From Edaphobacter sp. 12200R-103 (GTDB lineage Bacteria; Acidobacteriota; Terriglobia; Terriglobales; Acidobacteriaceae), in the NCBI RefSeq assembly GCF_010093025.1, contig NZ_CP048114.1, positions 3,968,001 through 4,032,000 of the forward strand: DNA of 64,000 nucleotides. Reading direction: 5' to 3'. A program made the translations under genes and the position numbers. The notes beneath the pieces are model-generated. The model saw only the letters and a list, made by a program, of their open reading frames with translations. It had not been told where the DNA came from and made no database searches. The stretch's first letter is position 1; each line of letters starts with the position of its first letter. Positions 1-64,000 of this stretch are shown one piece after another.

Positions 1-1859
1 ACGGCAGGATCGATGACCGCAACACCCTTTTGCGTGGGGAACCACATCACACCCTGATCGTCCGTTGCACCTGCTGGCCATAACCCCCCGTTACACTCTA
101 CGCTCACCATGCCATCAGCACGACCGTAGGCCACAGAGATGACGCGGGTACGCCGTCCATCCGCAACATCTTCTAGCTCGCTACGGCGGACCCGGTAAAT
201 ACCACTATTGGAACTTATCCAGAAAAAGCCTTTTTTATCCTCGAGCATCTGGAACGCTCCGTTATCAAAAAGCCCTTGATCTTGGCTGAAATCCACCCAT
301 TTCCCATCACGGAGCCAGCCAATACCGCCGTCATAGGTGCCCACCCATATCTCACCCGACGCATCCTCCATAATAGAGCGAATATTGTTACTGGGCAGGC
401 CTTGTCCTTCTGTCCACTTCGTGATCTCACCACCATGAAGACGAGTGAGGCCACCATAGCCGCCGATCCACAGATCACCTTTGTGATCGGAGATGATCAC
501 ACGCACATCGTCGGCCGCAAGGCCAGTACGCGTTGTCATCCAATGGGAGTTCGCCCCGTCGAGGACGTACATACCGTTCGACGTTCCAAACAACTTGGCA
601 CCTTCTTTTGTCTCGAAGATCACTTGAGCTGCGGGCAGATCTTTTGGTAGGCCGGCGGGCGTGGAAAAATGGCCGTTCGCTAAGACTCGAACACCATTGT
701 GGGATCCTATCCAGAGCGTATTGTTCTTGTCTTCAGCCAAAGCGGTGACCAGACCGGGCAGTCCATCCTTCTGCGTGAAAGCGCGGATAACTTGTCCGTT
801 ACGAATAAGCGAAATACCGGCGGGCCAACTGCCCACCCAGATGTCTCCATTTCGCGCGCGCATTACCGGATACACATTGTCGCTGGCAAGTCCTTGCGAT
901 GATGTCAATGTCCTAATCGACTGTTGTTGAATCCGAAAAAGGCCTTCTCCTTCGGAGCCGACCCACATATTGTCGTCACTGTCACGCAATAGGACGTTGT
1001 ACGGGATGCCATGCTCCGAATCTCCGGAAGGAAAGAAAAGACTGCGGGCGAAATTCTGTGAGATATGAACCCTCCAATTGCGCCTGGTCTGATTGACGAA
1101 ATCGGTCACAATCTCACCTCTTTGGACGATGTATTGTCCGCCAATCAACCGACCCAATCGGCCATCATGTGTACCCACCCAGACCATGCCATCGCCACCG
1201 ATTGCCACACCGCGGATCTGTTCGGGTTTCAAACTGGATGGCAAGGTGTACTTTTCAAGGCGACCATGAGCGAGGCAGATCAATTGATGGTCTCTCTGTG
1301 CCCAGAACCCTGTACCGACCCACCATAAGGGGATGAAATGAAGGCTATCGTCACTATAGGACTCACGTTCAAACCGTTGTTTGGCGGGGTTCCACTTGTA
1401 ACTATGCTCGTCAGCGAGTGCCCAGATGCCCCCTCGATGGTCTGTTGTGACTGCGCTTACGGAGTGCGGTCGGATACCAGCTGCCTCATTTAATAGATCG
1501 AAGCGTCCTTGATGAAAACGAATGAGATTATTGTCTTCGCTGGCGAGCCAGAGATCCCCGCGATCGCCTGGGACCATGGATGTGAAGCGATTGGAAGTAA
1601 TCCCAGGTGTATTGCTCTTGTTGAAGGCAGTAAAACGTATGCCGTCGAATCGCGCTATGCCGTTCAATGTTGCGACCCAGATATATCCGTCAGGCGTTTG
1701 CACAATGCCGCGCACGCTATTTTGCGGTAGACCTGATTCTGCCGTCCACTGGGTGGCTCGATACTGTGCGCCAGCATCTCTGACGGAAGAGAGTCCTAGC
1801 AGCACGATCCAGAGTAGAGCATGACTGCGTGGCCATCTTATCACAGAGCTCACATCCAT
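1..1859 (-). CDS. Two-component-regulator beta-propeller sensor, C-terminus beyond window
   Basis: The minus-strand frame is open from an ATG at 1859 to the first base of the window, so about 619 N-terminal residues are visible and the C-terminus is missing. The start is followed by a signal peptide (hydrophobic segment from about residue 10, cleavage near DAGAQ, residues 28-32). After it come many repeats with the reg_prop signature, in which a short strand with (I/L)W(V/I)G or similar precedes a Gly/Asp turn, for example GYIWVAT, DLWIGGYGG and EIWVGTYDG. In this family such repeats build a periplasmic sensor propeller followed by a Y_Y_Y domain and then a histidine kinase, GGDEF or HTH output; which output is present cannot be seen here. 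The missing part decides whether it is a kinase or a one-component regulator. Confidence 0.88.
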   Translation of the reverse strand, partial: MDVSSVIRWPRSHALLWIVLLGLSSVRDAGAQYRATQWTAESGLPQNSVRGIVQTPDGYIWVATLNGIARFDGIRFTAFNKSNTPGITSNRFTSMVPGDRGDLWLASEDNNLIRFHQGRFDLLNEAAGIRPHSVSAVTTDHRGGIWALADEHSYKWNPAKQRFERESYSDDSLHFIPLWWVGTGFWAQRDHQLICLAHGRLEKYTLPSSLKPEQIRGVAIGGDGMVWVGTHDGRLGRLIGGQYIVQRGEIVTDFVNQTRRNWRVHISQNFARSLFFPSGDSEHGIPYNVLLRDSDDNMWVGSEGEGLFRIQQQSIRTLTSSQGLASDNVYPVMRARNGDIWVGSWPAGISLIRNGQVIRAFTQKDGLPGLVTALAEDKNNTLWIGSHNGVRVLANGHFSTPAGLPKDLPAAQVIFETKEGAKLFGTSNGMYVLDGANSHWMTTRTGLAADDVRVIISDHKGDLWIGGYGGLTRLHGGEITKWTEGQGLPSNNIRSIMEDASGEIWVGTYDGGIGWLRDGKWVDFSQDQGLFDNGAFQMLEDKKGFFWISSNSGIYRVRRSELEDVADGRRTRVISVAYGRADGMVSVECNGGLWPAGATDDQGVMWFPTQKGVAVIDPA

Positions 1860-1966
1860 CGGCAATCTCGACACGCTATATCCTGCGTGGAGGCAGGGAT
1901 TTCGATTTCTTGTTGTCGCAATTGTACCCCTGTCATGGGGTAAGGACGTAGATGGGAGGTCCCGAT

Positions 1967-1999
1967 AAAAATGCCCGGCCGCAGAATGTGCGGCCGGGC
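1967..1999 (-). terminator. Rho-independent terminator of the lipoprotein gene
   Basis: A perfect 10-bp stem (1973-1982 with 1990-1999, GCCCGGCCGC arms, 7-nt loop) is followed on the minus strand by A and then TTTTT. It lies 24 nt after the stop of the lipoprotein gene. Confidence 0.9.
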
Positions 2000-2022
2000 C
2001 ATTAGGCGAGGACCCTTACAGG

Positions 2023-4146
2023 TTATTTCGTCACGGAAACCGTCTCGAGCATCATCAAGCCCAACTGATCATCGCCGATAGAGATGGCCAGGGCTCTATT
2101 GTTGTCAATAGGATAATACCCGTAACTGGACTGGCTCGAGAACGACATCGCGTTGAGACCTGTAAAGGTTAGTAGCCCATCGTTGCTATTCTCCCCACCA
2201 TTCAGCAGAGCGTTACTCGCAAGCGGATAATTCTGAGCGTTGTAGTCTGTAAAGCCTGCAATGTTATCCGAGTTGATGGTAACCGGCCCAACAGCTCCCC
2301 ACTGTGAAGCTCCATCATCATTGAGGGTGCCCTGCGCGGAAAGTGCATAGTTACCCTCGAAATCGGCTCCATTAGCGGATTGCACGTAGGCGATTCCACC
2401 GGTGGCTTGCAAGTCGTCGACACCGATGATGAGCGCATCTCCGTTGCCGTCGAGATATCCCTGGAAGGTGAAGGTTCCGACTATATTTGACGGTTGGACG
2501 TTCGTAAGAGTGACACGACCCGTGGGGTCGACGGTGTAGCTGCCGCTGATGTTGTTACCATTGTGAATGGTCAGGTCGTTGAAAACCATCCTGCCACCAA
2601 GCGTGCCATCGGGATTGAAGCCGAAGGCACCGCCTATCATGACGTTGGTGTTGTTTGCGTCCTCACCGAAGGAGCCATAGGCGTAGGAAGAGTTGGATAT
2701 CGACGCTTGCGAGAACTTGCCTGTGTTGGCTCCCTGGGCAAGGGCTACGCCGCCAAGCACTCCATTCAGTGAATCGTTTTGGTTCTCGAGGAGCTGGATC
2801 TTATTTCCCACGATATAACCGGTGAGAACGAAGCCGGGGACCTGAGAGTTGGAGTTAGGTGCAAGGTTGATCGTAATCCGGCCAAAGGCATCCGGCGCGC
2901 TAACATTACCAGAAGCAAACGTCTGGGCCTGGCCAAAGTCGCCGTTGTCATTGAAGTCGAAGACGCTGCCTGATGTCACCAGGTTGCCGGCATTGAAGTT
3001 AAGGATGCCGCCGATCACGAGCTGTCCGACGGGCGTTCCATCATCAACACCGTTCACCATAAATGCATAGCCTCCATTCAAGGTTGAGGTGCTGGTCTGA
3101 AGATCGATTGATCCAGTCGCGGAAGCGAAGGAATCGAATTCTGAGATCACAACGCGCGAAGCCGAAACAAGAGTACCGCGAAATGTCTCTACACCATTGA
3201 CACCGATGTTGCTATTGGAAGTGGCGAGAGTGATTTGAGTATTGCTTCCAGGGGTCAACGTAATACTGCTGCCGGCGGCTTGGACAGTATCCGTCGTGTA
3301 GGCGTAACTCGGATCAACAAAATCTTGCTCCCCGCCGATGATGACTCCGCCCTTTACGCTAAAAGCACCGACGACGTAGTAGTTACCGTTATTATCTTGT
3401 CCTGAAAGGTTGTAGACATAGTTGCCGTCTGCGAGCACCGACGGAGCCGGAGTTGTGATGGTGACATTCGCCGTAACGGACTTTGTCGGGTCAGTGACCG
3501 AGGTCGCAGTGATAGTAACTGCACTGCCTGTCGGCGCCGACGTGGGAGCGGTATAGGTCGTTGCTGCTCCACTGCTGGTCTGAGAGGGGCTGAATGTACC
3601 GCACTGAGAGCTTCCGCAACTTACGTTCCAGGTGACACCAGCATTCGCGGTGTCATTGTTCACGAGTGCGACAATGGATGCGGTGGTTCCCACCATGAGA
3701 GACGATGGTGGCGTAGTAGTCAGCACAACTGAGATCGGCTGTGCCGGAGTTGGTGTGATGGTGATCGTGGCGGAGACGGACGTCGTCCTGTCTGAGACGG
3801 ACGTCGCAGTGATGATAACAGTCGCTCCGCTGGGGACGGCAGACGGGGCAGTATAGGTAGTGGCCGAGCCACTGTTCGTTGTAGATGAGCTAAAGCTCCC
3901 GCAGGAGTTGCTGCTACAGGTTGTCGTCCAGATAACTCCGGCGTTGGTTGCGTCATTGCTAACTGTGGCAGATACCGTTGTTGCAGTCCCGACCTGCAGA
4001 GTAGAGACAGGCTGAGATGTAAAAGTAACAGAAAGGGCAGGTGGAGCGGGAGTATTGCCGCCACTGGTACCGCTGCTGCAGCCGACTACCAGCAGAGCAA
4101 TGAATATCGCGGTCGCGAAGGAAAAGAGCATACGGAGGCGATTCAC
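2023..4146 (-). CDS. Secreted lipoprotein with two Ig-like (BACON/Big-type) repeats
   Basis: 707 aa. The N-terminus is a lipoprotein signal with the lipobox LLVVGC (Cys about residue 23), so the protein should be lipid-anchored. Two tandem Ig-like repeats follow (about residues 40-135 and 137-232). Each has a V-G-T/A-T start, a conserved Cys pair of the form CSSNSCG or CGSSQCG, and ends in TYTAP...VTITATS. The remaining 470 residues are Gly/Asn/Ser-rich beta repeats with recurring FxFNxxGxFxG-like units and no enzyme motif. This architecture is common among acidobacterial surface proteins of unknown role. The ATG overlaps the stop of the upstream small secreted protein by 4 nt, which implies co-translation. 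A strong terminator follows. Confidence 0.85.
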   Translation of the reverse strand: MNRLRMLFSFATAIFIALLVVGCSSGTSGGNTPAPPALSVTFTSQPVSTLQVGTATTVSATVSNDATNAGVIWTTTCSSNSCGSFSSSTTNSGSATTYTAPSAVPSGATVIITATSVSDRTTSVSATITITPTPAQPISVVLTTTPPSSLMVGTTASIVALVNNDTANAGVTWNVSCGSSQCGTFSPSQTSSGAATTYTAPTSAPTGSAVTITATSVTDPTKSVTANVTITTPAPSVLADGNYVYNLSGQDNNGNYYVVGAFSVKGGVIIGGEQDFVDPSYAYTTDTVQAAGSSITLTPGSNTQITLATSNSNIGVNGVETFRGTLVSASRVVISEFDSFASATGSIDLQTSTSTLNGGYAFMVNGVDDGTPVGQLVIGGILNFNAGNLVTSGSVFDFNDNGDFGQAQTFASGNVSAPDAFGRITINLAPNSNSQVPGFVLTGYIVGNKIQLLENQNDSLNGVLGGVALAQGANTGKFSQASISNSSYAYGSFGEDANNTNVMIGGAFGFNPDGTLGGRMVFNDLTIHNGNNISGSYTVDPTGRVTLTNVQPSNIVGTFTFQGYLDGNGDALIIGVDDLQATGGIAYVQSANGADFEGNYALSAQGTLNDDGASQWGAVGPVTINSDNIAGFTDYNAQNYPLASNALLNGGENSNDGLLTFTGLNAMSFSSQSSYGYYPIDNNRALAISIGDDQLGLMMLETVSVTK

Positions 4147-4634
4147 TGTGCACCTCCTACGGCGGCATTTTTGCCACGCGGGCGATTACCCTGCGTTGAG
4201 GCCGTCGAGTTGATCTTGGCCGGCATGCCGTGAATACCGCGGACCTTCAGTGTTTGCTGTCCAAGGGTGAGTTCGCGTACAAGCAGATAGTTGGTTCCGT
4301 TGAAGCTTCGAACGACGCCTTTGATCGTGATCACTTGACCCGGCGCCAGAGTCTTCTTAGTTTCGTTGTCAAGATGCGAGCCAACATTGGCATATAAAAC
4401 ACCTTGAGAACCATCCATCAGCAAATTCAAACCGGCAGGGGCCCCCATAACAGGCTTCGTCATGAGCTCACGAATCGCTCCGGAGAAGGTGATTTCGTCC
4501 GAGGCCCTCCAGTGATGGATGGTTGTAATTGTTGTAGAAGTTTCGTTTGCACAAGCTTCCTGTGTCGCTCCTGGCACAACTCCCAGAGCACACGCGCAGG
4601 CAGCCACAAAGACGACGCATCTTGGCATTTTCAT
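4143..4634 (-). CDS. Small secreted protein, OB-fold-like, unknown function
   Basis: The start chosen is the ATG at 4634 because GGAGAG sits 8-9 nt upstream; an upstream in-frame ATG at 4667 has no such site. The 163-aa product has a signal peptide (hydrophobic residues 5-22). The mature part holds a pattern like that of small nucleic-acid-type or bacterial OB folds (DEITFSGAIREL, then LAPGQVITIKGVVRSFNGT, then YLLVRELTL). Similar proteins in Acidobacteriota often contain the phrase LTLGQQTLKVRG followed by a low-complexity tail, as here. I do not know the function. The stop overlaps the start of the lipoprotein gene (ATGA), so the two are probably one operon. Confidence 0.75.
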   Translation of the reverse strand: MKMPRCVVFVAACACALGVVPGATQEACANETSTTITTIHHWRASDEITFSGAIRELMTKPVMGAPAGLNLLMDGSQGVLYANVGSHLDNETKKTLAPGQVITIKGVVRSFNGTNYLLVRELTLGQQTLKVRGIHGMPAKINSTASTQGNRPRGKNAAVGGAQ

Positions 4635-4764
4635 AGTGGGTCTCTCCAAAGGTTTCGGCCTCTGCACGTTGGCGAATGTGCAGCAACCCCAGAGGGCAAG
4701 CCGTATGGACTCACAGTAAGGTTTGAGGAGAACTCAAACAATGAGTGTCATCACACGGCACATG

Positions 4765-4779
4765 CGTGTGGTGCTACAT
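4765..4779 (-). promoter_or_regulatory. 15-nt leader element shared with the gene at 10274-14470
   Basis: The minus-strand string ATGTAGCACCACACG occurs here, 131-145 nt upstream of the start at 4634, and again at 14586-14600, 116-130 nt upstream of the other large secreted-protein gene. A hairpin (4721-4727 with 4733-4739) lies between it and the gene. The 4780-5076 stretch holds no recognisable gene. The role is unknown; a common promoter or a structured leader are possible. Confidence 0.35.
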
Positions 4780-5076
4780 AACCGCGACGTCGATCAAGCT
4801 TGTATCTACATACTTCGAACGTCTTCCCCGTTTTACCAAAGGGAATTGCGCGAACTTGCCCTCGGAGCATGCTGTGCGCCCGCATAAGTCAGCCGTATGG
4901 CAGATCCGCAACCTGATGGATGCGACGCGGCTCGCCTAGCACTTCTACCTCAGGACACCATGTAGAAACGCACGGCCGCCCGTGTAGCGACACGGATAGT
5001 TCCGGTGCGTCCAAGTGGCTAATCTCCAGACTACAGCTGCAAGCCACCCCCTTCAGGAAGCACTCCACGAGGTTCT

Positions 5077-5898
5077 ATGCCCTATACTGACCATCCCGAG
5101 ATTCCTCCTGCTCCGGCAGACGACACCGTGATCTGGCAATATCTTTCGGTTGCTGAACTTCTCGATCTACTCGACAGCAGCGCCATTCACCTCACCCGCG
5201 CCGACAGTCTGGCCACTACCTCTATCGACGTTGAGAGCCAGGTAATGCTCGGTCTCCGTTCTGGCATCCCAGCCGAGATGGTGCGCCGTTCCTTCGGTCT
5301 CATGTCCAGTGTGCAAACCGCAATCTTTACCAGTTGCTGGTACTCAAGCGGCTCCGCATTTCATTCCAAGTGGGAGGGCTGCGGAGGAGGCAAAGCGCAG
5401 ATCGCGATTCGGTCCACCGTAAAGGGGCTTCAAGCCGCGGTCTCTCGTGCGCCGCAAAGGCTCTACATCTCTGCAGTGCAGTACATTGACTTCGCTGTCT
5501 CGGTAATGCCCACCGGCAATGTCTTTTTCCCCGCACTACACAAGGATTACGAGTTGCGCGACGAGAGAGAGGTCCGTCTCCTCATGTTGCAGACCGGCGG
5601 CCAGAAAATCTTCTCTCCTGGCCCCTCCTGCGGGATCGACCTACCCATCGATCTCCATTCGATGATCCACGGCATCCGTCTTGCGCCTCACAGCGCAGAA
5701 TGGCTACGCGATCTCGTGCATTCTCTCGCGGAGCGCTATGGGCTTACCTGCGACAACAGCAACGCCGATCTCACGCTCCTCAGCCAAAAACGGGTCTGCC
5801 GCTTCAAGAGCGCGGACGGGTGCGATTCCTGCAATCACTCGTTTGTTCCGGTTGCAGCCTTGCACGAAGAACGTTCTACCCCACCACTTTTTACCTAA
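5077..5898 (+). CDS. DUF2971-like protein
   Basis: 273 aa, first gene of a four-gene plus-strand cluster. The N-terminal part ([20 protein letters not shown], then a short Asp/Ser stretch) matches the opening pattern of DUF2971 proteins, in which K/QY(L/R)S...LL....(L/I) is followed by WTSCWY-like residues, here [18 protein letters not shown] (residues about 86-103). Later the family's typical (E)[10 protein letters not shown] appears near residue 160. DUF2971 proteins are found in defence islands and stress loci, but no biochemical role is established. The C-terminal 40 residues (Cys/His-rich) lie outside the family and could be strain specific. The rubredoxin gene starts 16 nt after its stop. 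Confidence 0.65.
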
Positions 5899-5914
5899 AC
5901 CAAGGAGACACCCT

Positions 5915-6136
5915 ATGAACGATCCATTCGCACGCTATCTCTGCCTGGGCTGCGGCTTCCTCTATGACGAACAGATGGGGCTGCCCGAACACGGAATCGC
6001 TCCTGGCACACGCTGGAAGGATATTCCCGACGACTGGGTATGCCCCGACTGCGGGACACCAAAGCACCGCTTCGAAATGGTGGCCATCCCTTACGCTTCC
6101 GGAGAACCCGAAGCCAGCGCGTCGAACACTTTCTAG
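5915..6136 (+). CDS. Rubredoxin-type iron protein
   Basis: 73 aa. The start at 5915 is set by an AAGGAGA site 7-9 nt upstream; longer in-frame extensions overlap the previous gene. The four Fe ligands are C10, C13, C43 and C46 in the motifs CLGCG and CPDCG, with the usual Y/F and the GxxWxDIPxDWVCP segment between them. This is a one-iron electron carrier in the cytoplasm. Its position directly before pirin suggests it supplies or removes electrons for an oxygen- or quinone-linked reaction of that operon, which is inference. The 11-residue tail after the domain is not conserved. Confidence 0.9.
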
Positions 6137-6208
6137 TCGGGTAGTGGTTATCGATCCACAGCCCTTCACCAACAGCCAGAATTCTAAAAATCATTCAAGG
6201 AGTTAACA

Positions 6209-6952
6209 ATGGAAAGCTTTGTCTTAAAGACCGAGGACCGCGGCTATAACAAGCTCGTTTCTGTGGGAGGACCTGCCTCCTACATCGCAGGCCATCCCGA
6301 TGCTTTTATTACTCGCCGCTCCAGCTTCAACTTCGGCGACTACCAGACTGGCCGTCATGGCTTCGGCAAGATCCGTGTCTTCGGTGATGAGATCTTTACC
6401 CACGCTGGATGCGGCTACAACATGCATCCTCACCACGACTTCATCATTATGGCCTTCATCCTCAGCGGCGAGCTCACCCACATCAATACACTCGGTAAGG
6501 TGGACACCCTTAAGGCGGGCGACTACTATGCCTTCTCCGCGGGTTCAGGCGGCAAGCACTGCGAACTCAACATCGATCAGGAAGATCTGCACGTCATCTA
6601 CGTCTGGGTTCTTCCCGACATGCTGCTGCTTCCACCTACATACCAGCGCGCACACTTCAACTCCATTGCCGCGCGCAACAAGCTTGTGCCTCTCGTCGGC
6701 GGCAACAGCTCTATGCCCATCGATCAGGACCTCAGCATCTCGCGGCTCGATAGTGATGCTCCCGGCACATATGAGTACAAGCTCAAGTCGCCCAATCACG
6801 GCGCCTACGTCTTCGTCGTCGAAGGCTCGGCAACGCTCGACGGTGTCTTACTCGGCAAGCGCGACAGCGTAGGTGTCTGGGACACGGATAGGATCACTCT
6901 TCAGACCGGAGCCGAAAAGTCGGACATTCTCATTGTCGAAACCATCATGTAA
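6209..6952 (+). CDS. Pirin family bicupin
   Basis: 247 aa. Pirins are iron-binding bicupins; some bacterial members oxidise quercetin and others modulate regulators. The N-terminal cupin carries the metal-site residues in MHPHHDFIIM (about residues 70-79) and in GGKHCELN (about 114-121), with the Glu after the second His. The C-terminal cupin (about residues 150-245) lacks metal ligands, as usual for the family. An AAGGAG site lies 8 nt before the ATG. It is 72 nt after rubredoxin and 57 nt before the tautomerase-like gene, with a perfect hairpin in the second gap. Length and domain order are normal. Confidence 0.9.
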   Translation: MESFVLKTEDRGYNKLVSVGGPASYIAGHPDAFITRRSSFNFGDYQTGRHGFGKIRVFGDEIFTHAGCGYNMHPHHDFIIMAFILSGELTHINTLGKVDTLKAGDYYAFSAGSGGKHCELNIDQEDLHVIYVWVLPDMLLLPPTYQRAHFNSIAARNKLVPLVGGNSSMPIDQDLSISRLDSDAPGTYEYKLKSPNHGAYVFVVEGSATLDGVLLGKRDSVGVWDTDRITLQTGAEKSDILIVETIM

Positions 6953-6958
6953 ACCTGT

Positions 6959-6982
6959 GGTCGTTCGAAAAGACGAACGACC
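6959..6982 (+). other. Intercistronic hairpin between pirin and tautomerase-like genes
   Basis: Perfect 9-bp inverted repeat (GGTCGTTCG at 6959-6967 with 6974-6982) and a 6-nt loop. No T-run follows, so it is more likely an mRNA-processing or stability hairpin than a full terminator. Confidence 0.6.
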
Positions 6983-7009
6983 CGGTCACTTATTAAGTAA
7001 GGACTCCTC

Positions 7010-7579
7010 ATGCCTATCATGCAAATCTACTATCCCCAGGGGCAACTCGACCGCGATCGCAAAATGGCCTTGGCGCAGAAACTCACTAGCGTTCTCATCA
7101 TGATGGAAGGTGGCGCTGGAACAAATGCCGGGCGGGCGTTCGCGACGGTTCTGATGAGTGAGGTCGATGCCGAGAGCTGGTTCGTCGGTGGACGTCTCGA
7201 CTCAACATATGTGGCAAAGGCCGGTAAGTTCATTATCTATGTCACGATCCCAGAAGGCTATATGAACGCCGAACACAAGACGGAGGTGCATTCCTGGATT
7301 AATACTGCCATCCTCGAAACGATGAACTGCCAGACGCTGCCAAATGCCGGCGCGAACATTATGGTTGTCATCAACGAGGTTCCCGAAGGTAATTGGGGAG
7401 CCAACGGCAAGACCATCGGCATGGATTCCATCTCAGCGGCTGTCGGTCTCTCCAAAGAGAGCGAGCGTTTCATGTGGGTCGAACGCTACTTCGCCGCAAA
7501 AAGCCGCGCGCTCCGGGCAGCGGGCTATCCAGAAGACATGGGTGGGGTTATTGCCTCAGCCTTGCAGGCAACCACCTAA
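7010..7579 (+). CDS. Two-domain tautomerase-superfamily-like protein
   Basis: 189 aa starting MP, so Met removal would expose an N-terminal proline, the general base of the 4-oxalocrotonate tautomerase superfamily. Two beta-alpha-beta units can be seen: residues about 2-60 (MPIMQIYYPQGQLD, helix, then FATVLMSEV) and about 70-135 (KFIIYVTIPEGYMN, helix, then IMVVINEVPEGNWGANG). Both end in the V(I/M).(E/D)V.....W..(G) pattern seen after strand 2 of tautomerases. The rest (135-189) is a helical tail. A fused pair resembles cis-CaaD/MSAD-type enzymes, but the substrate is unknown. AAGGA lies before the ATG. It is the last gene of the operon and is followed by a strong terminator. Confidence 0.7.
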   Translation: MPIMQIYYPQGQLDRDRKMALAQKLTSVLIMMEGGAGTNAGRAFATVLMSEVDAESWFVGGRLDSTYVAKAGKFIIYVTIPEGYMNAEHKTEVHSWINTAILETMNCQTLPNAGANIMVVINEVPEGNWGANGKTIGMDSISAAVGLSKESERFMWVERYFAAKSRALRAAGYPEDMGGVIASALQATT

Positions 7580-7585
7580 ACCATC

Positions 7586-7630
7586 ACGGATGTTTCGAAG
7601 AGGTATTTCCTTCGTAACATCCGTCATTTT
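7586..7630 (+). terminator. Terminator of the DUF2971-rubredoxin-pirin-tautomerase operon
   Basis: Stem ACGGATGTT (7586-7594) with AACATCCGT (7616-7624), extended inward past a T-T mismatch by CGAAG/CTTCG, then CATTTT. Confidence 0.85.
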
Positions 7631-7741
7631 CACCCCAGTACAGCTCATTCACAATACAGCCGATACGACTGATGACGAGGATCAAGTATGTACCAAAGTG
7701 CGGATGCGTATGGTATATATCTCGTCTGTCTGTAGCCTCTT

Positions 7742-8227
7742 CTATGCGGGAAGAGGGCCAATAATATCAATCTGATACTTTGCACAAAGTTTGTGGAGCT
7801 TTTCCAGGTCTGGTTCTTTGGGTTCAGGTAAGACTCGTGCCGCTGCAGGCTCAGCCATTTCTTCCATCATCCCCACAAATCCGGTTCCCGGCGTCGCCAA
7901 AATGAGCATCGTCGCAGGTACCGGACTGCTGACCCGAATTCCATGTGGAATGCCGCGCGGGAGGAAGATGTATCCTCCTGGTCCGACAACGCTTTTCACA
8001 CCATCGCAGATAAAGGTGAACTCACCGTCGAGAACATAGAAGGCCTCGTCTTCAACGTGGTGAAGGTGATATGGAGTCGCGTGCCCAGGTGGCGAAATCT
8101 CGTAGACCATTGAAAAAGCTCCGCCAGTTGATTCTGTCGTCGCTTTGATGATGCATAGGTTATTGAGAAACCAGAATGCGGGCCCTTCTGCCATAGTGAG
8201 GCTACGCGGTAGAAGCTTAGCAGTCAT
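7742..8227 (-). CDS. Cupin-domain protein (quercetin-dioxygenase-like)
   Basis: 161 aa, single cupin. The metal-binding motif of the first beta hairpin is visible as TPYHLHHVEDEAFYVLDG (about residues 51-68, His, His, Glu), and the second motif is PRGIPHGIRV (about 91-100). The size and the PPGHATPYH...EDEAFYV pattern are like the quercetin 2,3-dioxygenase-like or oxalate-type small cupins, whose substrates vary. A strong Shine-Dalgarno (GAGGAGGG) lies just before the ATG, and a perfect 16-bp inverted repeat begins 19 nt upstream of it, so the gene is probably controlled by a dedicated regulator. It faces the pirin operon tail to tail. Confidence 0.85.
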   Translation of the reverse strand: MTAKLLPRSLTMAEGPAFWFLNNLCIIKATTESTGGAFSMVYEISPPGHATPYHLHHVEDEAFYVLDGEFTFICDGVKSVVGPGGYIFLPRGIPHGIRVSSPVPATMLILATPGTGFVGMMEEMAEPAAARVLPEPKEPDLEKLHKLCAKYQIDIIGPLPA

Positions 8228-8245
8228 TATTCCCTCCTCATAGAA

Positions 8246-8286
8246 ATGTATATCTCATCGATACTTTGTTTCGATGAGATATACAT
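8246..8286 (-). promoter_or_regulatory. Perfect 16-bp inverted repeat upstream of the cupin gene
   Basis: Arms ATGTATATCTCATCGA (8246-8261) and its exact reverse complement (8271-8286) are separated by 9 nt. The repeat lies immediately 5' of the Shine-Dalgarno of the cupin gene. It could be an operator for a TetR/MarR/LysR-type dimer or a leader hairpin. No regulator gene is adjacent. Confidence 0.6.
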
Positions 8287-8641
8287 CTGCGACTCGCGCG
8301 GTTCGTTAAATATTTAGGCTGAATTGTGCTTACCAACCTGGGTTCCATGCTATTTCACGAGAGTATCGGTGTATTGAAGTGTGCCTAACGTTTTCCAGGT
8401 GCTATCGCCTGCGGTCCACGTTGCCAGAATGTCCTGATGATCTTCATTGTCTTGTCTCCTAGAGAGAAATCTGGAAACTAGAGTCGAACCCAAATCGATA
8501 TCCAGGAAGAGGAGGAGTATATGTCGGTCCCTACATAAAGCCCTGTGTGATTCCACATGGACCTTGATGTAGCGACACCTATATAAACTGCGCCGAATCT
8601 GACGTAGTCTCGATCCATCAAACGCAGATAGTTCAATCTTT
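8287..8641. other. Gene-poor stretch
   Basis: No coding frame with family resemblance or a good ribosome-binding site was found on either strand. It probably contains the divergent promoters of the cupin and PEP-CTERM genes. Confidence 0.4.
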
Positions 8642-9112
8642 GTGAGGTGCGTCGTGTATATCCGTTTCGTGATGATGTGGTTGTCCGCTGTTGCATTCAT
8701 CCTGACTGGTCCGGCAGTCCATGCAGAATCGTTTCGCTATGACTACACCTATTACAATCCGGGTATCGGTTATTACAACTTTGTTTATGAGAGCCCCTCG
8801 CTCATCACAACGGACGAGGGCCCTCTTACGCCGTCCAGTTGTACGGCTCTCGGATCGCCGTGCAACCAAGTGGCTATTCTGGCAGCATCAGGCAAGGTCC
8901 AGATATGGGGCGCAAATACTCTTTCAATATCGAATCTGCCAGCATCTTTCTTCCAGGTCGGGTCAAATACGAGTGGTTTTTCCTCCATGTCGATTAGACA
9001 GAACGCGGACGCCAGCCCTGTCCCTGAGCCTTCGTCTCTTGCCCTATTTGGCACAGGCATTGCGGGAGTGGCGATGAAACTCAGACGATCCCGCCGAAGA
9101 TTATTGGTTTAG
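8642..9112 (+). CDS. PEP-CTERM sorted exported protein
   Basis: Up to 156 aa. The frame opens with GTG at 8642; a GTG at 8654 has GAGG at 6 nt distance and is equally plausible. A signal peptide (hydrophobic segment then VHAES, about residues 13-31) is followed by a 95-residue Ser/Thr/Asn-rich domain with two Cys (SSCTALGSPCN). The end is a classic PEP-CTERM signal: VPEPSSLALFGTGIAG (about residues 128-143), a hydrophobic segment, then RRSRRR. Such proteins are processed by an exosortase and are usually linked to extracellular polysaccharide. No exosortase gene is in this window. The stop overlaps the 3' end of the recombinase remnant on the other strand. Confidence 0.8.
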   Translation: MRCVVYIRFVMMWLSAVAFILTGPAVHAESFRYDYTYYNPGIGYYNFVYESPSLITTDEGPLTPSSCTALGSPCNQVAILAASGKVQIWGANTLSISNLPASFFQVGSNTSGFSSMSIRQNADASPVPEPSSLALFGTGIAGVAMKLRRSRRRLLV

Positions 9113-9516
9113 CCACTGCCTTTGCTGCTTGAATCGATCGGTCCGTCGGTTCGTGCAGGCTGCTGCGTTGCCGACAATTGACTCATAGTTCCGGCGAGAT
9201 GCAGGCAAGAAGGTATTCCCCCCATCGGCACTGACACCGCCGGTACCGTTTGCAATACGAATCTCACCTCCGGAGATAACGGCTCCTGTCGGGCCGGCGA
9301 CGAGACCCTCGATTTGGGTGGAAGAGGAACGTAGACGGGCTGACCGGTCTTGGCCTGGTTGAGCAGGAGATTATCGCCATGTAATCGGTGTCGTTCGAGG
9401 ATGACGGCATCACGAGTACGGAGGCCACTCCAGCGCATAAGCAACGTCAGTGTGCGAAGTCGTATCCGAGTGTCTTCGATAGATAGGAACCCGCCACCTA
9501 TATCGTATCGCGCCTG
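9109..9516 (-). pseudogene. Tyrosine recombinase (phage integrase) remnant
   Basis: In the open frame below a TAA at 9517-9519, about 45 residues match the box-I region of tyrosine recombinases: TLTLLMRWSGLRTRDAVILE, containing the catalytic-type Arg of SGLR, then LLLNQAKTGQPVYVPLP with the beta-strand Lys and the conserved VPLP. The frame then becomes proline/serine-rich and unlike the family; box II (HxLRH) and the catalytic Tyr are absent. I read it as a scar of a former mobile element. A tRNA 3' fragment at 14.8 kb fits the same idea. Confidence 0.65.
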
Positions 9517-9639
9517 TTAGGGGCCATCATCTTGATGATTGCGTTGCTGCCGGCGCTCCGCGCCGCTTTCTCAAGCGGCCACCCCTCGGCAGCATCTTGT
9601 TGGTCGGTATGTGCTGCATTACCTTCTCCTTTCTCGTAA

Positions 9640-10046
9640 CGACGCCGGCGTATATGGATCGACTAAGTTTGCCGTCGAAGGCCTAACCGAAGCACTCCAT
9701 GCCGAACTTAAACCGTCGGGTATTCACGTAACCGTTGTCGAACCAAGTTTCTTCGCACCGATTTCATGGATGGTAGCTCTCTGGTCCGCACGGAAACCAG
9801 AATCGATGCACACGAAACAACCGTTGGAAAGACAAGAGACTTCGCAGAGCAGAACAATCACCAACAGCCCGGCGACCCGCGAAGTTGGCGCAGGCAATCC
9901 TTGAACTAACCGCTCTGCCAGATCCACCATTACGCCTGCCGAGCAACTTGCTCAAAACATCGGCGCGAAGGCCGTATGTGCTGTCCATCAATTCGCGGGC
10001 TTCTTGCACCGGCTGGCGTATTCCAACCTCACTGAGAAGTTCTAGC
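9640..10046 (+). pseudogene. Short-chain dehydrogenase/reductase remnant with several frameshifts
   Basis: Pieces of a classical SDR C-terminal half are readable in order but in different frames: the catalytic YGSTKFAVEGLTEALHAEL (YxxxK) and SGIHVTVVEPSFF, then RTDFMDGSSL, then LAQAILELTALPDPPLRLP. The last is the typical SDR C-terminal substrate-lid and PPLRLP segment. Frame changes are needed near 9750 and 9882 and again after about 9940. The Rossmann N-terminal half is missing. It is clearly non-functional as drawn; sequencing error could account for one frameshift but not for the missing half. Confidence 0.7.
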
Positions 10047-10216
10047 ACCGCCCGCTGCGGTCATCAGCTGCGAAAGAGGGCAGCGGTGGAGGTAAACCCA
10101 TCACCCTTCGCGGCATTCGCTTCGCGCACGGATGCTCGCTTAATGAATGGATCGGGGAATGGGAGGAGAGTTGGCGGATGACTTCTCAGGGATATGAGAT
10201 GGCAGGCTGACGTGAG

Positions 10217-10243
10217 AAGACCCGGCTGTTGGCCGGGTCTTTT
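10217..10243. terminator. Terminator hairpin after the 1398-aa secreted protein gene
   Basis: AAGACCCGGC (10217-10226) pairs with GCCGGGTCTT (10232-10241), 5-nt loop. The T-run is better on the plus strand (TTTT), but the position 31 nt beyond the stop of the minus-strand gene suggests it terminates that gene. Confidence 0.65.
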
Positions 10244-10273
10244 CCGTGGGTGGGTTGAGCGGTTGAGGTGAGG

Positions 10274-13200
10274 TTACTGGATGTTGACCTGGATGGGGAT
10301 GGTGCGGCTGAGGGTCCCGCTGGTGGCGCTGACGATGACGATCTTGGTGCCGGTCTCCTGGAAGGAGCTCTTTGAGGAGGAGTTTCCGCCACTGCACCCG
10401 GTAAGTCCGGCGATGCCGGCGAGGGAGAGGATGAGGAGGCAGAGGATTCCGGTGATGTGGCGCGCACCCTCGCGGATGCGAACGAGGGTGAGGAGGGAGA
10501 GGGGCAGGAGGATGAGTCCGGCACCGGGAACCCAGAAAGAGGAGGAGGTAGTGGTGGAGCCTCCGTTGATGGTCATGGAGGCCGTGGCCTGACCGCCGGG
10601 GGTGAGTGTGATCTGGGCGGGGTTGAAGTTGCAGGTCATGCCGACGGGCAGGCCGGAGCAGGAGAGGCTGATGGCTCCGGCGAGTCCTGACATGGAAGTG
10701 AGCTGCAGGGTGATGGGGGAGGAGGTTGCGCCATAGCTGACGTTCATGGTGCTGGCCGAGGCAGAGAGATTGATGTCGGGGGCGGTGGAGTAGACGTTGG
10801 TGGTGGTGGTGTCGAGAGAGGCCTCATAGGGATCGACGCGGGAGTAGAGCGCGGAGATGGTGTGCGAGCCGCTGCCAAGCGAAGAGCTAGGGATGGTGGT
10901 GGAGGCGATGCCCTGGGTGTTGAGGGTGGCGTTGATGGAGCTGCCACCGTCGACGGTGAAGTAGACGCTGCCGGTGGCGACGGGTGTGACGCCCGCCGTG
11001 ACGGTCGCGGTGACGGAGATGTTATCGCCGAGGATGGTGGTGGAGGGTACGGTGAGTTTGGTGGTGGTCGCGGTGGTGGTCTGGGTGGCGCCCAGGGCGG
11101 CACCGGCTTCGGCGGTCGGATAGTCCTGGGCGGGGCAGATGGAGCCGACGCTATTGCCGGAGCGGTTGCTACTGGAGGACATGTTGTTGAAAGATTTTTG
11201 CATGGGACCGTTGGGGGTGACGAACTGGTCGATGGGTAGGTTGAGTCCGGCGTTGGTGAAGAGGTAGTTTGTGAGGTTGGAGTTGGGGACGCCGATAGCG
11301 GTGGAGTCGGTGCCCTTGTAGGAGACTTTGCCGCCGATGACGTACATGTCGATGGAGGTGCTGTTGTTGGTGGTCGAGGCCCGGTCCATGGGGAAGGGGC
11401 TGGAGTTGCCGGCGATGGTGGGGTAGTAGACGTAAGACAGAGCAACGGGGGAACCGAGGCCGTTGAAGGTGTTGTTGTTGTTCATCTGCGGATTGAGGTA
11501 GAAGGAGGAGCACCAGTGCCAATCATCATGGGTATAGTAGACGCCCATGTCGGGGATGTTGCCGCCGCCGCTGGGCGGATTGATCCAGCCCTGGACGCCG
11601 GGGTAGTAGTCGATCATGTATCCCATGGCGGGCATGAGGGCCATGTAGAAGTTGCGTGAGGCGGCGAGCGAGACGGCGCGGATGGCGATCTGCTGTGAGG
11701 CCTGGTTGGGAGCGAAGAAGACGGGGTTGGAAGGGTCGGCGGTCATGGGCCCGATGGTGGAGAGACGTCCCCAGTCGGAGGTGACGGCGTCGGACATGGT
11801 GTCGAAGCCCCCGGCCAGCTGGTCCTGAAGGGAGCCGTTGGCGAGGTCGGAGATGGTGTCCGCGAAGGCGACGAAGGCGCTGGGGAGTGACTTGCTGGTG
11901 GTGGATTTGGTAATGGATCCGCCATCGGCAGAGATGGTCATGGCTCCGCCGATGAGCGAGTTGGCCCCGCCGGCAAGTTTGGTGATGACGTTGAGAGTCG
12001 GTGCGAGAGGCTCGAGTCCAGGAATGACGGAGAGAATGGATGAGCTGCCGGCGATCAACTGGACGATGCTCTGCCAGCTTGTGGTAACAACGGTCTGGGG
12101 GGGCGGAGCTACGAGGTCGGAGCCGAGAACGTTGGCTGCCGCGCCGGTGAGCGCGAGGCCGACGTTGGAGCTGCCGGCGGCGATGACCGATTTGAGATTG
12201 TTGGAGCCCGTGGTGAGGAACTGCAGGGTGTTGGTGAGAAACGTGACCTCGTAGTGAAGCTGTGTCTGGACGGCGTAGAAGTCAGTGTCGGTGAAGACGA
12301 GGGTTTCGCCGTCGGCGACGAAGCTGTTGATGGTGCACTGATTGACCGTATTTCCGTAGCGATCGACGACGGACTGAACGGAGTCGCAGAGGTAGTGGCC
12401 GGAGTAGCCGGTACTTGTCGGGTTCTGGAGGTTGGCGGGATCGAAGGTGTGATAGCTGATGGAGGTGTTGTAGGAGCCGGTGAAGAAGTAGTGGATATCG
12501 TCGAGGTGGGAGTTGGGTGCGATGCCCTGCATGTAATAGAAGGTGAGGAGGTAGTAGCTCATGTATTTATACGCTGCAACCTGTCCTGCAATGGTGTTTG
12601 CCCCGAAGCAGCTGGGGCAGCCGTACTGGGAGAGCAGGGTGGTGGTGCTGCTGGAGGGCCAATCGACGGGCTGCTGAAGGACGGTCTCGGTGAGCTTGAA
12701 CTCGGGACTCTTGAATCCGCCTTTGACCCCGAAGACAGAGACGGGTTCCTGGTTAGTCTGATGGGGCTGGTAGAGGCCGTTGAGATTGCGCTGCATGATG
12801 CCGTGGACGAAGCCGGTTTGGCCTTGAGCTGCGAAGGCGCTGGAAGATTCGACGTCGCCGCCGGCGAGCGGGCCTCCGATGCCAGGGGCGGCGACAAGAG
12901 TGTACGTCGACCCAGGGGTGAAGAGGGATTGGACGATATTGGGCGTGCCGCCGAAGGCCTCAAGTTCGCTGGCGAATTCGTAGAAGCCGTTGGAGGGGAG
13001 GCTGCTGGGTGCGGTGGAAGACCCGTTGACTCCGCCGACGTACCAGAGGCTGTTGTTGGGACCGCCGTAGATGGGTGTTCCGACGCTGACGATGAATGCA
13101 ATTTGCCAGGAGTTGACGCTGCTAAGAGCGAGGGCGAGACCCTGGAGAGACTGCGTGGAGATGGAGGGATCGGAGCTTCCGGTGTTGAAGAATTCGCCTC

Positions 13201-14470
13201 CATCCGGGAAATATTCAGTGGTTCCATCGGCAGAGATGGTTCCAGCTCCCGTGCCGCCTGCCGGAGCCATGTTGTTGCGCGAGAGGATAAGGATCCAGAA
13301 GCCGTTGGTTAATCCCTGGGGGGAGGTGTAGACATTCTGCTGGACGGCGTCGGGGGCAGCGTTGGGGATGGAGATGGAGACCGCACTCTGTCCGGTGGCG
13401 GAGGAGTTGACGATGCCGGGGTCGTTGGGGGAGACGGTGAACTCGACAACGCTGTCGGAGTAGAAGTTGTAGTTTCCGTAGGCGTCTTCCTGGAGTGTGC
13501 CATGGGCGAACTCGGGGATGACCTCGTGACCGTTGCCGGCGGAGTAGTAGCCCTGATAGGCGGTGTACGGTGTGGCTCCGGGAGAGCCCACGGCAAAGAT
13601 CTGGGTCGGATAGTACTGCCCGTCTCCGGGGGTACCCGGGTAGGGGTTGCCACCGATGGCGCTGAGGTCGAGTCCGCCATCGGGGGACTGGCCGGCAATG
13701 TTGCCTACGATGACGAGGTCGTTGTCGGTGAGGGAGGAGAGATAGGTCTTGAGTGCGGCCGAGTTGGCGATGCACATGGGGGAGGATTCAGGGGCGGCGG
13801 TCTTCTCGACGAGGGTCTGGCGGTCGAGAACGATGGTGAGGAAGATGCTGCCGGAGCAGTTATTGGGAGGGGTCGTGTCGGGGTAGTTGGTGCCGTTGAC
13901 GGAGATCCAGGGACTGGAGGTCTGCTCCCAGCCGCCGGGCTGAAAGGTGTTGAAGGCGACGGTGGGGGGAAGAGCCGTTTGATAGACGGCGCCGAGGGTC
14001 TGACCTTTGGCCGTTACGCCGGAAGAGGAGGCAGAGCGAAGCTGCGGAAGGGTGGAGGCTGAGGGAACTGACGCTGAGGAGTTGGCCTCGAAGCGGAGGC
14101 GTCCGGTGATGCCCTGGCCGGCGTCGACGGTGAGGATGTCTTTTTCGGTGCGAAGGCCGTCAGCCTGCGTGAGCGTGGCTGTTTTACAGGTTGCTCCATT
14201 GCAGTCGGCGGCGGAGAAGCGGGAGCTGACATCATTGCCGTTCAGGTGAGCAGAGAACTTTTCAGGCGTTCCGGGGATGCTTACGGTGACGGTTGCGGAG
14301 TCGGCGGAGACGGCTGCGGTGCGGATCTGAACGAGGGCAGGCGCGGCGGCGGTGTCGGCACCGGACTTCACCTGAGCGCTCAGATTGAGGGGAAGGGCAA
14401 GCAGAGCGGCGGTGACGAGAATTTTATGGGCGCAGATTCGGACGAGGCGCATCTTGGCAGGGAGCATCAT
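10274..14470 (-). CDS. Very large secreted Ig-like protein with C-terminal TM-Arg-TM-GC module
   Basis: 1398 aa. The start at 14470 is preceded by GGAGA; the signal peptide ends near LSAQ (about residue 32). The body has no enzyme motif I can name; it is rich in Gly/Ser/Thr/Asn/Tyr and contains a central helical stretch (about 760-900). Near the C-terminus are an Ig-like Big_3-type repeat (TTTATTTKLTVPSTTILGD to YSRVDPYEASL, about 1135-1230) and a DUF-like beta domain ending CNFNPAQITLTPGG. The tail has a hydrophobic helix, the basic loop RIREGAR, a second helix ending GLTGCSGGN and a short beta unit ATSGTLSRTIPIQV. The same tail occurs in the fragment at 15174. GC content and G/T-biased wobble differ from the sugar-acid region. 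It is probably a surface-anchored structural or adhesive protein. Confidence 0.82.
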   Translation of the reverse strand: MMLPAKMRLVRICAHKILVTAALLALPLNLSAQVKSGADTAAAPALVQIRTAAVSADSATVTVSIPGTPEKFSAHLNGNDVSSRFSAADCNGATCKTATLTQADGLRTEKDILTVDAGQGITGRLRFEANSSASVPSASTLPQLRSASSSGVTAKGQTLGAVYQTALPPTVAFNTFQPGGWEQTSSPWISVNGTNYPDTTPPNNCSGSIFLTIVLDRQTLVEKTAAPESSPMCIANSAALKTYLSSLTDNDLVIVGNIAGQSPDGGLDLSAIGGNPYPGTPGDGQYYPTQIFAVGSPGATPYTAYQGYYSAGNGHEVIPEFAHGTLQEDAYGNYNFYSDSVVEFTVSPNDPGIVNSSATGQSAVSISIPNAAPDAVQQNVYTSPQGLTNGFWILILSRNNMAPAGGTGAGTISADGTTEYFPDGGEFFNTGSSDPSISTQSLQGLALALSSVNSWQIAFIVSVGTPIYGGPNNSLWYVGGVNGSSTAPSSLPSNGFYEFASELEAFGGTPNIVQSLFTPGSTYTLVAAPGIGGPLAGGDVESSSAFAAQGQTGFVHGIMQRNLNGLYQPHQTNQEPVSVFGVKGGFKSPEFKLTETVLQQPVDWPSSSTTTLLSQYGCPSCFGANTIAGQVAAYKYMSYYLLTFYYMQGIAPNSHLDDIHYFFTGSYNTSISYHTFDPANLQNPTSTGYSGHYLCDSVQSVVDRYGNTVNQCTINSFVADGETLVFTDTDFYAVQTQLHYEVTFLTNTLQFLTTGSNNLKSVIAAGSSNVGLALTGAAANVLGSDLVAPPPQTVVTTSWQSIVQLIAGSSSILSVIPGLEPLAPTLNVITKLAGGANSLIGGAMTISADGGSITKSTTSKSLPSAFVAFADTISDLANGSLQDQLAGGFDTMSDAVTSDWGRLSTIGPMTADPSNPVFFAPNQASQQIAIRAVSLAASRNFYMALMPAMGYMIDYYPGVQGWINPPSGGGNIPDMGVYYTHDDWHWCSSFYLNPQMNNNNTFNGLGSPVALSYVYYPTIAGNSSPFPMDRASTTNNSTSIDMYVIGGKVSYKGTDSTAIGVPNSNLTNYLFTNAGLNLPIDQFVTPNGPMQKSFNNMSSSSNRSGNSVGSICPAQDYPTAEAGAALGATQTTTATTTKLTVPSTTILGDNISVTATVTAGVTPVATGSVYFTVDGGSSINATLNTQGIASTTIPSSSLGSGSHTISALYSRVDPYEASLDTTTTNVYSTAPDINLSASASTMNVSYGATSSPITLQLTSMSGLAGAISLSCSGLPVGMTCNFNPAQITLTPGGQATASMTINGGSTTTSSSFWVPGAGLILLPLSLLTLVRIREGARHITGILCLLILSLAGIAGLTGCSGGNSSSKSSFQETGTKIVIVSATSGTLSRTIPIQVNIQ

Positions 14471-14585
14471 CTTTGTCTCCAGATCTCAGAGTGTTGGGCC
14501 ACGATTTGGTGTGGATTTTGGAGTAACCGAGATGACTATATGCAGTTTGCGAGCATGGACCCATAGAGGTCCTTACACAAAGCAC

Positions 14586-14600
14586 CGTGTGGTGCTACAT
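14586..14600 (-). promoter_or_regulatory. Second copy of the shared 15-nt leader element
   Basis: Exact copy of the element at 4765-4779, again followed (toward the gene) by a small hairpin, GGACC-N6-GGTCC at about 14557-14572. It lies 116-130 nt upstream of the 1398-aa protein start. Confidence 0.35.
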
Positions 14601-14829
14601 GGCTGAGGCCGGCCCAAATTTGGAGTCGGGCTTCAGTGACCAAACAGAGTTAGTCAGGAACTTCGGGAGTGGAGGCACAATCGATATCGCGAACGTGTCC
14701 AGATGCCTCTTGAATCCCCAAACCAATCATTCTCACTCGTGACCCAACACGAGACTTGAAAGTAAAGTGTGTGGAGTGATCTCGGAGAATCACGCGTGTT
14801 TCCAGCTGGAAGTTATTGATTCTAAAGGA

Positions 14830-14854
14830 TGCCGAGAGACGGGATCGAACCGCC
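14830..14854 (-). other. tRNA 3'-end fragment (T-arm plus acceptor strand), possible attachment-site scar
   Basis: On the minus strand GGCGG-TTCGATC-CCGTC forms a complete 5-bp T-arm with the canonical 7-nt loop. It is followed directly by the acceptor strand TCTCGGC and a discriminator A. The matching 5' acceptor GCCGAGA and a D-arm are not found within the preceding 130 nt, so no whole tRNA is encoded. The acceptor is Leu-like. Tyrosine recombinases commonly integrate into tRNA 3' ends, so this may be an att remnant. Confidence 0.5.
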
Positions 14855-14965
14855 GCCGGCCTTTTCGGGGCCCCTGCCAATGGATCTAAGTGGCTTAGAA
14901 TCAGCGGACGCGATGGATATGAAAGACGTTAGAGCAGCACCTATTTAAAGATTGCACACGCGATC

Positions 14966-15154
14966 TTATCGCGCCACAACACTTGATCGGCTAATGGTAT
15001 TTCCGGCGATGTCGGCAATGGTTGGAGTACTTCGATTTCGCATTCCAAGTTGGCGTTCGATGAATGAATGTCTGCTGCGATGTTTGTGCGATGTTGCGGA
15101 TGGGGCTAAGAGCAGAACTCCGAGCAGGAGCAGGCTATGTCTGAACAGATGCAT
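14966..15154 (-). CDS. Small signal-peptide ORF, possibly the truncated start of a secreted protein
   Basis: 62 codons. A very good ribosome-binding site (AAGGAGA, 7 nt before the ATG at 15154) and a clean signal peptide (MHLFRHSLLLLGVLLLAPSA) argue that this start was real. The rest (His/Arg-rich, no motif) looks like sequence read after a frameshift or deletion. It begins 19 nt after the stop of the Ig-like fragment, so both may be remnants of a former array of secreted-protein genes. Confidence 0.35.
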   Translation of the reverse strand: MHLFRHSLLLLGVLLLAPSATSHKHRSRHSFIERQLGMRNRSTPTIADIAGNTISRSSVVAR

Positions 15155-15173
15155 AATTCTTCTCCTTTTCGGG

Positions 15174-15824
15174 TTACTGGGCGTTCAGATTAACGGTCGA
15201 TGCGTGGGAGATAGTTCCGGAGGAGGCTGTGATGGTCACGGCATAATCACGTGGGCTCTGTATCAGAAAGCCATTGCCGCTGCCGCAGCCCGTCATACCG
15301 ATGCAGAAACAGACCGCAAGCAGGATATACAGAGTGCCCGCCATCTTCTTCGAGGTAGATCGCAGCCTGCGCGCACCGGCAAACGGCAGCAGCAGTATGG
15401 CAAGCACCCATCCCCGGTTCTGCGTCGAAATGCCTGCCGTGGATGAGGGTGCCTGGATCGTCAGCTTCACCTGCTGTGGACCTGCATTCGATGCCACGGT
15501 GTTTGGCGATAGTGTGTAGGTTGCTCCCGTCGGCAGACCGCTCACTGTAAAGGTCACGGGCCCCGGATAGGCGCCGGAGGTTGGCGTAAGGACGTAGGTA
15601 AAGTTCGCCGTTCCTCCGGGAATCACGGTTTGCGAACTCGCTCCGGTAGAGGCGATAGTGAAATCCGTAGAAGCAACCGTGATGCTTACTCCGGAGGACG
15701 TAGTAGAGGCCAGGTAATTTGCGTCGCCACTGAAGGTCGCGGTAACAGCATGAGCGCCCGCACCGAGCGTTGTAGTGAGTCTCAGGTCAGTTCCCCCATC
15801 CAATATCTTTGCTTGCCCAAGGGC
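15174..15824 (-). pseudogene. Truncated Ig-like secreted protein, C-terminal part only
   Basis: The frame is closed upstream by a TGA at 15825-15827 and has only TTG as a possible start (15803), so the N-terminus and signal peptide are missing. What remains is one Big_3-type Ig repeat (about 60 residues, ending TFSGDANYLAST), a second beta domain (DFTIASTGASSQTV to TLSPNTVASNAGP) and a C-terminal module: hydrophobic helix, RRLRSTSKK, second helix ending CIGMTGCGSGN, and a terminal beta unit TITASSGTISHASTV. The module matches the tail of the 1398-aa protein in order and spacing. 15828-15986 holds no recognisable gene. Confidence 0.7.
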
Positions 15825-15986
15825 TCATTTGCTGTCAACGCACCTTTATAAGAGAGGGAGAGGGTTCGACCTTTCGCTGCCTATTTTCAAAAGAAAGGTT
15901 ACCGAGGATGAGGCGCGGCCGATTCTTTCTATCGAGTCTGCGAGCAGTACGGTACCTGGCCAAAGAGGGGCCTCTTCCTCGGCAAG

Positions 15987-16616
15987 CTAAAATGTGAGCT
16001 CGCCGGCACCCTGCGCACCGACATTTTGATTGAGCAAGGACTTATCCCGCTGTTCAATCCGGCGTAAGGCTTCCGCGGGGTTTCTCGCCACCTGCACTAG
16101 CTCCATGTTGGTAGCCCTTACGAATTCCTCCCTCACCGCATGGTCGAGAAATCGCAGCAGGAAGTCATAGTAGCCATCCGTATTGATCAGGACGCAGGGC
16201 TTGGAATGAATATTTAATTGCGCCCAGGTCACAATTTCGAAGAATTCATCAAGCGTGCCGTAGCCGCCGGGCAGCGCGATGAAGGCATCCGACAAAGACG
16301 CCATGAGCGCCTTGCGTTCGTGCATGCTTCCTACCAGATGCAGCTTCGTCAGTCCTCGATGCGCAATCTCGCGATCTTGCAACGCATGGGGAAGTACACC
16401 GATCACCTCTGCCCCACCGGAGATAGCAGCATCAGCAGTCGCGCCCATCAACCCAACGGATGTCCCCCCATAAACCAGGCCCCAGCCGCCACCCGCCATC
16501 TACTGCCCCAGCGATTTCGCTTCGGCGAGATACTTTGGTTTTGCTCCCACGCTTGAACCGCAAAATACGCAGATACGTCCCGCGCTGGCCCGCTTTCTGC
16601 CTGGTAAATGACTCAT
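15987..16616 (-). pseudogene. LOG family (cytokinin-riboside phosphoribohydrolase-type) gene with in-frame amber codon
   Basis: The full-length family frame begins at the ATG at 16616 (AGGA about 9 nt upstream) with the expected ICVFCGSSVGAKPKYLAEA. A single TAG at 16500-16502 interrupts it at codon 39, exactly between SLGQ and MAGGGWGLVYGG; no frameshift is present. Downstream, the signature PGGYGTLDEFFE and the C-terminal helix are intact, and an ATG directly follows the stop. LOG enzymes release the base from nucleoside 5'-monophosphates and need the N-terminal GSS region for nucleotide binding. A truncated product starting at 16499 (170 aa) would lack it. The gene is either recently inactivated, read through, or carries a sequencing error. 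Confidence 0.8.
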
Positions 16617-16732
16617 GGAAATGTCCTGATAGACTTACTGGCTGTTTTTGAGACGATACAGTCGATTTGTTGTGCTTTTTTTTGCCTTCACCTCAATCGA
16701 CAGGTTTGCTGAATTTGAGTATCCGCAGATAC

Positions 16733-17650
16733 TCAGGTCTCCTTCGCGGACGCGGTGAATGTCGCCGCATTCTTCCTGACGAACTCCTGTACGCTCAGCG
16801 GATTTTGCCCGGTTAACGTGAGCACATCCTCCGACATCCGGTCGTAGGCTCCCGCACGGTGCAGATCGGCCATTGTTACCAGGTGATCCACCAGGTGAAC
16901 CGGCAGGCCGCTCTTGAGTAGTCCGTCCCGCCATGGCTCGACAAGAATGTCCTGAAAGGTGATCGTGCGCCCAAGTGCCTTCGAATACTCTTGTGCATAG
17001 AAATGCATGTTTTCAGACTGTGGACCGGTCAGGTGATAAATCTTGCCAATGTGAGGCTGCGGATTGGCAAGCAGCGCGGCGACCACGCGTGCAACGTCTT
17101 CAGCTGCGACCGGCGACGTCTTGCCCTCGCCGAACGGTAGTCTGATCTGATTTGATTTCCTGACTGTCTCCGAAATGAAAATCAGGAAGAGGCCTTCGAG
17201 AAATACTGTCGGTCGCACGTGCACGACCGGTACACCTGACCAGTTTAGCGCCTGCTCGGCGAGCCAGTGCAGCTTGTGTTGCGGGCTCGCGGTGGTTTTC
17301 GTAATGCTCATCTGTGACAGCGTCATTTGTGACATATTGATGAACGCCTTCACGCCATGATGCTTCGCCACCGCCGCGACATTAACGGTCGCCTCCAGAT
17401 AGGAATCCGAAACCGACATGCCGAAGTACATACTTTCGACTCCGGCAATTGCTCGGTGCATCGAATCGAGGTCGAGCAAATCACCGACTACGACCTCTGC
17501 GCCCATATTACGCAACGCCTGCGCACGTTCGTCTTCACCTCGCACCATCGCACGCACCGCTTTGCCTTGCTTCAACAGAAGTTCGGTGACGGTGCGCCCT
17601 ATTGCGCCGACGCGGCCTGCCGCGCCGGTAACCAGAATGGGATTTTCCAT
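16733..17650 (-). CDS. NmrA-like NAD(P)-binding oxidoreductase
   Basis: 305 aa, atypical SDR fold. The dinucleotide-binding motif is VTGAAGRVGAIGRTV (residues 7-21), followed by the NmrA-type layout of RAMVRGEDERA, then EVVVGDLLD and the short YFGMS strand. No YxxxK catalytic pair is present, as usual for NmrA-like proteins that act as NAD(P)(H) sensors or quinone reductases (QOR2-type). The C-terminal region has the expected YHLTGPQSENM and a helical cap. It lies 9 nt downstream of the carboxymuconolactone-decarboxylase gene, so they are probably co-transcribed and controlled by the divergent MocR protein. Confidence 0.85.
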   Translation of the reverse strand: MENPILVTGAAGRVGAIGRTVTELLLKQGKAVRAMVRGEDERAQALRNMGAEVVVGDLLDLDSMHRAIAGVESMYFGMSVSDSYLEATVNVAAVAKHHGVKAFINMSQMTLSQMSITKTTASPQHKLHWLAEQALNWSGVPVVHVRPTVFLEGLFLIFISETVRKSNQIRLPFGEGKTSPVAAEDVARVVAALLANPQPHIGKIYHLTGPQSENMHFYAQEYSKALGRTITFQDILVEPWRDGLLKSGLPVHLVDHLVTMADLHRAGAYDRMSEDVLTLTGQNPLSVQEFVRKNAATFTASAKET

Positions 17651-17659
17651 GTCTTTCTC

Positions 17660-18016
17660 CTATACGCTGTAGCGCCAGGCTTGAGCAGATTGTGAGAATG
17701 CATATACATGGCCTTCCCTGACCAAGGTCATTACTTCTCTTAGAGCCAGTGCAGCGCGCTCGCGGTCGGTAAAGAATGGCGTCCCTTCCGTTGTCGAGAG
17801 CGCATAGAGGCGCTGCTCCATCTCACCCTCCGCACGCGCATCCTTCGAGTGCATGTCGACGTAGTAAGCGCATCCGTTGATTTGTGATGCACGCATTTTC
17901 ACCAGTTGAATCAAAGATGGCTCTAGCCTGGATTGTTTGCGGACAAAGTTTTCCAGCCCAGCCGTGGCCTGATACGCCGCCGGTGATGCCTTTTGTGCTT
18001 CCAGTCTTGCTTGCAT
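17660..18016 (-). CDS. Carboxymuconolactone decarboxylase/AhpD-like protein, shortened and lacking the second Cys
   Basis: The start at 18016 is favoured by the GGAG site 7-10 nt upstream and fits the family start; the longer frame adds an unrelated hydrophobic segment. 118 aa against about 150 for the family. The conserved opening is present. The active-site motif reads CAYYVDMHSKDA: the first Cys and the His are there, but the second Cys of CxxC is Tyr. After LREVMTLVREGHV the expected helical C-terminus (V.E..R..F...EL..LT..I..IN.WNR) is missing and 14 unrelated residues end the protein, which indicates a frameshift or deletion. Peroxidase function is therefore doubtful. Confidence 0.7.
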   Translation of the reverse strand: MQARLEAQKASPAAYQATAGLENFVRKQSRLEPSLIQLVKMRASQINGCAYYVDMHSKDARAEGEMEQRLYALSTTEGTPFFTDRERAALALREVMTLVREGHVYAFSQSAQAWRYSV

Positions 18017-18125
18017 CGATTTATCTCCTTTAGCAACACTAGGCTTTATGTGGATTAGATAGAAGGTCCATAATGCAAAGAGGAACTGATCCACCTGCGA
18101 ATTTGTGCGGGATCACCAATAGGCG

Positions 18126-19607
18126 ATGTCTAAGGAAGAAACTTTTCAGGATCTCTCACTCAACCCGCCCTCCGGCGAACAGGATCTCTGGCGCTGGCTT
18201 TACACAGAGCTGCGCGGCGCCATTCTCGATGGACGTTTGAAGCCCGGCACTCGCATGCCATCTACACGCAGCCTCGGCGCGCAGTATTCGCTCTCGCGCG
18301 GAACCGTCGTCGTAGCCTTCGATCAGCTCCAAGCCGAGGGTTACACGCGCACTGAGGTTGGGTCAGGAACGTACGTCGCCTCGGGTGTTCCAGATGCATT
18401 CCTGTCCCCAACGCGCAAACCTGCGACTGTTGCACTTCCAAGTTCAAAGGCCGCATTCCCGAAACGCACGAAGGAATTTCTGAAGGGTGTGGAAGTGCTG
18501 CCCGCGTCTCACACCATTGGCAAAGCTTTCCGCACATACGAACCGGCCATTGATCTCTTCCCCGTGGATCTTTGGGCGCGTGTTGCTTCGCGCGTCTTGC
18601 GTCGAGCTCCGCGTTCGCTCTACGGTCACGGCGCCGCAGCGGGCTACCAACCTCTCCGCCGCGCCATAGCGGAATACGTTGGTGCATCACGTGGGGTGCA
18701 CTGCTCAGCCGAACAGATCATCGTCACCTCAGGCACACAACAAGCCCTTGACCTCATCGGTCGCTTCCTCCTAGCTACCGGCGATAGAGTCTGGATGGAA
18801 GACCCCGGTTATTCGGGTGCTCTTCAAACGCTCCGCACTTCGGGTGCGCGTATTGTTCCAATACCTGTGGACGAGGATGGCCTCATCGTGAGCGCGGGGC
18901 GAAGGCTTGCATCCAAAGCAAAGCTCGCCTACGTCACGCCCGCGAATCAATTTCCGATGGGCGTCACCATGTCCGCCGATCGCCGCCTGGACCTCCTTCG
19001 GTGGGCTACCAACGCGAACGCGTGGATCATCGAAGACGACTACGACGCGGAGTACCGCTATTCCGGTCGCCCCGTCGCTGCTCTGCAGGCGCTCGACAGT
19101 TCCGGTTGCGTTATCTACGTCGGCACCTTCACGAAAATGCTATTCAATGCATTGCGTCTAGGCTTCATGGTCTTGCCCGAGCGCCTCGTAGAAGCATTCG
19201 CATCAGCCCGCACCTTCGTCGACCGCCATCCGCCTACGCTCGATCAAGCCATCCTCGCTGAGTTCATTACCGAAGGCCATTTCGGTCATCATCTCCGCCG
19301 AATGCGCCAGATTTATGCGGAACGCATCGAGGTTCTTAAAACGGCCGCAGATGAACATCTCGATGGACTCGTTGACGTTGTGCGCGCAGGGGCAGGTGTA
19401 CGTACACTCGGCTGGCTCAAGACCTGGAAGTCCGATCACGACGCCGCACAGCAAGCACGGAAGTTCGGTCTCGAAGTAGAGCCGCTGTCGTTGTTCACAA
19501 CAAAATACAACCGGCCGCCGGCGCTTATGCTTGGTTTCGCAGGATGCACCTCGGCAGAGCTGCGACGCGGCGTCTCTCTCCTCGCAACTGCACTACGTTC
19601 GCACTAG
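18126..19607 (+). CDS. MocR-type GntR regulator with aminotransferase domain
   Basis: 493 aa. The N-terminal winged-helix GntR domain (about residues 20-90) shows LDGRLKPGTRMPSTRSLG and SRGTVVVAFDQLQAEGYT. A linker leads to a class-I aminotransferase fold (about 135-490) with the PLP-binding region EDDYDAEYRYSG and the Schiff-base Lys in GTFTKML (about residue 337). MocR proteins bind PLP or related amines and regulate the neighbouring divergent gene, here the carboxymuconolactone-decarboxylase and NmrA-like pair. The divergent starts are about 110 bp apart. Length is normal for the family. Confidence 0.9.
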   Translation: MSKEETFQDLSLNPPSGEQDLWRWLYTELRGAILDGRLKPGTRMPSTRSLGAQYSLSRGTVVVAFDQLQAEGYTRTEVGSGTYVASGVPDAFLSPTRKPATVALPSSKAAFPKRTKEFLKGVEVLPASHTIGKAFRTYEPAIDLFPVDLWARVASRVLRRAPRSLYGHGAAAGYQPLRRAIAEYVGASRGVHCSAEQIIVTSGTQQALDLIGRFLLATGDRVWMEDPGYSGALQTLRTSGARIVPIPVDEDGLIVSAGRRLASKAKLAYVTPANQFPMGVTMSADRRLDLLRWATNANAWIIEDDYDAEYRYSGRPVAALQALDSSGCVIYVGTFTKMLFNALRLGFMVLPERLVEAFASARTFVDRHPPTLDQAILAEFITEGHFGHHLRRMRQIYAERIEVLKTAADEHLDGLVDVVRAGAGVRTLGWLKTWKSDHDAAQQARKFGLEVEPLSLFTTKYNRPPALMLGFAGCTSAELRRGVSLLATALRSH

Positions 19608-19931
19608 GCGTACGGGCTCAGCTGCAGTGCCTTTATCGATGTGAAAGCGACGACATCGGCGCTAAGTGGATCACTCGAGTCTGTTCCGTAGCACTCACAT
19701 TTTTCAAATAGAGGATGCGACAAACCAAGTAGTTGATTGGAGCTCTTTTGGACACGCGAGGGTAAACGCTTGGTAGTGGCCATCCTTGAATTGCCGAAAG
19801 TGGACCGGCAACTATTTGCATTATGGACCTTTCTCTAGTCCCCATAGAGGGCTAGTGTCGGTTGCAGAGAAGTAAACCGATGCAAGCAAGACTGGACCAG
19901 AACATCGGGTGGAGACACAAGGAGCGGAATC
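19608..19931. other. Gene-poor gap before the aldehyde dehydrogenase gene
   Basis: No coding frame or RNA structure was recognised on either strand. It presumably holds the promoter of the aldehyde dehydrogenase gene. Confidence 0.4.
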
Positions 19932-21383
19932 ATGGCAACAACATCCACATCACTCGAGTCGCATTCAACGATCACGACTCCCGAGAAACTGCGTTCACTT
20001 TTAGACCGGCAGCGAGCAGCTTTCCTGGAAGAAGGAGTTGCAACCTATGAAGTCCGAATCGACCGAACGGATCGTCTCATAGCGCTCATGGTCGAGAACA
20101 GAGACGAGATTGCAAGTGCTCTGAACGAAGATTTTGGTCATCGCAGCTACGAGGCATCGCTGCTTACCGACGTGTGGTTTGTTATCGACAGCTACAAGTA
20201 CAACAAGCTCCATCTGCGCGATTGGATGCAGCCTGAGACCCACGGGGCGATGTTTCCTGACGCGCAAGCACGCGTCGAGTACCAAGCGAAGGGCGTCGTC
20301 GGTGTGGTAAGTCCATGGAATTTTCCGTGGAACCTCGCATTTGATCCCATTGGCTATGCCATCGCGGCTGGTAATCGAGTTATGTTGAAACCTTCCGAAC
20401 TGACCCCTGCTACCTCGATTCTGATGGCTAAGCTTGCAAATCAATACTTCGATGAAACGGAGTTAGCGGTCGTCCAGGGCGGCCCGGAGGTTGGAGCAGC
20501 CTTCACTGCGCTGCCGTTCGACCACTTGATATTCACCGGTAGCACGAAAGTGGGCTCAGCGATCATGCGAGCCGCGGCAGCTTCACTGATGCCCGTAACC
20601 CTGGAACTCGGCGGTAAGTCACCAACCCTCATCGGAAGGTCAGCCGACCTTGGCGATGCAGTTCGCAGAATTCTAACGGCGAAGACCTTCAATGCCGGAC
20701 AGGTCTGTCTCGCACCCGACTACGTGCTTTTGCCTAAAGAGCTTGAAGAACAATTTGTATTGGACGCTAAAACAGCTGTGGCATCCATGTACCCGACGCT
20801 CAAGAAGAATCCAGACTACACCTCGATCGTCAACGAAACACATTTCAGTCGGCTCAAGAACTGGCTAGCAGACGCGGAGTTGAAAGGAGCTGAAGCAATT
20901 GAATTGAATCCCGCTTCTGAAGACCTGTCAGATGTAGCCGCACGCAGATTTGCGCCTACCCTCCTTTTGAAAGTTACAGACGACATGACCATACTTCAGG
21001 AAGAAATATTCGGCCCGTTGCTGCCAGTGGTCACCTACGAAACGATCGATGAGGCAATCGCATTCATCAACGCCCGTAGTCGCCCGCTTGCGCTCTATTA
21101 CTTTTCCAATGACATGGCGGAAGAGCGGCAGGTGCTCAATCGGACTATCTCAGGCGGCGTTACGGTAAACGACTGTATGACTCATGCCTTCGATCACAGT
21201 CTTCCGTTCGGCGGCATTGGTGCCTCTGGAATGGGTGCTTATCACGGCAAGCAAGGGTTTCTCACCTTCAGTCATGCTCGTGCCATCTATCGGCAGAGCA
21301 AAACTCCCGAGGCTGCACTCCTCTTCCGTCCACCCTTCGGCGAGCCGGTTAAGGCGTTTCTCGAGAAGGGAATCACAAAGTAG
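19932..21383 (+). CDS. Aldehyde dehydrogenase, coniferyl-aldehyde dehydrogenase-like
   Basis: 483 aa with AAGGAG before the ATG. It belongs to the class-3-like or coniferyl aldehyde dehydrogenase branch: short N-terminus, PWNFPWNLAFDPIGYAIAAG (about 120-139), the catalytic Glu in LELGGKSP and the catalytic Cys259 in FNAGQVCLAP. The C-terminus ends in the family's PFGEPVKAFL pattern followed by a short basic tail. It oxidises aldehydes with NAD(P)+ in the cytosol; an aromatic substrate is plausible but not shown. Its neighbour downstream is an azoreductase, 158 nt away, so the pair may deal with aromatic or quinone stress. Confidence 0.87.
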   Translation: MATTSTSLESHSTITTPEKLRSLLDRQRAAFLEEGVATYEVRIDRTDRLIALMVENRDEIASALNEDFGHRSYEASLLTDVWFVIDSYKYNKLHLRDWMQPETHGAMFPDAQARVEYQAKGVVGVVSPWNFPWNLAFDPIGYAIAAGNRVMLKPSELTPATSILMAKLANQYFDETELAVVQGGPEVGAAFTALPFDHLIFTGSTKVGSAIMRAAAASLMPVTLELGGKSPTLIGRSADLGDAVRRILTAKTFNAGQVCLAPDYVLLPKELEEQFVLDAKTAVASMYPTLKKNPDYTSIVNETHFSRLKNWLADAELKGAEAIELNPASEDLSDVAARRFAPTLLLKVTDDMTILQEEIFGPLLPVVTYETIDEAIAFINARSRPLALYYFSNDMAEERQVLNRTISGGVTVNDCMTHAFDHSLPFGGIGASGMGAYHGKQGFLTFSHARAIYRQSKTPEAALLFRPPFGEPVKAFLEKGITK

Positions 21384-21541
21384 GAATTGATCGAGAAAAT
21401 ATCTGCCGCGGCACTCAGATCGGCGACCTGAAATTTGATGAGGGTTTTCGCATCAACCAACAGAACACTCAAAGTCGAACTGGGCCTCCAGTACCTGGCC
21501 ACTCAGTGGCCAAATGAAGGCTTCGCAAGGAGATTTGCAAA

Positions 21542-22141
21542 ATGAAGTTGCTTCACATTGATTCCAGCACCCGGGCCAATTCCATCTCGCGTAGGCTGAC
21601 AGCTCAATACATCGAAGTATGGAAAAAAAATTATCCCGGCGGGAATGTGATCTACCGTGATCTCGCTGCGACCGTCATTCCCCCGGTCACCGACGATTGG
21701 GCAGCCACCTTTGCCGAGCCAGCAACTCTCACCCCGGCGCAAAGAGCCTATCTATCAACATCGGATGAACTGATAGCAGAACTTCTTGCAGCAGACACAA
21801 TTGTGATCGGCTCGCCCATGTATAACTATTCCATCTCTGTTCCACTCAAGGCGTGGCTCGACCAGATTGTTCGTATGGGTAGGACCTTTGGTATTAGTGC
21901 CGGTACTCCCGTCGGACTGCTGGGCGGTAAGAAAGCAGTGGTCATCACGACACGAGGCGGTGCCTATGGACCAGGTAGCTCCACAGCCCCACTAGACTTT
22001 CAGGAGCCGTATCTGCGCGCCATACTTGGGTTCATCGGCCTGTCCGATCTCAAGTTTCTCCATGTCGAACAACAGATGAAACCGGAAGCGGAGATTGAAT
22101 TTGCATCTGCAGTCGCAAAGATCAACGAACTTGCGCAGTGA
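21542..22141 (+). CDS. azoR: FMN-dependent NADH-azoreductase
   Basis: 199 aa flavodoxin-like oxidoreductase of the AzoR family. The FMN-phosphate loop is SSTRANSISRRL (about residues 8-19) and the flavin-site signature is GSPMYNYSISVPLKAWLDQI (about residues 90-109). The typical later motif TRGGAYGP is also present. AzoR enzymes reduce quinones and azo compounds with NADH and help against quinone stress. AAGGAG lies 9-10 nt before the ATG. It has a normal length. Confidence 0.9.
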   Translation: MKLLHIDSSTRANSISRRLTAQYIEVWKKNYPGGNVIYRDLAATVIPPVTDDWAATFAEPATLTPAQRAYLSTSDELIAELLAADTIVIGSPMYNYSISVPLKAWLDQIVRMGRTFGISAGTPVGLLGGKKAVVITTRGGAYGPGSSTAPLDFQEPYLRAILGFIGLSDLKFLHVEQQMKPEAEIEFASAVAKINELAQ

Positions 22142-22394
22142 ACTCGTGCGACGGAGCATTTCATTCCGTTCAGTCACTGAGGAAGCTCCTGGAAGAGCGA
22201 AGTGAGAATGCGGACGTCTTCACTACGCTGGCGTCAACAAGGACGATTCCTAGACCGAGACTGAAGTTGCGTTCGCTCCTGCGAGCATCAGCAATCCGCC
22301 AAATAGAAAGAAGGAAACTTATGACACAACGCAATAGAAGGCGAAAAAGGTGGTAGGTGCAAATTAGATCCTGGACCTGCGTTGCTCTTGGTTT

Positions 22395-22600
22395 CCGACG
22401 ATGATTGCAACGATGCCGCTGCGGGCATCGACACTGGAGGAGCAGGCAATCCTCGAGTCTGTTCAGAAGATCATGGAAGGTCCCATACAAGTATTTCATC
22501 TACGATAAACTCGATCACTGCGGGACCGATCTGTTTAGCATGATTTGTCGAGACGGGCGCTGGATGGTGTCATGCTGCCCCTTGTGTGCGCAGACGGAGC
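22395..22600 (+). pseudogene. SnoaL/NTF2-like remnant
   Basis: Two short fragments in different frames resemble the ends of a SnoaL-like domain: LEEQAILESVQKIMEG (start helix) and, after a large deletion, YFIYDKLDHCGTDLFSMICR followed by DGRWMV (the last strands). The middle of the domain is absent. The rest of the 22142-22933 gap shows nothing recognisable. Confidence 0.4.
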
Positions 22601-22933
22601 ACCGCGGGGTCCGGGTTGCTGCCGAGGGAAGATCCGGAAAAGCGAAAGGAATATGACGCAAATCATCGCTAATTCTGTCGCGAGTTCGCTCATGTGGATG
22701 ACACGATATTTGATAGTCCCGCAAAGCTGAGAAATGACAACACTATTTTGTTTCAAATGCGATGGAGACGCTAATTATCACGGCGGCGACCGCGCTCACA
22801 GGGCCCCACACATGGTCTTTCACTAGAGAAGATTTATCCTTGACGATGACTAACCAGCTTGCGCTTTGAGCTCTTCTCAAGATTAGTTTCTTAGGCCACT
22901 CCGCGGCATACATCAGATAACAGGGACAAACAA

Positions 22934-23506
22934 ATGCTCTTTAATAGTTGGAGATTAGCAATTGTGGCTACTTGCATACTTGGCGAGATAGGCGTGGCAT
23001 ACGCGCAGAATGCCGTAGAGCGGTTTCAACCACTCGTGGAAACGACGGCGCACCGCCTCATGATTGGAGAACAGGTAGCATTGGCTAAGTGGGACAGCGG
23101 CAAGGCCGTGGAAGATGCGCCGCGAGAGGCACATGTGATTCAAGGCGCAGTGAAGGATGGCGTGGCAAAGGGGCTGGATGAAGCGTCGGTATCGATTTTT
23201 TTCAATGCACAGATCGAAGCTAATAAGTTGGTACAGTACGCTCTGCTGGCTGACTGGCATCGGGCGGGCAAAGCGCCGGAGCACGCGCCCGTCGATTTGG
23301 TGAAGAATATTCGTCCGCAGTTGGACGAGGTGCAGAAGTCGCTGATCGCGGAGCTGGTGAATACGGTAGAGATTCGTAAGAGTAAGACGTGCTACGCGGA
23401 TATCGCTAAGGCTGTTGGGAAGTATTTATCTACGCATGCGCAAGGTAGTGGCCCAATTACTGCGGCGACGCTTGATCGAGCACTGGCTGGCGCGTGCATG
23501 CCATGA
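22934..23506 (+). CDS. Exported chorismate mutase (AroQ-gamma type)
   Basis: 190 aa. A signal peptide (about residues 1-24, cleavage near AYAQ) precedes an all-helical AroQ domain: helix 1 with RL.IGEQVALAKWDSGKAVED, then PREAHVI and FFNAQIEANKLVQYALLADW, which carry the usual Arg, Lys and Gln/Glu active-site residues. A C-terminal extension has two Cys likely to form a disulphide (TCYADI and GACMP), a feature of periplasmic AroQ-gamma proteins. The enzyme converts chorismate to prephenate outside the cytoplasm; the purpose of the secreted form is unclear. It stands alone, with decayed DNA on both sides. Confidence 0.88.
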   Translation: MLFNSWRLAIVATCILGEIGVAYAQNAVERFQPLVETTAHRLMIGEQVALAKWDSGKAVEDAPREAHVIQGAVKDGVAKGLDEASVSIFFNAQIEANKLVQYALLADWHRAGKAPEHAPVDLVKNIRPQLDEVQKSLIAELVNTVEIRKSKTCYADIAKAVGKYLSTHAQGSGPITAATLDRALAGACMP

Positions 23507-23794
23507 ATCATCTCAGCGAGAAATTGAAGCCTCTAAAATGATCTCGATCTGGCCCGGGCCGACAGCCACGGAGAGATCCAGGTCTCTCATTCGCGAAGAG
23601 CTCTGGGGTAACAAAATACCCGAAAGCCAGGAGGGCACTTAGGTTTCTGGTCTCGACGTCGAATCGGGAAGCGTGGTCGTCGCAGCGGAAGCGGCCGTGG
23701 GGTACGGATTCAAGGACTTCAGGGGAAAGCAGCCTCCACGTCTTCGAGAAAAGAAAAAGCTCTCCGCGCCCCTTCTTTAGGCAATAAGGCGTTT

Positions 23795-24990
23795 TTACTA
23801 CAGAATGCATGTCCCGCAGATTTGGATCAAACTTCTGGATTCTCTGGGATTGCTTCCACTGGGTTTGCGGCTGGCGGTAGTGGGACTATGAGTATTTCGT
23901 TCAGCGGGGGGGGCTTTCAACGGATTTGACGTTACCGCCCCCTATGGGCAGTATTCGCCGCCAGAATCTATTGCCTCACATCTCGCGGCACTCATTACAC
24001 AGAAGTACTATACGTCCGGCCTCACCGCCGACTCATGGATTGAATGTAAGCACACTAGGCTTGGGCGCGGCAAATTTCCCCCAGATGATTTCTCTGCATC
24101 TGGGATGACTTGCGGGGATCACGTTACTACCGCTTCCGCCAGTCAAAACTGCTTACTTCCAGGTGAACCTCTATTTCATCAATGGTGTATTGGATTGGAC
24201 AAATGAAACTTTTCACGTAGTTGCGGCAGGAGTTGCATTTTCTCGTTACGCAGAAACCAGGCAGGGACGATATTCAGACCGTCAGAATAGAAGTATGGAA
24301 ACGGAGGAATGGATAAGTTATTCAGCGAATATTTCTGATGTGCGCACGCCGAAATTTGCCTTCAACTACATGTACTCGGTGAAATGTGTTGATGCCCGTA
24401 TGCTTTGGCCTATCGCTCCACCACCTACGCGGGAACTACATGGGTGGTCTGGTTGTAGATAGTGAGCTGAAAAACAGTTATACTTCTTCGAGAACGCACA
24501 GCGGCTGGCCGAAAAGCTAGGTGCTGAGTCAGAAGGAAGTTACGACAGGTCGTATTGCTTCTGGGGCGTCGTTGTTAACAATGCACGACTACCGCAATGG
24601 TGGCAAGAGTCCGGCATAATCTCCGTCATTACTTCAATGTTAAAGGCTCCGTACTTGTCCATAAAGGAGTTGTGGACGAAATTGGAATAGATCCAAATTC
24701 ATTCACTCCGTTCAAAGTAACGATCGTAGTGAAAGAAAGTTAGACGCGACTTGTGCCAGAGCCTCCGACCCAGAAAGGCTGGATAATTAGTTGCTTCGAA
24801 AATCGTGGTTACAGAAGGGACATTGCTACTACGTTCCAGGTATATATGACCCCGAGATCGTCTTCCAACGACTGGAAAGGGCTATATCGCGTTCAACTAT
24901 ACCCGCTTAGGTGCGGCAATCTAAGGCCCTTATCACTATTGATCCGCAGCTATCACTGACCTCTGCCGTGACAGAAGCGCTTTTAATGGT
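23795..24990 (+). pseudogene. Decayed surface-protein gene, probably RHS-type
   Basis: Around 23860-24045 a beta-repeat seen in acidobacterial RHS proteins is readable, GGSGTMSISFSGGGF then APYGQYSPPESIASHLAALI, but only if one base is dropped from an 8-G run at about 23906-23913. A further open stretch (24130-24460) has no resemblance I can name. At about 24810-24900 the phrase HCYYVPGIYDPEI resembles the RHS core YYRARYYDPE. Stops and frame changes separate these pieces, so it is not a working gene. The RHS assignment is tentative. 24991-25273 contains nothing recognisable. Confidence 0.4.
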
Positions 24991-25273
24991 AACTCATTGA
25001 AAATATGGTCACCGATGGCTAACAAAAGCACTGAAAAGCGGTGGAAAACACGGGTAGAAACTCCACTGAACCTCTTTCGAGATTCGAAGTAAGACGCCAG
25101 CGTGAATCGAATGGATTGGCATCCGACCTCACCTTTACACGGCGACGGATGGAGATGTCGGCTGGATTGACCAGTTGAACCTCCTTTAGTCACGAACGTT
25201 AGTCGCCCGAGGCGAGTACTTCGCTCCGGACGGCAATCCTCTCTGGGAAGCACTCGGGCTTGCCGGGTCGAAG

Positions 25274-27427
25274 TTACGGAAGCTGCCAGACCCACAAAAC
25301 AGACGTTGGCTCCGGCCGCAGGTACTCTGTCGTTGCTCTAGAGGCGCCATTGCCGATAAGTCCGGGATTGCCGACGATCATTGCAACATACTGCTTGCCA
25401 TCCACCGCGTACGTGATGGGAAAGGCATTCGGCACATCCTGAACCCGCGTCTGCCAGAGCACCTTGCCGTCACGATCATCGAAGGCGCGGAAGTACCGGT
25501 CGGCCGAAGCGGAGAAGAGTAATCCTCCCGCGGTCGTGAGCTTGGCGGAGGACTGCATCACCCTGGCTTTAATATCCATGGCGAACTCATGGGTGTTCAG
25601 GTCCAGACCCACCATCCGGTCGGTCATCTCGCCGGCCTTGGGAGTGCAGACGTCGTTGATGGAAAGATAGTAGCGATTTGTGTTGGGATCGTAGGAGCCC
25701 GCCAGAAAATTTCTGGCGCCATTGTTGCTCGGGCAGCGCTTGATTCCTTCCGGCGGTCCTGGAGGAAGCAGCGTCTTCACACCGGTCTTCGGGTCCATGG
25801 TGAAGATATTCTGTGCACCTGGATCCTTCGCGAAGAGAAACTTGCCTGTCTTCGCATCCAAGGCTTCGATCACCGCCGGCTTACCCGCGGTGATGACTGC
25901 CTTTACTTTTTTACTCTCGAAGGTAACCGGAGCGATAAGCCGTTCGAAGGCATAATCCTGATCGAAGGTGTCGTTCGGAAGATGCTGGTAGTACCAGACC
26001 AGCTTACCGGTGTCCGGGTTGATCGCAAGCGTCGAGTTGACGTAGAGGCTGTCGCCGTTGTGGCCGCCGCCGGCGGGGTTGTACGTGCCGCGGTCTACCG
26101 ACGACCACGGAAACGGCGATCCGACACCAGCATAGATGAGGTTGAGATCGGCATCATAACTGGGTGGCAGCCAGATCGATCCGCCCCAGCGCTTTTCAGC
26201 GGGCACGTCGTTCCAGGTTTCGTTGCCGGGTTCGCCCGGCTGTGCGATCGTGTTGAATCGCCACAGTTGTTTGCCGGTTTCAAGGTCATACGCAGAGATG
26301 AAACAGCCCACCGTGCCGGGTGCACAGCCGCTGGCGCCCATGATCACCTTCCCTTTCACCACCAAAGGTCCACCGTTGTAGACCCGACGGGTCTTCTCGT
26401 AATCATCGGTTGCTACATCCCAGACAACACCTCCCGTCTTCGCGTTGAGAGCGATGATATGCATATCGGTCGTGGCAAAGATCAGCTTGTCGCCGCCGAT
26501 AGCGAGGGCGCGCTTGGTGCGATAGAAGACATCGCGGTGGTACTCGGCAGGGATGTCATGACGGAACTGCCAGAGCATGTTTCCGTTCCTGGCATCAAGC
26601 GCCTGGATGGTTTCGCCGTAGTTCCAGACGAAGAGAATCCCATCGTGCACGAGCGGCGTGAACTCCGTCATGCCGCTCGAGTTCAGCCCCCAGGTCCACG
26701 CCACGGTCAGATTCTTTACGTTTTCACGATTGATCTGCTTGAGCGGGCTATAACCCCAAGCATCGTAGGTGCGCCGCCACATCAACCAGTCACCCGGAGG
26801 CGGATCTTTCAGCATCGCGTCTGTAACCGGCGTGAGCTTATCCAGGGCCTTGCTCATCTCCGCAAAGTGCGCCTTCGCAAACGCATCCATCCTGGGGAGC
26901 GGCGCCCGGGCATTCTGAATCGTAAGGATCTCGCGCGGGCCGTTGCGTCCGTACCGTCCTCCCACCTTGTCCGGCACGCCCTGCACGGCCCCCTCTCCCG
27001 CCGTCAGGGGAGCCGCGCTGAGGATCTCGCTGACCTTCGCGGTTGCATTTCCTCGTAGCTCCTGATCTCCCGCAATGGCACCGTTCCGCTGGAGAATGTA
27101 CGCGGTCACGCCCAGCGCGGAGTCCTCGCTCAACGATCCGGGCCGGGTCGGCGGCATGGTCTCGGAGATCTCTCCGAACAGTTCAAGCGCCATCCTCGGC
27201 CCCCAATGCTTTTTGAAGGTGTCGCCGCTCAGCGCTGGAGCGTCCGTCGAGCCCTGCAGGTTCTGACCATGGCACACGGCACAGGTCGAACCGTACACCG
27301 AGGCGCCCCTTTGGGCTTGTGACGCGCTAAAGTAGGCGCCCGGAGCCTGCGCAAGCCCCCACTGCGCAAGACCGGATACGCCAAGAATGCAGAGGACTGC
27401 CGAAAACGATAACGAGAAATGCCGCAT
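25274..27427 (-). CDS. Cytochrome c-quinoprotein (PQQ-dependent dehydrogenase) fusion
   Basis: 717 aa with AAGGAG before the ATG. A signal peptide (1-26) leads to a cytochrome c domain: haem site CAVCH (C49, C52, H53) and probable axial Met in TMPPTRPGS. From about residue 205 an eight-bladed PQQ beta-propeller follows (WLMWRRTYDAWGYSPLKQIN, LTVAWTWGLNS and repeated W-motifs such as GKLVWYYQHLP). Such enzymes oxidise alcohols or aldoses in the periplasm and pass electrons through the haem. It resembles the acidobacterial group called acido-empty-quinoproteins, named because many hosts lack PQQ synthesis; no pqq genes are in this window. A consensus-like promoter and a tripartite operator precede it. 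Confidence 0.88.
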   Translation of the reverse strand: MRHFSLSFSAVLCILGVSGLAQWGLAQAPGAYFSASQAQRGASVYGSTCAVCHGQNLQGSTDAPALSGDTFKKHWGPRMALELFGEISETMPPTRPGSLSEDSALGVTAYILQRNGAIAGDQELRGNATAKVSEILSAAPLTAGEGAVQGVPDKVGGRYGRNGPREILTIQNARAPLPRMDAFAKAHFAEMSKALDKLTPVTDAMLKDPPPGDWLMWRRTYDAWGYSPLKQINRENVKNLTVAWTWGLNSSGMTEFTPLVHDGILFVWNYGETIQALDARNGNMLWQFRHDIPAEYHRDVFYRTKRALAIGGDKLIFATTDMHIIALNAKTGGVVWDVATDDYEKTRRVYNGGPLVVKGKVIMGASGCAPGTVGCFISAYDLETGKQLWRFNTIAQPGEPGNETWNDVPAEKRWGGSIWLPPSYDADLNLIYAGVGSPFPWSSVDRGTYNPAGGGHNGDSLYVNSTLAINPDTGKLVWYYQHLPNDTFDQDYAFERLIAPVTFESKKVKAVITAGKPAVIEALDAKTGKFLFAKDPGAQNIFTMDPKTGVKTLLPPGPPEGIKRCPSNNGARNFLAGSYDPNTNRYYLSINDVCTPKAGEMTDRMVGLDLNTHEFAMDIKARVMQSSAKLTTAGGLLFSASADRYFRAFDDRDGKVLWQTRVQDVPNAFPITYAVDGKQYVAMIVGNPGLIGNGASRATTEYLRPEPTSVLWVWQLP

Positions 27428-27554
27428 CTACCGAATCTCCTTTTTCCGAAACGCAGGATTTCTTAACGGCCTTATTCATTTCATCAATGCTGAGCTCTAT
27501 TGCATTCCTAAATCAAAGATCAACTCAGTTGAGGCTAAATTCAATGCGCTAGCA

Positions 27555-27580
27555 GCAACATATGTTGCATAATCTGCAAC
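27555..27580 (-). promoter_or_regulatory. Tripartite operator, site 1 (PQQ dehydrogenase promoter)
   Basis: GCAA (27555), N6, TTGC (27565), N7, GCAA (27576): two overlapping dyads, a perfect 14-bp palindrome 27555-27568 and GTTGCA-N5-TGCAAC 27564-27580. It lies just downstream of the predicted transcription start of the PQQ dehydrogenase gene. The site is in reverse orientation relative to the gene, compared with sites 2-4. Confidence 0.7.
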
Positions 27581-27599
27581 ACTGTTTTTATGAGCCGAA

Positions 27600-27628
27600 A
27601 GCATAGTAACTACTTCGGACATTGTCAA
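27600..27628 (-). promoter_or_regulatory. Sigma-70-like promoter of the PQQ dehydrogenase gene
   Basis: On the minus strand TTGACA (27628-27623), 17-nt spacer, TATGCT (27605-27600). Transcription would begin about 7 nt further, just before operator site 1. Confidence 0.6.
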
Positions 27629-27837
27629 TGCGAACTTTTTGTGTCGCAGGTGTGGTATCGGCCCCGGACTCGAGAGAATTCGATGGGGTGGCTTTGACGC
27701 GAGAGGACTTCAAAATCAGCCTGCGAGGAGATACTCCGTCGATGAAGGACAGCAAGTAAGGTCGGAGTAGCTTTATATTTCCAATCGAGCTATCGCTTCT
27801 CGTGCGAAAGTCATCTTGAGCCAAATGACGCAATCAA

Positions 27838-28017
27838 TCAATCCTCTTTGGAAAAACGCAAACGGGCTTGATTGTAAATAAAGCATGGGTCCCAGCCGAG
27901 GATCGGTTTCAGCTGAGCATTCGTAATGTAGGCGTCCATATTCGCGTTATCCGCGGTGCGAATTGTCGCGTACAGGACAGCGCACTCATTAAACAAAGGT
28001 GGCCTGCGTTTGTTTGA
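27838..28017 (-). pseudogene. C-terminal fragment of an unidentified protein
   Basis: 59 codons open between stops, with no start codon, ending at a TGA (27838-27840). The residues (NANMDAYITNAQLKPILGWD and following) look like genuine protein rather than random frame, but I do not recognise the family. It is cut off upstream by a stop at 28018-28020, about 80 nt before the promoter of the next gene. Confidence 0.35.
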
Positions 28018-28101
28018 TCAGAGTTTTCTAAGCTGCCTTAATGAACTGAATAACTGTACCCGCGCCGCAAAAGATAATTCAGCTAACAAATAATTATTTT
28101 C

Positions 28102-28130
28102 TTGACAAGCTCATTTGTCTAAACATAAAG
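28102..28130 (+). promoter_or_regulatory. Sigma-70-like promoter of the mutarotase-like gene
   Basis: TTGACA at 28102-28107, 17-nt spacer, ATAAAG at 28125-28130. The predicted start point falls about 5-8 nt before operator site 2. Confidence 0.5.
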
Positions 28131-28139
28131 TTCACCACC

Positions 28140-29192
28140 ATGCAATATATATTGCGTATTATGCAACGATGTTTGGTTGCGGGTTTGATGGTCGCTCCTG
28201 TTGTGGGCTCCGCGGCTGAATCTCCGAGCGTTCAGATTTCAAACGATCAGATTACTGCGACGGTGTACCTGCCTGACGCGGTAAAGGGCTTTTATCATTC
28301 GACCCGATTCGATTGGTCTGGCGTGATTGGAAGCCTCACGTACAAGGGACATGATTACTACGGTAGTTGGTTCTCGCGAACCGACTCAGCGCCAGCTTTT
28401 TACGACTTCAACTATGACGATACTGGAGTCGTATCGGCTCCCTTTACGGCAATGGTTGGTCCAGGTGAGGAGTTCAATACTGACCGAAAAGCCCTCGGCT
28501 TTGACGAGGCTCAGCCAGGAGGCACGTTCGTAAAGATCGGTGTCGGTGTACTTCGAAAGCCGGACGATTCCAAATATGACCATTCAAAGGCCTATGACAT
28601 CGTCGACGGCGGTAAATGGTCCGTCAAACATACCCGTGACTCCATTACGTTCACACATGAGATACATGATCCGGCAAGCGGTTATGGCTATCTGTATACA
28701 AAGATCATTCGGCTTACACCCGGAAAGCCGCAGATGACCATGCAGCATACCTTGAAAAATCTAGGGACTAAACCAATTAGTAGCACGGTCTACGATCACA
28801 ATTTCTGGACCTTGGACAAACTTGCTCCAGGTCCCGGTCTGGTGCTTCAATTCCCATTTCAATTGAAAGCCGCTCGTGCGATCAATCCTGATTTTGTGGA
28901 GATTGATGGTAACAAGTTCATCTACAAAAAAGAACTGGCAGGTAAAGACCGGGTTACGGCTGGCCTGCGGGGCTTTGGAAATACCGCTGACGATTATGAC
29001 TTCCGGGTTGAAAATGAAAAAGTAGGTGCAGGTGTCAGGATTCGGGGAGACCGGCCTATAACTAACATCGCTCTTTGGTCAATCCGAACGGTTATGGCTG
29101 TAGAGCCCTACATCTCAATGCAGATTGCACCGGCAGATAGTTTCACATGGAAATTAACTTACGACTATTACACCTTTGACGTTCAGAAATAG
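28140..29192 (+). CDS. Secreted galactose-mutarotase-fold protein
   Basis: 350 aa if read from the ATG at 28140; an ATG at 28161 (343 aa) is equally possible and neither has a clear Shine-Dalgarno. A signal peptide ends near GSAAES (about residue 30). The mature domain shows the super-beta-sandwich pattern of aldose epimerase-like proteins (ITATVYLPD, FDWSGVIGSLTYKGHDYYG, VYDHNFWTLDK with the conserved H/D/N/F), and KPQMTMQHTLKN in the middle. These proteins bind sugars and interconvert anomers or act as carbohydrate-binding enzymes in the periplasm. The family is common in acidobacterial polysaccharide loci. Operator site 2 overlaps the 5' end of the frame, which makes a leaderless or strongly repressed message likely. 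Confidence 0.75.
   Translation: MQYILRIMQRCLVAGLMVAPVVGSAAESPSVQISNDQITATVYLPDAVKGFYHSTRFDWSGVIGSLTYKGHDYYGSWFSRTDSAPAFYDFNYDDTGVVSAPFTAMVGPGEEFNTDRKALGFDEAQPGGTFVKIGVGVLRKPDDSKYDHSKAYDIVDGGKWSVKHTRDSITFTHEIHDPASGYGYLYTKIIRLTPGKPQMTMQHTLKNLGTKPISSTVYDHNFWTLDKLAPGPGLVLQFPFQLKAARAINPDFVEIDGNKFIYKKELAGKDRVTAGLRGFGNTADDYDFRVENEKVGAGVRIRGDRPITNIALWSIRTVMAVEPYISMQIAPADSFTWKLTYDYYTFDVQK
28142..28166 (+). promoter_or_regulatory. Tripartite operator, site 2
   Basis: GCAA (28142), N6, TTGC (28152), N7, GCAA (28163). Contains a perfect 14-bp palindrome (28142-28155) with the same spacing as site 1. Overlaps the beginning of the mutarotase-like frame. Confidence 0.65.
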
Positions 29193-29352
29193 CACTTGCA
29201 AAGCTAGCAGGAGAAGTCACTGAGCAATTCGCAATAACTGTTGACATGCTAAAGAGCCGGCAAGTATGAATGCCCTCGCTTTATCCTCAACAGAATGTAG
29301 GACGTAGTCGGTGATTTTCTAAGACGTTGTAGCTATTGGTCAATGATGACAG

Positions 29353-29373
29353 AAATCGCTACAGCGATTTTTT
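29353..29373 (+). terminator. Terminator of the mutarotase-like gene
   Basis: AAATCGC (29353-29359) pairs with GCGATTT (29364-29370), 4-nt loop, then TTT; the run of T is six with the stem end. Confidence 0.65.
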
Positions 29374-29390
29374 AGGGATGTTATTTCTAC

Positions 29391-29415
29391 GCAACGCAAA
29401 TTGCATAATGCGCAA
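29391..29415 (+). promoter_or_regulatory. Tripartite operator, site 3
   Basis: GCAA (29391), N6, TTGC (29401), N7, GCAA (29412). Located 256 nt upstream of the first TonB-receptor start, with TTGCATAATG-type core as in site 1. Confidence 0.65.
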
Positions 29416-29670
29416 TTACTTAAAAAGGTTACTTCACGGATAGCGTTTCTCTTGAAACGAACCAGCAGTTGGAGTCGTGCTTAGTAAAACCCGTTCAAAA
29501 AGGGACGGGAGTTCGTCCATTTCGGTGAGTCAATTGGTTGTTCGGGCAAGACGATGAGGCATCTTCGCCACGTCTGATCCCGCTGTTTCCTGGTGGTCGC
29601 TTTCAATCCTACAGTGACCACCTTCGAAGTATGTCGTATGCAGCTATTCAGATTTTGTGGAGGAATATCG

Positions 29671-32600
29671 ATGCACATTGCGATGAGAAACATTTCGGCA
29701 GCGCAGTCAAAGAAGCAATTCCATCCAAAACGAAAGATTAAGCTAATTACCCTTGATTTCCTGGTTTTAGTAAGTCTTGCCTGTAGCACTGCTACGGCAA
29801 GCGCGCAGACGTTGTTCGGCTCCATAGTGGGCACAATTACGGACTCTAGCGGAGCCTCCGTTGTAGGTGCAACTGTAACTGCCGTTTCGATACAGACCAA
29901 CGACACGCGTACGGTCAAGACAAGCAGTACAGGTGTCTTTACGATGGCTACCATGTCTGTGGGAGTTTATAAGGTAACGGTCACAAAGACGGGCTTCCAG
30001 TCCTTTACAAATCCATCGGTTGAAATCACTGCGAATAGCGTGTCACGTTTCGATGCGCATCTTGAAATTGGTAACGTCACAGAGACGATAGAGGTGCACA
30101 CCGGGACGGCTCAACTCCAGACTGATACTGCGGAAGTACGTACAGAAATCAACGCCACAACCTTGCGGGATGTCCCGCAGCCAACGCGAACGTATCAGGG
30201 TGTGTTCAATCTCGTCCCGGGTATCGCACCGCCAAGCGGTGCTGGATTTAACCAGGGAACAAACAACCCTTCGAGGTCTCTGAGTTTCTCAGCCAATGGA
30301 ACAGGTACGACGGGCCCTAATATACGTATCGAAGGCGTAAATGCTACCAACCAATGGCTGCAGCAGTTCACCACTTTTGTGCCCTCAACGGAAGCGATTG
30401 AAAGCGTTAACGTGGTGACTAACAGCCCCAACGCCGAACAAGGGCTTTCCGGTGGTCCGGCTGTGACCGTAACTCTCAAGAGCGGGTCGAATGCATTTCA
30501 CGGATCGGCCTACGCGTTCAATATTAGTTCCTTCGGCATGACACGCGATTTTTTTCAGCCGGCTGGACAGAAGCCACCCCATTTTGTTGACAATAATGTA
30601 GGCGTAACAATATCTGGTCCGATTATTCGCAATAAGCTGTTCTATTTCGGCAGCTATGAAGGAGACTTCACTCGCCAGGCTTATAGTGGCCTTGTTTCGG
30701 TTCCCACACCCACGATGCTGAGCGGTGACATGTTTTCTGCTGGGGATAATACGAATGGTGTTGTAACGGCAGCTAATCAACTCTATGATCCGTTTAGCGG
30801 CGATGCCAATGGGGCCCACAAGACGCCATTTCCGGGGAATGTCATCCCCGCTAGCCGCATCAATCCAATCATCAGAAACCACATCCTCCCTTTTTTAGGT
30901 ACTGATAGCGTTAATAATCCCAATGCCGGTGCACCTGGAGCAATTCAGAACAACCTCTTTGTAAAGCAAGCCAACATGTACAATCTGCATAAGATCGACA
31001 GTAAGTTCGACTATATTGCTACTTCGAAATTGAGAGTTTCTTTCCGGTATAGCAAGCAACCGTATAACTCTCTATTAAATCCGATCTTTGGGACTCCTCT
31101 TGGAGGCACAAGTAATAATTGGCCTGCATTTGCCAAGGCTGGAAACGGAAACTATTACGAGCACGGAGCGGTCACGGCTCTCTCCAGTTCTGCAACATAT
31201 GTCTTTACACCAACCCTGGTTGCTGATTTTACCTTCGGAGAGACGAGCGCACACCAGTATCTGATTCCTCAGTTTGCGGATCAGAAGTATGGCCTCGACG
31301 TGCTGGGCATTCCCGGAACGAACCAGGGGGCGCAGGAGTTTCTTACCGGCGGCTTCCCCAATCTCTCAATTGCCAACTATGGAGGAAGTACCGGAGCGGG
31401 CACCTTCGGCTATTCCTATCCGCCCATGGAGTATAACGATCCTGTCTTCGAATATGTGGGAAATATTACCAAGACTCACGGTTCTCATAGTATCCGAGCT
31501 GGCTTCGATATTGTAAATCTCCACATGAATCACGACGAGATTCGTCAAACTATATTTTACTTTTCGGGCGCGGGCACCACGCAGGCGGCAACCGGTTCAG
31601 CACCCGGTCAAGTGCCGAACGCTTACAATGCCGTGGCCGACTTCCTTCTTGGCGCGGTCAACTACAGAAGCACTTGGGTCATGTTCGACGACACTCTCAG
31701 GATGTATGCAAGGGACTATGCCCTTTATGTGCGCGATCAATGGCAGATGAATCCTAAGTTGACCATTAACTACGGAGTTCGCTGGGAGTACTATCCAGTC
31801 CCAAATAGAGGAAAGCGTGGCATCGAGTACAACAATACGCTGACAGATCCTACCAACAATACCTTGAGGCTTTGCGGGGTTGGGACCCAACACTGCGGAA
31901 TATCGGTCTCTCCCAAGTTGTTTGCTCCAAGTATAGGTATCGCATACCGGCCCTCTGAGAAGGTGGTAGTTCGGACCGGCTTCTCTTTGTCTCCTCAGCA
32001 GAATGAGATGGGCCAGGCGCTTACCCAGAACTTTCCTGCGGAGCAACAATATTCCAGCACGGGAGCAAATTCCTATTCCATAACCAGCAATTTGTCGGAC
32101 GGGCTACCTATTCTCACGGCTCCGACTTTCAGTTCGGATGGTACTGTTGTTATCCCGCGTGGAACAAGCAATGCAACTACGACAGATCTTAAATTCAGGA
32201 GGGGATATGTTGAATCCTGGAATCTGACGGTTGAGAAAGAATTTGGCGGCGACCTTATCGCGAGCCTTGGTTATGTAGGAACCCATGTGGTGAATCAGTT
32301 GGGGAATTACAATTTCAATCACGGCACACTCGGAGGTGGTGCGGCCAGTCAGCCACTTAACACGCCTGCACTTGGGATCACGGGCACTGCCAACGTATTT
32401 AGGCCGATAGGCAGCGAAAGGTACAACTCTCTTCAAGCGAGCTTGAATAAACGCTTATCGCATGGCCTTACCACCAAGTTGGCCTATACATGGTCGAGAG
32501 ATATATCGAATAGTTGGGCAAATGGGATCCTGATTCAGGATCCACAATATTACGGCCGCAATAAGGGCGTAGCTAGTTCCGATCGAACGCACAACATCAG

Positions 32601-33171
32601 CATTACCGCCACATATCAATCGCCATTTGGTAAGAATAAAACATGGTTAACCCAGGGCTTCGGCGGCATGGTGCTCGGTGACTGGGCATTGAGTCCTACA
32701 TTTACCCATCTTTCGGGAACGCCATATAGCATCGCGGGCAGTAGTGCATCCTGTAACTGTCCAGGTAACACGCAGCGTGCTGATCAGGTGGGGCCCATCA
32801 CCAAAGTCGGGAGAGGCGTCCTTGGCCAACCCTACTTTAATCCACTGGCGTTTGCCAATGTGACGACTGTCAGATTCGGAAATGCTGCTCCCAACAGTCT
32901 GCGTGGTCCGGGGTACACGAATCTGGACGCGTCCCTGACCCGTAGCTTTCATGTATGGGAGCGGATCAATCTTGTAATTAAAGCAGACGCTTTCAACGTG
33001 ATGAACCATGCTCACTTCGCCAATCCCGGTACGGCCTTGTCGAATCTTAAGCTGAACTCGGACGGATCCGTCAACTCTCTGAATGGGTACGATACGATCA
33101 CGAGTACCGCCCCACTCGGCCGTACGCTTGACCAGAGGTACTTCCGTTTTGGAGGGCGCATAACCTGGTAG
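29671..33171 (+). CDS. Oar-like TonB-dependent receptor 1
   Basis: 1166 aa. The start at 29671 is chosen because GGAGGA lies 6 nt upstream; an earlier in-frame ATG has none. After a long basic N-region and a hydrophobic signal (cleavage near ATASAQ) comes a carboxypeptidase-regulatory-like domain (FGSIVGTITDSSGASVVGAT, about residues 50-130), a plug domain (TTLRDVPQPTRTYQGVFNLV), and a 22-strand-type barrel ending RYFRFGGRITW with a terminal aromatic residue. Such receptors import large ligands across the outer membrane with TonB energy; in Acidobacteriota they occur in large numbers without SusD, as here. Preceded by operator site 3. The ligand is likely a plant oligosaccharide, by context only. 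Confidence 0.9.
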   Translation: MHIAMRNISAAQSKKQFHPKRKIKLITLDFLVLVSLACSTATASAQTLFGSIVGTITDSSGASVVGATVTAVSIQTNDTRTVKTSSTGVFTMATMSVGVYKVTVTKTGFQSFTNPSVEITANSVSRFDAHLEIGNVTETIEVHTGTAQLQTDTAEVRTEINATTLRDVPQPTRTYQGVFNLVPGIAPPSGAGFNQGTNNPSRSLSFSANGTGTTGPNIRIEGVNATNQWLQQFTTFVPSTEAIESVNVVTNSPNAEQGLSGGPAVTVTLKSGSNAFHGSAYAFNISSFGMTRDFFQPAGQKPPHFVDNNVGVTISGPIIRNKLFYFGSYEGDFTRQAYSGLVSVPTPTMLSGDMFSAGDNTNGVVTAANQLYDPFSGDANGAHKTPFPGNVIPASRINPIIRNHILPFLGTDSVNNPNAGAPGAIQNNLFVKQANMYNLHKIDSKFDYIATSKLRVSFRYSKQPYNSLLNPIFGTPLGGTSNNWPAFAKAGNGNYYEHGAVTALSSSATYVFTPTLVADFTFGETSAHQYLIPQFADQKYGLDVLGIPGTNQGAQEFLTGGFPNLSIANYGGSTGAGTFGYSYPPMEYNDPVFEYVGNITKTHGSHSIRAGFDIVNLHMNHDEIRQTIFYFSGAGTTQAATGSAPGQVPNAYNAVADFLLGAVNYRSTWVMFDDTLRMYARDYALYVRDQWQMNPKLTINYGVRWEYYPVPNRGKRGIEYNNTLTDPTNNTLRLCGVGTQHCGISVSPKLFAPSIGIAYRPSEKVVVRTGFSLSPQQNEMGQALTQNFPAEQQYSSTGANSYSITSNLSDGLPILTAPTFSSDGTVVIPRGTSNATTTDLKFRRGYVESWNLTVEKEFGGDLIASLGYVGTHVVNQLGNYNFNHGTLGGGAASQPLNTPALGITGTANVFRPIGSERYNSLQASLNKRLSHGLTTKLAYTWSRDISNSWANGILIQDPQYYGRNKGVASSDRTHNISITATYQSPFGKNKTWLTQGFGGMVLGDWALSPTFTHLSGTPYSIAGSSASCNCPGNTQRADQVGPITKVGRGVLGQPYFNPLAFANVTTVRFGNAAPNSLRGPGYTNLDASLTRSFHVWERINLVIKADAFNVMNHAHFANPGTALSNLKLNSDGSVNSLNGYDTITSTAPLGRTLDQRYFRFGGRITW

Positions 33172-33280
33172 GTGCCCATGAGGTGAACGCTTGGGGCTAA
33201 ATGTAAAGGGGACGCTGCTCTGCAGAAGCCCCTCCATTTGCTTAGCAGGCAATTCTATACATTGAAGCTACATAAAAGGA

Positions 33281-33311
33281 GATGAGCTTCGTCCAACGAG
33301 CTTCATCTTTT
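33281..33311 (+). terminator. Terminator of TonB receptor 1 gene
   Basis: GATGA/TCATC outer stem, GCT/AGC and CGT/ACG inner pairs with single-T bulges, then TTTT (33308-33311). Confidence 0.6.
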
Positions 33312-33563
33312 CGTCATTCTGTTTGGCCATTCAAGATTAGAAGTGTAAACGTTTGGCTTTTTTCATCAACGTTCATTTCGAAGGGAGGATCTTCGAACTG
33401 ACCGGACGATGATATACGTTGGTGAACTTGCGAGAACGGGATCAATTGAAATCAGCCACTGAGCAAGGCCGGGCTTTGAAGACAAGAGTCGCAGCAAGCG
33501 AAAAGATTCGCAAGATTTTTTGACTACGGGTGAGACCTGGCCGGAAGCTCGCAGGTTGTTTGA

Positions 33564-33827
33564 ATGTTGACAGAGGGGTACGCGCAAGTCTCCGTCAATA
33601 ATGGGAAATGGAAGACACGGATTCTTGCACGACTCCGGCACGGGCCGATCACCTGCCGATTAACTTCCAAGGCATCGAAGAAAATGCTCGAGCGAGACGG
33701 CCTTGTCGTCCGGAAGAATCTGAGTGGACAAGTGCTTTATGTGGGGTATTTCGCTGTCCGGGCAGGCGATTACGCGGCGTTGCATCTCATCAGCATGTTG
33801 CACTTCCCTTCCAGGACGAAAACTTAA
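33564..33827 (+). pseudogene. HxlR-type regulator remnant
   Basis: The frame contains VNNGKWKTRILARLRHGPI, which is the HxlR-family opening (GGKW...IL..L..G..RF), then after an internal deletion ASKKMLERDGLVVRKNLSGQ, the wing region. The recognition helix (the usual PGIS...L...L..LE) is missing, so it should not bind DNA. No clear ribosome-binding site. Confidence 0.5.
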
Positions 33828-33871
33828 TTTGAGTTGGACCCCAAATGGAGACGGAATGTTATGGGTATTGA

Positions 33872-34207
33872 TCTCTCACAAGCAGGCTCTACATTTTAAG
33901 GCGAAGACGTCTGCAGGAGCTGTCTCCCCGTTATTCCTATGTGGCAGATCGCGAACCAACGCTATTCGGTCTATTGGAAGACGGACGTTTGAAGGCGGCT
34001 TGTCCCTGTGCGAATTGCCACGGAGATATGGCCGGCATGGTGCTACCAGAAGCGACGGACAGCCCATCCGCACCGGCGACGAGCGAGGTTACTGTAACAT
34101 ATGACCATCGGTATCGCGATTATGCGACAAAAGAAAGTTTCGTGGGACGAGATCAGAGCAGCTTGGAGTGGGATCAAGCTTATGGAAGGCCACTTCGAAA
34201 GTGGTAG
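33872..34207 (+). other. Unassigned open frame, probably a remnant
   Basis: 111 codons open, no ATG or Shine-Dalgarno at the 5' side. It contains EPTLFGLLEDGRLKAACPCA followed by NC, and a basic start. The amino-acid composition is protein-like but I do not recognise a family. It converges with the IclR gene. Confidence 0.25.
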
Positions 34208-34232
34208 GCCGCCAAATCTTGCAGAAGAGATG

Positions 34233-35054
34233 CTATCGTCGTTTCGACTTCGAACGCGTGCTGACCGCTGTATCCGAAGTACGGTTGCCCAGGAGCCAGG
34301 AAATTTCTCTAGCAGATTTGCAAAGCTCCCGGGAAAACATTGGCACACGGTCGTTGGTGAACCGGACCACCGGGGCCGAGATGCTGATTGCCGCCACTAC
34401 CTCTCCATTGGCCTCAATAATAGGTGCGCCGACACAACGTACTCCGGCGACGGCTTCTTCATCATCGAATGCATAGTGTTGTCGACGAACGACAGCAAGT
34501 TGCTTTTTGAGCCGAGCGATATTCTTGATGGTGCCCGTCGCAGTCGACTCAAACTCGACCCGGCTCAAAAGCTCTTCGAGACGAGCTGGGTCGGTGATGG
34601 ATGCAACCATCGCTTTGCCGAGTGATGTTGTGTAAAAAGGCAGATGCGAGCCGATCTGGGTGACGAGACGAAACGTGTGACCAGTCTCGAGCACATCGAT
34701 ATAGATGACATCTATGCCGTCCAATATAGCCAGGTTAACTGTTTCTCCCGTCAACTTTCGAAGGTTCTCCATAACCGGGCGCGCAAGCTTGGACAACGTC
34801 GCTTGAAAGCTGGCGCCGCTTCCCAGACGCGACAACTTGGTACCGACCATGTAGTTGCTGTGTCCGTCCCGAAACAGATAGCCCTCGGATTCAAGATGAC
34901 TGAGAAATCGGTGGGCAGTGCTTTTATTAATCCCAGTCTCTTCAGCAATCTGGTTCAACTGAAGGCCGTTTGGAACACTATCTAGTAACTCGAGGATCGA
35001 TAAAACCTTTCGGATGACGCCCACAGGAGGGGATTTCATCTTTCTTTTTGTCAT
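34233..35054 (-). CDS. IclR-family transcriptional regulator
   Basis: 273 aa. The N-terminal winged helix (about 10-75) has LELLDSVPNGLQLNQIAEET then INKSTAHRFLSHLESEGYL; the IclR effector domain follows (about 80-255) with YTTSLGKAMVAS and the characteristic GVRCVGAPIIEANGEVVAAI. IclR regulators respond to small organic acids or sugar acids and commonly sit in aldonate or aromatic-acid clusters. This is the only intact transcription factor in the 25-58 kb catabolic region, so it is the first candidate for binding either the palindrome at 36037 or the tripartite operators; that is inference. A 15-residue Ser/Lys/Arg tail is family-atypical. Confidence 0.9.
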   Translation of the reverse strand: MTKRKMKSPPVGVIRKVLSILELLDSVPNGLQLNQIAEETGINKSTAHRFLSHLESEGYLFRDGHSNYMVGTKLSRLGSGASFQATLSKLARPVMENLRKLTGETVNLAILDGIDVIYIDVLETGHTFRLVTQIGSHLPFYTTSLGKAMVASITDPARLEELLSRVEFESTATGTIKNIARLKKQLAVVRRQHYAFDDEEAVAGVRCVGAPIIEANGEVVAAISISAPVVRFTNDRVPMFSRELCKSAREISWLLGNRTSDTAVSTRSKSKRR

Positions 35055-35104
35055 AGTTTTCCGATTCTAAAAATCCAAATTGTTCGAGGTTCGTCAGATA
35101 TACG

Positions 35105-35926
35105 TTACGTCACCGGATTTTCAAGTGTACCGATATTGTCGATAGATATGCGAATAATATCTCCCGAGGCCAGAGAGAAGCTATCCGGGGGAACGATTCC
35201 AGTTCCGGTCATCAGGAACGCGCCATAGGGAAACGAGTTTTCACGATAGAGATATTCAACCAGCTCTTGAGGATCACGCTTAAGTGAGGAGAGCGAAGTT
35301 TCTTCCGAGAACGCCAGTGCGTCGCCACGAAAGATTTCAAGTTTGATCTCGGTATCGGATGGCATGGGATCGGACGACAGAAGAATGCCCGGACCGATGG
35401 AGCAGCTTCCGTCATATATTTTTGCCTGAGGCAAATAAAGCGAATTCAGGCCCTCAATGTCGCGCGAACTCATATCGTTGCCGATGGTATAGCCGATGAT
35501 ATTGCCTTTCGGATTTATAACAAGCGTGAGTCAGGTTCCGGTACCGACCATGAGGCGTCGGAACGGATACGAATCGGGGCTCCGGAGCCGATCACCTTAT
35601 TCCCAGAAGATTTGAAGAAAAGTTTAGGTCGCGGAGCCGTATAGATCCGGTCGTAGAAGTCGCTCCCACCTGCAGCCTTCGATTCTTCTATCCGCGCATC
35701 GCGACCTCGATAGTAGGTAACGCCAGCGGCCCCATACTTCCTGACTCTGCACAAGAGGCAGAAGGTCGGCCACATTCAAAGGGCGAGGGGGGCCCGATAC
35801 AGAATGGCGGAGCCTTTCAGTCAACGCAGGATCGCATAAAAGCTCATCCCAGTTGCTCGACGGCACCAAGAAGAATTGTCCGTATTGCTCAACAAAGACA
35901 CCCTGAATCGTGCGATGCAGTCTCAT
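35105..35926 (-). pseudogene. Fumarylacetoacetate-hydrolase-family gene with two compensating frameshifts
   Basis: Full-length homology is readable in three pieces. The first (from ATG 35926, MRLHRTIQGVFVEQYGQFFL and on) ends at ...QEVWG, where one extra G near 35748 shifts the frame. The second runs AAGVTYYRGRDARIEESKAA to SWSVPEPD. A one-base loss near 35526 restores the original frame for LVINPKGNIIGYTIGNDMSS, the FAH core with its metal-binding E and D, to the C-terminus at 35105. FAH-family enzymes cleave or dehydrate 2-keto-3-deoxy sugar acids, so this would be the final step of the pathway. Both indels lie in ordinary sequence; the gene is either freshly broken or affected by sequencing errors. 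Confidence 0.8.
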
Positions 35927-36036
35927 AAACTTCCTTTCCGCCAGTAGTTCCTACCGGCAGGGCCTTCGAGTCCCGAACTCTCGGAATGACAGATTCGCCG
36001 TAGCCCAGTGAATCCCAGTCATATTATGAGTTGATA

Positions 36037-36053
36037 ATTTCATTAATTGAAAT
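36037..36053. promoter_or_regulatory. ATTTCA-N5-TGAAAT palindrome, candidate IclR operator
   Basis: A perfect 6-bp inverted repeat spaced by 5 nt, in the AT-rich 430-bp divergent region between the FAH gene and TonB receptor 2. The form (TTTCA...TGAAA) is like known IclR-family operators. A TTGACA box at 36249-36254 may serve the receptor promoter, but its -10 is poor. Confidence 0.4.
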
Positions 36054-36358
36054 AAGGATTTTTTTTAGCTACTTTGGAAAAAATGCATTATGTCGCTCTT
36101 CTTCGTCATATAAAACGCCGTGGTTAGCATGGGAAGCATCATGCGAACTCCTTGGGGAGTTCAAGAGTAATTTGCAAAGCCAAAAAAACAAGCTGATTTT
36201 ACATATCAAAATTTAGATCACAATCTATAAAAACTTCAACTTTTTATATTGACACGTTCATTTCGTACTGATTAGTGTGTGTGTCGCTTTCGAAGCTCTA
36301 GTGATTCAGGTGGTGAGGCGGCTACCTATGAGTTCAGAAGTAAGCGGAGGACGCATTG

Positions 36359-39300
36359 ATGAAGCGAATGACTGCCGAACTCTCCAGGGTGAGAACAAGC
36401 GGTATTCTATTGCGGCTATTTCTTGCGTTGGCGATTCTCTTGAGCGCGACGAACACGGCGTTCTGTCAGGTGGAGCGCGCCACAATTACAGGTGTCGTGA
36501 ACGATAAGGCCGGCGCCAATATTGCTCAGGCAACGGTGAAGGTGGTTGACGAGGGTACTAATCAGGCAATCACCGTAAAGACCGATTCTTCAGGAGCGTA
36601 TACGGTGGGTAATCTGACTCCTGGAGGCTACACAGTTACGATCTCCAGTCCTGGCTTTGCCCAGCAGGTGATCCGCCATTACACCGTGCAGGTAAGTCAG
36701 ATCGCGCGCCTCGATGTAACGCTTGATGTGGGAGCAGTGACCGAGAGTGTCGAAGTCAACAGTACTGGGCCAATTCTTAAGAGCGACGACGCTACGGTCA
36801 ACCAGGTCATCTCGCCGAGTGCAGTTGCCCAACTGCCTCTCAATGGGCGTAATCTTGCGCAGTTAGCGGTGATTGCCCCTGGCGTGACCGGACTGAACTA
36901 CGCGCCCACGAATACAATCGGATCCGGCACACGTCCTGATGAACTTCGCCCAGGTGGCACGACGATCGAAGCCAATGGTGCTCGGGATAGCGCCAACAAG
37001 CTGCTTCTGGACGGTATAGACAACACAGAGATGATCGCCCAGACCCAGATTGTCCGCCCAAGTATCGAGGCGCTGCAGGAGTTCAATGTGATCACCAGCA
37101 ATGCTGGTGCAGAATACAATCGAGGCGGCGGCGCTATCGTAGTCACCAGTACCAAACAAGGTACGAATTCATTCCACGGCTCTATTTATGAATACATCCG
37201 TAACTCCGGCGTGGATGCGAAGAACTACTTTGTGCGTCCAGGTGCTCCTAATCCTCGTTATCAACTGAATGACTTCGGAGAGCGCCTCGGCGGGCCCATC
37301 ATGAGGAATAAGGCCTTTTTCTTCGTGAACTATGAAGGATACTACGAACGATCTGCGAGCACTCTTCTCAGCACTGTTCCAACGCTGGCGATGCGCAACG
37401 GCGATTTCCGCGGGGTCGCACACGTCTATGATCCTACGACTACCGATTCGGTGACACATGCGCGTCAACAATTTTCTTATCAAGGCAACCCCGATGTGAT
37501 TGATCCAGCCAAAACGGATCCGATCGGTCGTGCGCTGGTGAATGCTTATCCGCTTCCAGACCCCGGCACCGGGTTGACAAACAATCTGACTGTGTACCCC
37601 CTGAAGAGAAGCAATGATAATCGTGGTGACGCTCGCGTGGATTACCAGATATCCCCAACCCAGACATTTTTTGCGCGTTACTCGGTCAACGATACGCAAA
37701 TTCAGATGCCAAATACGCTCAATGACTCAATTGGCGGTAATGAAAACTCTTTTTCTGGGCCGCAGTCTAACCGTGGACAGCAAGGAGTCATTGACTATAA
37801 CAAGGTGATCAACTCGAGTCTGGTGGGTGACTATCGTTTTGGTTTCACGCGATTCTCGAGTTATCTGCTTCCTTACGTTCTGACGTCTCCCATCTGGTCG
37901 ACGATTCCCGGCAGGCTCCCGCTTCCGGGATATCAGCCGCTTGGCTCAGATATCGGACCGGTGGCACCCATCATCGCTCCTTCAGGCTACTTTGGTGAGG
38001 GCAATTCACGCGGCGAACCACAGATCCGCAGAGAGCACCTCTGGGAGAACATCGCGACGCTGGTCTGGCAGCGTGGGAAGCATAATCTGAAATTTGGTGT
38101 GGACATCATGAACTATCGCATTTCTGAAACAGACACTCCCCCGGGCCAGAGTCCGTTCGGCCGGTTTAATTTTGACAGCAACTTTACCAATAATCCGTTG
38201 TCGACGGCGGGCACAGGAAATGCTATAGCATCAATGATGCTGGGATATCCGTCGAACACGGCGCGCGATTTTTTCCTTCCTGGAACAGCTCACGTCAATA
38301 CGAATGAGTACAACGTCTTTGTCTCAGATAACTGGCGCGTGACGCAGAAGCTGACTATCAATGCGGGGCTCCACTATGAGGTAAACTCACCATTCTCCGA
38401 TAGTAACGATAACTGGGTTAATTTCAATCCCGCGACAGCCAAGGTAGAGATAGCTGGACAGGACGGCGTTTCGCATACGGCGAACTGGAGAACGGACTAC
38501 TCGTCGATTGGGCCACGCATCGGCATTGCATACACTGCAGATCCGATGACGGTCTTCCGCTTGGGGTATGGGATTTTCTATGATCCTCAGGGAAATCAGG
38601 GAACCACTATTCGGCAAGGACGTCAATGGCCATTTGATCTCATCTATTCAACCTCTCCCGGAAGCTTCTTTCCTTCGAACCGTGTTTCGCAAGGTTTTCT
38701 TACGCCGGACGACCTAGCACCAATCTTTGCGACTCCTTTCGGTACTCTGAAGGGAATCGATCATAACTTTAAAAATGCTATGACACAGCAGTTCAATTTG
38801 AGCATGCAGCGGCAGCTTAGCAGTAGTTCCACATTCACCATTGGGTATGTTGGAGCCTTGACGCATCGGCTTTCGTGGAATCAGCCGATCGACCAGCCAA
38901 CCCCAGGTCCTGGTACGATCCAGCTCCGCCGTCCTTTCAATACTCAATTCCCGAACGTCACTGCGATTGCCTACTATCAATCTGTCGGCGTGGGCCTCTA
39001 TAACTCTCTTCAGACCACGTTCCAGCAGCACCTGGCGCGTGGGTTCTTTCTTACGGCAAACTACGTGTGGGCTCACGCAAAAAATGATGCTCCTTACGAC
39101 GGGGGCGGCAATGGACCTATTCCGCAGGATCCGCATAATCGGGCGGCCGACTATGGGGATTCAGACAATGATATTCGCAGCCGTTTGAACGTGTACGGCT
39201 CGTACGAGCTTCCGTTTGGCAAGGGAAGAACGTTCCTAAATAATTCTTCGTCCGTTACGAATGCATTCCTGTCCGGTTGGCGCCTAAACCTTATTGCGGT

Positions 39301-39715
39301 GGCTCAGTCCAGCCTGCCTTTCACGGTAACGATGAATGGTACTTCCACCAATACGGGAGCATCGAGCAGCAGAGTCAACCGGGTTCCAGGAGCAGCGGTT
39401 TATCCCACTAAGCGAACCGTTCCTTTGTGGTTCAACCCAAGAGCTTTTGTAGCGCCTCCGGCCTACCAGTACGGCGCAGAGCCGCGCAATTCTCTGCGGG
39501 GGCCACGTGAGACGAACTTCGACATGTCGATGGAAAAACAGACTACCTTCGGACACGAAATGAGTCTGCTCTTTCGCGTGGAGGCCTTCAATGTCTTCAA
39601 CCATCCGCAGTTCGTAATTCCTGCCGCAGCAATTAATGCCAGCGGCGCGGGAGCAATTACGGCAACGTCGAACTCGGCTCGTCAATTGCAAGGTGCGTTA
39701 CGGTTCTCTTTCTAG
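36359..39715 (+). CDS. Oar-like TonB-dependent receptor 2
   Basis: 1118 aa. The ATG at 36359 is supported by CGGAGGA 7 nt upstream. The signal peptide (to about residue 40) ends near NTAFCQ. A carboxypeptidase-regulatory-like domain (TITGVVNDKAGANIAQATVK, about 43-125), plug (VAQLPLNGRNLAQLAVIAPG) and long barrel follow, ending GALRFSF with a terminal Phe. Compared with receptor 1 the plug has the full LPLNGRN motif. It is the first gene of the run that continues with the MFS transporter 77 nt later, which ties outer- and inner-membrane uptake of the same substrate class together. Confidence 0.92.
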   Translation: MKRMTAELSRVRTSGILLRLFLALAILLSATNTAFCQVERATITGVVNDKAGANIAQATVKVVDEGTNQAITVKTDSSGAYTVGNLTPGGYTVTISSPGFAQQVIRHYTVQVSQIARLDVTLDVGAVTESVEVNSTGPILKSDDATVNQVISPSAVAQLPLNGRNLAQLAVIAPGVTGLNYAPTNTIGSGTRPDELRPGGTTIEANGARDSANKLLLDGIDNTEMIAQTQIVRPSIEALQEFNVITSNAGAEYNRGGGAIVVTSTKQGTNSFHGSIYEYIRNSGVDAKNYFVRPGAPNPRYQLNDFGERLGGPIMRNKAFFFVNYEGYYERSASTLLSTVPTLAMRNGDFRGVAHVYDPTTTDSVTHARQQFSYQGNPDVIDPAKTDPIGRALVNAYPLPDPGTGLTNNLTVYPLKRSNDNRGDARVDYQISPTQTFFARYSVNDTQIQMPNTLNDSIGGNENSFSGPQSNRGQQGVIDYNKVINSSLVGDYRFGFTRFSSYLLPYVLTSPIWSTIPGRLPLPGYQPLGSDIGPVAPIIAPSGYFGEGNSRGEPQIRREHLWENIATLVWQRGKHNLKFGVDIMNYRISETDTPPGQSPFGRFNFDSNFTNNPLSTAGTGNAIASMMLGYPSNTARDFFLPGTAHVNTNEYNVFVSDNWRVTQKLTINAGLHYEVNSPFSDSNDNWVNFNPATAKVEIAGQDGVSHTANWRTDYSSIGPRIGIAYTADPMTVFRLGYGIFYDPQGNQGTTIRQGRQWPFDLIYSTSPGSFFPSNRVSQGFLTPDDLAPIFATPFGTLKGIDHNFKNAMTQQFNLSMQRQLSSSSTFTIGYVGALTHRLSWNQPIDQPTPGPGTIQLRRPFNTQFPNVTAIAYYQSVGVGLYNSLQTTFQQHLARGFFLTANYVWAHAKNDAPYDGGGNGPIPQDPHNRAADYGDSDNDIRSRLNVYGSYELPFGKGRTFLNNSSSVTNAFLSGWRLNLIAVAQSSLPFTVTMNGTSTNTGASSSRVNRVPGAAVYPTKRTVPLWFNPRAFVAPPAYQYGAEPRNSLRGPRETNFDMSMEKQTTFGHEMSLLFRVEAFNVFNHPQFVIPAAAINASGAGAITATSNSARQLQGALRFSF

Positions 39716-39792
39716 AAAGAGTTCAAAAGGCACAGGATGTTCGACCGTCCGGTAGCACATCCTCCTACGATGGCGATAACAGGGAGCAGAGA

Positions 39793-41124
39793 TTGGTTAA
39801 ACTCGAACAGCAGGGGATGCCAACCAGAAACCATCGGTTACGCTGGCTGTTGGTTTTCTGGCTCTTTGTTCTCAGCGCGGTCGCATATCTGGACCGCGTG
39901 AACATCTCGATTGCAGGGCAGGCGATCGCGAAAGAGTTTCACCTCAACAATGTTCAGCTGGGATGGCTGTTCAGTTCTTTTGTCCTGGGATATGCCTTGT
40001 TTCAGGCCCCGGCGGGACGTATAGCGGACAGGGTTGGGGCGCGTACCGTGCTCGGTGTTGCGGTGATCTGGTGGGCTGTCTTTACGAGTGCGATCACATT
40101 TGTGTCTCCGGAGATCGGATCCCTGGTCATTGTCCTGATCGGAATACGCTTTTTGCTAGGAATGGGGGAGGCTATTGTTTATCCCGCTTCCAATTGCATG
40201 GTTGCTGCATGGATCCCGACAAGCGAACGCGGGATTGCTAATGGGATTATCTTCGCGGGGGTCGGATTCGGAGCCGGATTAGCACCCCCCATCATTACCT
40301 ACACTCTTCTGCGCTATGGGTGGCGGGCCTCGTTCTGGGTCAGCGCAGTCATCGGCGTCATTGCAGGAGTTGTATGGTTCACGATCGCGCGCGAGACCCC
40401 TGAAAAGCATCCGTGGGCTTCGCAGGAGGAGCGGAACTACATCGTCGCGGGCTTGCCGGAGAGCAAATATAGTTTGTCGGCCGCGAAACTGGGCTGGGGA
40501 ACGATCGTCAGGGATCGCAACGTTCAGGCGTTATCGTTCAGTTATTTCACTTATGGTTATGCGGTCTATATCTTTTTCAGCTGGTTTTTTATTTATCTCA
40601 ATAACGTTCGCGAACTGGATATGAAAAGAAGTTCCCTCTACACAATGCTTCCTTTTATCGCGATGGCAATCGCATCCCCAGTTGGTGGATGGCTAAGCGA
40701 TCGGATCACGCGGAGCAAAGGGAAGCGTGCTGGACGGTGTGGACTCGCGGCGATAGCAATGGCGCTGTGCGGAGTCTTTCTGGCGGCCGGAGCTGAAGTG
40801 GGCAGCGTAGCCCTTGCAGTCATCGTGCTGGCGGGAGGAGCCGGCGCGTTATATATCTCGCAAAGTTCGTTCTGGTCTGTCAGCGCTGACATCGGAGGGG
40901 CTTCGGCAGGATCGGTCTCAGGTGTTATGAACATGGGCTGCCAACTGGGTGGAGCGATTAGCTCCTCCTTGACCCCATGGATCGCGCAGCGCTTCGGATG
41001 GGCGACTTCTTTTCTCTTTGCTGCAGCGCTCGCTTTGGCTGGCGGAGCCGCGTGGCTGCTGGTGAATGCCGATGGGCAGCCTCGCATAAAGGAGAGGGTT
41101 TTGAGTCAGTTGGAGCAGGTTTGA
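39793..41124 (+). CDS. MFS sugar-acid transporter (anion:cation symporter family type)
   Basis: 443 aa read from TTG at 39793 (GGGAG 6 nt upstream); an ATG at 39817 is the alternative. Twelve membrane segments are apparent. The N-terminal signature [18 protein letters not shown], then [20 protein letters not shown] and RIADRVGAR match the ACS branch that carries D-galactonate, D-glucarate and hexuronates with protons. Central loop about residues 195-235. In this context it would import an aldonic or uronic acid released or formed outside. It is followed 53 nt later by the bicupin. Confidence 0.9.
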
Positions 41125-41177
41125 ATGAGCAGTTCTATGTCGCGTGGTTTATGAGTGGACTGAAAAGGAGAAGGGAC

Positions 41178-42110
41178 ATGTCTGGAGATATCGGTCGTAG
41201 TTGTTTGGCGGCGTTCTTTGCACTTCCTCTGCTGGCGGCCGCGTCAATGGTGGGGCAGCAACAGGCAGCCTCTACACCGGGTGACATCGAACACCGTATT
41301 GCACGCGGTGATAGTACCAAATACAGCCATTTGAAAGCGGTACACGATGGTGCAGGTTCCATGGACTTTCGTGTCATGTTGGGGACTGATGCTGTAGAGC
41401 CGAACCTGATTTTCTTTCATCGCGGGGTCATCATGCCCCACAGCGGAATCGGCCAACACTTTCACAATAAGTGCGAGGAGATGTTCGTTATTCTCGATGG
41501 TGAAGCGCAGTTCACCATCGATGGCCGCACCTCGCTAATTAAAGGGCCCGCAGGCGTTCCTGACCGGCTAGGACACTCCCACGGTATTTACAATCCAACG
41601 GACCAACCGCTTCAATGGCTCAACATTAATGTGGGCCTGAACAAGGTCTACGACACCTTTAATCTGGGCGATTCTCTGGAGCATCAGCATCTTGATTCTG
41701 TTCCGCAGTTTGTAAGCTTTCGTCTGGACAGAAGCTTGCTGAAACCTGTGAACGCGATGGATGGTGGCTCAGGCACAGTGCGATATCGTCGGGCGCTGCA
41801 ACCCACCGTTTTCTTTACAACATGGTCCTACATCGATCATCTTCTGATCCCACCGGGGGCATCTGTTGGGACGCGTTCATTGCCGGATTTCGCCGAGGTC
41901 TATTACGTAGTCGGTGGAGAGGGTTCAGTTTCGCTCGGCTCCGAGAAGGCACAGATTCGCAAAGACGATGTGGTCCCTGTACGGCTGAACGAGGCTCGTT
42001 CTATTCAGAATACTGGGAGCACTCCGCTGGAGTTTCTTATCGTTGGCGTGGCGAAAGACATGGCGGCTAAAGACGCATTGATGGCACGTCCTCCGGCAAG
42101 ACCGCGCTAA
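41178..42110 (+). CDS. Exported bicupin
   Basis: 310 aa. The ATG at 41178 has AAAGGAG upstream at 7-8 nt; earlier in-frame codons overlap the transporter. A signal peptide (about residues 1-27) points to the periplasm. Cupin 1 has [20 protein letters not shown] (His, His, Glu) and the later LGHSHGIYN; cupin 2 (about 190-300) has [15 protein letters not shown] and lacks a clear HxH, so only the first site should hold metal. Similar bicupins are found in sugar-acid loci, but their reaction is not established. Confidence 0.8.
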
Positions 42111-42150
42111 TGATTCGCACGCACAACGACAGATTAGAGGGATTGCAGAG

Positions 42151-42576
42151 ATGAAACGTCGATTACCGCTGAAGTCCACGGCAATATCCGGTGCAAATCC
42201 GCTGAGGGCAATGACAGGAGCGTTTACCGCATCACAGGAACTTGCTCCAGGCAAAGGCCCCATCGTCCTCTATTGTGATCTGGCTGTCGATCCGACACGT
42301 GAGCAAGAGATGCTCCATTACTTCCGCAAAGAGTTCCGACCGGCTGCGCAGAAATTTAATGGCTATATCGATGTCAAGATGCTGAAATTCCGCAAGGTCG
42401 TTCAGGGCGGCCCAGCTCCCGCAAGCAGTATCAACTATCGTTTCCAGCTTACTTACGAGAGCGAAGAGAAGCGCCAGGAGTGGATCGCGTCCGAAGTACA
42501 TCAACGAGTGTGGTCACTCGTTGAAGATACAGTCGTCAACAAAAGCTATCTCGTGCTCCTGACCGATAGCGTGTAG
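42151..42576 (+). CDS. Small ferredoxin-like-fold protein, antibiotic-biosynthesis-monooxygenase type
   Basis: 141 aa. The N-terminal 30 residues are basic and Ala/Ser-rich. From residue about 35 a dimeric alpha/beta pattern is seen: IVLYCDLAVDPTREQEMLHY, FRPAAQKFNGYIDVKMLKFR, then YRFQLTYESEEKRQEWIAS, which is the ABM/EthD layout. Members degrade or rearrange small organic molecules, or are just binding proteins; the substrate here is unknown. Spacing of 40 and 45 nt to its neighbours supports one operon with the bicupin and the SMP-30 lactonase. Confidence 0.65.
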   Translation: MKRRLPLKSTAISGANPLRAMTGAFTASQELAPGKGPIVLYCDLAVDPTREQEMLHYFRKEFRPAAQKFNGYIDVKMLKFRKVVQGGPAPASSINYRFQLTYESEEKRQEWIASEVHQRVWSLVEDTVVNKSYLVLLTDSV

Positions 42577-42621
42577 TCAGGTTCAAAAATGTTTACGACT
42601 TTTTATGTTATGGAGATATTT

Positions 42622-43581
42622 ATGCAGAGAAGGGCTTCGGCAAATTCGGCGGTGACGCAGGGGATCAGCATTCTCCGCAACGATCCTGCTTTTGATGATG
42701 TGATTGCACCAGGGACGGTGATTGAAAAAGTTGCGAGCGGCTTTCAGTTTACCGAAGGGCCTCTTTGGCGCCAAGGACGCTTATGGTTCTCAGATCTTGT
42801 TGGTAATCGCATGTACGCTGTCACTCCTGATGGCAAGGTGGATCTACTGATCGAACACTCTGGTGGGCTCCAAAATATCGCGCCTAACTCATTCAAGGGG
42901 TCGAATGCGATGGTAGCTGATAGAGACGGTGGTGTCCTGATGTGTCAACATGGAGTCCGCCGAATTGTCCGCCTCGACAAAAATCTTCACCAAACGATAT
43001 TCCTCGATCGATGGGAGGGAAAGCGTTTCAACAGCCCCAATGATATAGTTTTTGCTCCCGATGGAGCACTCTGGTTTACCGATCCGCCTTTCGGCCTGGA
43101 TAAGCAGGACGAGGACTCCGCAAAGGAAATACCGTTCAACGGGGTATACAGGTATGCGGATGGCAAGTTGACGGCTGCGATCAAAGACCTGACTAATCCG
43201 AACGGAATCGGTTTTTCTCCAGACGGCAAATTCCTTTATGTGGCCAATTCAGGTCCGAAGATGTTTGTTAATAAATACGAAGTAAAGAGCGCCGGAACCT
43301 TGGGCAGGCCTTCCACTTTGATCTCTTATCCCGATCAACCGAACAATGAGGTTCCCGACGGTCTTAAGGTGGATTCTTCAGGCAACATATGGACAAGCGG
43401 GCCTGGGGGTATTCGCATAGTCACGCCGAGAGGCAAAGTGCTTGGGCAGATCAAACTGCCCGAAGTTGCAGCGAACCTCGCCTGGGCCGAGGACGGATAT
43501 ACGCTTTATATCACCGCAAGTAGCAGTATCTATCGCTTGAAGGTGTCTATCGCTGGCCAGATGCCGCTTTTTTCACGCTAA
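42622..43581 (+). CDS. SMP-30/gluconolactonase-family lactonase
   Basis: 319 aa. The ATG at 42622 is preferred because GGAG lies 7 nt upstream. Six-bladed beta-propeller of the SMP-30 family: the metal-site Glu in FTEGPLWRQGRLWFSDL (about residues 46-62), SPNDIVFAPDGALWFTDPPF, and NPNGIGFSPDGKFLYVANSG, with the N and D ligands visible. These enzymes open aldonolactones to aldonic acids. No signal peptide is obvious, so it is probably cytoplasmic, in contrast to the next lactonase. The pathway position would be after oxidation of an aldose. Confidence 0.88.
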   Translation: MQRRASANSAVTQGISILRNDPAFDDVIAPGTVIEKVASGFQFTEGPLWRQGRLWFSDLVGNRMYAVTPDGKVDLLIEHSGGLQNIAPNSFKGSNAMVADRDGGVLMCQHGVRRIVRLDKNLHQTIFLDRWEGKRFNSPNDIVFAPDGALWFTDPPFGLDKQDEDSAKEIPFNGVYRYADGKLTAAIKDLTNPNGIGFSPDGKFLYVANSGPKMFVNKYEVKSAGTLGRPSTLISYPDQPNNEVPDGLKVDSSGNIWTSGPGGIRIVTPRGKVLGQIKLPEVAANLAWAEDGYTLYITASSSIYRLKVSIAGQMPLFSR

Positions 43582-43605
43582 AGTGCGACAAGGAAGGAAA
43601 GGATA

Positions 43606-44775
43606 ATGGCTCAATGGACTCGACGCAATTTTATTTCTGCTTCTGCGGCCACTCTCGCGATGGATAGATTCTCTTCAGCAACGATGATGAGAGCGGCTAA
43701 GAAACGGATTGGAAACTGGATCTACGTTGGATCGACAGCGGTCGGTGAGGGCGAAGGAATTCATGTCGGAGAATGGGACGCCTCGGATGGAACGATCGGC
43801 AACCTTCGACTCGCTTACGCGTGTATCCAACCCAGCTTTCAGGTAACAGCTCATACACCGAGTGGAAAATTGTTACTCTCCGGCCACCAGCCGCAGCAGG
43901 ATAAAGCTGCCTTGAGTTCATTTCGAGTGATGCCGAATGGCAACCTGACGCTGATCAATACAGTGGAACTTGAGGATCAACCAGAGAGCTTTATTCAGAT
44001 CGTGCTGGATAAGACTCACCGTGCGCTTGTATCAGCGAGTTATCGTACCAGCAAAGTCAGATCGTTTAAAGTGAGTGCCGATGGCCACCTCTCAGATGCA
44101 GTTTCTGAGTTCACTTTGAGAGGCTCCGGGCCGAATGTGCGACGCCAGACTACGGCTCATGCTCACGGCGCGGTAGTCTCGCCGGACAACAGGTTCGCGT
44201 TGGTAAATGATCTTGGCTCAGACAAGATCATGGTCTATAAGCTGGATCCTGCTACAGCAAAGCTCACTCCGAATGATCCACCCTTTTATCAAGCGAAGCC
44301 GGGATCTGGCCCAAGGCATACGACCTTTCACCCGAGTGGACGATGGGCATATTCCATCAATGAACTGGACTCCACGATCACGACGATGTCATGGAATGCG
44401 AGGACAGGTGTACTAACTTCTACTGGCAGCACGCCGACCACCGAACCAGGAGTTGATATCTCAAGAAATCGTGCGGGAGAGGTGATCTTTGACAGTGCTG
44501 GCAAATTTCTTTACGGCTGCAACCGTGGCGCTGCCGAAGAGATCCTGGTCTATAAAGTGAGCAGCGACGGCCAGCTTTCTCTTGTGAGTCGAACTCCGCT
44601 GGGAGGAAAAGAAGCTCGCCACTACGCAATCTCTCCGGATGGTGGCTATCTGGTCGTGGCAGAACAGGCGACGAACTTCGCAAGCGTCTTCAGGCGTGAT
44701 CAGGTCTCCGGTGCTCTGACGCCGACAGGCAAGAAGTATCCGGTGAATAAAGCGTCCTCCATCTCATTTGCATAG
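43606..44775 (+). CDS. Tat-exported lactonase, 6-phosphogluconolactonase-like seven-bladed propeller
   Basis: 389 aa with AAGGAAAGG before the ATG. The N-terminus is a twin-arginine signal (TRRNFISASAATLAM). The mature part has the PF10282 lactonase propeller signatures: IYVGSTAVGEGEGIHVGEWD, SFQVTAHTPSGKLLLSG, AHAHGAVVSPDNRFALVNDL with the catalytic-site His, GPRHTTFHPSGRWAYSINEL and KEARHYAISPDGGYLVVAEQ. It would hydrolyse a sugar lactone in the periplasm, matching the periplasmic PQQ enzyme. The 24-nt gap to the preceding lactonase makes them co-transcribed. Confidence 0.88.
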   Translation: MAQWTRRNFISASAATLAMDRFSSATMMRAAKKRIGNWIYVGSTAVGEGEGIHVGEWDASDGTIGNLRLAYACIQPSFQVTAHTPSGKLLLSGHQPQQDKAALSSFRVMPNGNLTLINTVELEDQPESFIQIVLDKTHRALVSASYRTSKVRSFKVSADGHLSDAVSEFTLRGSGPNVRRQTTAHAHGAVVSPDNRFALVNDLGSDKIMVYKLDPATAKLTPNDPPFYQAKPGSGPRHTTFHPSGRWAYSINELDSTITTMSWNARTGVLTSTGSTPTTEPGVDISRNRAGEVIFDSAGKFLYGCNRGAAEEILVYKVSSDGQLSLVSRTPLGGKEARHYAISPDGGYLVVAEQATNFASVFRRDQVSGALTPTGKKYPVNKASSISFA

Positions 44776-44898
44776 CTCGAATAATTTTCGTTCTTCAAAA
44801 AGAGAAGAATCTGTGAAAGCGAGATTTGTTTAAGTCTCTTACTGGTGCGGAGCTCGTTGGAATGGCGAACCCGCTCATTAGGCTGGAGTCCCAGGTTG

Positions 44899-45332
44899 CG
44901 CAGACCATACTCGGTATAACGAGTATTTCAAACAGATACGCGAAATCTGGGTGGCTCCTATTGCGATCGGCGAGCTGTTAACAATCCGCTCGAGTGACGT
45001 CCTTCCATCGAAGGACGTCTGATTGATTACATTCGCTGCCATCTTTCCCAGGCCGTAGGCCTTACTCTGGTGCAAAAGATGCCAATCCTTGCGGAAAATT
45101 TCGGCGCGAAAACCGTTATAACTTCGAAATTCAGGAATACACTCCGTTCGGCGAACGTACCCGACAGATCTTCTATGACTGTCTGCGCGTGAAGGATGAC
45201 TATCTTTGGGCCAATGAAGCCGGATGGCGGGTCGAGATCGACGAGAAAGAAGCGGCCAAAGCCCCATCTACTCCCGGGCGGCTGAATCTTAATGGCGGAT
45301 GGGTGAAGTTCGGCGTCTCGATGCAACAGTGA
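44899..45332 (+). pseudogene. Remnant of an enolase-superfamily dehydratase (mannonate dehydratase/RspA-like)
   Basis: Three frames together read EYFKQIREIWVAPIAIGEL, then GRLIDYIRCHLSQ (metal-site to barrel-strand region), ILAENFGAK, NFEIQEYTPFGERTR and WANEAGWRVEIDEKEAAK, ending before a TGA at 45330. This is the order of the C-terminal third of ManD/RspA-type proteins, but the internal H...LH segment is deleted and the frame shifts at least twice; the N-terminal two thirds are gone. 45333-45532 shows no gene. Confidence 0.6.
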
Positions 45333-45532
45333 TCAAGCAATAGTGCCGGGGGGTGACAGTCACGTAAAAAGGCAGAGGGAAAAAAATATGTTTCAAATAA
45401 TAAAACGACTACACCATATAGTGAATTTCTGATTGACAGAGATTCGAGGAATTGATGTATTGTTGTCTTGCTTTTTCAAGGCCGACTGCTCAACAGGCGA
45501 GGACATCGAATGCTGGTGAGAAAGGTGATGAA

Positions 45533-46621
45533 ATGATTTCGACAGCAGCAAGAAGGAAGACGCTGGAGAGTTTTATTGGTCTTCAGTCCGCGGGGAAGAT
45601 GGCAGGAGGGACGCACGCCATCTCCCGAATCGAGGCCTTCCGCGTGCCAGGTTCGGGAACGCAGCCTGCATACAGCGTACTGGAGGTAGAGACTCGCTCA
45701 GGTATGACGGGATACGGCGAATGTTACCCGCTCTCACGCGCTGACGTAGAGGTGCTGAATGGTCTTGTCGGCAAGCCAGCTCATGCCTATGAGGCACTTA
45801 TGCCAATAGCTCCGGAACCGGCGCGCGGTGGACTCAATATGGCCCTGCTCGATATTGTCGGCAAGATTACCAAGGCGCCAATCTATCGTGTGCTCGGTGG
45901 GCCGACACGTTTCAAGGTTCGGGCGATCGCAAGGCTTAAAGGATCGTCAAATACGGAACTCATCGCAGACATGCAGGGATGGATGGCCTCTGGCGTTCGC
46001 TCGTTCCTGATACCAGTCATGGCTCCCCCGGACAGAAATCAGGGGAGTCTCTTCATCAAGAACCATGTGGAACGGTTCGAGGCGCTCCGCGCCGCCGCAC
46101 CGGAAGCTGACTTCGCTGTGGAATCTCTCGATCAACTTACCCCCAGCGATGCAGGCATGCTGGCGGCGGCCCTGGAAAGTTTGCATCCGCTCTGGTTCGA
46201 TGAGCCCTGTCCTGTTACCAATCTTTCCACACTTCGAAAGATCGCTGAAGAGACCGTCACACCGATTGGTCTGGGGCGTGACATCCGGAATGCGGGTACA
46301 TTCCAGGACCTGCTTCGCGAAGGACTTGTCGATCTTGTTCGTCCCGATCTCCTTACCTATGGAATCTCCGGTGTATGCCGTATCGCTGCAATGTCAGAGA
46401 CCTATTACACGGCCGTTGCGCCTCGCCACAGCGCTGGTCCTATCGCGCTTGCTGCAGCTCTCCAGGCAGCAGCAAGCATGCCGAATTTCTTCGTTCTGCA
46501 GGTTCCGGATTCGGGGGCGGCTAGTAACGCTATCGATGATGGCTTTTTCGAATTGCCCAAAGAGCCGGGGCTTGGCATTGCCATAGATCCAAAGCAGTGG
46601 GAGGGGAATAAAATCGCATGA
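45533..46621 (+). CDS. Enolase-superfamily protein with degenerate active site
   Basis: 362 aa, start at 45533 (AAAGGTGATGAA upstream). The fold is clear: an N-terminal capping domain (SRIEAFRVPGSG, LEVETRSGMTGYGECY) and a barrel of the mandelate-racemase subgroup. Yet catalytic positions differ. The KxK strand reads SGVRSFLIPVM without Lys. The first metal ligand position is E197 with Leu199 where the dehydratase His would be. The second is D223 (WFDEP). The third, normally GE, is GR (R249, PIGLGRDI). The His region is APRHSAGP. Its stop overlaps the ATG of the next, intact-looking paralog. It may be a binding or regulatory partner rather than an enzyme. Confidence 0.8.
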   Translation: MISTAARRKTLESFIGLQSAGKMAGGTHAISRIEAFRVPGSGTQPAYSVLEVETRSGMTGYGECYPLSRADVEVLNGLVGKPAHAYEALMPIAPEPARGGLNMALLDIVGKITKAPIYRVLGGPTRFKVRAIARLKGSSNTELIADMQGWMASGVRSFLIPVMAPPDRNQGSLFIKNHVERFEALRAAAPEADFAVESLDQLTPSDAGMLAAALESLHPLWFDEPCPVTNLSTLRKIAEETVTPIGLGRDIRNAGTFQDLLREGLVDLVRPDLLTYGISGVCRIAAMSETYYTAVAPRHSAGPIALAAALQAAASMPNFFVLQVPDSGAASNAIDDGFFELPKEPGLGIAIDPKQWEGNKIA

Positions 46622-47970
46622 ACAGACGACACTTTCTCAGCGGTGCCGCCGCGTTGGCGGCTGTAGGCGTCCATTCTGCTGGTGCAGTTTCAGAATCCCC
46701 GGCGAGGGAGCCCGACTACTGCGGTTGTAATCCCTTTATGGGGCAAAGGATGCGCAGTCAAGACATCACTGACCTCTTCAAAGATGTCAATACGAACTTG
46801 CGCGTCACCGATATGAAGGTATTTGGCGTATCGTTGACCCCAGATTCTGACCGTCCTTATGTTTTCGTCAAGATCGAAACCAACCAGGGACTGGTTGGCT
46901 GGGGAGAAGCCACGCTGGAAGGCAAGGCGGGCGCAGCGATGTCATGTGTCCGGGACTTCCGGGACTTTATTGTCGGCAAGGATCCGCTTCAGGTGGAGCA
47001 TCACTGGGAATCGATGTATGTCCATAGCTTCTACCGTGCTGGCCCCGTCATCGGTTCCGCCATCTCTGGCATTGATCAGGCGCTGTGGGATATTCGCGGG
47101 AAGGCGCTGGGCGTCCCTGTCTATCAGCTTCTCGGCGGGCCACATGATGAACGGGGCGTTCGTGGGTATTACCACGCAGAGAACGCGAGAACTGATGAAG
47201 ACCTCTCTAAGCTGCGGGAGACAGCCCTTTCAACTGGAGTCTCATGTTTTAAGGTTGGGCTTCCCGATCAGGCTTATGAGTGGATCGAGACCCATGCGAA
47301 GATTGATCGCGCCATCAAGCACATGGCTCGCTATCGCGAGAAGCTTGGTGACGAGATCGACATCGCCGTCGATTTCCATGCGAAGACCAGCCCAAGCGTA
47401 GCCTCTATTCTGGTCAAGGAAGTTGAGCCTCTCCATCTCCTGTTTATTGAGGAGCCATGTCCGCCTGAGAATGTGCCTGCTATGCAGAGAGTGGCACGTC
47501 GTTCTACTACACCAATCGCCACCGGTGAACGGCTTGTAGCCGCATTCGGTTGTCGGGAGCTTATTGAGAAGGGAATCGTCGACATTCTGCAGATGGATAT
47601 CAACCACGTAGGCGGGATCACCGGCCTCTGGAAAGCCGCTGCCATGGCGAATTACTCCAATATCTCAATGGCGCCACATGCGTGCGAAGGTCCTATTGGA
47701 GGGCTTGCCACGCTGCACGTGGACTCCTCCATGCCAAATTTCCTTATTCAGGAGATCTGCAGTTTTGTAGAACCTGGTGAGAAGGAAAAGGTCTGGGCCG
47801 ATTGGTTTGGTTTCGCTCCGATGCGCATGGTAGATGGCAAATTCCCGCTCCCTCAAAAGCCTGGATTAGGTTTCGAACTGAGTGAAGCGGCACTGGCTAA
47901 GTATCCTTTCGGCGGTTCTCGGCCTATGGCTCGTGTCTTCCAGACCGACGGCTCTGTAGGAGAGTGGTAG
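46618..47970 (+). CDS. Tat-signal galactonate dehydratase-like enolase-superfamily enzyme
   Basis: 450 aa. Twin-arginine signal at the start (NRRHFLSGAAALAAV). Full active site: Lys in SCFKVG, first metal ligand D252 with H254 (AVDFHAK), E278 (LFIEEPCPP), E304 (IATGERL), and H354 (SMAPHACEGPIG). This is the D/E/E plus DxH and C-terminal His arrangement of acid-sugar dehydratases such as D-galactonate dehydratase, which give 2-keto-3-deoxy acids. Export of such an enzyme is unusual; the substrate is not determined. Its start overlaps the upstream paralog (ATGA), so the two should be made in similar amounts. The 47971-48333 gap has a 14-bp GC palindrome at 48075 but no gene. Confidence 0.85.
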   Translation: MNRRHFLSGAAALAAVGVHSAGAVSESPAREPDYCGCNPFMGQRMRSQDITDLFKDVNTNLRVTDMKVFGVSLTPDSDRPYVFVKIETNQGLVGWGEATLEGKAGAAMSCVRDFRDFIVGKDPLQVEHHWESMYVHSFYRAGPVIGSAISGIDQALWDIRGKALGVPVYQLLGGPHDERGVRGYYHAENARTDEDLSKLRETALSTGVSCFKVGLPDQAYEWIETHAKIDRAIKHMARYREKLGDEIDIAVDFHAKTSPSVASILVKEVEPLHLLFIEEPCPPENVPAMQRVARRSTTPIATGERLVAAFGCRELIEKGIVDILQMDINHVGGITGLWKAAAMANYSNISMAPHACEGPIGGLATLHVDSSMPNFLIQEICSFVEPGEKEKVWADWFGFAPMRMVDGKFPLPQKPGLGFELSEAALAKYPFGGSRPMARVFQTDGSVGEW

Positions 47971-48333
47971 CTCAACTTTGCCAGTCCTGCTGGAGCTATG
48001 CTCGGGCCAACATTGGCTTCTTGCTGTCAGTGGCCCCACTCATTGGTGCGGTTGACTTTTGACTTGATAATTAAAGCCGCGCGCGGCTCAGCTCCGAGGT
48101 GACGCTTCGCAACTATGCGAAAGCTTTCTTGGCTGCACTCGCGCAATTTTCGATAACGACGGGGGATTAACTCAGAAGGCTCGAGTCTGGAGTGCGGCTA
48201 AGAACATCGCAAAGTTGCGAGAGCGCTCCAGAATCGACTGAAATGCCGATGGGCTGTGGCTACTTGCAATATGCATTCCAATCTCCCGAAGCATGTCATC
48301 TCACGCAGTCTAACTTTGACTTCGAAATCACGG

Positions 48334-48363
48334 TTGACGACCTTTTTTGAAGCTTGCTACCAT
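48334..48363 (+). promoter_or_regulatory. Promoter of the GH51 gene
   Basis: TTGACG (48334-48339) and an extended -10 TGCTACCAT ending about 48363, spacer 18. The predicted start point is just before operator site 4. Confidence 0.45.
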
Positions 48364-48372
48364 TTTTTGCAC

Positions 48373-48397
48373 GCAATGCCCGTTGCGTTCTATGCAA
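48373..48397 (+). promoter_or_regulatory. Tripartite operator, site 4 (GH51 promoter)
   Basis: GCAA (48373), N6, TTGC (48383), N7, GCAA (48394), with TTGCGT-N3-TATGCAA core. Same spacing as sites 1-3, 39 nt before the GH51 start. Confidence 0.7.
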
Positions 48398-48435
48398 CGT
48401 GAATATATCGATCTTCCATCCTTAAATTTCGAACG

Positions 48436-50073
48436 ATGATTTCAATGACCAGGCTATTTACAAGGTTGAGTTCAGTGGAAAAGAAAACGTTTACCGAGAA
48501 GAGCCGCAGAGTGCAGGTGGCATCAATTCTCGCTCGCTTCCTGGTGGTTGTTATAAGCCTATCGTGTGCCCATGCACAGCAGGCGGCCAGAATTACTGTG
48601 TATGGAGATCAGTCCGGCCCGCGTGTGAATCGTGAGATATTCTCGCAGTTTGCCGAACAACTAGGTTCAGGTATCTACGGTGGTCTATGGGTAGGTCCAT
48701 CTTCCTCTATTCCGAACATTCATGGGTATCGAAAAGACGTCATTGATGCTCTGCGGGATCTTCACGTGCCTGCCGTCCGGTGGCCGGGCGGTTGTTATGC
48801 CGATCAGTATCACTGGCGCGACGGCATCGGCCCGAGGGAGAAGCGGCCCGTCAGGTATAGGCGTGGAGGAAATGACACCAACTCCGTCGGAACCCATGAA
48901 TTCATGGACTTTCTGGATCTGATCGGGGCGAAAGCGTACTTGTCCGCTGATGTGGGGAACGCAACCCCACAAGAGACAGTGGATTGGATGGAGTACATGC
49001 TCGCACCGCGGGGTACTACCTTGTCCAATGAACGCGCAGCAAACGGTCATCCTGATCCCTGGCAGGTCCCTTATTTAGGAATTGGGAACGAGCTATGGGG
49101 CTGCGGCGGACATATGAGCGCAGAACATGCTGCAGACGTTATCAATCAATACACGACATTTTTGCATGCATCCAGAGGAAAGCCCTTCATGAAGATCGCC
49201 GCAGGAGCCGACCGCGGCGATTACCACTGGACCGAAACGGTGATGAGAGAGGCCGGGCCTCAGATTGATGGTCTTGCCCTCCACTTCTACACCTACCTTC
49301 ATCATGCAGGCCATGAGGGAGTGGGGACCGGATATGGAGAGAAAGGGGCTGCAGTGGGATTCGATGAGAAAGACTGGGCCTCTACGCTTGCATACACCTT
49401 CGGCATGGACGATCTGATTGCAAAACATGCGGCAATTATGGACAAGTACGACCCGGAAAAGCGGGTATGGCTGGCCGTCGATGAATGGGGTGCCTGGTAT
49501 AAACCGGACGGCGTCCATGCTGCTTCATCTCTTTATCAAGAGAACACGATCCGCGATGCGCTTATCGCCGCGATCAATCTCAATATTTTTGTAAAGCATG
49601 CGGATCGCGTGAAGCTTACTGCAATCGCACAGATGATCAATGTGCTGCAGGCGATGTTACTGACTGATGGCCCGCGCATGGTCAAGACTCCAACCTACTG
49701 GGTGTATGAAATGTACAGGCCCTGGCAGGATGCAACCAGCCTTCCCATCGAAGTTCATTCTGAAGATTATGCATTTGGTGGAGAGAAGATGCCTGAAGTT
49801 TCCGCATCCGCAGTCCGGGATAAATCGGGCAAAATCCACATCGCATTAACGAACCAGAATCCAAATCTTTCAGTAAAGCTTCTGTTGAAGATCAATTCTT
49901 CCGTCCCGGGCAGTGTAACTGGACGGATATTGACAGCTCCGAATATCGATTCGAGAAATACGTTTGAACATCCCGATGCAGTGAAGCCTGTTGTTATGCA
50001 GGGAATCACGCAAACGGGAGATACGCTTTCCTTAACTTTGCCGCCGAAATCCGTTTCTGTCTTGAGTTTATAG
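48436..50073 (+). CDS. Exported alpha-L-arabinofuranosidase, GH51
   Basis: 545 aa. A long N-region and hydrophobic segment (cleavage near CAHAQ, about residue 47) give export. The GH51 (beta/alpha)8 domain contains REIFSQFAEQLGSGIYGGLW, PAVRWPGGCYADQYHWRDGI and the acid/base E219 in GIGNELWGCGG and nucleophile E350 in VDEWGAWYKPDG, followed by a beta-sandwich. It releases terminal arabinose from arabinoxylan or arabinan. It heads a run with TonB receptor 3, the glycosidase-like protein and the esterase. Confidence 0.92.
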   Translation: MISMTRLFTRLSSVEKKTFTEKSRRVQVASILARFLVVVISLSCAHAQQAARITVYGDQSGPRVNREIFSQFAEQLGSGIYGGLWVGPSSSIPNIHGYRKDVIDALRDLHVPAVRWPGGCYADQYHWRDGIGPREKRPVRYRRGGNDTNSVGTHEFMDFLDLIGAKAYLSADVGNATPQETVDWMEYMLAPRGTTLSNERAANGHPDPWQVPYLGIGNELWGCGGHMSAEHAADVINQYTTFLHASRGKPFMKIAAGADRGDYHWTETVMREAGPQIDGLALHFYTYLHHAGHEGVGTGYGEKGAAVGFDEKDWASTLAYTFGMDDLIAKHAAIMDKYDPEKRVWLAVDEWGAWYKPDGVHAASSLYQENTIRDALIAAINLNIFVKHADRVKLTAIAQMINVLQAMLLTDGPRMVKTPTYWVYEMYRPWQDATSLPIEVHSEDYAFGGEKMPEVSASAVRDKSGKIHIALTNQNPNLSVKLLLKINSSVPGSVTGRILTAPNIDSRNTFEHPDAVKPVVMQGITQTGDTLSLTLPPKSVSVLSL

Positions 50074-50135
50074 CCCAAACATCAATAGCACGCCAGCCAT
50101 GCAGCTTATTGTTTGTAGTTTGTAGGAGGCAGGAA

Positions 50136-53100
50136 TTGAGCTTAAAAAAAACTAATATTTACTATTTCTTTGTTCTGTTCATAGTTATGTTGTTCGGGAG
50201 CGCGCATGCTCAGAACACAACCGGATCTATTGTTGGTTCCGTCAGAGACGCGACCGACTCTGCGCTTCCGGGTTCTATTGTTACGCTGACGAATGTATCC
50301 ACGGGAGACAGGCGTGTCGCCACGGCGAATGACTCGGGAGATTACCAGTTTCTGAATCTCCCACCCGGACACTACAGCCTTTCAGTAGCGATGCAAGGAT
50401 TTAAGACCTACACGCATAATGATGTTGAGGTGCAGGTCGAACTTGCGACGCGACAAAATGTCACGATGGAAGTGGGTACGGCGACGGAACAGGTTACCGT
50501 TACGTCTGCAGCTCCGATCATTCAATCGGAGAACGCCTCTCTCGGGCAGGTAGTGCAGGGAAAGGCAGTTACTGACATTCCACTTAATGGGAGAAACGTA
50601 CTCGCCCTCGTAGGCTTGACTCCGGGTGTAGTTCCGCAAGGAAGTGCCTCGGCGAACCTTACGGGCCTCGGCGTTTTTTCTGCGGGAAATTTCCAGATTG
50701 GTGGAGGAACAGCGAACCAGAGTTCGACCCTGTTCGACGGTTCACCGGTGAACATCTCTTACGGAAATATTACCGTCCTTGTTCCGGATCAGGATGTCGT
50801 ACAGGAGTTCCGAGCGCAGATCAGTAACAATACTGCGGAGTATGGCAGATATACGGGCGGCGTCATTAACATTACCTCCAAGTCTGGTGGTAACCAGATT
50901 CATGGCACGGTCTACGAATTTGTACGGAACACTATCTTCAACTCGACGCCTTATTTTTCCAAACACAACCCTGCTCAGGTTTTGGAGAAGAACCCATATC
51001 ATCAGAATCAGTTCGGGGCGAACATAGGATTTCCGATCATTAAGGACAAGCTGTTCGGATTCTTTGATTATCAAGGGTATCGTCAGAGCTTCCAGCAAAC
51101 TTACAATTATGTTGTTCCCACGGAGCGGCAGCGCACCGGTGATTTCTCAGAGTTCTCTACGCCGATCTATGACCCGTGCGGCGGGACCGTAGGTGCGGGC
51201 CAAGGTTGTCCGAATTACACCGGAGGGCCAACTCCCTTTCCCGGCAACAAAATTCCGTTGAATCGCATCTCTCCGGTTGCGCACAACATCATTAATTGGG
51301 GTTATTGGGCGCCCCCGACAAACGCGTCGTTGCCACCGAACCAGAACTTCCTAAGCTATTCGTCGATGGGAGGGGTCAACAATCAATACACCGGGCGCGT
51401 TGACTTCAACCTGAGCGATAAACAACGTATGTTCGGCCGATATACGCATTGGAAGTCCGACAATATCGCGCCTATTCCGTTCAAAAACGGTCTGATTTCT
51501 GGCGATCCGACGTCGCCTGAGCATTTTGTTACCCGACAGGTTGTTTTTGGAGACACTTATGTCTTTACGCCTTCGCTCGTGGGAGATCTCCGGCTCTCTT
51601 ATCTCAGATGGAATTACACGCGTCTTCCAGGGACTCTAGGCTATAACCTTGGCGATCTGGGTTTCAATCCCGCTAGCCAACTGGATCAGATCTCAGATTT
51701 CAATCACGTTTCTAACTCCACAACTTTTCCCGCAATAACAATCCAGGGTTATAACAACGCGTCGAATGGATATATCTTCGGGGTCAACCAGAACTACGCG
51801 ATCGCCCCTAGTATTACCAAGACGATCAAAGGGCATACGATCAAAGCAGGAGCAGATCTTCGTCGCTTGGAAATGCTCTACTTTCAAAACAATTACCCTG
51901 GCGGTAACTTCCAATTTGATCCAACATGGACCGGAAATGCGTTTGCTTCCTTCCTGCTGGGCTACATGGTTGATCAATCCGTCAATCCCACGGTCATCCA
52001 GATTTCTCAGCCTACTTACAACACAATTTACTATCAGGGATATTATGTCCAGGATAACTGGAACGTTTCACGCAGGGTTACGCTCAATATCGGCCTGCGT
52101 TACGACATTCCGGGAGTCTACCGGGAGCGCCACGAGCTTCTGGCCACCTTTGATCCGAACGCTGTGAACCCGCTTGTGACGTTGAATAATGGTTCGACAG
52201 TTCACGGTGCTTACGATTTAGTGGGTACACCGCAACATCCGGCGAAGGGTCTGCGCAATGAACACTTCGCGAACTTTTCCCCGCGTCTCGGCATAGCCTT
52301 CCGCCCCGATGAAAAGACGGTCCTGCGTGCAGGATGGGGTTCCTTTTTCATCGCCTCTGATCTTCAATTCCCGGAATCGTCGGCGCAATCCCCCCTGTCG
52401 TACATTACGAATAATCCAGTTTCAACGCGCGATGGAGGCTTAACTCCATATGCCACTCTCGATAACCCTATGCCAACGGGGCTTACGCAGGCTCCTGGCC
52501 GAGACAGCAGATATCAGCGCCTCCTTCTCGGAGGGTCCGCCAATGCGCTGAATCAAGATGAAGAAAACGGAGTGGCTTATCAATGGAACTTCGCAATCCA
52601 GCGGCAAATGCCTTTGGGGATTGCTCTGGAAGCTGCCTATGCTGGATTGCACGGTTCGCATCTTCCGGTAAGTCACAGCCGCAATCAGGTGCCGAAGGAC
52701 GTATTAGACCGGGCTTTGGCCGACCCGGCGTGCTCTCCGACGGTAACATCCGCATGTTTTCTTCAAGGAAGTACAGCCAATCCGTTCACTAATTATGCGT
52801 CGACATTCACTCAGGGTGCGCAGCAATATCCTACACTGCCCAAGTTCCAGCTTTATCGGCCATTCCCACAATACGGCAACATTTCAAATACTGGTAATTA
52901 CATAGGAATCAGTAACTATAACTCGCTTCAAGTTAAAGGAGAAAAACGTTTTTCGCAGGGGGGAGTTCTATTGCTCTCGTATACCTTCTCGAAATTGATG
53001 GCAAATGCAGAGTCTCTCACTTCGTGGCTTGAAGTAGTGGGCGCGCCCGGTTTCCAGAACATGAGCGACCTCGATAGAGAATATGCGCTTTCGGGGTATG

Positions 53101-53684
53101 ACTCGAGACAAAGGTTGGTGGCGAGCTATGTTTACAGCCTTCCGATCGGTCGTGGGCAGCGCTTCTTTGCGAACGTATCTGGCCTGGCGGACAAGGTGGT
53201 ATCAGGCTGGGGAGTTAATGGTGTCTCAACCTTCCAAAAGGGATTTCCGATGGGAGTCTCTATGAACCTGAATACTGTTTCCATGTACTCCGGTGCAGGA
53301 ACGACACGGCCAAATGTTGTGCCTGGAGTTGATAAGCGAACTCATGGGAGAATTCAGGACCGGCTCGGAGATCAGTATTCGAAGACTACTTATTTCAACT
53401 TAGCCGCGTTTGCAGCGCCTGGCCCATTCCGGTATGGCAACGAATCTCGTACAGACAACGAGCTTCGCCTGCCGGGGATTGCAAACTGGGATTTCGCACT
53501 TTTCAAGGATACCCATATCAGTGAACGCCTGACGTTCCAGTTTCGTGCAGAGGCCTTCAATCTGTTCAACCGTGTTCAGTTTGGTGGTCCAAATACGGCT
53601 ATCGGGAATGCGCAGAATGGAAGGATTACCAGGCAGGCGAATGATCCTCGAACGCTTCAGCTGGCAGGTCGAATCAACTTTTAG
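50136..53684 (+). CDS. Oar-like TonB-dependent receptor 3
   Basis: 1182 aa read from TTG at 50136, which has an excellent AGGAGG 6 nt upstream; there is no ATG near. A signal peptide (cleavage near AHAQ, about residue 26), carboxypeptidase-regulatory-like domain (STGSIVGSVRDATDSALPG type), plug with DIPLNGRNVLALVGLTPG and barrel follow, ending LQLAGRINF. Several unusual Cys occur in extracellular loop positions (DPCGGTVGAGQGCPN and CSPTVTSACF). It is 62 nt after the GH51 gene and should take up arabinose-containing oligosaccharides, which is inferred. Confidence 0.9.
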   Translation: MSLKKTNIYYFFVLFIVMLFGSAHAQNTTGSIVGSVRDATDSALPGSIVTLTNVSTGDRRVATANDSGDYQFLNLPPGHYSLSVAMQGFKTYTHNDVEVQVELATRQNVTMEVGTATEQVTVTSAAPIIQSENASLGQVVQGKAVTDIPLNGRNVLALVGLTPGVVPQGSASANLTGLGVFSAGNFQIGGGTANQSSTLFDGSPVNISYGNITVLVPDQDVVQEFRAQISNNTAEYGRYTGGVINITSKSGGNQIHGTVYEFVRNTIFNSTPYFSKHNPAQVLEKNPYHQNQFGANIGFPIIKDKLFGFFDYQGYRQSFQQTYNYVVPTERQRTGDFSEFSTPIYDPCGGTVGAGQGCPNYTGGPTPFPGNKIPLNRISPVAHNIINWGYWAPPTNASLPPNQNFLSYSSMGGVNNQYTGRVDFNLSDKQRMFGRYTHWKSDNIAPIPFKNGLISGDPTSPEHFVTRQVVFGDTYVFTPSLVGDLRLSYLRWNYTRLPGTLGYNLGDLGFNPASQLDQISDFNHVSNSTTFPAITIQGYNNASNGYIFGVNQNYAIAPSITKTIKGHTIKAGADLRRLEMLYFQNNYPGGNFQFDPTWTGNAFASFLLGYMVDQSVNPTVIQISQPTYNTIYYQGYYVQDNWNVSRRVTLNIGLRYDIPGVYRERHELLATFDPNAVNPLVTLNNGSTVHGAYDLVGTPQHPAKGLRNEHFANFSPRLGIAFRPDEKTVLRAGWGSFFIASDLQFPESSAQSPLSYITNNPVSTRDGGLTPYATLDNPMPTGLTQAPGRDSRYQRLLLGGSANALNQDEENGVAYQWNFAIQRQMPLGIALEAAYAGLHGSHLPVSHSRNQVPKDVLDRALADPACSPTVTSACFLQGSTANPFTNYASTFTQGAQQYPTLPKFQLYRPFPQYGNISNTGNYIGISNYNSLQVKGEKRFSQGGVLLLSYTFSKLMANAESLTSWLEVVGAPGFQNMSDLDREYALSGYDSRQRLVASYVYSLPIGRGQRFFANVSGLADKVVSGWGVNGVSTFQKGFPMGVSMNLNTVSMYSGAGTTRPNVVPGVDKRTHGRIQDRLGDQYSKTTYFNLAAFAAPGPFRYGNESRTDNELRLPGIANWDFALFKDTHISERLTFQFRAEAFNLFNRVQFGGPNTAIGNAQNGRITRQANDPRTLQLAGRINF

Positions 53685-53691
53685 CTGGAGA

Positions 53692-53728
53692 GCCTCTCGT
53701 TCTGAAGTCGGAACGAGAGGCGGCTTTT
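53692..53728 (+). terminator. Terminator after TonB receptor 3
   Basis: Perfect 11-bp stem GCCTCTCGTTC (53692-53702) with 53711-53721, 8-nt loop, followed by GGCTTTT. Read-through to the next genes is likely since no new promoter is evident. Confidence 0.85.
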
Positions 53729-53773
53729 ACTGAGGATAAAAATGATACGGCAACCAGATTGCTGAGGAGATGT

Positions 53774-56071
53774 ATGCACCGATTCGTGGAGAAGTTTGCA
53801 TTCGGTCAGGACTGGGAGGCTAAGCGAAGAGCCCTTACTCTCGTCATCCTGTTTGTATCTTTGTCATGGCAGGCTGTTGGCTACGCTGAAGGAATTAAAA
53901 AATTAGAAATCGGCCGTCTTGAATCGGGTGCCACTGTCTCGTTCGTACGCTCGTCCGCAGGCGAATGGGGAATCAAAGTCGCAGGGGGAGATGCTCCTGT
54001 CATTGAGCAGGCTCAGCCCGCCGGTGTAGAGGTCTATCGCCAATCGGATGACATCCGCAAACTATCCGCTGGTTACAAGACAGTTAAAAAGATCGAGAAG
54101 GGAGCTGATGCGTATGCTGAGGTTCAATACGGTCCTCACGTTCTCTTCCGTATGCACGATGTATGGCATCTCAAGGGATCGGTACTGTCAGTTCGCAGAA
54201 CGGTTCGAGTTGTCGGCAATGCTGAAGGAGGATTCGATTCAGAGATCACCTTCGATATGGATCGCTCTACCGGATGGACCGATGTGAATTATATGGTTCC
54301 GGGAGCAATCTATGGAGATCCCACCTATGATGGCGATCGTTCTCCCGGAGGAACTTTGAATTACGCCGCCCGGCGTCTCGTCATGCGGGAAGACATTCTC
54401 GCTGCCCCATTATTTGCTCTTTCTTTTAGGAATGGTTCTTCTATCTCATTGCTCGATCCCGCACCGCGAGGTGATTCGACCGAAGAGGAGACAAAGCTCA
54501 CCAATTTGGTGATGATTGACGCGCGCTTTCAGTTTGGCGCGATGGGAGCATGGCAGGGCGAGGAAGGCGCCATTCATTTTGGCTTTCTTTTCCCAGGCAC
54601 GATTCACGAGTTTTCTGGACCGAGGAATAAACCCGCTGTTCCCCGGTGGGTTCGTCGGTATCACCCAATTTCCCAAAGTCTTTCCCAGAATTACCAGGTA
54701 GATTTCCGGTTTGGCCACAACGAGTCGTTTCCGGAAGTCACGCGAGATTCCTGGCGCTGGGCGTGGAATACTCTGAATCCACCGGTGAACTACATCAATG
54801 TCGACGAGACGCGGCGCGTTTTGATCGATCATCTTGCGGCGCACGTGGAGACGATCAATGGAAGAACGGGAGTTCCATTTGTCCTGTCTACGATGAACGA
54901 TAAGAAAAACTGGAACTGGCCGATGGTCGCGTTGGGCTTTGTGGGAAAGGATATAGAATGCGCCGACCAGTTGTTGCGGGAAGGAGACCGGGATAAGACA
55001 GAGCGTGGTCAGAAAATGCGCCAGCTTGGGCTGGGAATTATTACAACTGCGATTCAGGCTCTCCCCACAGTTCCTCTGCAGGCAACAGGTTTTGATATTC
55101 AAAATGGAAAACCGTGGGATCATATCTGGCTGGCACCATGGCTTCGGAATGCCACGGAAGACATGCGTGTGTTGATGCGCGCGTACCGACGAGAACGCCT
55201 GCAGGGCCGTCAACATCCAGAATGGATGACGTGGGCGAAGAATTACGTCGACTGGCTTATCCAGCAGCAACGTGAGGATGGATCCTTTCCTCGTCGCTGG
55301 AAGCCAGGAAGCAATGAAGTAGCAGAACCGACTGGGACAGCCAGCTATAACCCCGTGCCGTTACTGGTCCTCATGACAGAAGAGACGGGCGATCCGAAGT
55401 ACCAGCAAGCAGCGATTCGTGCTGCAGAATATGTCTGGACGGCGTTCGGAAGCCGCGGCCTCTTTGTCGGAGGAGCAAGCGACAATCCGAACATTACAGA
55501 TAAGGAAGCCGGAATGCTGAGCATGGAGGCATTTCTAAGTCTCTATGAATCCACCAAAGATCCCAAATGGCTGGAACGCGCGCAGACCGCAGGAGACTTC
55601 GCTGAAAGCTGGATATGGATCTGGAACCTGCCGATGGCGGTAGATGCAGACAATGCACAACTCCATTGGAAGAAGGGCGTTCCGACGGTGGGTCTACAGG
55701 GCATCACGGCGTTGAATACAGGCAGCACAGATGAGTATCTTTCGTGGGCCGTTCCGTCATATGCGAAGCTTTACAACTACACCGGAGATGAACATTATCT
55801 CCAGGTTGCGCGCGTCCTGTTGAATGACACGAAATCAATGGTTGCGCTGCCCGGGAGACAGTACGACATGAAGGGCATCGGCTGGCAGCAGGAAAACTTC
55901 AGATTGGGGCCTGGTCCCAATGGACGTGGCGTAGGATCCCATCGATTCTGGCTGCCTTGGGTCTCCGCGAACCACCTTTACGGAATCACCGGCCTCGAGG
56001 AATACGATCCCGCTCTATTCAAGCGAATCTCCACGAAACCCGCTGAAGGCAAGATGGCCGCTGCGAAATAA
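53774..56071 (+). CDS. Exported (alpha/alpha)-barrel glycosidase-like protein, family not assigned
   Basis: 765 aa from the ATG at 53774 (AGGAG upstream, short spacing). Signal segment ends about AEGI. An N-terminal beta-sandwich (about 30-290) resembles sugar-enzyme accessory domains. From about 330 helical repeats typical of (alpha/alpha)6 barrels follow: WRWAWNTLNPPVNYINVDET, TWAKNYVDWLIQQQREDGSF with PRRW (a GH-like Asp/Trp motif), YVWTAFGSRGLFVGGASDNP and LSWAVPSYAKLYNYTGDEHY. I cannot place it in a numbered GH or PL family. It is probably a periplasmic glycan-degrading enzyme of this locus. Confidence 0.7.
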   Translation: MHRFVEKFAFGQDWEAKRRALTLVILFVSLSWQAVGYAEGIKKLEIGRLESGATVSFVRSSAGEWGIKVAGGDAPVIEQAQPAGVEVYRQSDDIRKLSAGYKTVKKIEKGADAYAEVQYGPHVLFRMHDVWHLKGSVLSVRRTVRVVGNAEGGFDSEITFDMDRSTGWTDVNYMVPGAIYGDPTYDGDRSPGGTLNYAARRLVMREDILAAPLFALSFRNGSSISLLDPAPRGDSTEEETKLTNLVMIDARFQFGAMGAWQGEEGAIHFGFLFPGTIHEFSGPRNKPAVPRWVRRYHPISQSLSQNYQVDFRFGHNESFPEVTRDSWRWAWNTLNPPVNYINVDETRRVLIDHLAAHVETINGRTGVPFVLSTMNDKKNWNWPMVALGFVGKDIECADQLLREGDRDKTERGQKMRQLGLGIITTAIQALPTVPLQATGFDIQNGKPWDHIWLAPWLRNATEDMRVLMRAYRRERLQGRQHPEWMTWAKNYVDWLIQQQREDGSFPRRWKPGSNEVAEPTGTASYNPVPLLVLMTEETGDPKYQQAAIRAAEYVWTAFGSRGLFVGGASDNPNITDKEAGMLSMEAFLSLYESTKDPKWLERAQTAGDFAESWIWIWNLPMAVDADNAQLHWKKGVPTVGLQGITALNTGSTDEYLSWAVPSYAKLYNYTGDEHYLQVARVLLNDTKSMVALPGRQYDMKGIGWQQENFRLGPGPNGRGVGSHRFWLPWVSANHLYGITGLEEYDPALFKRISTKPAEGKMAAAK

Positions 56072-56130
56072 AACGGCAGGATCTCTCCCCTATGGAGCGT
56101 CAAGATAAGAAAGTGGAGGATTGAGCGCTG

Positions 56131-58233
56131 ATGAAACCGGCAAAACAGGTCTGCTTCCGGCCAAGCATCTTAGGGAATCCAGCAGGGAATTTGAGGAAAA
56201 TTGACGATCGCGCCTTACGGTCCTCTTCGCTTTCGGGACTGCCAAACCTGACGAAGCTTGTCGTCTGCTGTACCGTACTGATGGCAGTTTTTGAGATTTC
56301 ACCTCTTCCTATCCATGCCCAGATCGCATCTTCGGAACGGGATAGGGCTCAACCCTTCGTCAGCCCAATCTTCGCTGACAATATGGTGCTGCAGCGCGAC
56401 AAACTGAACACGATCTGGGGCTGGTCGGATCCGGGCGATACGATTCACGTACAAATTGGAGACAGGGCGGAATCCGCTGTTGCGCAACAGGACCACCGTT
56501 GGCAGGTGAAGATTCAGCCTCCGGCTCCCGGTGGGCCGTACACGGTCAGGATCTCAGGTCATCAGACGGTTGAGCTTCATAATGTTCTTGTCGGTGACGT
56601 TTGGCTGTGCGGCGGCCAGTCCAATATGGAGTTTCAGCTCCGTGGGGCGCGCAATGGAGATGAAGAGGTAAAGGCAGCTCATCACCCGGACATCCGCTAC
56701 TTCACTGTAGGAACGCAATCGGCGTACAGGCATGTGAATACCGTGTCAGGAACGTGGAAGGTGGTCTCCCCGGCGAGCGCTGGGCGTCTCTCTGCAGTGG
56801 CGTACTACTTTGCACGCCGAATCCAGCAGGATGTTCACGTTCCAATAGGGCTAGTTATTGATGCGGTTGGCGGGACTCCCGCGGAGGCTTGGACAAGTGC
56901 CGCTGCACTTCATCCATTAAAGGACTTCGACGCTCCGCTGGCAGAGTTGCAGCACTTCGCTGCACAAGGAGCTCCGGAGTACGGGAACTATGTCATGCAT
57001 TGGTACGACGAATACGACATCGGCCTTAAAGAACACTGGGCAGACCAGAGCGGGGACGGACCGGAGTGGAAGACCGTCTCCATCCCCGGAGGATTTGCGG
57101 AACTCGGAGTTCCGGACACTCCTGCGGTGGTGTGGTTCAAAAGAGAGATCACTTTGCCCGATCCGATTCCAGCCGGGCGCACGGTGTTATTCCTGGGATC
57201 CATCGAACGAATGGACACGGTTTACATCAACGGAAAGATGGTGGGTGGGAGTGCCTGGGTTGAGAATCCACGCACCTACACCATTCCTCCGGACCTATTG
57301 AAGGCGGGAAAGAATACGATCACAATTCGAGTTCTGAAAACCAAGCCGAAAGGCGGCTTCCTGGCCCGGCCGGGCGACATCCATCTCACTCTCGCAGACA
57401 AGACGACCATTCTTCTTGCCGGTCCATGGAAGGGCAGGCTCAGCGTCGATGCGCGGCCTCCCCATCCTCTACCTACGAGTTATGAAAACTGGCCGGTGAT
57501 GCCGTCTGTCCTCTATGAAGGAATGCTGGCTCCGCTCACCCCGCTCTCGATCACGGGGGTTATCTGGTATCAGGGCGCAGCAAACTCCGAGCGTGCATAC
57601 GAATATCGTAAGGTTCTTCCTGCAATGATCACCGATTGGCGGCGAGCATTTGGACAAGGTGACTTACCCTTTTATATCGTGAGCTTGCCTGCCTTCAAGG
57701 CACGAAGCGCGGTGCCGGTTGACGATGCCTGGGCCGAGACCCGCGAGGCGCAGGCGATGACAGCAGCAGAGGTTCCGAATTCCTGCCTGGCCGTTACGAT
57801 CGATACGGGAGAAGCGGATAATATCCATCCGAAAGAAAAGGTTCCCGTGGGTGAGCGGCTTGCCCTCTGTGCACTGGCGAAACACTACGGCAGGAACGTG
57901 GTCTACCAGGGGCCGACCGTGGATGCGATGGAACGTGAGACTGCATCGATTCGTCTCCATTTCACGCATGCCGACGGCGGCCTGGTGGTCAAAGGAGATA
58001 AGCTCGGCCAGTTTGAGATCGCTGGCGATGACAGGAAATGGATCTGGGCAGACGCGCATATTATCGGCGATTACATCCTCGTTTCCTCCTCGCTGGTGCA
58101 GAATCCCACGCAGGTTAGATACGCCTGGCAGTCAAACCCGGAGGCTACCCTGTTCAACGGCGCGGGCCTGCCTGCGGCTCCCTTTAGAACTGACACATGG
58201 ACTGGAATCACCGAGGGCCATCGGCCCTACTGA
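56131..58233 (+). CDS. Sialate O-acetylesterase-type esterase with jelly-roll insertion
   Basis: 700 aa. A long N-region precedes a membrane segment at about residues 45-62 and a cleavage site near IHAQ. The SGNH-type esterase shows block I LCGGQSNMEFQL (Ser nucleophile), then GVIWYQGAANSERAYEYRKV and, near the end, NIHPKEKVPVGERLAL with the catalytic D-x-H. A beta-galactosidase-like jelly roll is inserted (about 330-430, SIERMDTVYINGKMVG). In plant-polymer loci such proteins remove acetyl groups from xylan or pectin. It lies 59 nt after the glycosidase-like gene. Confidence 0.88.
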   Translation: MKPAKQVCFRPSILGNPAGNLRKIDDRALRSSSLSGLPNLTKLVVCCTVLMAVFEISPLPIHAQIASSERDRAQPFVSPIFADNMVLQRDKLNTIWGWSDPGDTIHVQIGDRAESAVAQQDHRWQVKIQPPAPGGPYTVRISGHQTVELHNVLVGDVWLCGGQSNMEFQLRGARNGDEEVKAAHHPDIRYFTVGTQSAYRHVNTVSGTWKVVSPASAGRLSAVAYYFARRIQQDVHVPIGLVIDAVGGTPAEAWTSAAALHPLKDFDAPLAELQHFAAQGAPEYGNYVMHWYDEYDIGLKEHWADQSGDGPEWKTVSIPGGFAELGVPDTPAVVWFKREITLPDPIPAGRTVLFLGSIERMDTVYINGKMVGGSAWVENPRTYTIPPDLLKAGKNTITIRVLKTKPKGGFLARPGDIHLTLADKTTILLAGPWKGRLSVDARPPHPLPTSYENWPVMPSVLYEGMLAPLTPLSITGVIWYQGAANSERAYEYRKVLPAMITDWRRAFGQGDLPFYIVSLPAFKARSAVPVDDAWAETREAQAMTAAEVPNSCLAVTIDTGEADNIHPKEKVPVGERLALCALAKHYGRNVVYQGPTVDAMERETASIRLHFTHADGGLVVKGDKLGQFEIAGDDRKWIWADAHIIGDYILVSSSLVQNPTQVRYAWQSNPEATLFNGAGLPAAPFRTDTWTGITEGHRPY

Positions 58234-58248
58234 GTCAGGAGATAACTT

Positions 58249-58540
58249 ATGAGCCAATGAATCGGTTACGGCGTGGTGGCGATAGTGATGGGCGTGATCC
58301 TGTGGACGCGGCCTGTATCGGCGAACAGGAATTTTGTGCCGGATTGGACGTTTCAAAATTCCTCTCTCGGCGAGTTTCGTACCTTGGGCGATGCCGACTG
58401 GCATGCGGAGAATGGAGAGATCGTAGGTGTCCCGCATTCAGCCGCAGGGGCTCAGTCAAAGCTCGCAGGTCTTCTGAAAGCGGGGTCCAAATGACGGCAC
58501 GCTCTTCTTGGACCTTTTTGAAAAAGCGCGAAATCGTCTA
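58249..58540 (+). pseudogene. DUF1080-type secreted protein, truncated at both ends
   Basis: An ATG at 58249 runs into TGA after two codons. Beyond it a signal-like VAIVMGVILWTRPVSANRNF and the conserved opening VPDWTFQNSSLGEFRTLGDA then WHAENGEIVG of 3-keto-disaccharide hydrolase (DUF1080) domains are readable, then a frameshift and stops. About 80% of the domain is missing. Confidence 0.55.
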
Positions 58541-58555
58541 AGTTGTTGGAATATT

Positions 58556-58631
58556 TGGTGGACCTGATCGGGATCGAACCGATGACCTCTTCCATGCCAT
58601 GGAAGCGCGCTCCCAACTGCGCCACAGGCCC
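58556..58631 (-). tRNA. tRNA-Ala (GGC anticodon), CCA encoded
   Basis: Complete cloverleaf on the minus strand: acceptor GGGCCTG/CAGGTCC with the alanine identity pair G3-U70, D-arm GCGC...GCGC, anticodon stem CTTCC/GGAAG with loop ATGGCAT (anticodon GGC), T-arm with TTCGATC, discriminator A and encoded CCA (58558-58556). Confidence 0.95.
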
Positions 58632-58832
58632 ACTATGGGGGGACCTTTCTATTTTCTGTCAGGTGCGTGGTTTCGTCAAACTTTACGGGAACATCAATGC
58701 GAAGACTGGTGTCTAAGAGTGTAGAGTGAGCGAGCACTCGGCCGCCGGCGGCGTACTTCACTCGCTCTATGCCCGGTTTGTAGTGCATTTGCCATGCGTT
58801 CCACAAAAGTTTTAGTGTAGAGGTCACCCGAA

Positions 58833-59549
58833 ATGCAGGTGGGCACGTACTTGGGAAATCTGACCAGCGCGATTGGCATAACCACGGAAGAGGCGGCACT
58901 CGTCGCCGATCTCAAGGCCGGCAGTGAAGAGGCCTTCGGCATTCTTATTGCCCAATATCATCAGCCGCTTTACTCCCTGATCGCCCGCAGCTTGACCGAC
59001 CCGGCCGATGCGGCCGACACCACGCAGGAAGTCTTTATTAAAGTCTTCCGCAGCATTCGGGGATTTCATGGCGAGTCGAGCCTCCGAACCTGGCTTTATC
59101 GGATCGCGGTTCATGAGGCCTCCAACCAGCGTCGCTGGTGGTCGCGCCACAAGCGGCAAGAGCTCACCATCGATTCCAGCCTGAATTCATCGAATTCGGA
59201 CGAGGAAGGACTCTCTCTGGCAGCTACTCTCGCCGATCACGGCATTTCACCGTTCGATCATGCTGCTCAGGCCGAACTGCGCCACCACGTCGAAGAAGCG
59301 CTCCGTCAGCTTCCTGAGGCCTTCCGCACGGTCGTCGTTCTGCGCGAGATTGAAGGCTTTGCTTATGAAGAGATCGCTGAGATTCTCAACGTCAATGTAG
59401 GCACCGTAAAATCCAGGCTGACGCGCGGGCGTTCCGCTCTGCGGACTCTTCTGACCGATCTGCTTAAGAATTCTGCTACTTCCACAGCTTCTTTTTCATC
59501 GAACCTTCATACCCGGATGGCTCACGACGCGGAGATGGTGACGAGATGA
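58833..59549 (+). CDS. ECF-type RNA polymerase sigma factor
   Basis: 238 aa. Region 2 (about 25-95): FGILIAQYHQPLYSLIARSL, ADAADTTQEVFIKVFRSIRG and SLRTWLYRIAVHEASNQRRW (promoter melting). Region 4 (about 155-210): LPEAFRTVVVLREIEGFAYE and EIAEILNVNVGTVKSRLTRG. RpoE-like. Its stop overlaps the anti-sigma ATG (ATGA), so the pair is translationally coupled. A 20-30 residue C-terminal extension is Ser-rich. Group-specific promoters in the window could not be identified. Confidence 0.93.
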   Translation: MQVGTYLGNLTSAIGITTEEAALVADLKAGSEEAFGILIAQYHQPLYSLIARSLTDPADAADTTQEVFIKVFRSIRGFHGESSLRTWLYRIAVHEASNQRRWWSRHKRQELTIDSSLNSSNSDEEGLSLAATLADHGISPFDHAAQAELRHHVEEALRQLPEAFRTVVVLREIEGFAYEEIAEILNVNVGTVKSRLTRGRSALRTLLTDLLKNSATSTASFSSNLHTRMAHDAEMVTR

Positions 59550-60232
59550 ACTCCCCTGATTGCGATAAAGTACGGTCGTCCTTCTCGTCCTACCTCGACG
59601 GAGCAGTCGATGGACGGCAGATGCAGGCTATCGCGCAACATCTGGAGGTATGCGCCGACTGCCATAGCGAGTTTGAGATGCTTCGTCTTATGCAGAACTC
59701 GCTGGCATCGCTGGGACCGGCACGGGCGCCGGCCGATATGGGAACCCGTCTGCGCGTTGCCATATCGCACGAGATCGCTACCAGAAGGCGCGACTGGAAG
59801 GGTGTCGTTGCGCTCAAGTGGGAAAATACGATTCGCCCATGGGCCGTCCAGGTCTCCGCTGGCGCCGCCTGTTCCGTAGCCCTGGTCGGAACCATCATGG
59901 TTCTGCTGGGTCTGTTTGCAGCGCCACAGGCAGTGATGGCCAATGACGAGCCACTGGGAGCGATGACGTCTCCTCGCTATCTATACTCTGCAGTGATGCC
60001 CAGGCCGATCGTGACCGGCCACGACGATGCGCCCATCATCGTAGAAGCTTTTATCAATGATCGCGGACAGGTCTATGACTACAACATTGTCTCCGGTCCG
60101 GAAGACTCCACGGTGCGCAACCAGGTTGCAGATCAGCTGCTGCTGAGCGTCTTCGAGCCCGCCCGCGTCTTCGGAGAGCCGGTTCGCAGCCGCGTGGTCA
60201 TGACCTTCGCCGGAATCTCGGTTCAGGGATAG
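59546..60232 (+). CDS. Membrane anti-sigma factor with zinc finger and TonB-C-like periplasmic domain
   Basis: 228 aa. The N-terminal zf-HC2 has H32-x3-C36-x2-C39 (HLEVCADC), which binds the sigma factor. A single membrane span lies at about residues 105-128. The C-terminal 80 residues (PIIVEAFINDRGQVYDYNIV, SGPEDSTVRNQVADQLLLSV, then FEPARVFGEPVRSRVVM) have the beta-alpha-beta pattern and the Gly-x-V...P/A ending of TonB C-terminal domains. This would be the signal-sensing part outside the membrane. Overlaps the sigma gene by 4 nt. Confidence 0.85.
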   Translation: MNSPDCDKVRSSFSSYLDGAVDGRQMQAIAQHLEVCADCHSEFEMLRLMQNSLASLGPARAPADMGTRLRVAISHEIATRRRDWKGVVALKWENTIRPWAVQVSAGAACSVALVGTIMVLLGLFAAPQAVMANDEPLGAMTSPRYLYSAVMPRPIVTGHDDAPIIVEAFINDRGQVYDYNIVSGPEDSTVRNQVADQLLLSVFEPARVFGEPVRSRVVMTFAGISVQG

Positions 60233-60266
60233 TTCCCTCAGTCGTTCCATCACCGCAAAAAATGAT

Positions 60267-62117
60267 TTAGCGCGCGCTGCGGCGGGAACGCACGTGTCCG
60301 GCTTGCTGACGCGAAGGCGCGTTGGCAACCCACGTCTGCGGGCTGCGCCAGTGTTTCGTCGCCGTAAGGTCAATATGAAAAGGCGCGTTTACCGAATGAT
60401 TTTCGGGGAGTGCCCTCATCAATCCATCGCCGAGGGGTGGCACTGCTCCTGCCAGCGCTTCCAGCCGGGCCGTGGTTACATTTCCGCTCAGATGAAGAGA
60501 GTAGCCGGATGCCGTGAAAGTTCCTTCGATCGTGGCGGGGTCGTGTCCGCCCAGCTGCAGTGGAACCGGCTCCAGAACGAAGCTGGCGGTCTTGCTTGTG
60601 TCCCCGGCCTTAGAGCGCGGGCGCTGGGGGGTATCGATTGACCGCAGCTGCAGGTCCTGGGAAAGCAGGGTCGCCGCCGAGGCCGTGGAGCGTCCTTCAG
60701 CAGCGGCGGCTGCGGCCTTTTCCAGCGCAGAGAGTGCGCTTAGGGCAGATTCTTCGTGAGGCTGCGCCAGTGGAGTCTTCAGGGTGGCGTCGCTGACCGT
60801 GAACTGCCCCTGCCAGTGGCCCGTCGACAAGGATGCGCCGGCAGAGGATCCACTATGGTCGGAGCTTCCAAAGGTCATGGTTCCAGCAAGGGTTCCCGTC
60901 GCCGTTGTGTCCGGAGAGACGTGCGGGGTAAGCACACGCAGCCCATACATCAGTGTCGATGCCGGAATGTCGGCGGCGCTGATCTCGAGTGAAGACTCGC
61001 GGGGGTGATGAATATTGGGGATGGACCCCTTGAGTGTAAGCGCAGCATTGCGGGAAGATGACGTCGGTGGCCAGCTACAGTGGATGTCCTGAAAGGCGTG
61101 GAAGATACCCGTTGCCGTCGCGAAACACTCGGCCCTCGTATTGAGAAGCTGTTCAGGAACAAAGTCCGCGGGCCTAACGTCCGTCAGCGTCAGTCGGGTG
61201 CTCACAGCGCTCTCCCCGAAGGTCCCGCGGATGTTGGCGGAAAGGTTCATCTGGCCGCGCCAGCCCGCATCGCGGCCAAAAAGGACGCGGCTTCCCTCTC
61301 CCAGGGGAGCATCGCGCCATTGCCCCTGCAGGTTCAGCGCAACCTGGCGAAGAGAAGGGCCGGCGCCGAGCACAGCCTCAAGCTCGATGGTGCCGGTGTC
61401 GGAGACATTCAGGTCCGTCCGCGTGGGATGGGAGCGTAGCCGTAGATGCCACTGGTGCGGATCGGGAAGCCAGAGAGCGAAGTCGGCATCCACCAGGGAA
61501 AAAGGGAGTTTCTCCTGTTCCTGTTTAAAGTTCAGACGGGCTCCGCTGGCTTCGATATAAGGAAAGCGGGGTGCCGGACCGGCGTGACGCTGGGCAGTCG
61601 GTGCGGTGTCGATACGCGAGGCCTGAAGGAGAATTCCCTCAATGTTCCATTGGCCGTTCGCATTGTGGACCAGGTTGACGCTGGGGCTGCTGAAGCTGAT
61701 GGTGGAGAACTCCACATGCCGCCGCCACAGCGAAGAGATGCGCACCGTGGCATGTACGGAGTTGGCTCGGATGATGGGCTCCGACCCGAAGGCAGGGTCT
61801 TCCCCAACGACAAGGTTCTCAATCGTGAAGCCGGGGAGTGGAAGCAGCGTGAGCGAGACGCGATCCAGGTGTACCGGCCGCCCCAGGCTCCTGCTGATGC
61901 TGGTGGCGATCGTGCGCTGGTAGCGCCCGATGTTGATCAGCGGAGGAAGAAAGATAAGCAGCACAACAGCAAGAATCGAAAGGTAGAGGAAGCGATAGTG
62001 ACGAAGGTGCGACCGGCGTCGCGAGCCGTCCGCCCGGTTCGGTTCTTCAGATCCGGCAGGGGGCTGCGCCGGAATGGTAAGTGGGGTAACGTCTTGAGAT
62101 GGATCTGTCTGCCGCAT
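60267..62117 (-). CDS. AsmA-family envelope protein
   Basis: 616 aa. Basic Pro-rich cytoplasmic start (about 1-40), one membrane helix (about 41-60), then the AsmA N-terminal periplasmic domain: GRYQRTIATSISRSLGRPVH, LPGFTIENLVVGEDPAFGSE, and repeated beta units with WRRHVEFSTISFSSPSVNLV. AsmA-like proteins resemble bridge-type lipid transfer proteins and affect outer-membrane assembly. A C-terminal low-complexity tail replaces the usual AsmA_2 end. It starts 29 nt after the signal peptidase gene, which is upstream on the same strand. Confidence 0.85.
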   Translation of the reverse strand: MRQTDPSQDVTPLTIPAQPPAGSEEPNRADGSRRRSHLRHYRFLYLSILAVVLLIFLPPLINIGRYQRTIATSISRSLGRPVHLDRVSLTLLPLPGFTIENLVVGEDPAFGSEPIIRANSVHATVRISSLWRRHVEFSTISFSSPSVNLVHNANGQWNIEGILLQASRIDTAPTAQRHAGPAPRFPYIEASGARLNFKQEQEKLPFSLVDADFALWLPDPHQWHLRLRSHPTRTDLNVSDTGTIELEAVLGAGPSLRQVALNLQGQWRDAPLGEGSRVLFGRDAGWRGQMNLSANIRGTFGESAVSTRLTLTDVRPADFVPEQLLNTRAECFATATGIFHAFQDIHCSWPPTSSSRNAALTLKGSIPNIHHPRESSLEISAADIPASTLMYGLRVLTPHVSPDTTATGTLAGTMTFGSSDHSGSSAGASLSTGHWQGQFTVSDATLKTPLAQPHEESALSALSALEKAAAAAAEGRSTASAATLLSQDLQLRSIDTPQRPRSKAGDTSKTASFVLEPVPLQLGGHDPATIEGTFTASGYSLHLSGNVTTARLEALAGAVPPLGDGLMRALPENHSVNAPFHIDLTATKHWRSPQTWVANAPSRQQAGHVRSRRSAR

Positions 62118-62146
62118 GAGCGAAGGTGATAGAACCGGCTACCGGT

Positions 62147-62944
62147 TTAGCGAACGATGTGAAATGTTCTGTTCCAGCGCGTCTGGTCAAAGATATGGAT
62201 CAGGATGTGCCCCATAAAGGCCAGGCGCTGGCTGACGCTCTGTTTGTCGATCTGGTCGGCGGGTGTCTCAAACGACCAATAGACAAACATGGGTCGCCCT
62301 ACAATGTTTTCGCGCGGAACAAAGCCCCAGTAGCGGCTGTCGAGCGAGTCAGGCCGGTTGTCGCCCATGGCAAAGACTTTGCCCGGAGGCACCACCAGGT
62401 CTCCGTTCTGGATGTGATGTGGTAACTCGTACTGCCATGAAGCCGTTACCTGATACATCGGGTCTGGCGGAATGCTGGGAAAGTCGTCTCGATAAGGGTT
62501 GAATGCGTCCTGCGGATCACCCTCCGACGAGGGCATGGCAGCGTAGGGCTCCTTCTGGGCCACCCCGTTGACGTAGACAACGCCATCGCGCAGATGAATA
62601 TGGTCGCCGGGAAGTCCGATCGCCCGCTTAACCAGGAAGAGGTCCGGCTCACCGGGCTTCAGAAAGACGATGATGTCGCCGTGGCGCACATTGCGGTAAT
62701 ACGTAAAAGGCGCCCAACTGGTGGGCGGCGCCAGCGAGACACGATCCACCAGCACATGGTCGCCAATCAGCAGCGTCTTCTCCATCGAAGCCGAGGGAAT
62801 CTCGAAGTTCTGAAAGATAAAGGTCATCACGAAGAGGCCGACCGCAAGTACGCTCGCGATCGACGCCAGCGATTCAAGTGGAGTCTCAGTCTGCTCCGTC
62901 TGCTTGACCGATTCTTCTCGTTCCACAGATTCCATCGTTTTCAT
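62147..62944 (-). CDS. lepB: Signal peptidase I
   Basis: 265 aa. The ATG at 62944 is chosen because GGAGAAAG lies 8 nt upstream; a longer frame (from 63097) adds a non-conserved stretch. A single N-terminal membrane helix (about 28-45) leads to the catalytic Ser53 in IPSASMEKTLLIGDH and Lys106 in FLVKRAIGLPGD, followed by FAMGDNRPDSLDSRYWGFVP, the box D/E of the family. Type I signal peptidases remove Sec signals at the periplasmic face. Several exported proteins of this window would be substrates. 63098-63437 shows no gene on either strand. Confidence 0.93.
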   Translation of the reverse strand: MKTMESVEREESVKQTEQTETPLESLASIASVLAVGLFVMTFIFQNFEIPSASMEKTLLIGDHVLVDRVSLAPPTSWAPFTYYRNVRHGDIIVFLKPGEPDLFLVKRAIGLPGDHIHLRDGVVYVNGVAQKEPYAAMPSSEGDPQDAFNPYRDDFPSIPPDPMYQVTASWQYELPHHIQNGDLVVPPGKVFAMGDNRPDSLDSRYWGFVPRENIVGRPMFVYWSFETPADQIDKQSVSQRLAFMGHILIHIFDQTRWNRTFHIVR

Positions 62945-63437
62945 CAAAAAAGCTTTCTCCACAAATGTTCCCTTCAGTGTATCCCCGATGGAGCCGGAAA
63001 GTTGCAAAAACCGGGGTGGAAGGCTCGGAACGGCGGCCGAACGCCTCACTGGCTGAGACCCCGCCATGCAGCAGGACAAGAGGTTGGCCATTGCCATGGA
63101 TCTCTTAGTAAAGGTTCAATCCGTCGACCGGGGCAAAGCCGGAGTTTGCAACCTGCAGGAGTTTCTCCAGGAGCGAGGAAGATGATTGAAGGGATACTGG
63201 AGCGAGGGGCAGCGGCAGCCCATGCAGTGCCAGTGAAGCCAAGAAAATCGCGTCTCAGCAGAACGGCCTCTTCCTGCAAAGAACAACCCGCGCCGAAGAG
63301 TATACTCACGGACCTGGATGAGACTTTCCTGTGATCCCGCGGGCAGCAGATAGGTCATCTGTCCGTTTGACGACTGGGATCAATTGCGTAGAGTGGATCG
63401 AAAATCCAAACAACAGAATCTTTGGGAGACAAGCACG

Positions 63438-64000
63438 ATGGCGGAAAAGAGGATCTGGTCGCGCCGTGAAATTTTGAAGCAAACGGGATTCATCTCAGCA
63501 GCAGGGGCGGCGGGTGCAATCGCTCCAGGCTTGGAAGCAGTGGCTGCTCCTTTAAAGGATACGAAGCCCGGTTCTCTGAAGGCCGGACAGATCCTGACAA
63601 AGGACCAGGTTCCGTTTACCGATGGCGATTTCTCTGACAACCTGTACACGCGCATCGGCGTACGGCCGCTGATCAACTGTCGTGGAACCATTACGGCCAT
63701 CAGCGGATCGACCTCGCTGCCCGAGGTCAAGCAGGCTATGTACAACGCCTCGCTCTATCATGTTCGCCTGGACGAGATGATGGAGGCGCTCGGTGCCGAG
63801 TTTGCCAAACTGAGCGGAGCGGAGTGGGGTGTCGCCACCACCGGAACAGCGGCTGCGACCTGTCTTGCGACCGTGGCCTGCATCGCGGGAACGGACGTAG
63901 AAAAATCCCAGGCCCTTCCTTATATCAAGAAGAAGGACCAGGTCGTCATTCCCAAGACCTCGCGCAACCCCTATGACATCGGAGTACGGATGTGCGGGGT
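63438..64000 (+). CDS. Tat-signal PLP-dependent SelA/glucosaminate-ammonia-lyase-like enzyme, 3' end beyond window
   Basis: 187 codons visible, no stop. The start carries SRREILKQTGFISAAGAAGA, a twin-arginine signal. The mature start reads YTRIGVRPLINCRGTITAIS, then SLPEVKQAM and AEWGVATTGTAAATCLATVA, which is the beginning of the fold-type I PLP domain shared by selenocysteine synthase SelA and D-glucosaminate-6-phosphate ammonia lyase. No tRNA-Sec or other selenium gene is visible, so an amino-sugar or amino-acid lyase is more likely. The PLP Lys lies beyond the window. Confidence 0.8.
   Translation, partial: MAEKRIWSRREILKQTGFISAAGAAGAIAPGLEAVAAPLKDTKPGSLKAGQILTKDQVPFTDGDFSDNLYTRIGVRPLINCRGTITAISGSTSLPEVKQAMYNASLYHVRLDEMMEALGAEFAKLSGAEWGVATTGTAAATCLATVACIAGTDVEKSQALPYIKKKDQVVIPKTSRNPYDIGVRMCG

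Follow-up and report, generated by a model that had tools for sequence, protein, structure and literature searches.

Sites made of three boxes of alternating direction have been predicted for 32 orthologous groups of IclR-family regulators, with PcaU, PobR and HmgR cited as three-box cases, and a dimer with an extra contact, alternative dimerisation and a tetramer have been discussed as modes of binding (PMC8222616). The pattern GCAA-N6-TTGC-N7-GCAA, found in a 64,000-nt stretch of the genome of Edaphobacter sp. 12200R-103 (hereafter the window), had been regarded in a preliminary description as an operator without a described counterpart, a view that these predictions contradict. As in the PcaU, PobR and HmgR operators, its boxes alternate, and a gene of the IclR family, here named iclR-2, is linked to the sites; in layout, one pair partly resembles the group 1 palindrome and the other that of group 2. 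The layout is most likely the three-box IclR operator type already described, which would make its regulator a relative of known IclR regulators. Unlike these systems, which deal with aromatic compounds, the predicted regulon is dispersed and concerned with sugar oxidation; Acidobacteria are absent from Table 2 and the main text of the cited survey (PMC8222616). The four sites are read here, with a probability of roughly 0.8, as operators of a single putative IclR-family repressor, IclR-2. The features concerned are as follows (matrix scores refer to the 25-bp matrix described below).

25274..27427, - strand: 717-aa PQQ-dependent dehydrogenase containing a cytochrome c domain, predicted target (Pfam PF01011 and PF13442)
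27555..27579, + strand: three-box operator 1, in the promoter of the PQQ-dehydrogenase gene (a - strand gene); exact match, matrix score 26.8
27600..27628, - strand: promoter-like TTGACA-N17-TATGCT before operator 1
28102..28131, + strand: promoter-like TTGACA-N18-TAAAGT before operator 2
28140..29192, + strand: 350-aa protein, predicted target (homologue site comparison)
28142..28166, + strand: three-box operator 2, overlapping the initial codons of the gene for the 350-aa protein; exact match, matrix score 36.3
29391..29415, + strand: three-box operator 3, preceding the TonB-receptor-like gene; exact match, matrix score 32.5
29593..33171, + strand: TonB-receptor-like outer-membrane protein, predicted target (Pfam PF25183 and PF13620)
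34233..35054, - strand: IclR-family protein of the window (Pfam PF01614 and PF09339)
48334..48363, + strand: promoter-like TTGACG-N18-TACCAT before operator 4
48373..48397, + strand: three-box operator 4, preceding the alpha-L-arabinofuranosidase gene; exact match, matrix score 19.7
48436..50073, + strand: alpha-L-arabinofuranosidase, predicted target (Pfam PF06964)
G000:C1:2730193-2731029, - strand: IclR-2, an IclR-family protein encoded outside the window, about 1.26 Mb away (PF09339, 56.6 bits; PF01614, 133.7 bits)

All four exact matches in the window lie on the + strand at the positions and with the fixed 6- and 7-nt spacing first reported, and the expected rarity (less than one per window) was borne out: shuffled sequences contained 0.01 matches on average, and four or more were reached in 0 of 100 shuffles. 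Across the 4.55-Mb genome, 11 exact matches were found versus two for a reversed control pattern, with 10 of the 11 located in promoter regions or at 5' ORF edges; the remaining one, at 3734861, falls within an ORF of 944 aa and is probably due to chance. A 25-bp matrix was trained on dyads from six genomes (23 of 26, giving 25 oriented sites), with at least three of four letters required in box 1; this training set includes two dyads of the window, the one at 29391 and the one at 28142, which enters in both orientations. On the + strand of the window the four sites rank at the top (36.3, 32.5, 26.8 and 19.7, operator 4 being the weakest), followed by a score of 5.3, and the best place on the - strand without overlap to them reaches 10.6. 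Scores of at least 19 are expected 0.68 times per 4.55 Mb, and 16 such sites, assigned to a putative dispersed regulon, were detected in the examined parts of the same genome. A relaxed genome scan returned 21 matches, two of which (1202076 and 2008532, with two mismatches each) lie within ORFs and are treated as chance. Matrix and genome counts agree with the earlier suggestion of non-random operators in promoters of carbohydrate-oxidation genes, and the scan of the genome and its relatives supports a three-box operator. An origin by chance or from a mobile repeat would find no support here beyond the shared boxes, and its probability is negligible given the shuffle expectation in the window, the spacers and flanks, which vary from site to site, and the renewed presence of sites in homologous promoters of other genera.

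The motif consists of three TRYGCAAY boxes of alternating direction, with centres 10 and 11 bp apart, of which boxes 2 and 3 form the strict dyad TTGCRYANTRYGCAA. Of the overlapping dyads described earlier, the right pair is more strictly palindromic than first described, with RYANTRY in its interior. The suggestion of a trimer-like binding mode found no support. Among 26 dyads collected from six genomes independently of the third box, an exact GCAA occurs at gap 6 on one side in 20, other gaps giving 0-1; at least three of four letters are kept at this gap in 23, and outside the genome studied here 13 of 17 dyads have an exact third box. An operator reduced to the 15-bp dyad, with an incidental third box, would account for the six dyads in which the exact gap-6 box is missing and the three in which fewer than three of its four letters are kept, but it is improbable in view of the single exact spacing shared by dyads of six genomes and of the third box of PcaU, which is reported as required (PMC8222616). 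A symmetric four-box operator was also considered and rejected, at least three of four letters being found on both sides in only 2 of the 26 dyads; operator 2 has a partial fourth box on the opposite side, giving a - strand score of 25.7. Judged by eye, the third box is oriented differently from gene to gene and follows no rule.

Compared with published IclR consensus sequences (PMC8222616), the TRYGCAAY box differs in having G/C at the Y/R places. The dyad, extended by one base on each side, fits the group 1 subgroup WTTYCRYW3RYGRAAW in length, centre and other places, with G/C at the symmetric Y/R places, and the other pair fits the group 2 consensus TGRAACAN1-2TGTTYCA in box order and 6-nt gap, the inner CA..TG not being kept and R/Y being C/G. 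The site of TphR from Comamonas sp. E6 (TTTTTGCGCATAGCGCAAAAA, Table 1 of PMC8222616) has a core, TTGCGCATAGCGCAA, that differs from TTGCRYANTRYGCAA at one place and shares its G/C exception at the symmetric Y/R places. This comparison is between the sites. TphR serves a terephthalate operon, and its entry in that source shows no third box.

The regulator is very probably IclR-2 and not the IclR-family protein of the window, to judge from the distribution of genes and sites. The latter (34233-35054), named as a candidate in the preliminary description, is encoded less than 8 kb from three sites, IclR proteins generally control their own gene and its neighbours (PMC8222616), and a genome with three sites (G041) encodes a 44%-identical homologue. 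Its distribution nevertheless fails to follow that of the sites. At E<=1e-30 it is matched in 51 of 120 genomes, and 46 of these have no more than one site; among 13 other genomes whose match is 44-58% identical, G041 alone has sites (three) and the remaining 12 have none; the best matches in the site-bearing genomes G034, G035 and G058 reach 29-36% identity; and the site-bearing G095 has no match at E<=1e-30. Moreover, the window protein has a recognition helix (NKSTAHRFLSHLESEGYL) distinct from the one in IclR-2, the matrix scan of the window revealed no site beside its own gene, and 104 kb around its homologues (L089-L117) contain 0 sites of score >=19, all of which makes control of the four sites by this protein very improbable.

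IclR-2 contains HTH_IclR and IclR_C domains, both above cut-off, and its gene is located within a second cluster of sites, which precede the isomerase-iclR pair and the lactonase gene following iclR. Its best NCBIfam matches are BhcR (NF045644, 172.9 bits) and PcaR/PcaU/PobR (TIGR02431, 145.7 bits); it belongs to neither family, because these scores are far below the respective cut-offs (350 and 284.75 bits). A homologue with 88% identity is encoded by the culturable Edaphobacter modestus. In 120 genomes of the family Acidobacteriaceae, at least three sites were found in all six with an IclR-2 orthologue versus 0 of 114 without it. In 398 family genomes, which include the 120 and in which the best six candidates per genome were scored, the corresponding figures are 20 of 22 and 1 of 376 (Fisher p 2e-30, kinship ignored). 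With the same scoring, 11 of 50 genomes of the genus carry the orthologue and at least four sites each, and the other 39 have neither the orthologue nor more than one site each. With iclR-2 lying amid its sites, part of this co-occurrence comes from genomes having or lacking the cluster as a unit. The exceptions are G350 and G353, in which the orthologue is accompanied by just two sites each, and G277, with six sites and no orthologue among the best six candidates scored; an assembly gap is possible in G277, because its assembly comprises 720 contigs and the neighbouring lactonase also gave no match. Single matches are not all at control level, since the other 375 genomes lacking the orthologue total 43 matches versus 17 for the reversed control.

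In 12 of 13 named loci outside the training genomes, sites of score >=19 are present (42 such sites in about 247 kb); these counts and the genome counts are not independent, because several loci come from the same genomes (for example L188/G320 and L196/G035, by coordinates). Among all 16 named loci, no site was found in L198 (3.4 kb), within 300 bp after iclR in L192, L202 and L203, or within 1.2 kb before iclR in L199, L201 and L202. The recognition helix, DRSSAFRLA-TL-RRGFL, is nearly identical across the 16 named homologues, L202 and L203 deviating at few places. Homologous promoters in relatives carry sites again: in another genus, the gene of a homologue with 71% identity to the 350-aa protein (G137:C420:8057) has a site at equal offset from the ATG, with the TTGACA 1 bp closer to the site. 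In G148, a PQQ-dehydrogenase homologue (72%) and a homologue of the 350-aa protein (48%) are adjacent, and the interval separating their genes contains no site (best score -5.3).

The placement of each window site in a promoter or 5' region holds for the genes, with the specification that the 27555 site serves a - strand gene, at a distance of 128 nt from the annotated start, and that the 28142 site lies over the beginning of the coding sequence of its gene, which has its ATG at 28140 and for which no Pfam family was found. In keeping with the earlier report that three sites fall just after a predicted start, promoter-like sequences precede operators 1, 2 and 4, and the dyad centres of operators 1 and 4 lie at about +21 and +20, respectively; a search at operator 3 found no promoter-like sequence. 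The one before operator 1 is not evidence by itself, because five such places occur in the region versus 3.5 in shuffles, and the search around operator 4 gave one versus 0.8. In a wider analysis, 40 of 47 sites were assigned by hand to 50 site-gene directions, seven being omitted for unclear targets, and promoter-like places were found for 25 directions, or about half. The dyad centre lies at +15 to +29, and more narrowly at +20 to +29, in 12 of these 25 (0.30 expected; several are homologous promoters, so the cases are not fully independent). A dyad centre after the start suggests that the sites mediate repression.

A mainly activating or dual role of IclR-2 would agree with the family, which includes repressors, activators and dual regulators (PMC8222616), and with five of the 25 places, in which the site lies upstream at -75 to -46 (0.78 expected); these placements, two of which concern the gene for aldehyde dehydrogenase, in G000 and in G034, fit activation or another promoter. 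Such a role is nevertheless rather unlikely, blocking being the simpler reading for the 12 downstream cases and the third box having no fixed side with respect to the gene.

From these computed features we infer a repression mechanism. With box centres 10 and 11 bp apart, all three boxes would face one side of the helix; an IclR-2 dimer would occupy the strict dyad, and box 1 would provide an extra contact, through a second dimer or an alternative pairing. Bound after the transcription start, IclR-2 would block initiation or early elongation until released by an effector, which is probably some intermediate in the oxidation of sugars or sugar acids; its release would jointly induce PQQ dehydrogenases, lactonase, TonB receptors and downstream enzymes. 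A bolder version, which we consider possible but somewhat doubtful, is that the strict 10/11-bp spacing, the occurrence in both orientations and the position mostly after the start reflect an obligatory contact with three monomers (alternative dimerisation or an asymmetric tetramer) instead of a dimer on a palindrome, and that an uncharacterised pathway of sugar oxidation in Acidobacteriota is under the control of IclR-2.

The predicted regulon, comprising PQQ dehydrogenases, lactonase, a transketolase-like enzyme and TonB receptors, appears to be new for Acidobacteriota; a literature search, covering few subscription papers, found no described IclR regulon in soil Acidobacteria. For these soil bacteria the analysis puts forward a regulator together with an operator and a dispersed regulon, and it would group poorly annotated PQQ dehydrogenases, FG-GAP/3-keto-disaccharide hydrolase proteins, the lactonase and the transketolase-like enzyme in one pathway. 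The many natural variants of the three-box site at one fixed spacing could serve as a test of alternative dimerisation in the IclR family. When ten proteins were compared with NCBIfam, the names transketolase, IolE and other aldehyde dehydrogenases were discarded, their matches being below cut-off, and the protein encoded at L036:3239-4780 matched MMSDH above cut-off.

The four sites (GCAA-N6-TTGC-N7-GCAA, operators 1-4) that the preliminary description had located at 27555, 28142, 29391 and 48373 in the window occur at exactly these positions, far above chance expectation, and very probably belong to a three-box operator set of an IclR regulator encoded outside the window. The 4.55 Mb genome contains 11 exact matches versus 2 for the reversed pattern, and the proposed scan of promoter versus coding placement assigned 10 of the 11 to promoters or ORF 5' edges, the remaining one lying within a 944-aa ORF. 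A relaxed pattern (GCAAN6TTGCRYANTRYGCAA, up to 2 mismatches) gave 21 matches versus 3 control matches. Outside the window, the sites form a second cluster (approximately 2717672-2746945 of contig C1), with others scattered.

In 25 oriented sites from six genomes, each site consists of three boxes, all TRYGCAAY, in alternating direction. Boxes 2 and 3, the dyad, are invariant because the search was defined by them, while box 1, preselected for at least 3 of 4 letters, showed G in 22, C in 24, A in 25 and A in 24 sites. An independent test of box 1, using the dyad TTGCRYANTRYGCAA alone, found 26 places across six genomes and none in the same-genus genome G098. Of the 26 dyads, 20 have an exact GCAA on one side at a gap of 6, and no other gap between 0 and 23 yields more than 1; therefore, the third box is real. 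In the region 28131-28176, operator 2 additionally shows a partial fourth box on the other side, scoring 25.7 on the minus strand, and is overlapped by a weak match at 28131 (12.5); it may for these reasons take more protein than the other operators.

The layout, for which no described operator had been known to the preliminary description, has a precedent: PMC8222616 predicts alternating three-box sites for 32 IclR orthologous groups, citing PcaU, PobR and HmgR, and reads them as possible alternative dimerisation. The layout is therefore already known, and the present set very probably adds to that kind. Our dyad fits the subgroup consensus given there, WTTYCRYW3RYGRAAW, except at two symmetric places, an exception shared by the listed TphR site. 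Literature searches for IclR operators and for any regulon already described from this group of bacteria returned nothing closer, most subscription papers being outside their coverage.

The genome encodes five IclR_C proteins, one of which, IclR-2 (C1:2730193-2731029), lies within the second site cluster. Among 120 family genomes, IclR-2 orthologues occur in five besides its own (68-82% identity), and the genomes with at least three sites are exactly these six; eight others have one match each, the reversed control giving 4 matches in total. Among 398 genomes, including those 120, 22 have an IclR-2 match at E<=1e-60, of which 20 contain at least three sites and two contain 2. Of the 376 genomes without such a match, one (G277) has 6 sites, six have 2 and 31 have 1. 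The G277 assembly comprises 720 contigs and has neither an IclR-2 orthologue nor a lactonase match.

Named IclR-2 carriers include Edaphobacter modestus, Granulicella spp., Paracidobacterium acidisoli and a Candidatus Solibacter MAG. Sites scoring at least 19 occur in 15 of 16 named loci (three of them, L196, L197 and L200, from genomes used for matrix training), the exception being a 3.4-kb contig. P. acidisoli (G035, L196) encodes three IclR-2 homologues with 70, 57 and 53% identity (C8:802460, C11:195254 and C1:860945, respectively), the latter two being further paralogues; a strong site (C11:194942) lies about 300 bp from the second.

The recognition helix is nearly identical among the named IclR-2 homologues, unlike that of the window IclR (34233-35054). 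The latter, earlier named as a candidate for binding the sites, is not favoured as regulator, since its distribution does not track them as IclR-2 does and its helix differs. The adjoining FAA-hydrolase-like gene (35105-35926, minus strand) appears as two ORFs and is perhaps broken:
35105-35473, minus strand, FAA-hydrolase-like ORF matching PF01557 positions 93-213
35624-35926, minus strand, second ORF, putatively of the same gene

Next to the sites, or immediately behind them, lie genes for PQQ dehydrogenases, SMP-30/lactonase proteins, FG-GAP/3-keto-disaccharide hydrolase proteins, a transketolase-like protein, an epimerase, an IolE-like TIM barrel, Gfo/Idh and aldehyde dehydrogenases, a TonB-receptor-like protein and an arabinofuranosidase. 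The expected conservation in relatives was observed, homologous promoters of other genomes carrying sites: those of the lactonase gene after iclR-2 (G034, G041, G058 and G095, as in Edaphobacter sp. 12200R-103; in G035 a site occupies this place, with an ambiguous ORF call), the transketolase/epimerase pair (G034, G035, G058), the isomerase gene before iclR-2 (G034, G041), aldehyde dehydrogenase (G034, G095) and FG-GAP genes (G034, G035, G041). In another genus (G137), a homologue sharing 71% identity with window gene 28140-29192 has a site at equal offset from the ATG (8057 for 8055); TTGACA precedes both sites at distances differing by 1 bp, and the surrounding DNA has diverged. Counting against promoter conservation, the interval between the G148 homologues of the PQQ dehydrogenase and of this 350-aa gene is free of sites.

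Analysis of 40 sites in 50 site-gene directions identified 25 promoter-like places. In 12 of these, including three of the four window sites (+20, +21 and +21), the dyad centre falls between +15 and +29 relative to the predicted start (shuffled sequence gives an expectation of 0.30), a placement that mostly fits a blocking repressor. The regulator may instead have a dual role at these operators; in five of the 25 places the dyad centre lies at -75 to -46 (0.78 expected). Apart from the predominant, repressor-like placement, the aldehyde-dehydrogenase gene has its site upstream of the predicted start, unlike most targets, both in Edaphobacter sp. 12200R-103 (2977858, -50) and in G034 (C11:534538, -66). 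A further site in L236 (G137:C420, 9132-9156) directly precedes, rather than follows as usual, a TTGACA...TATAGT promoter-like sequence.
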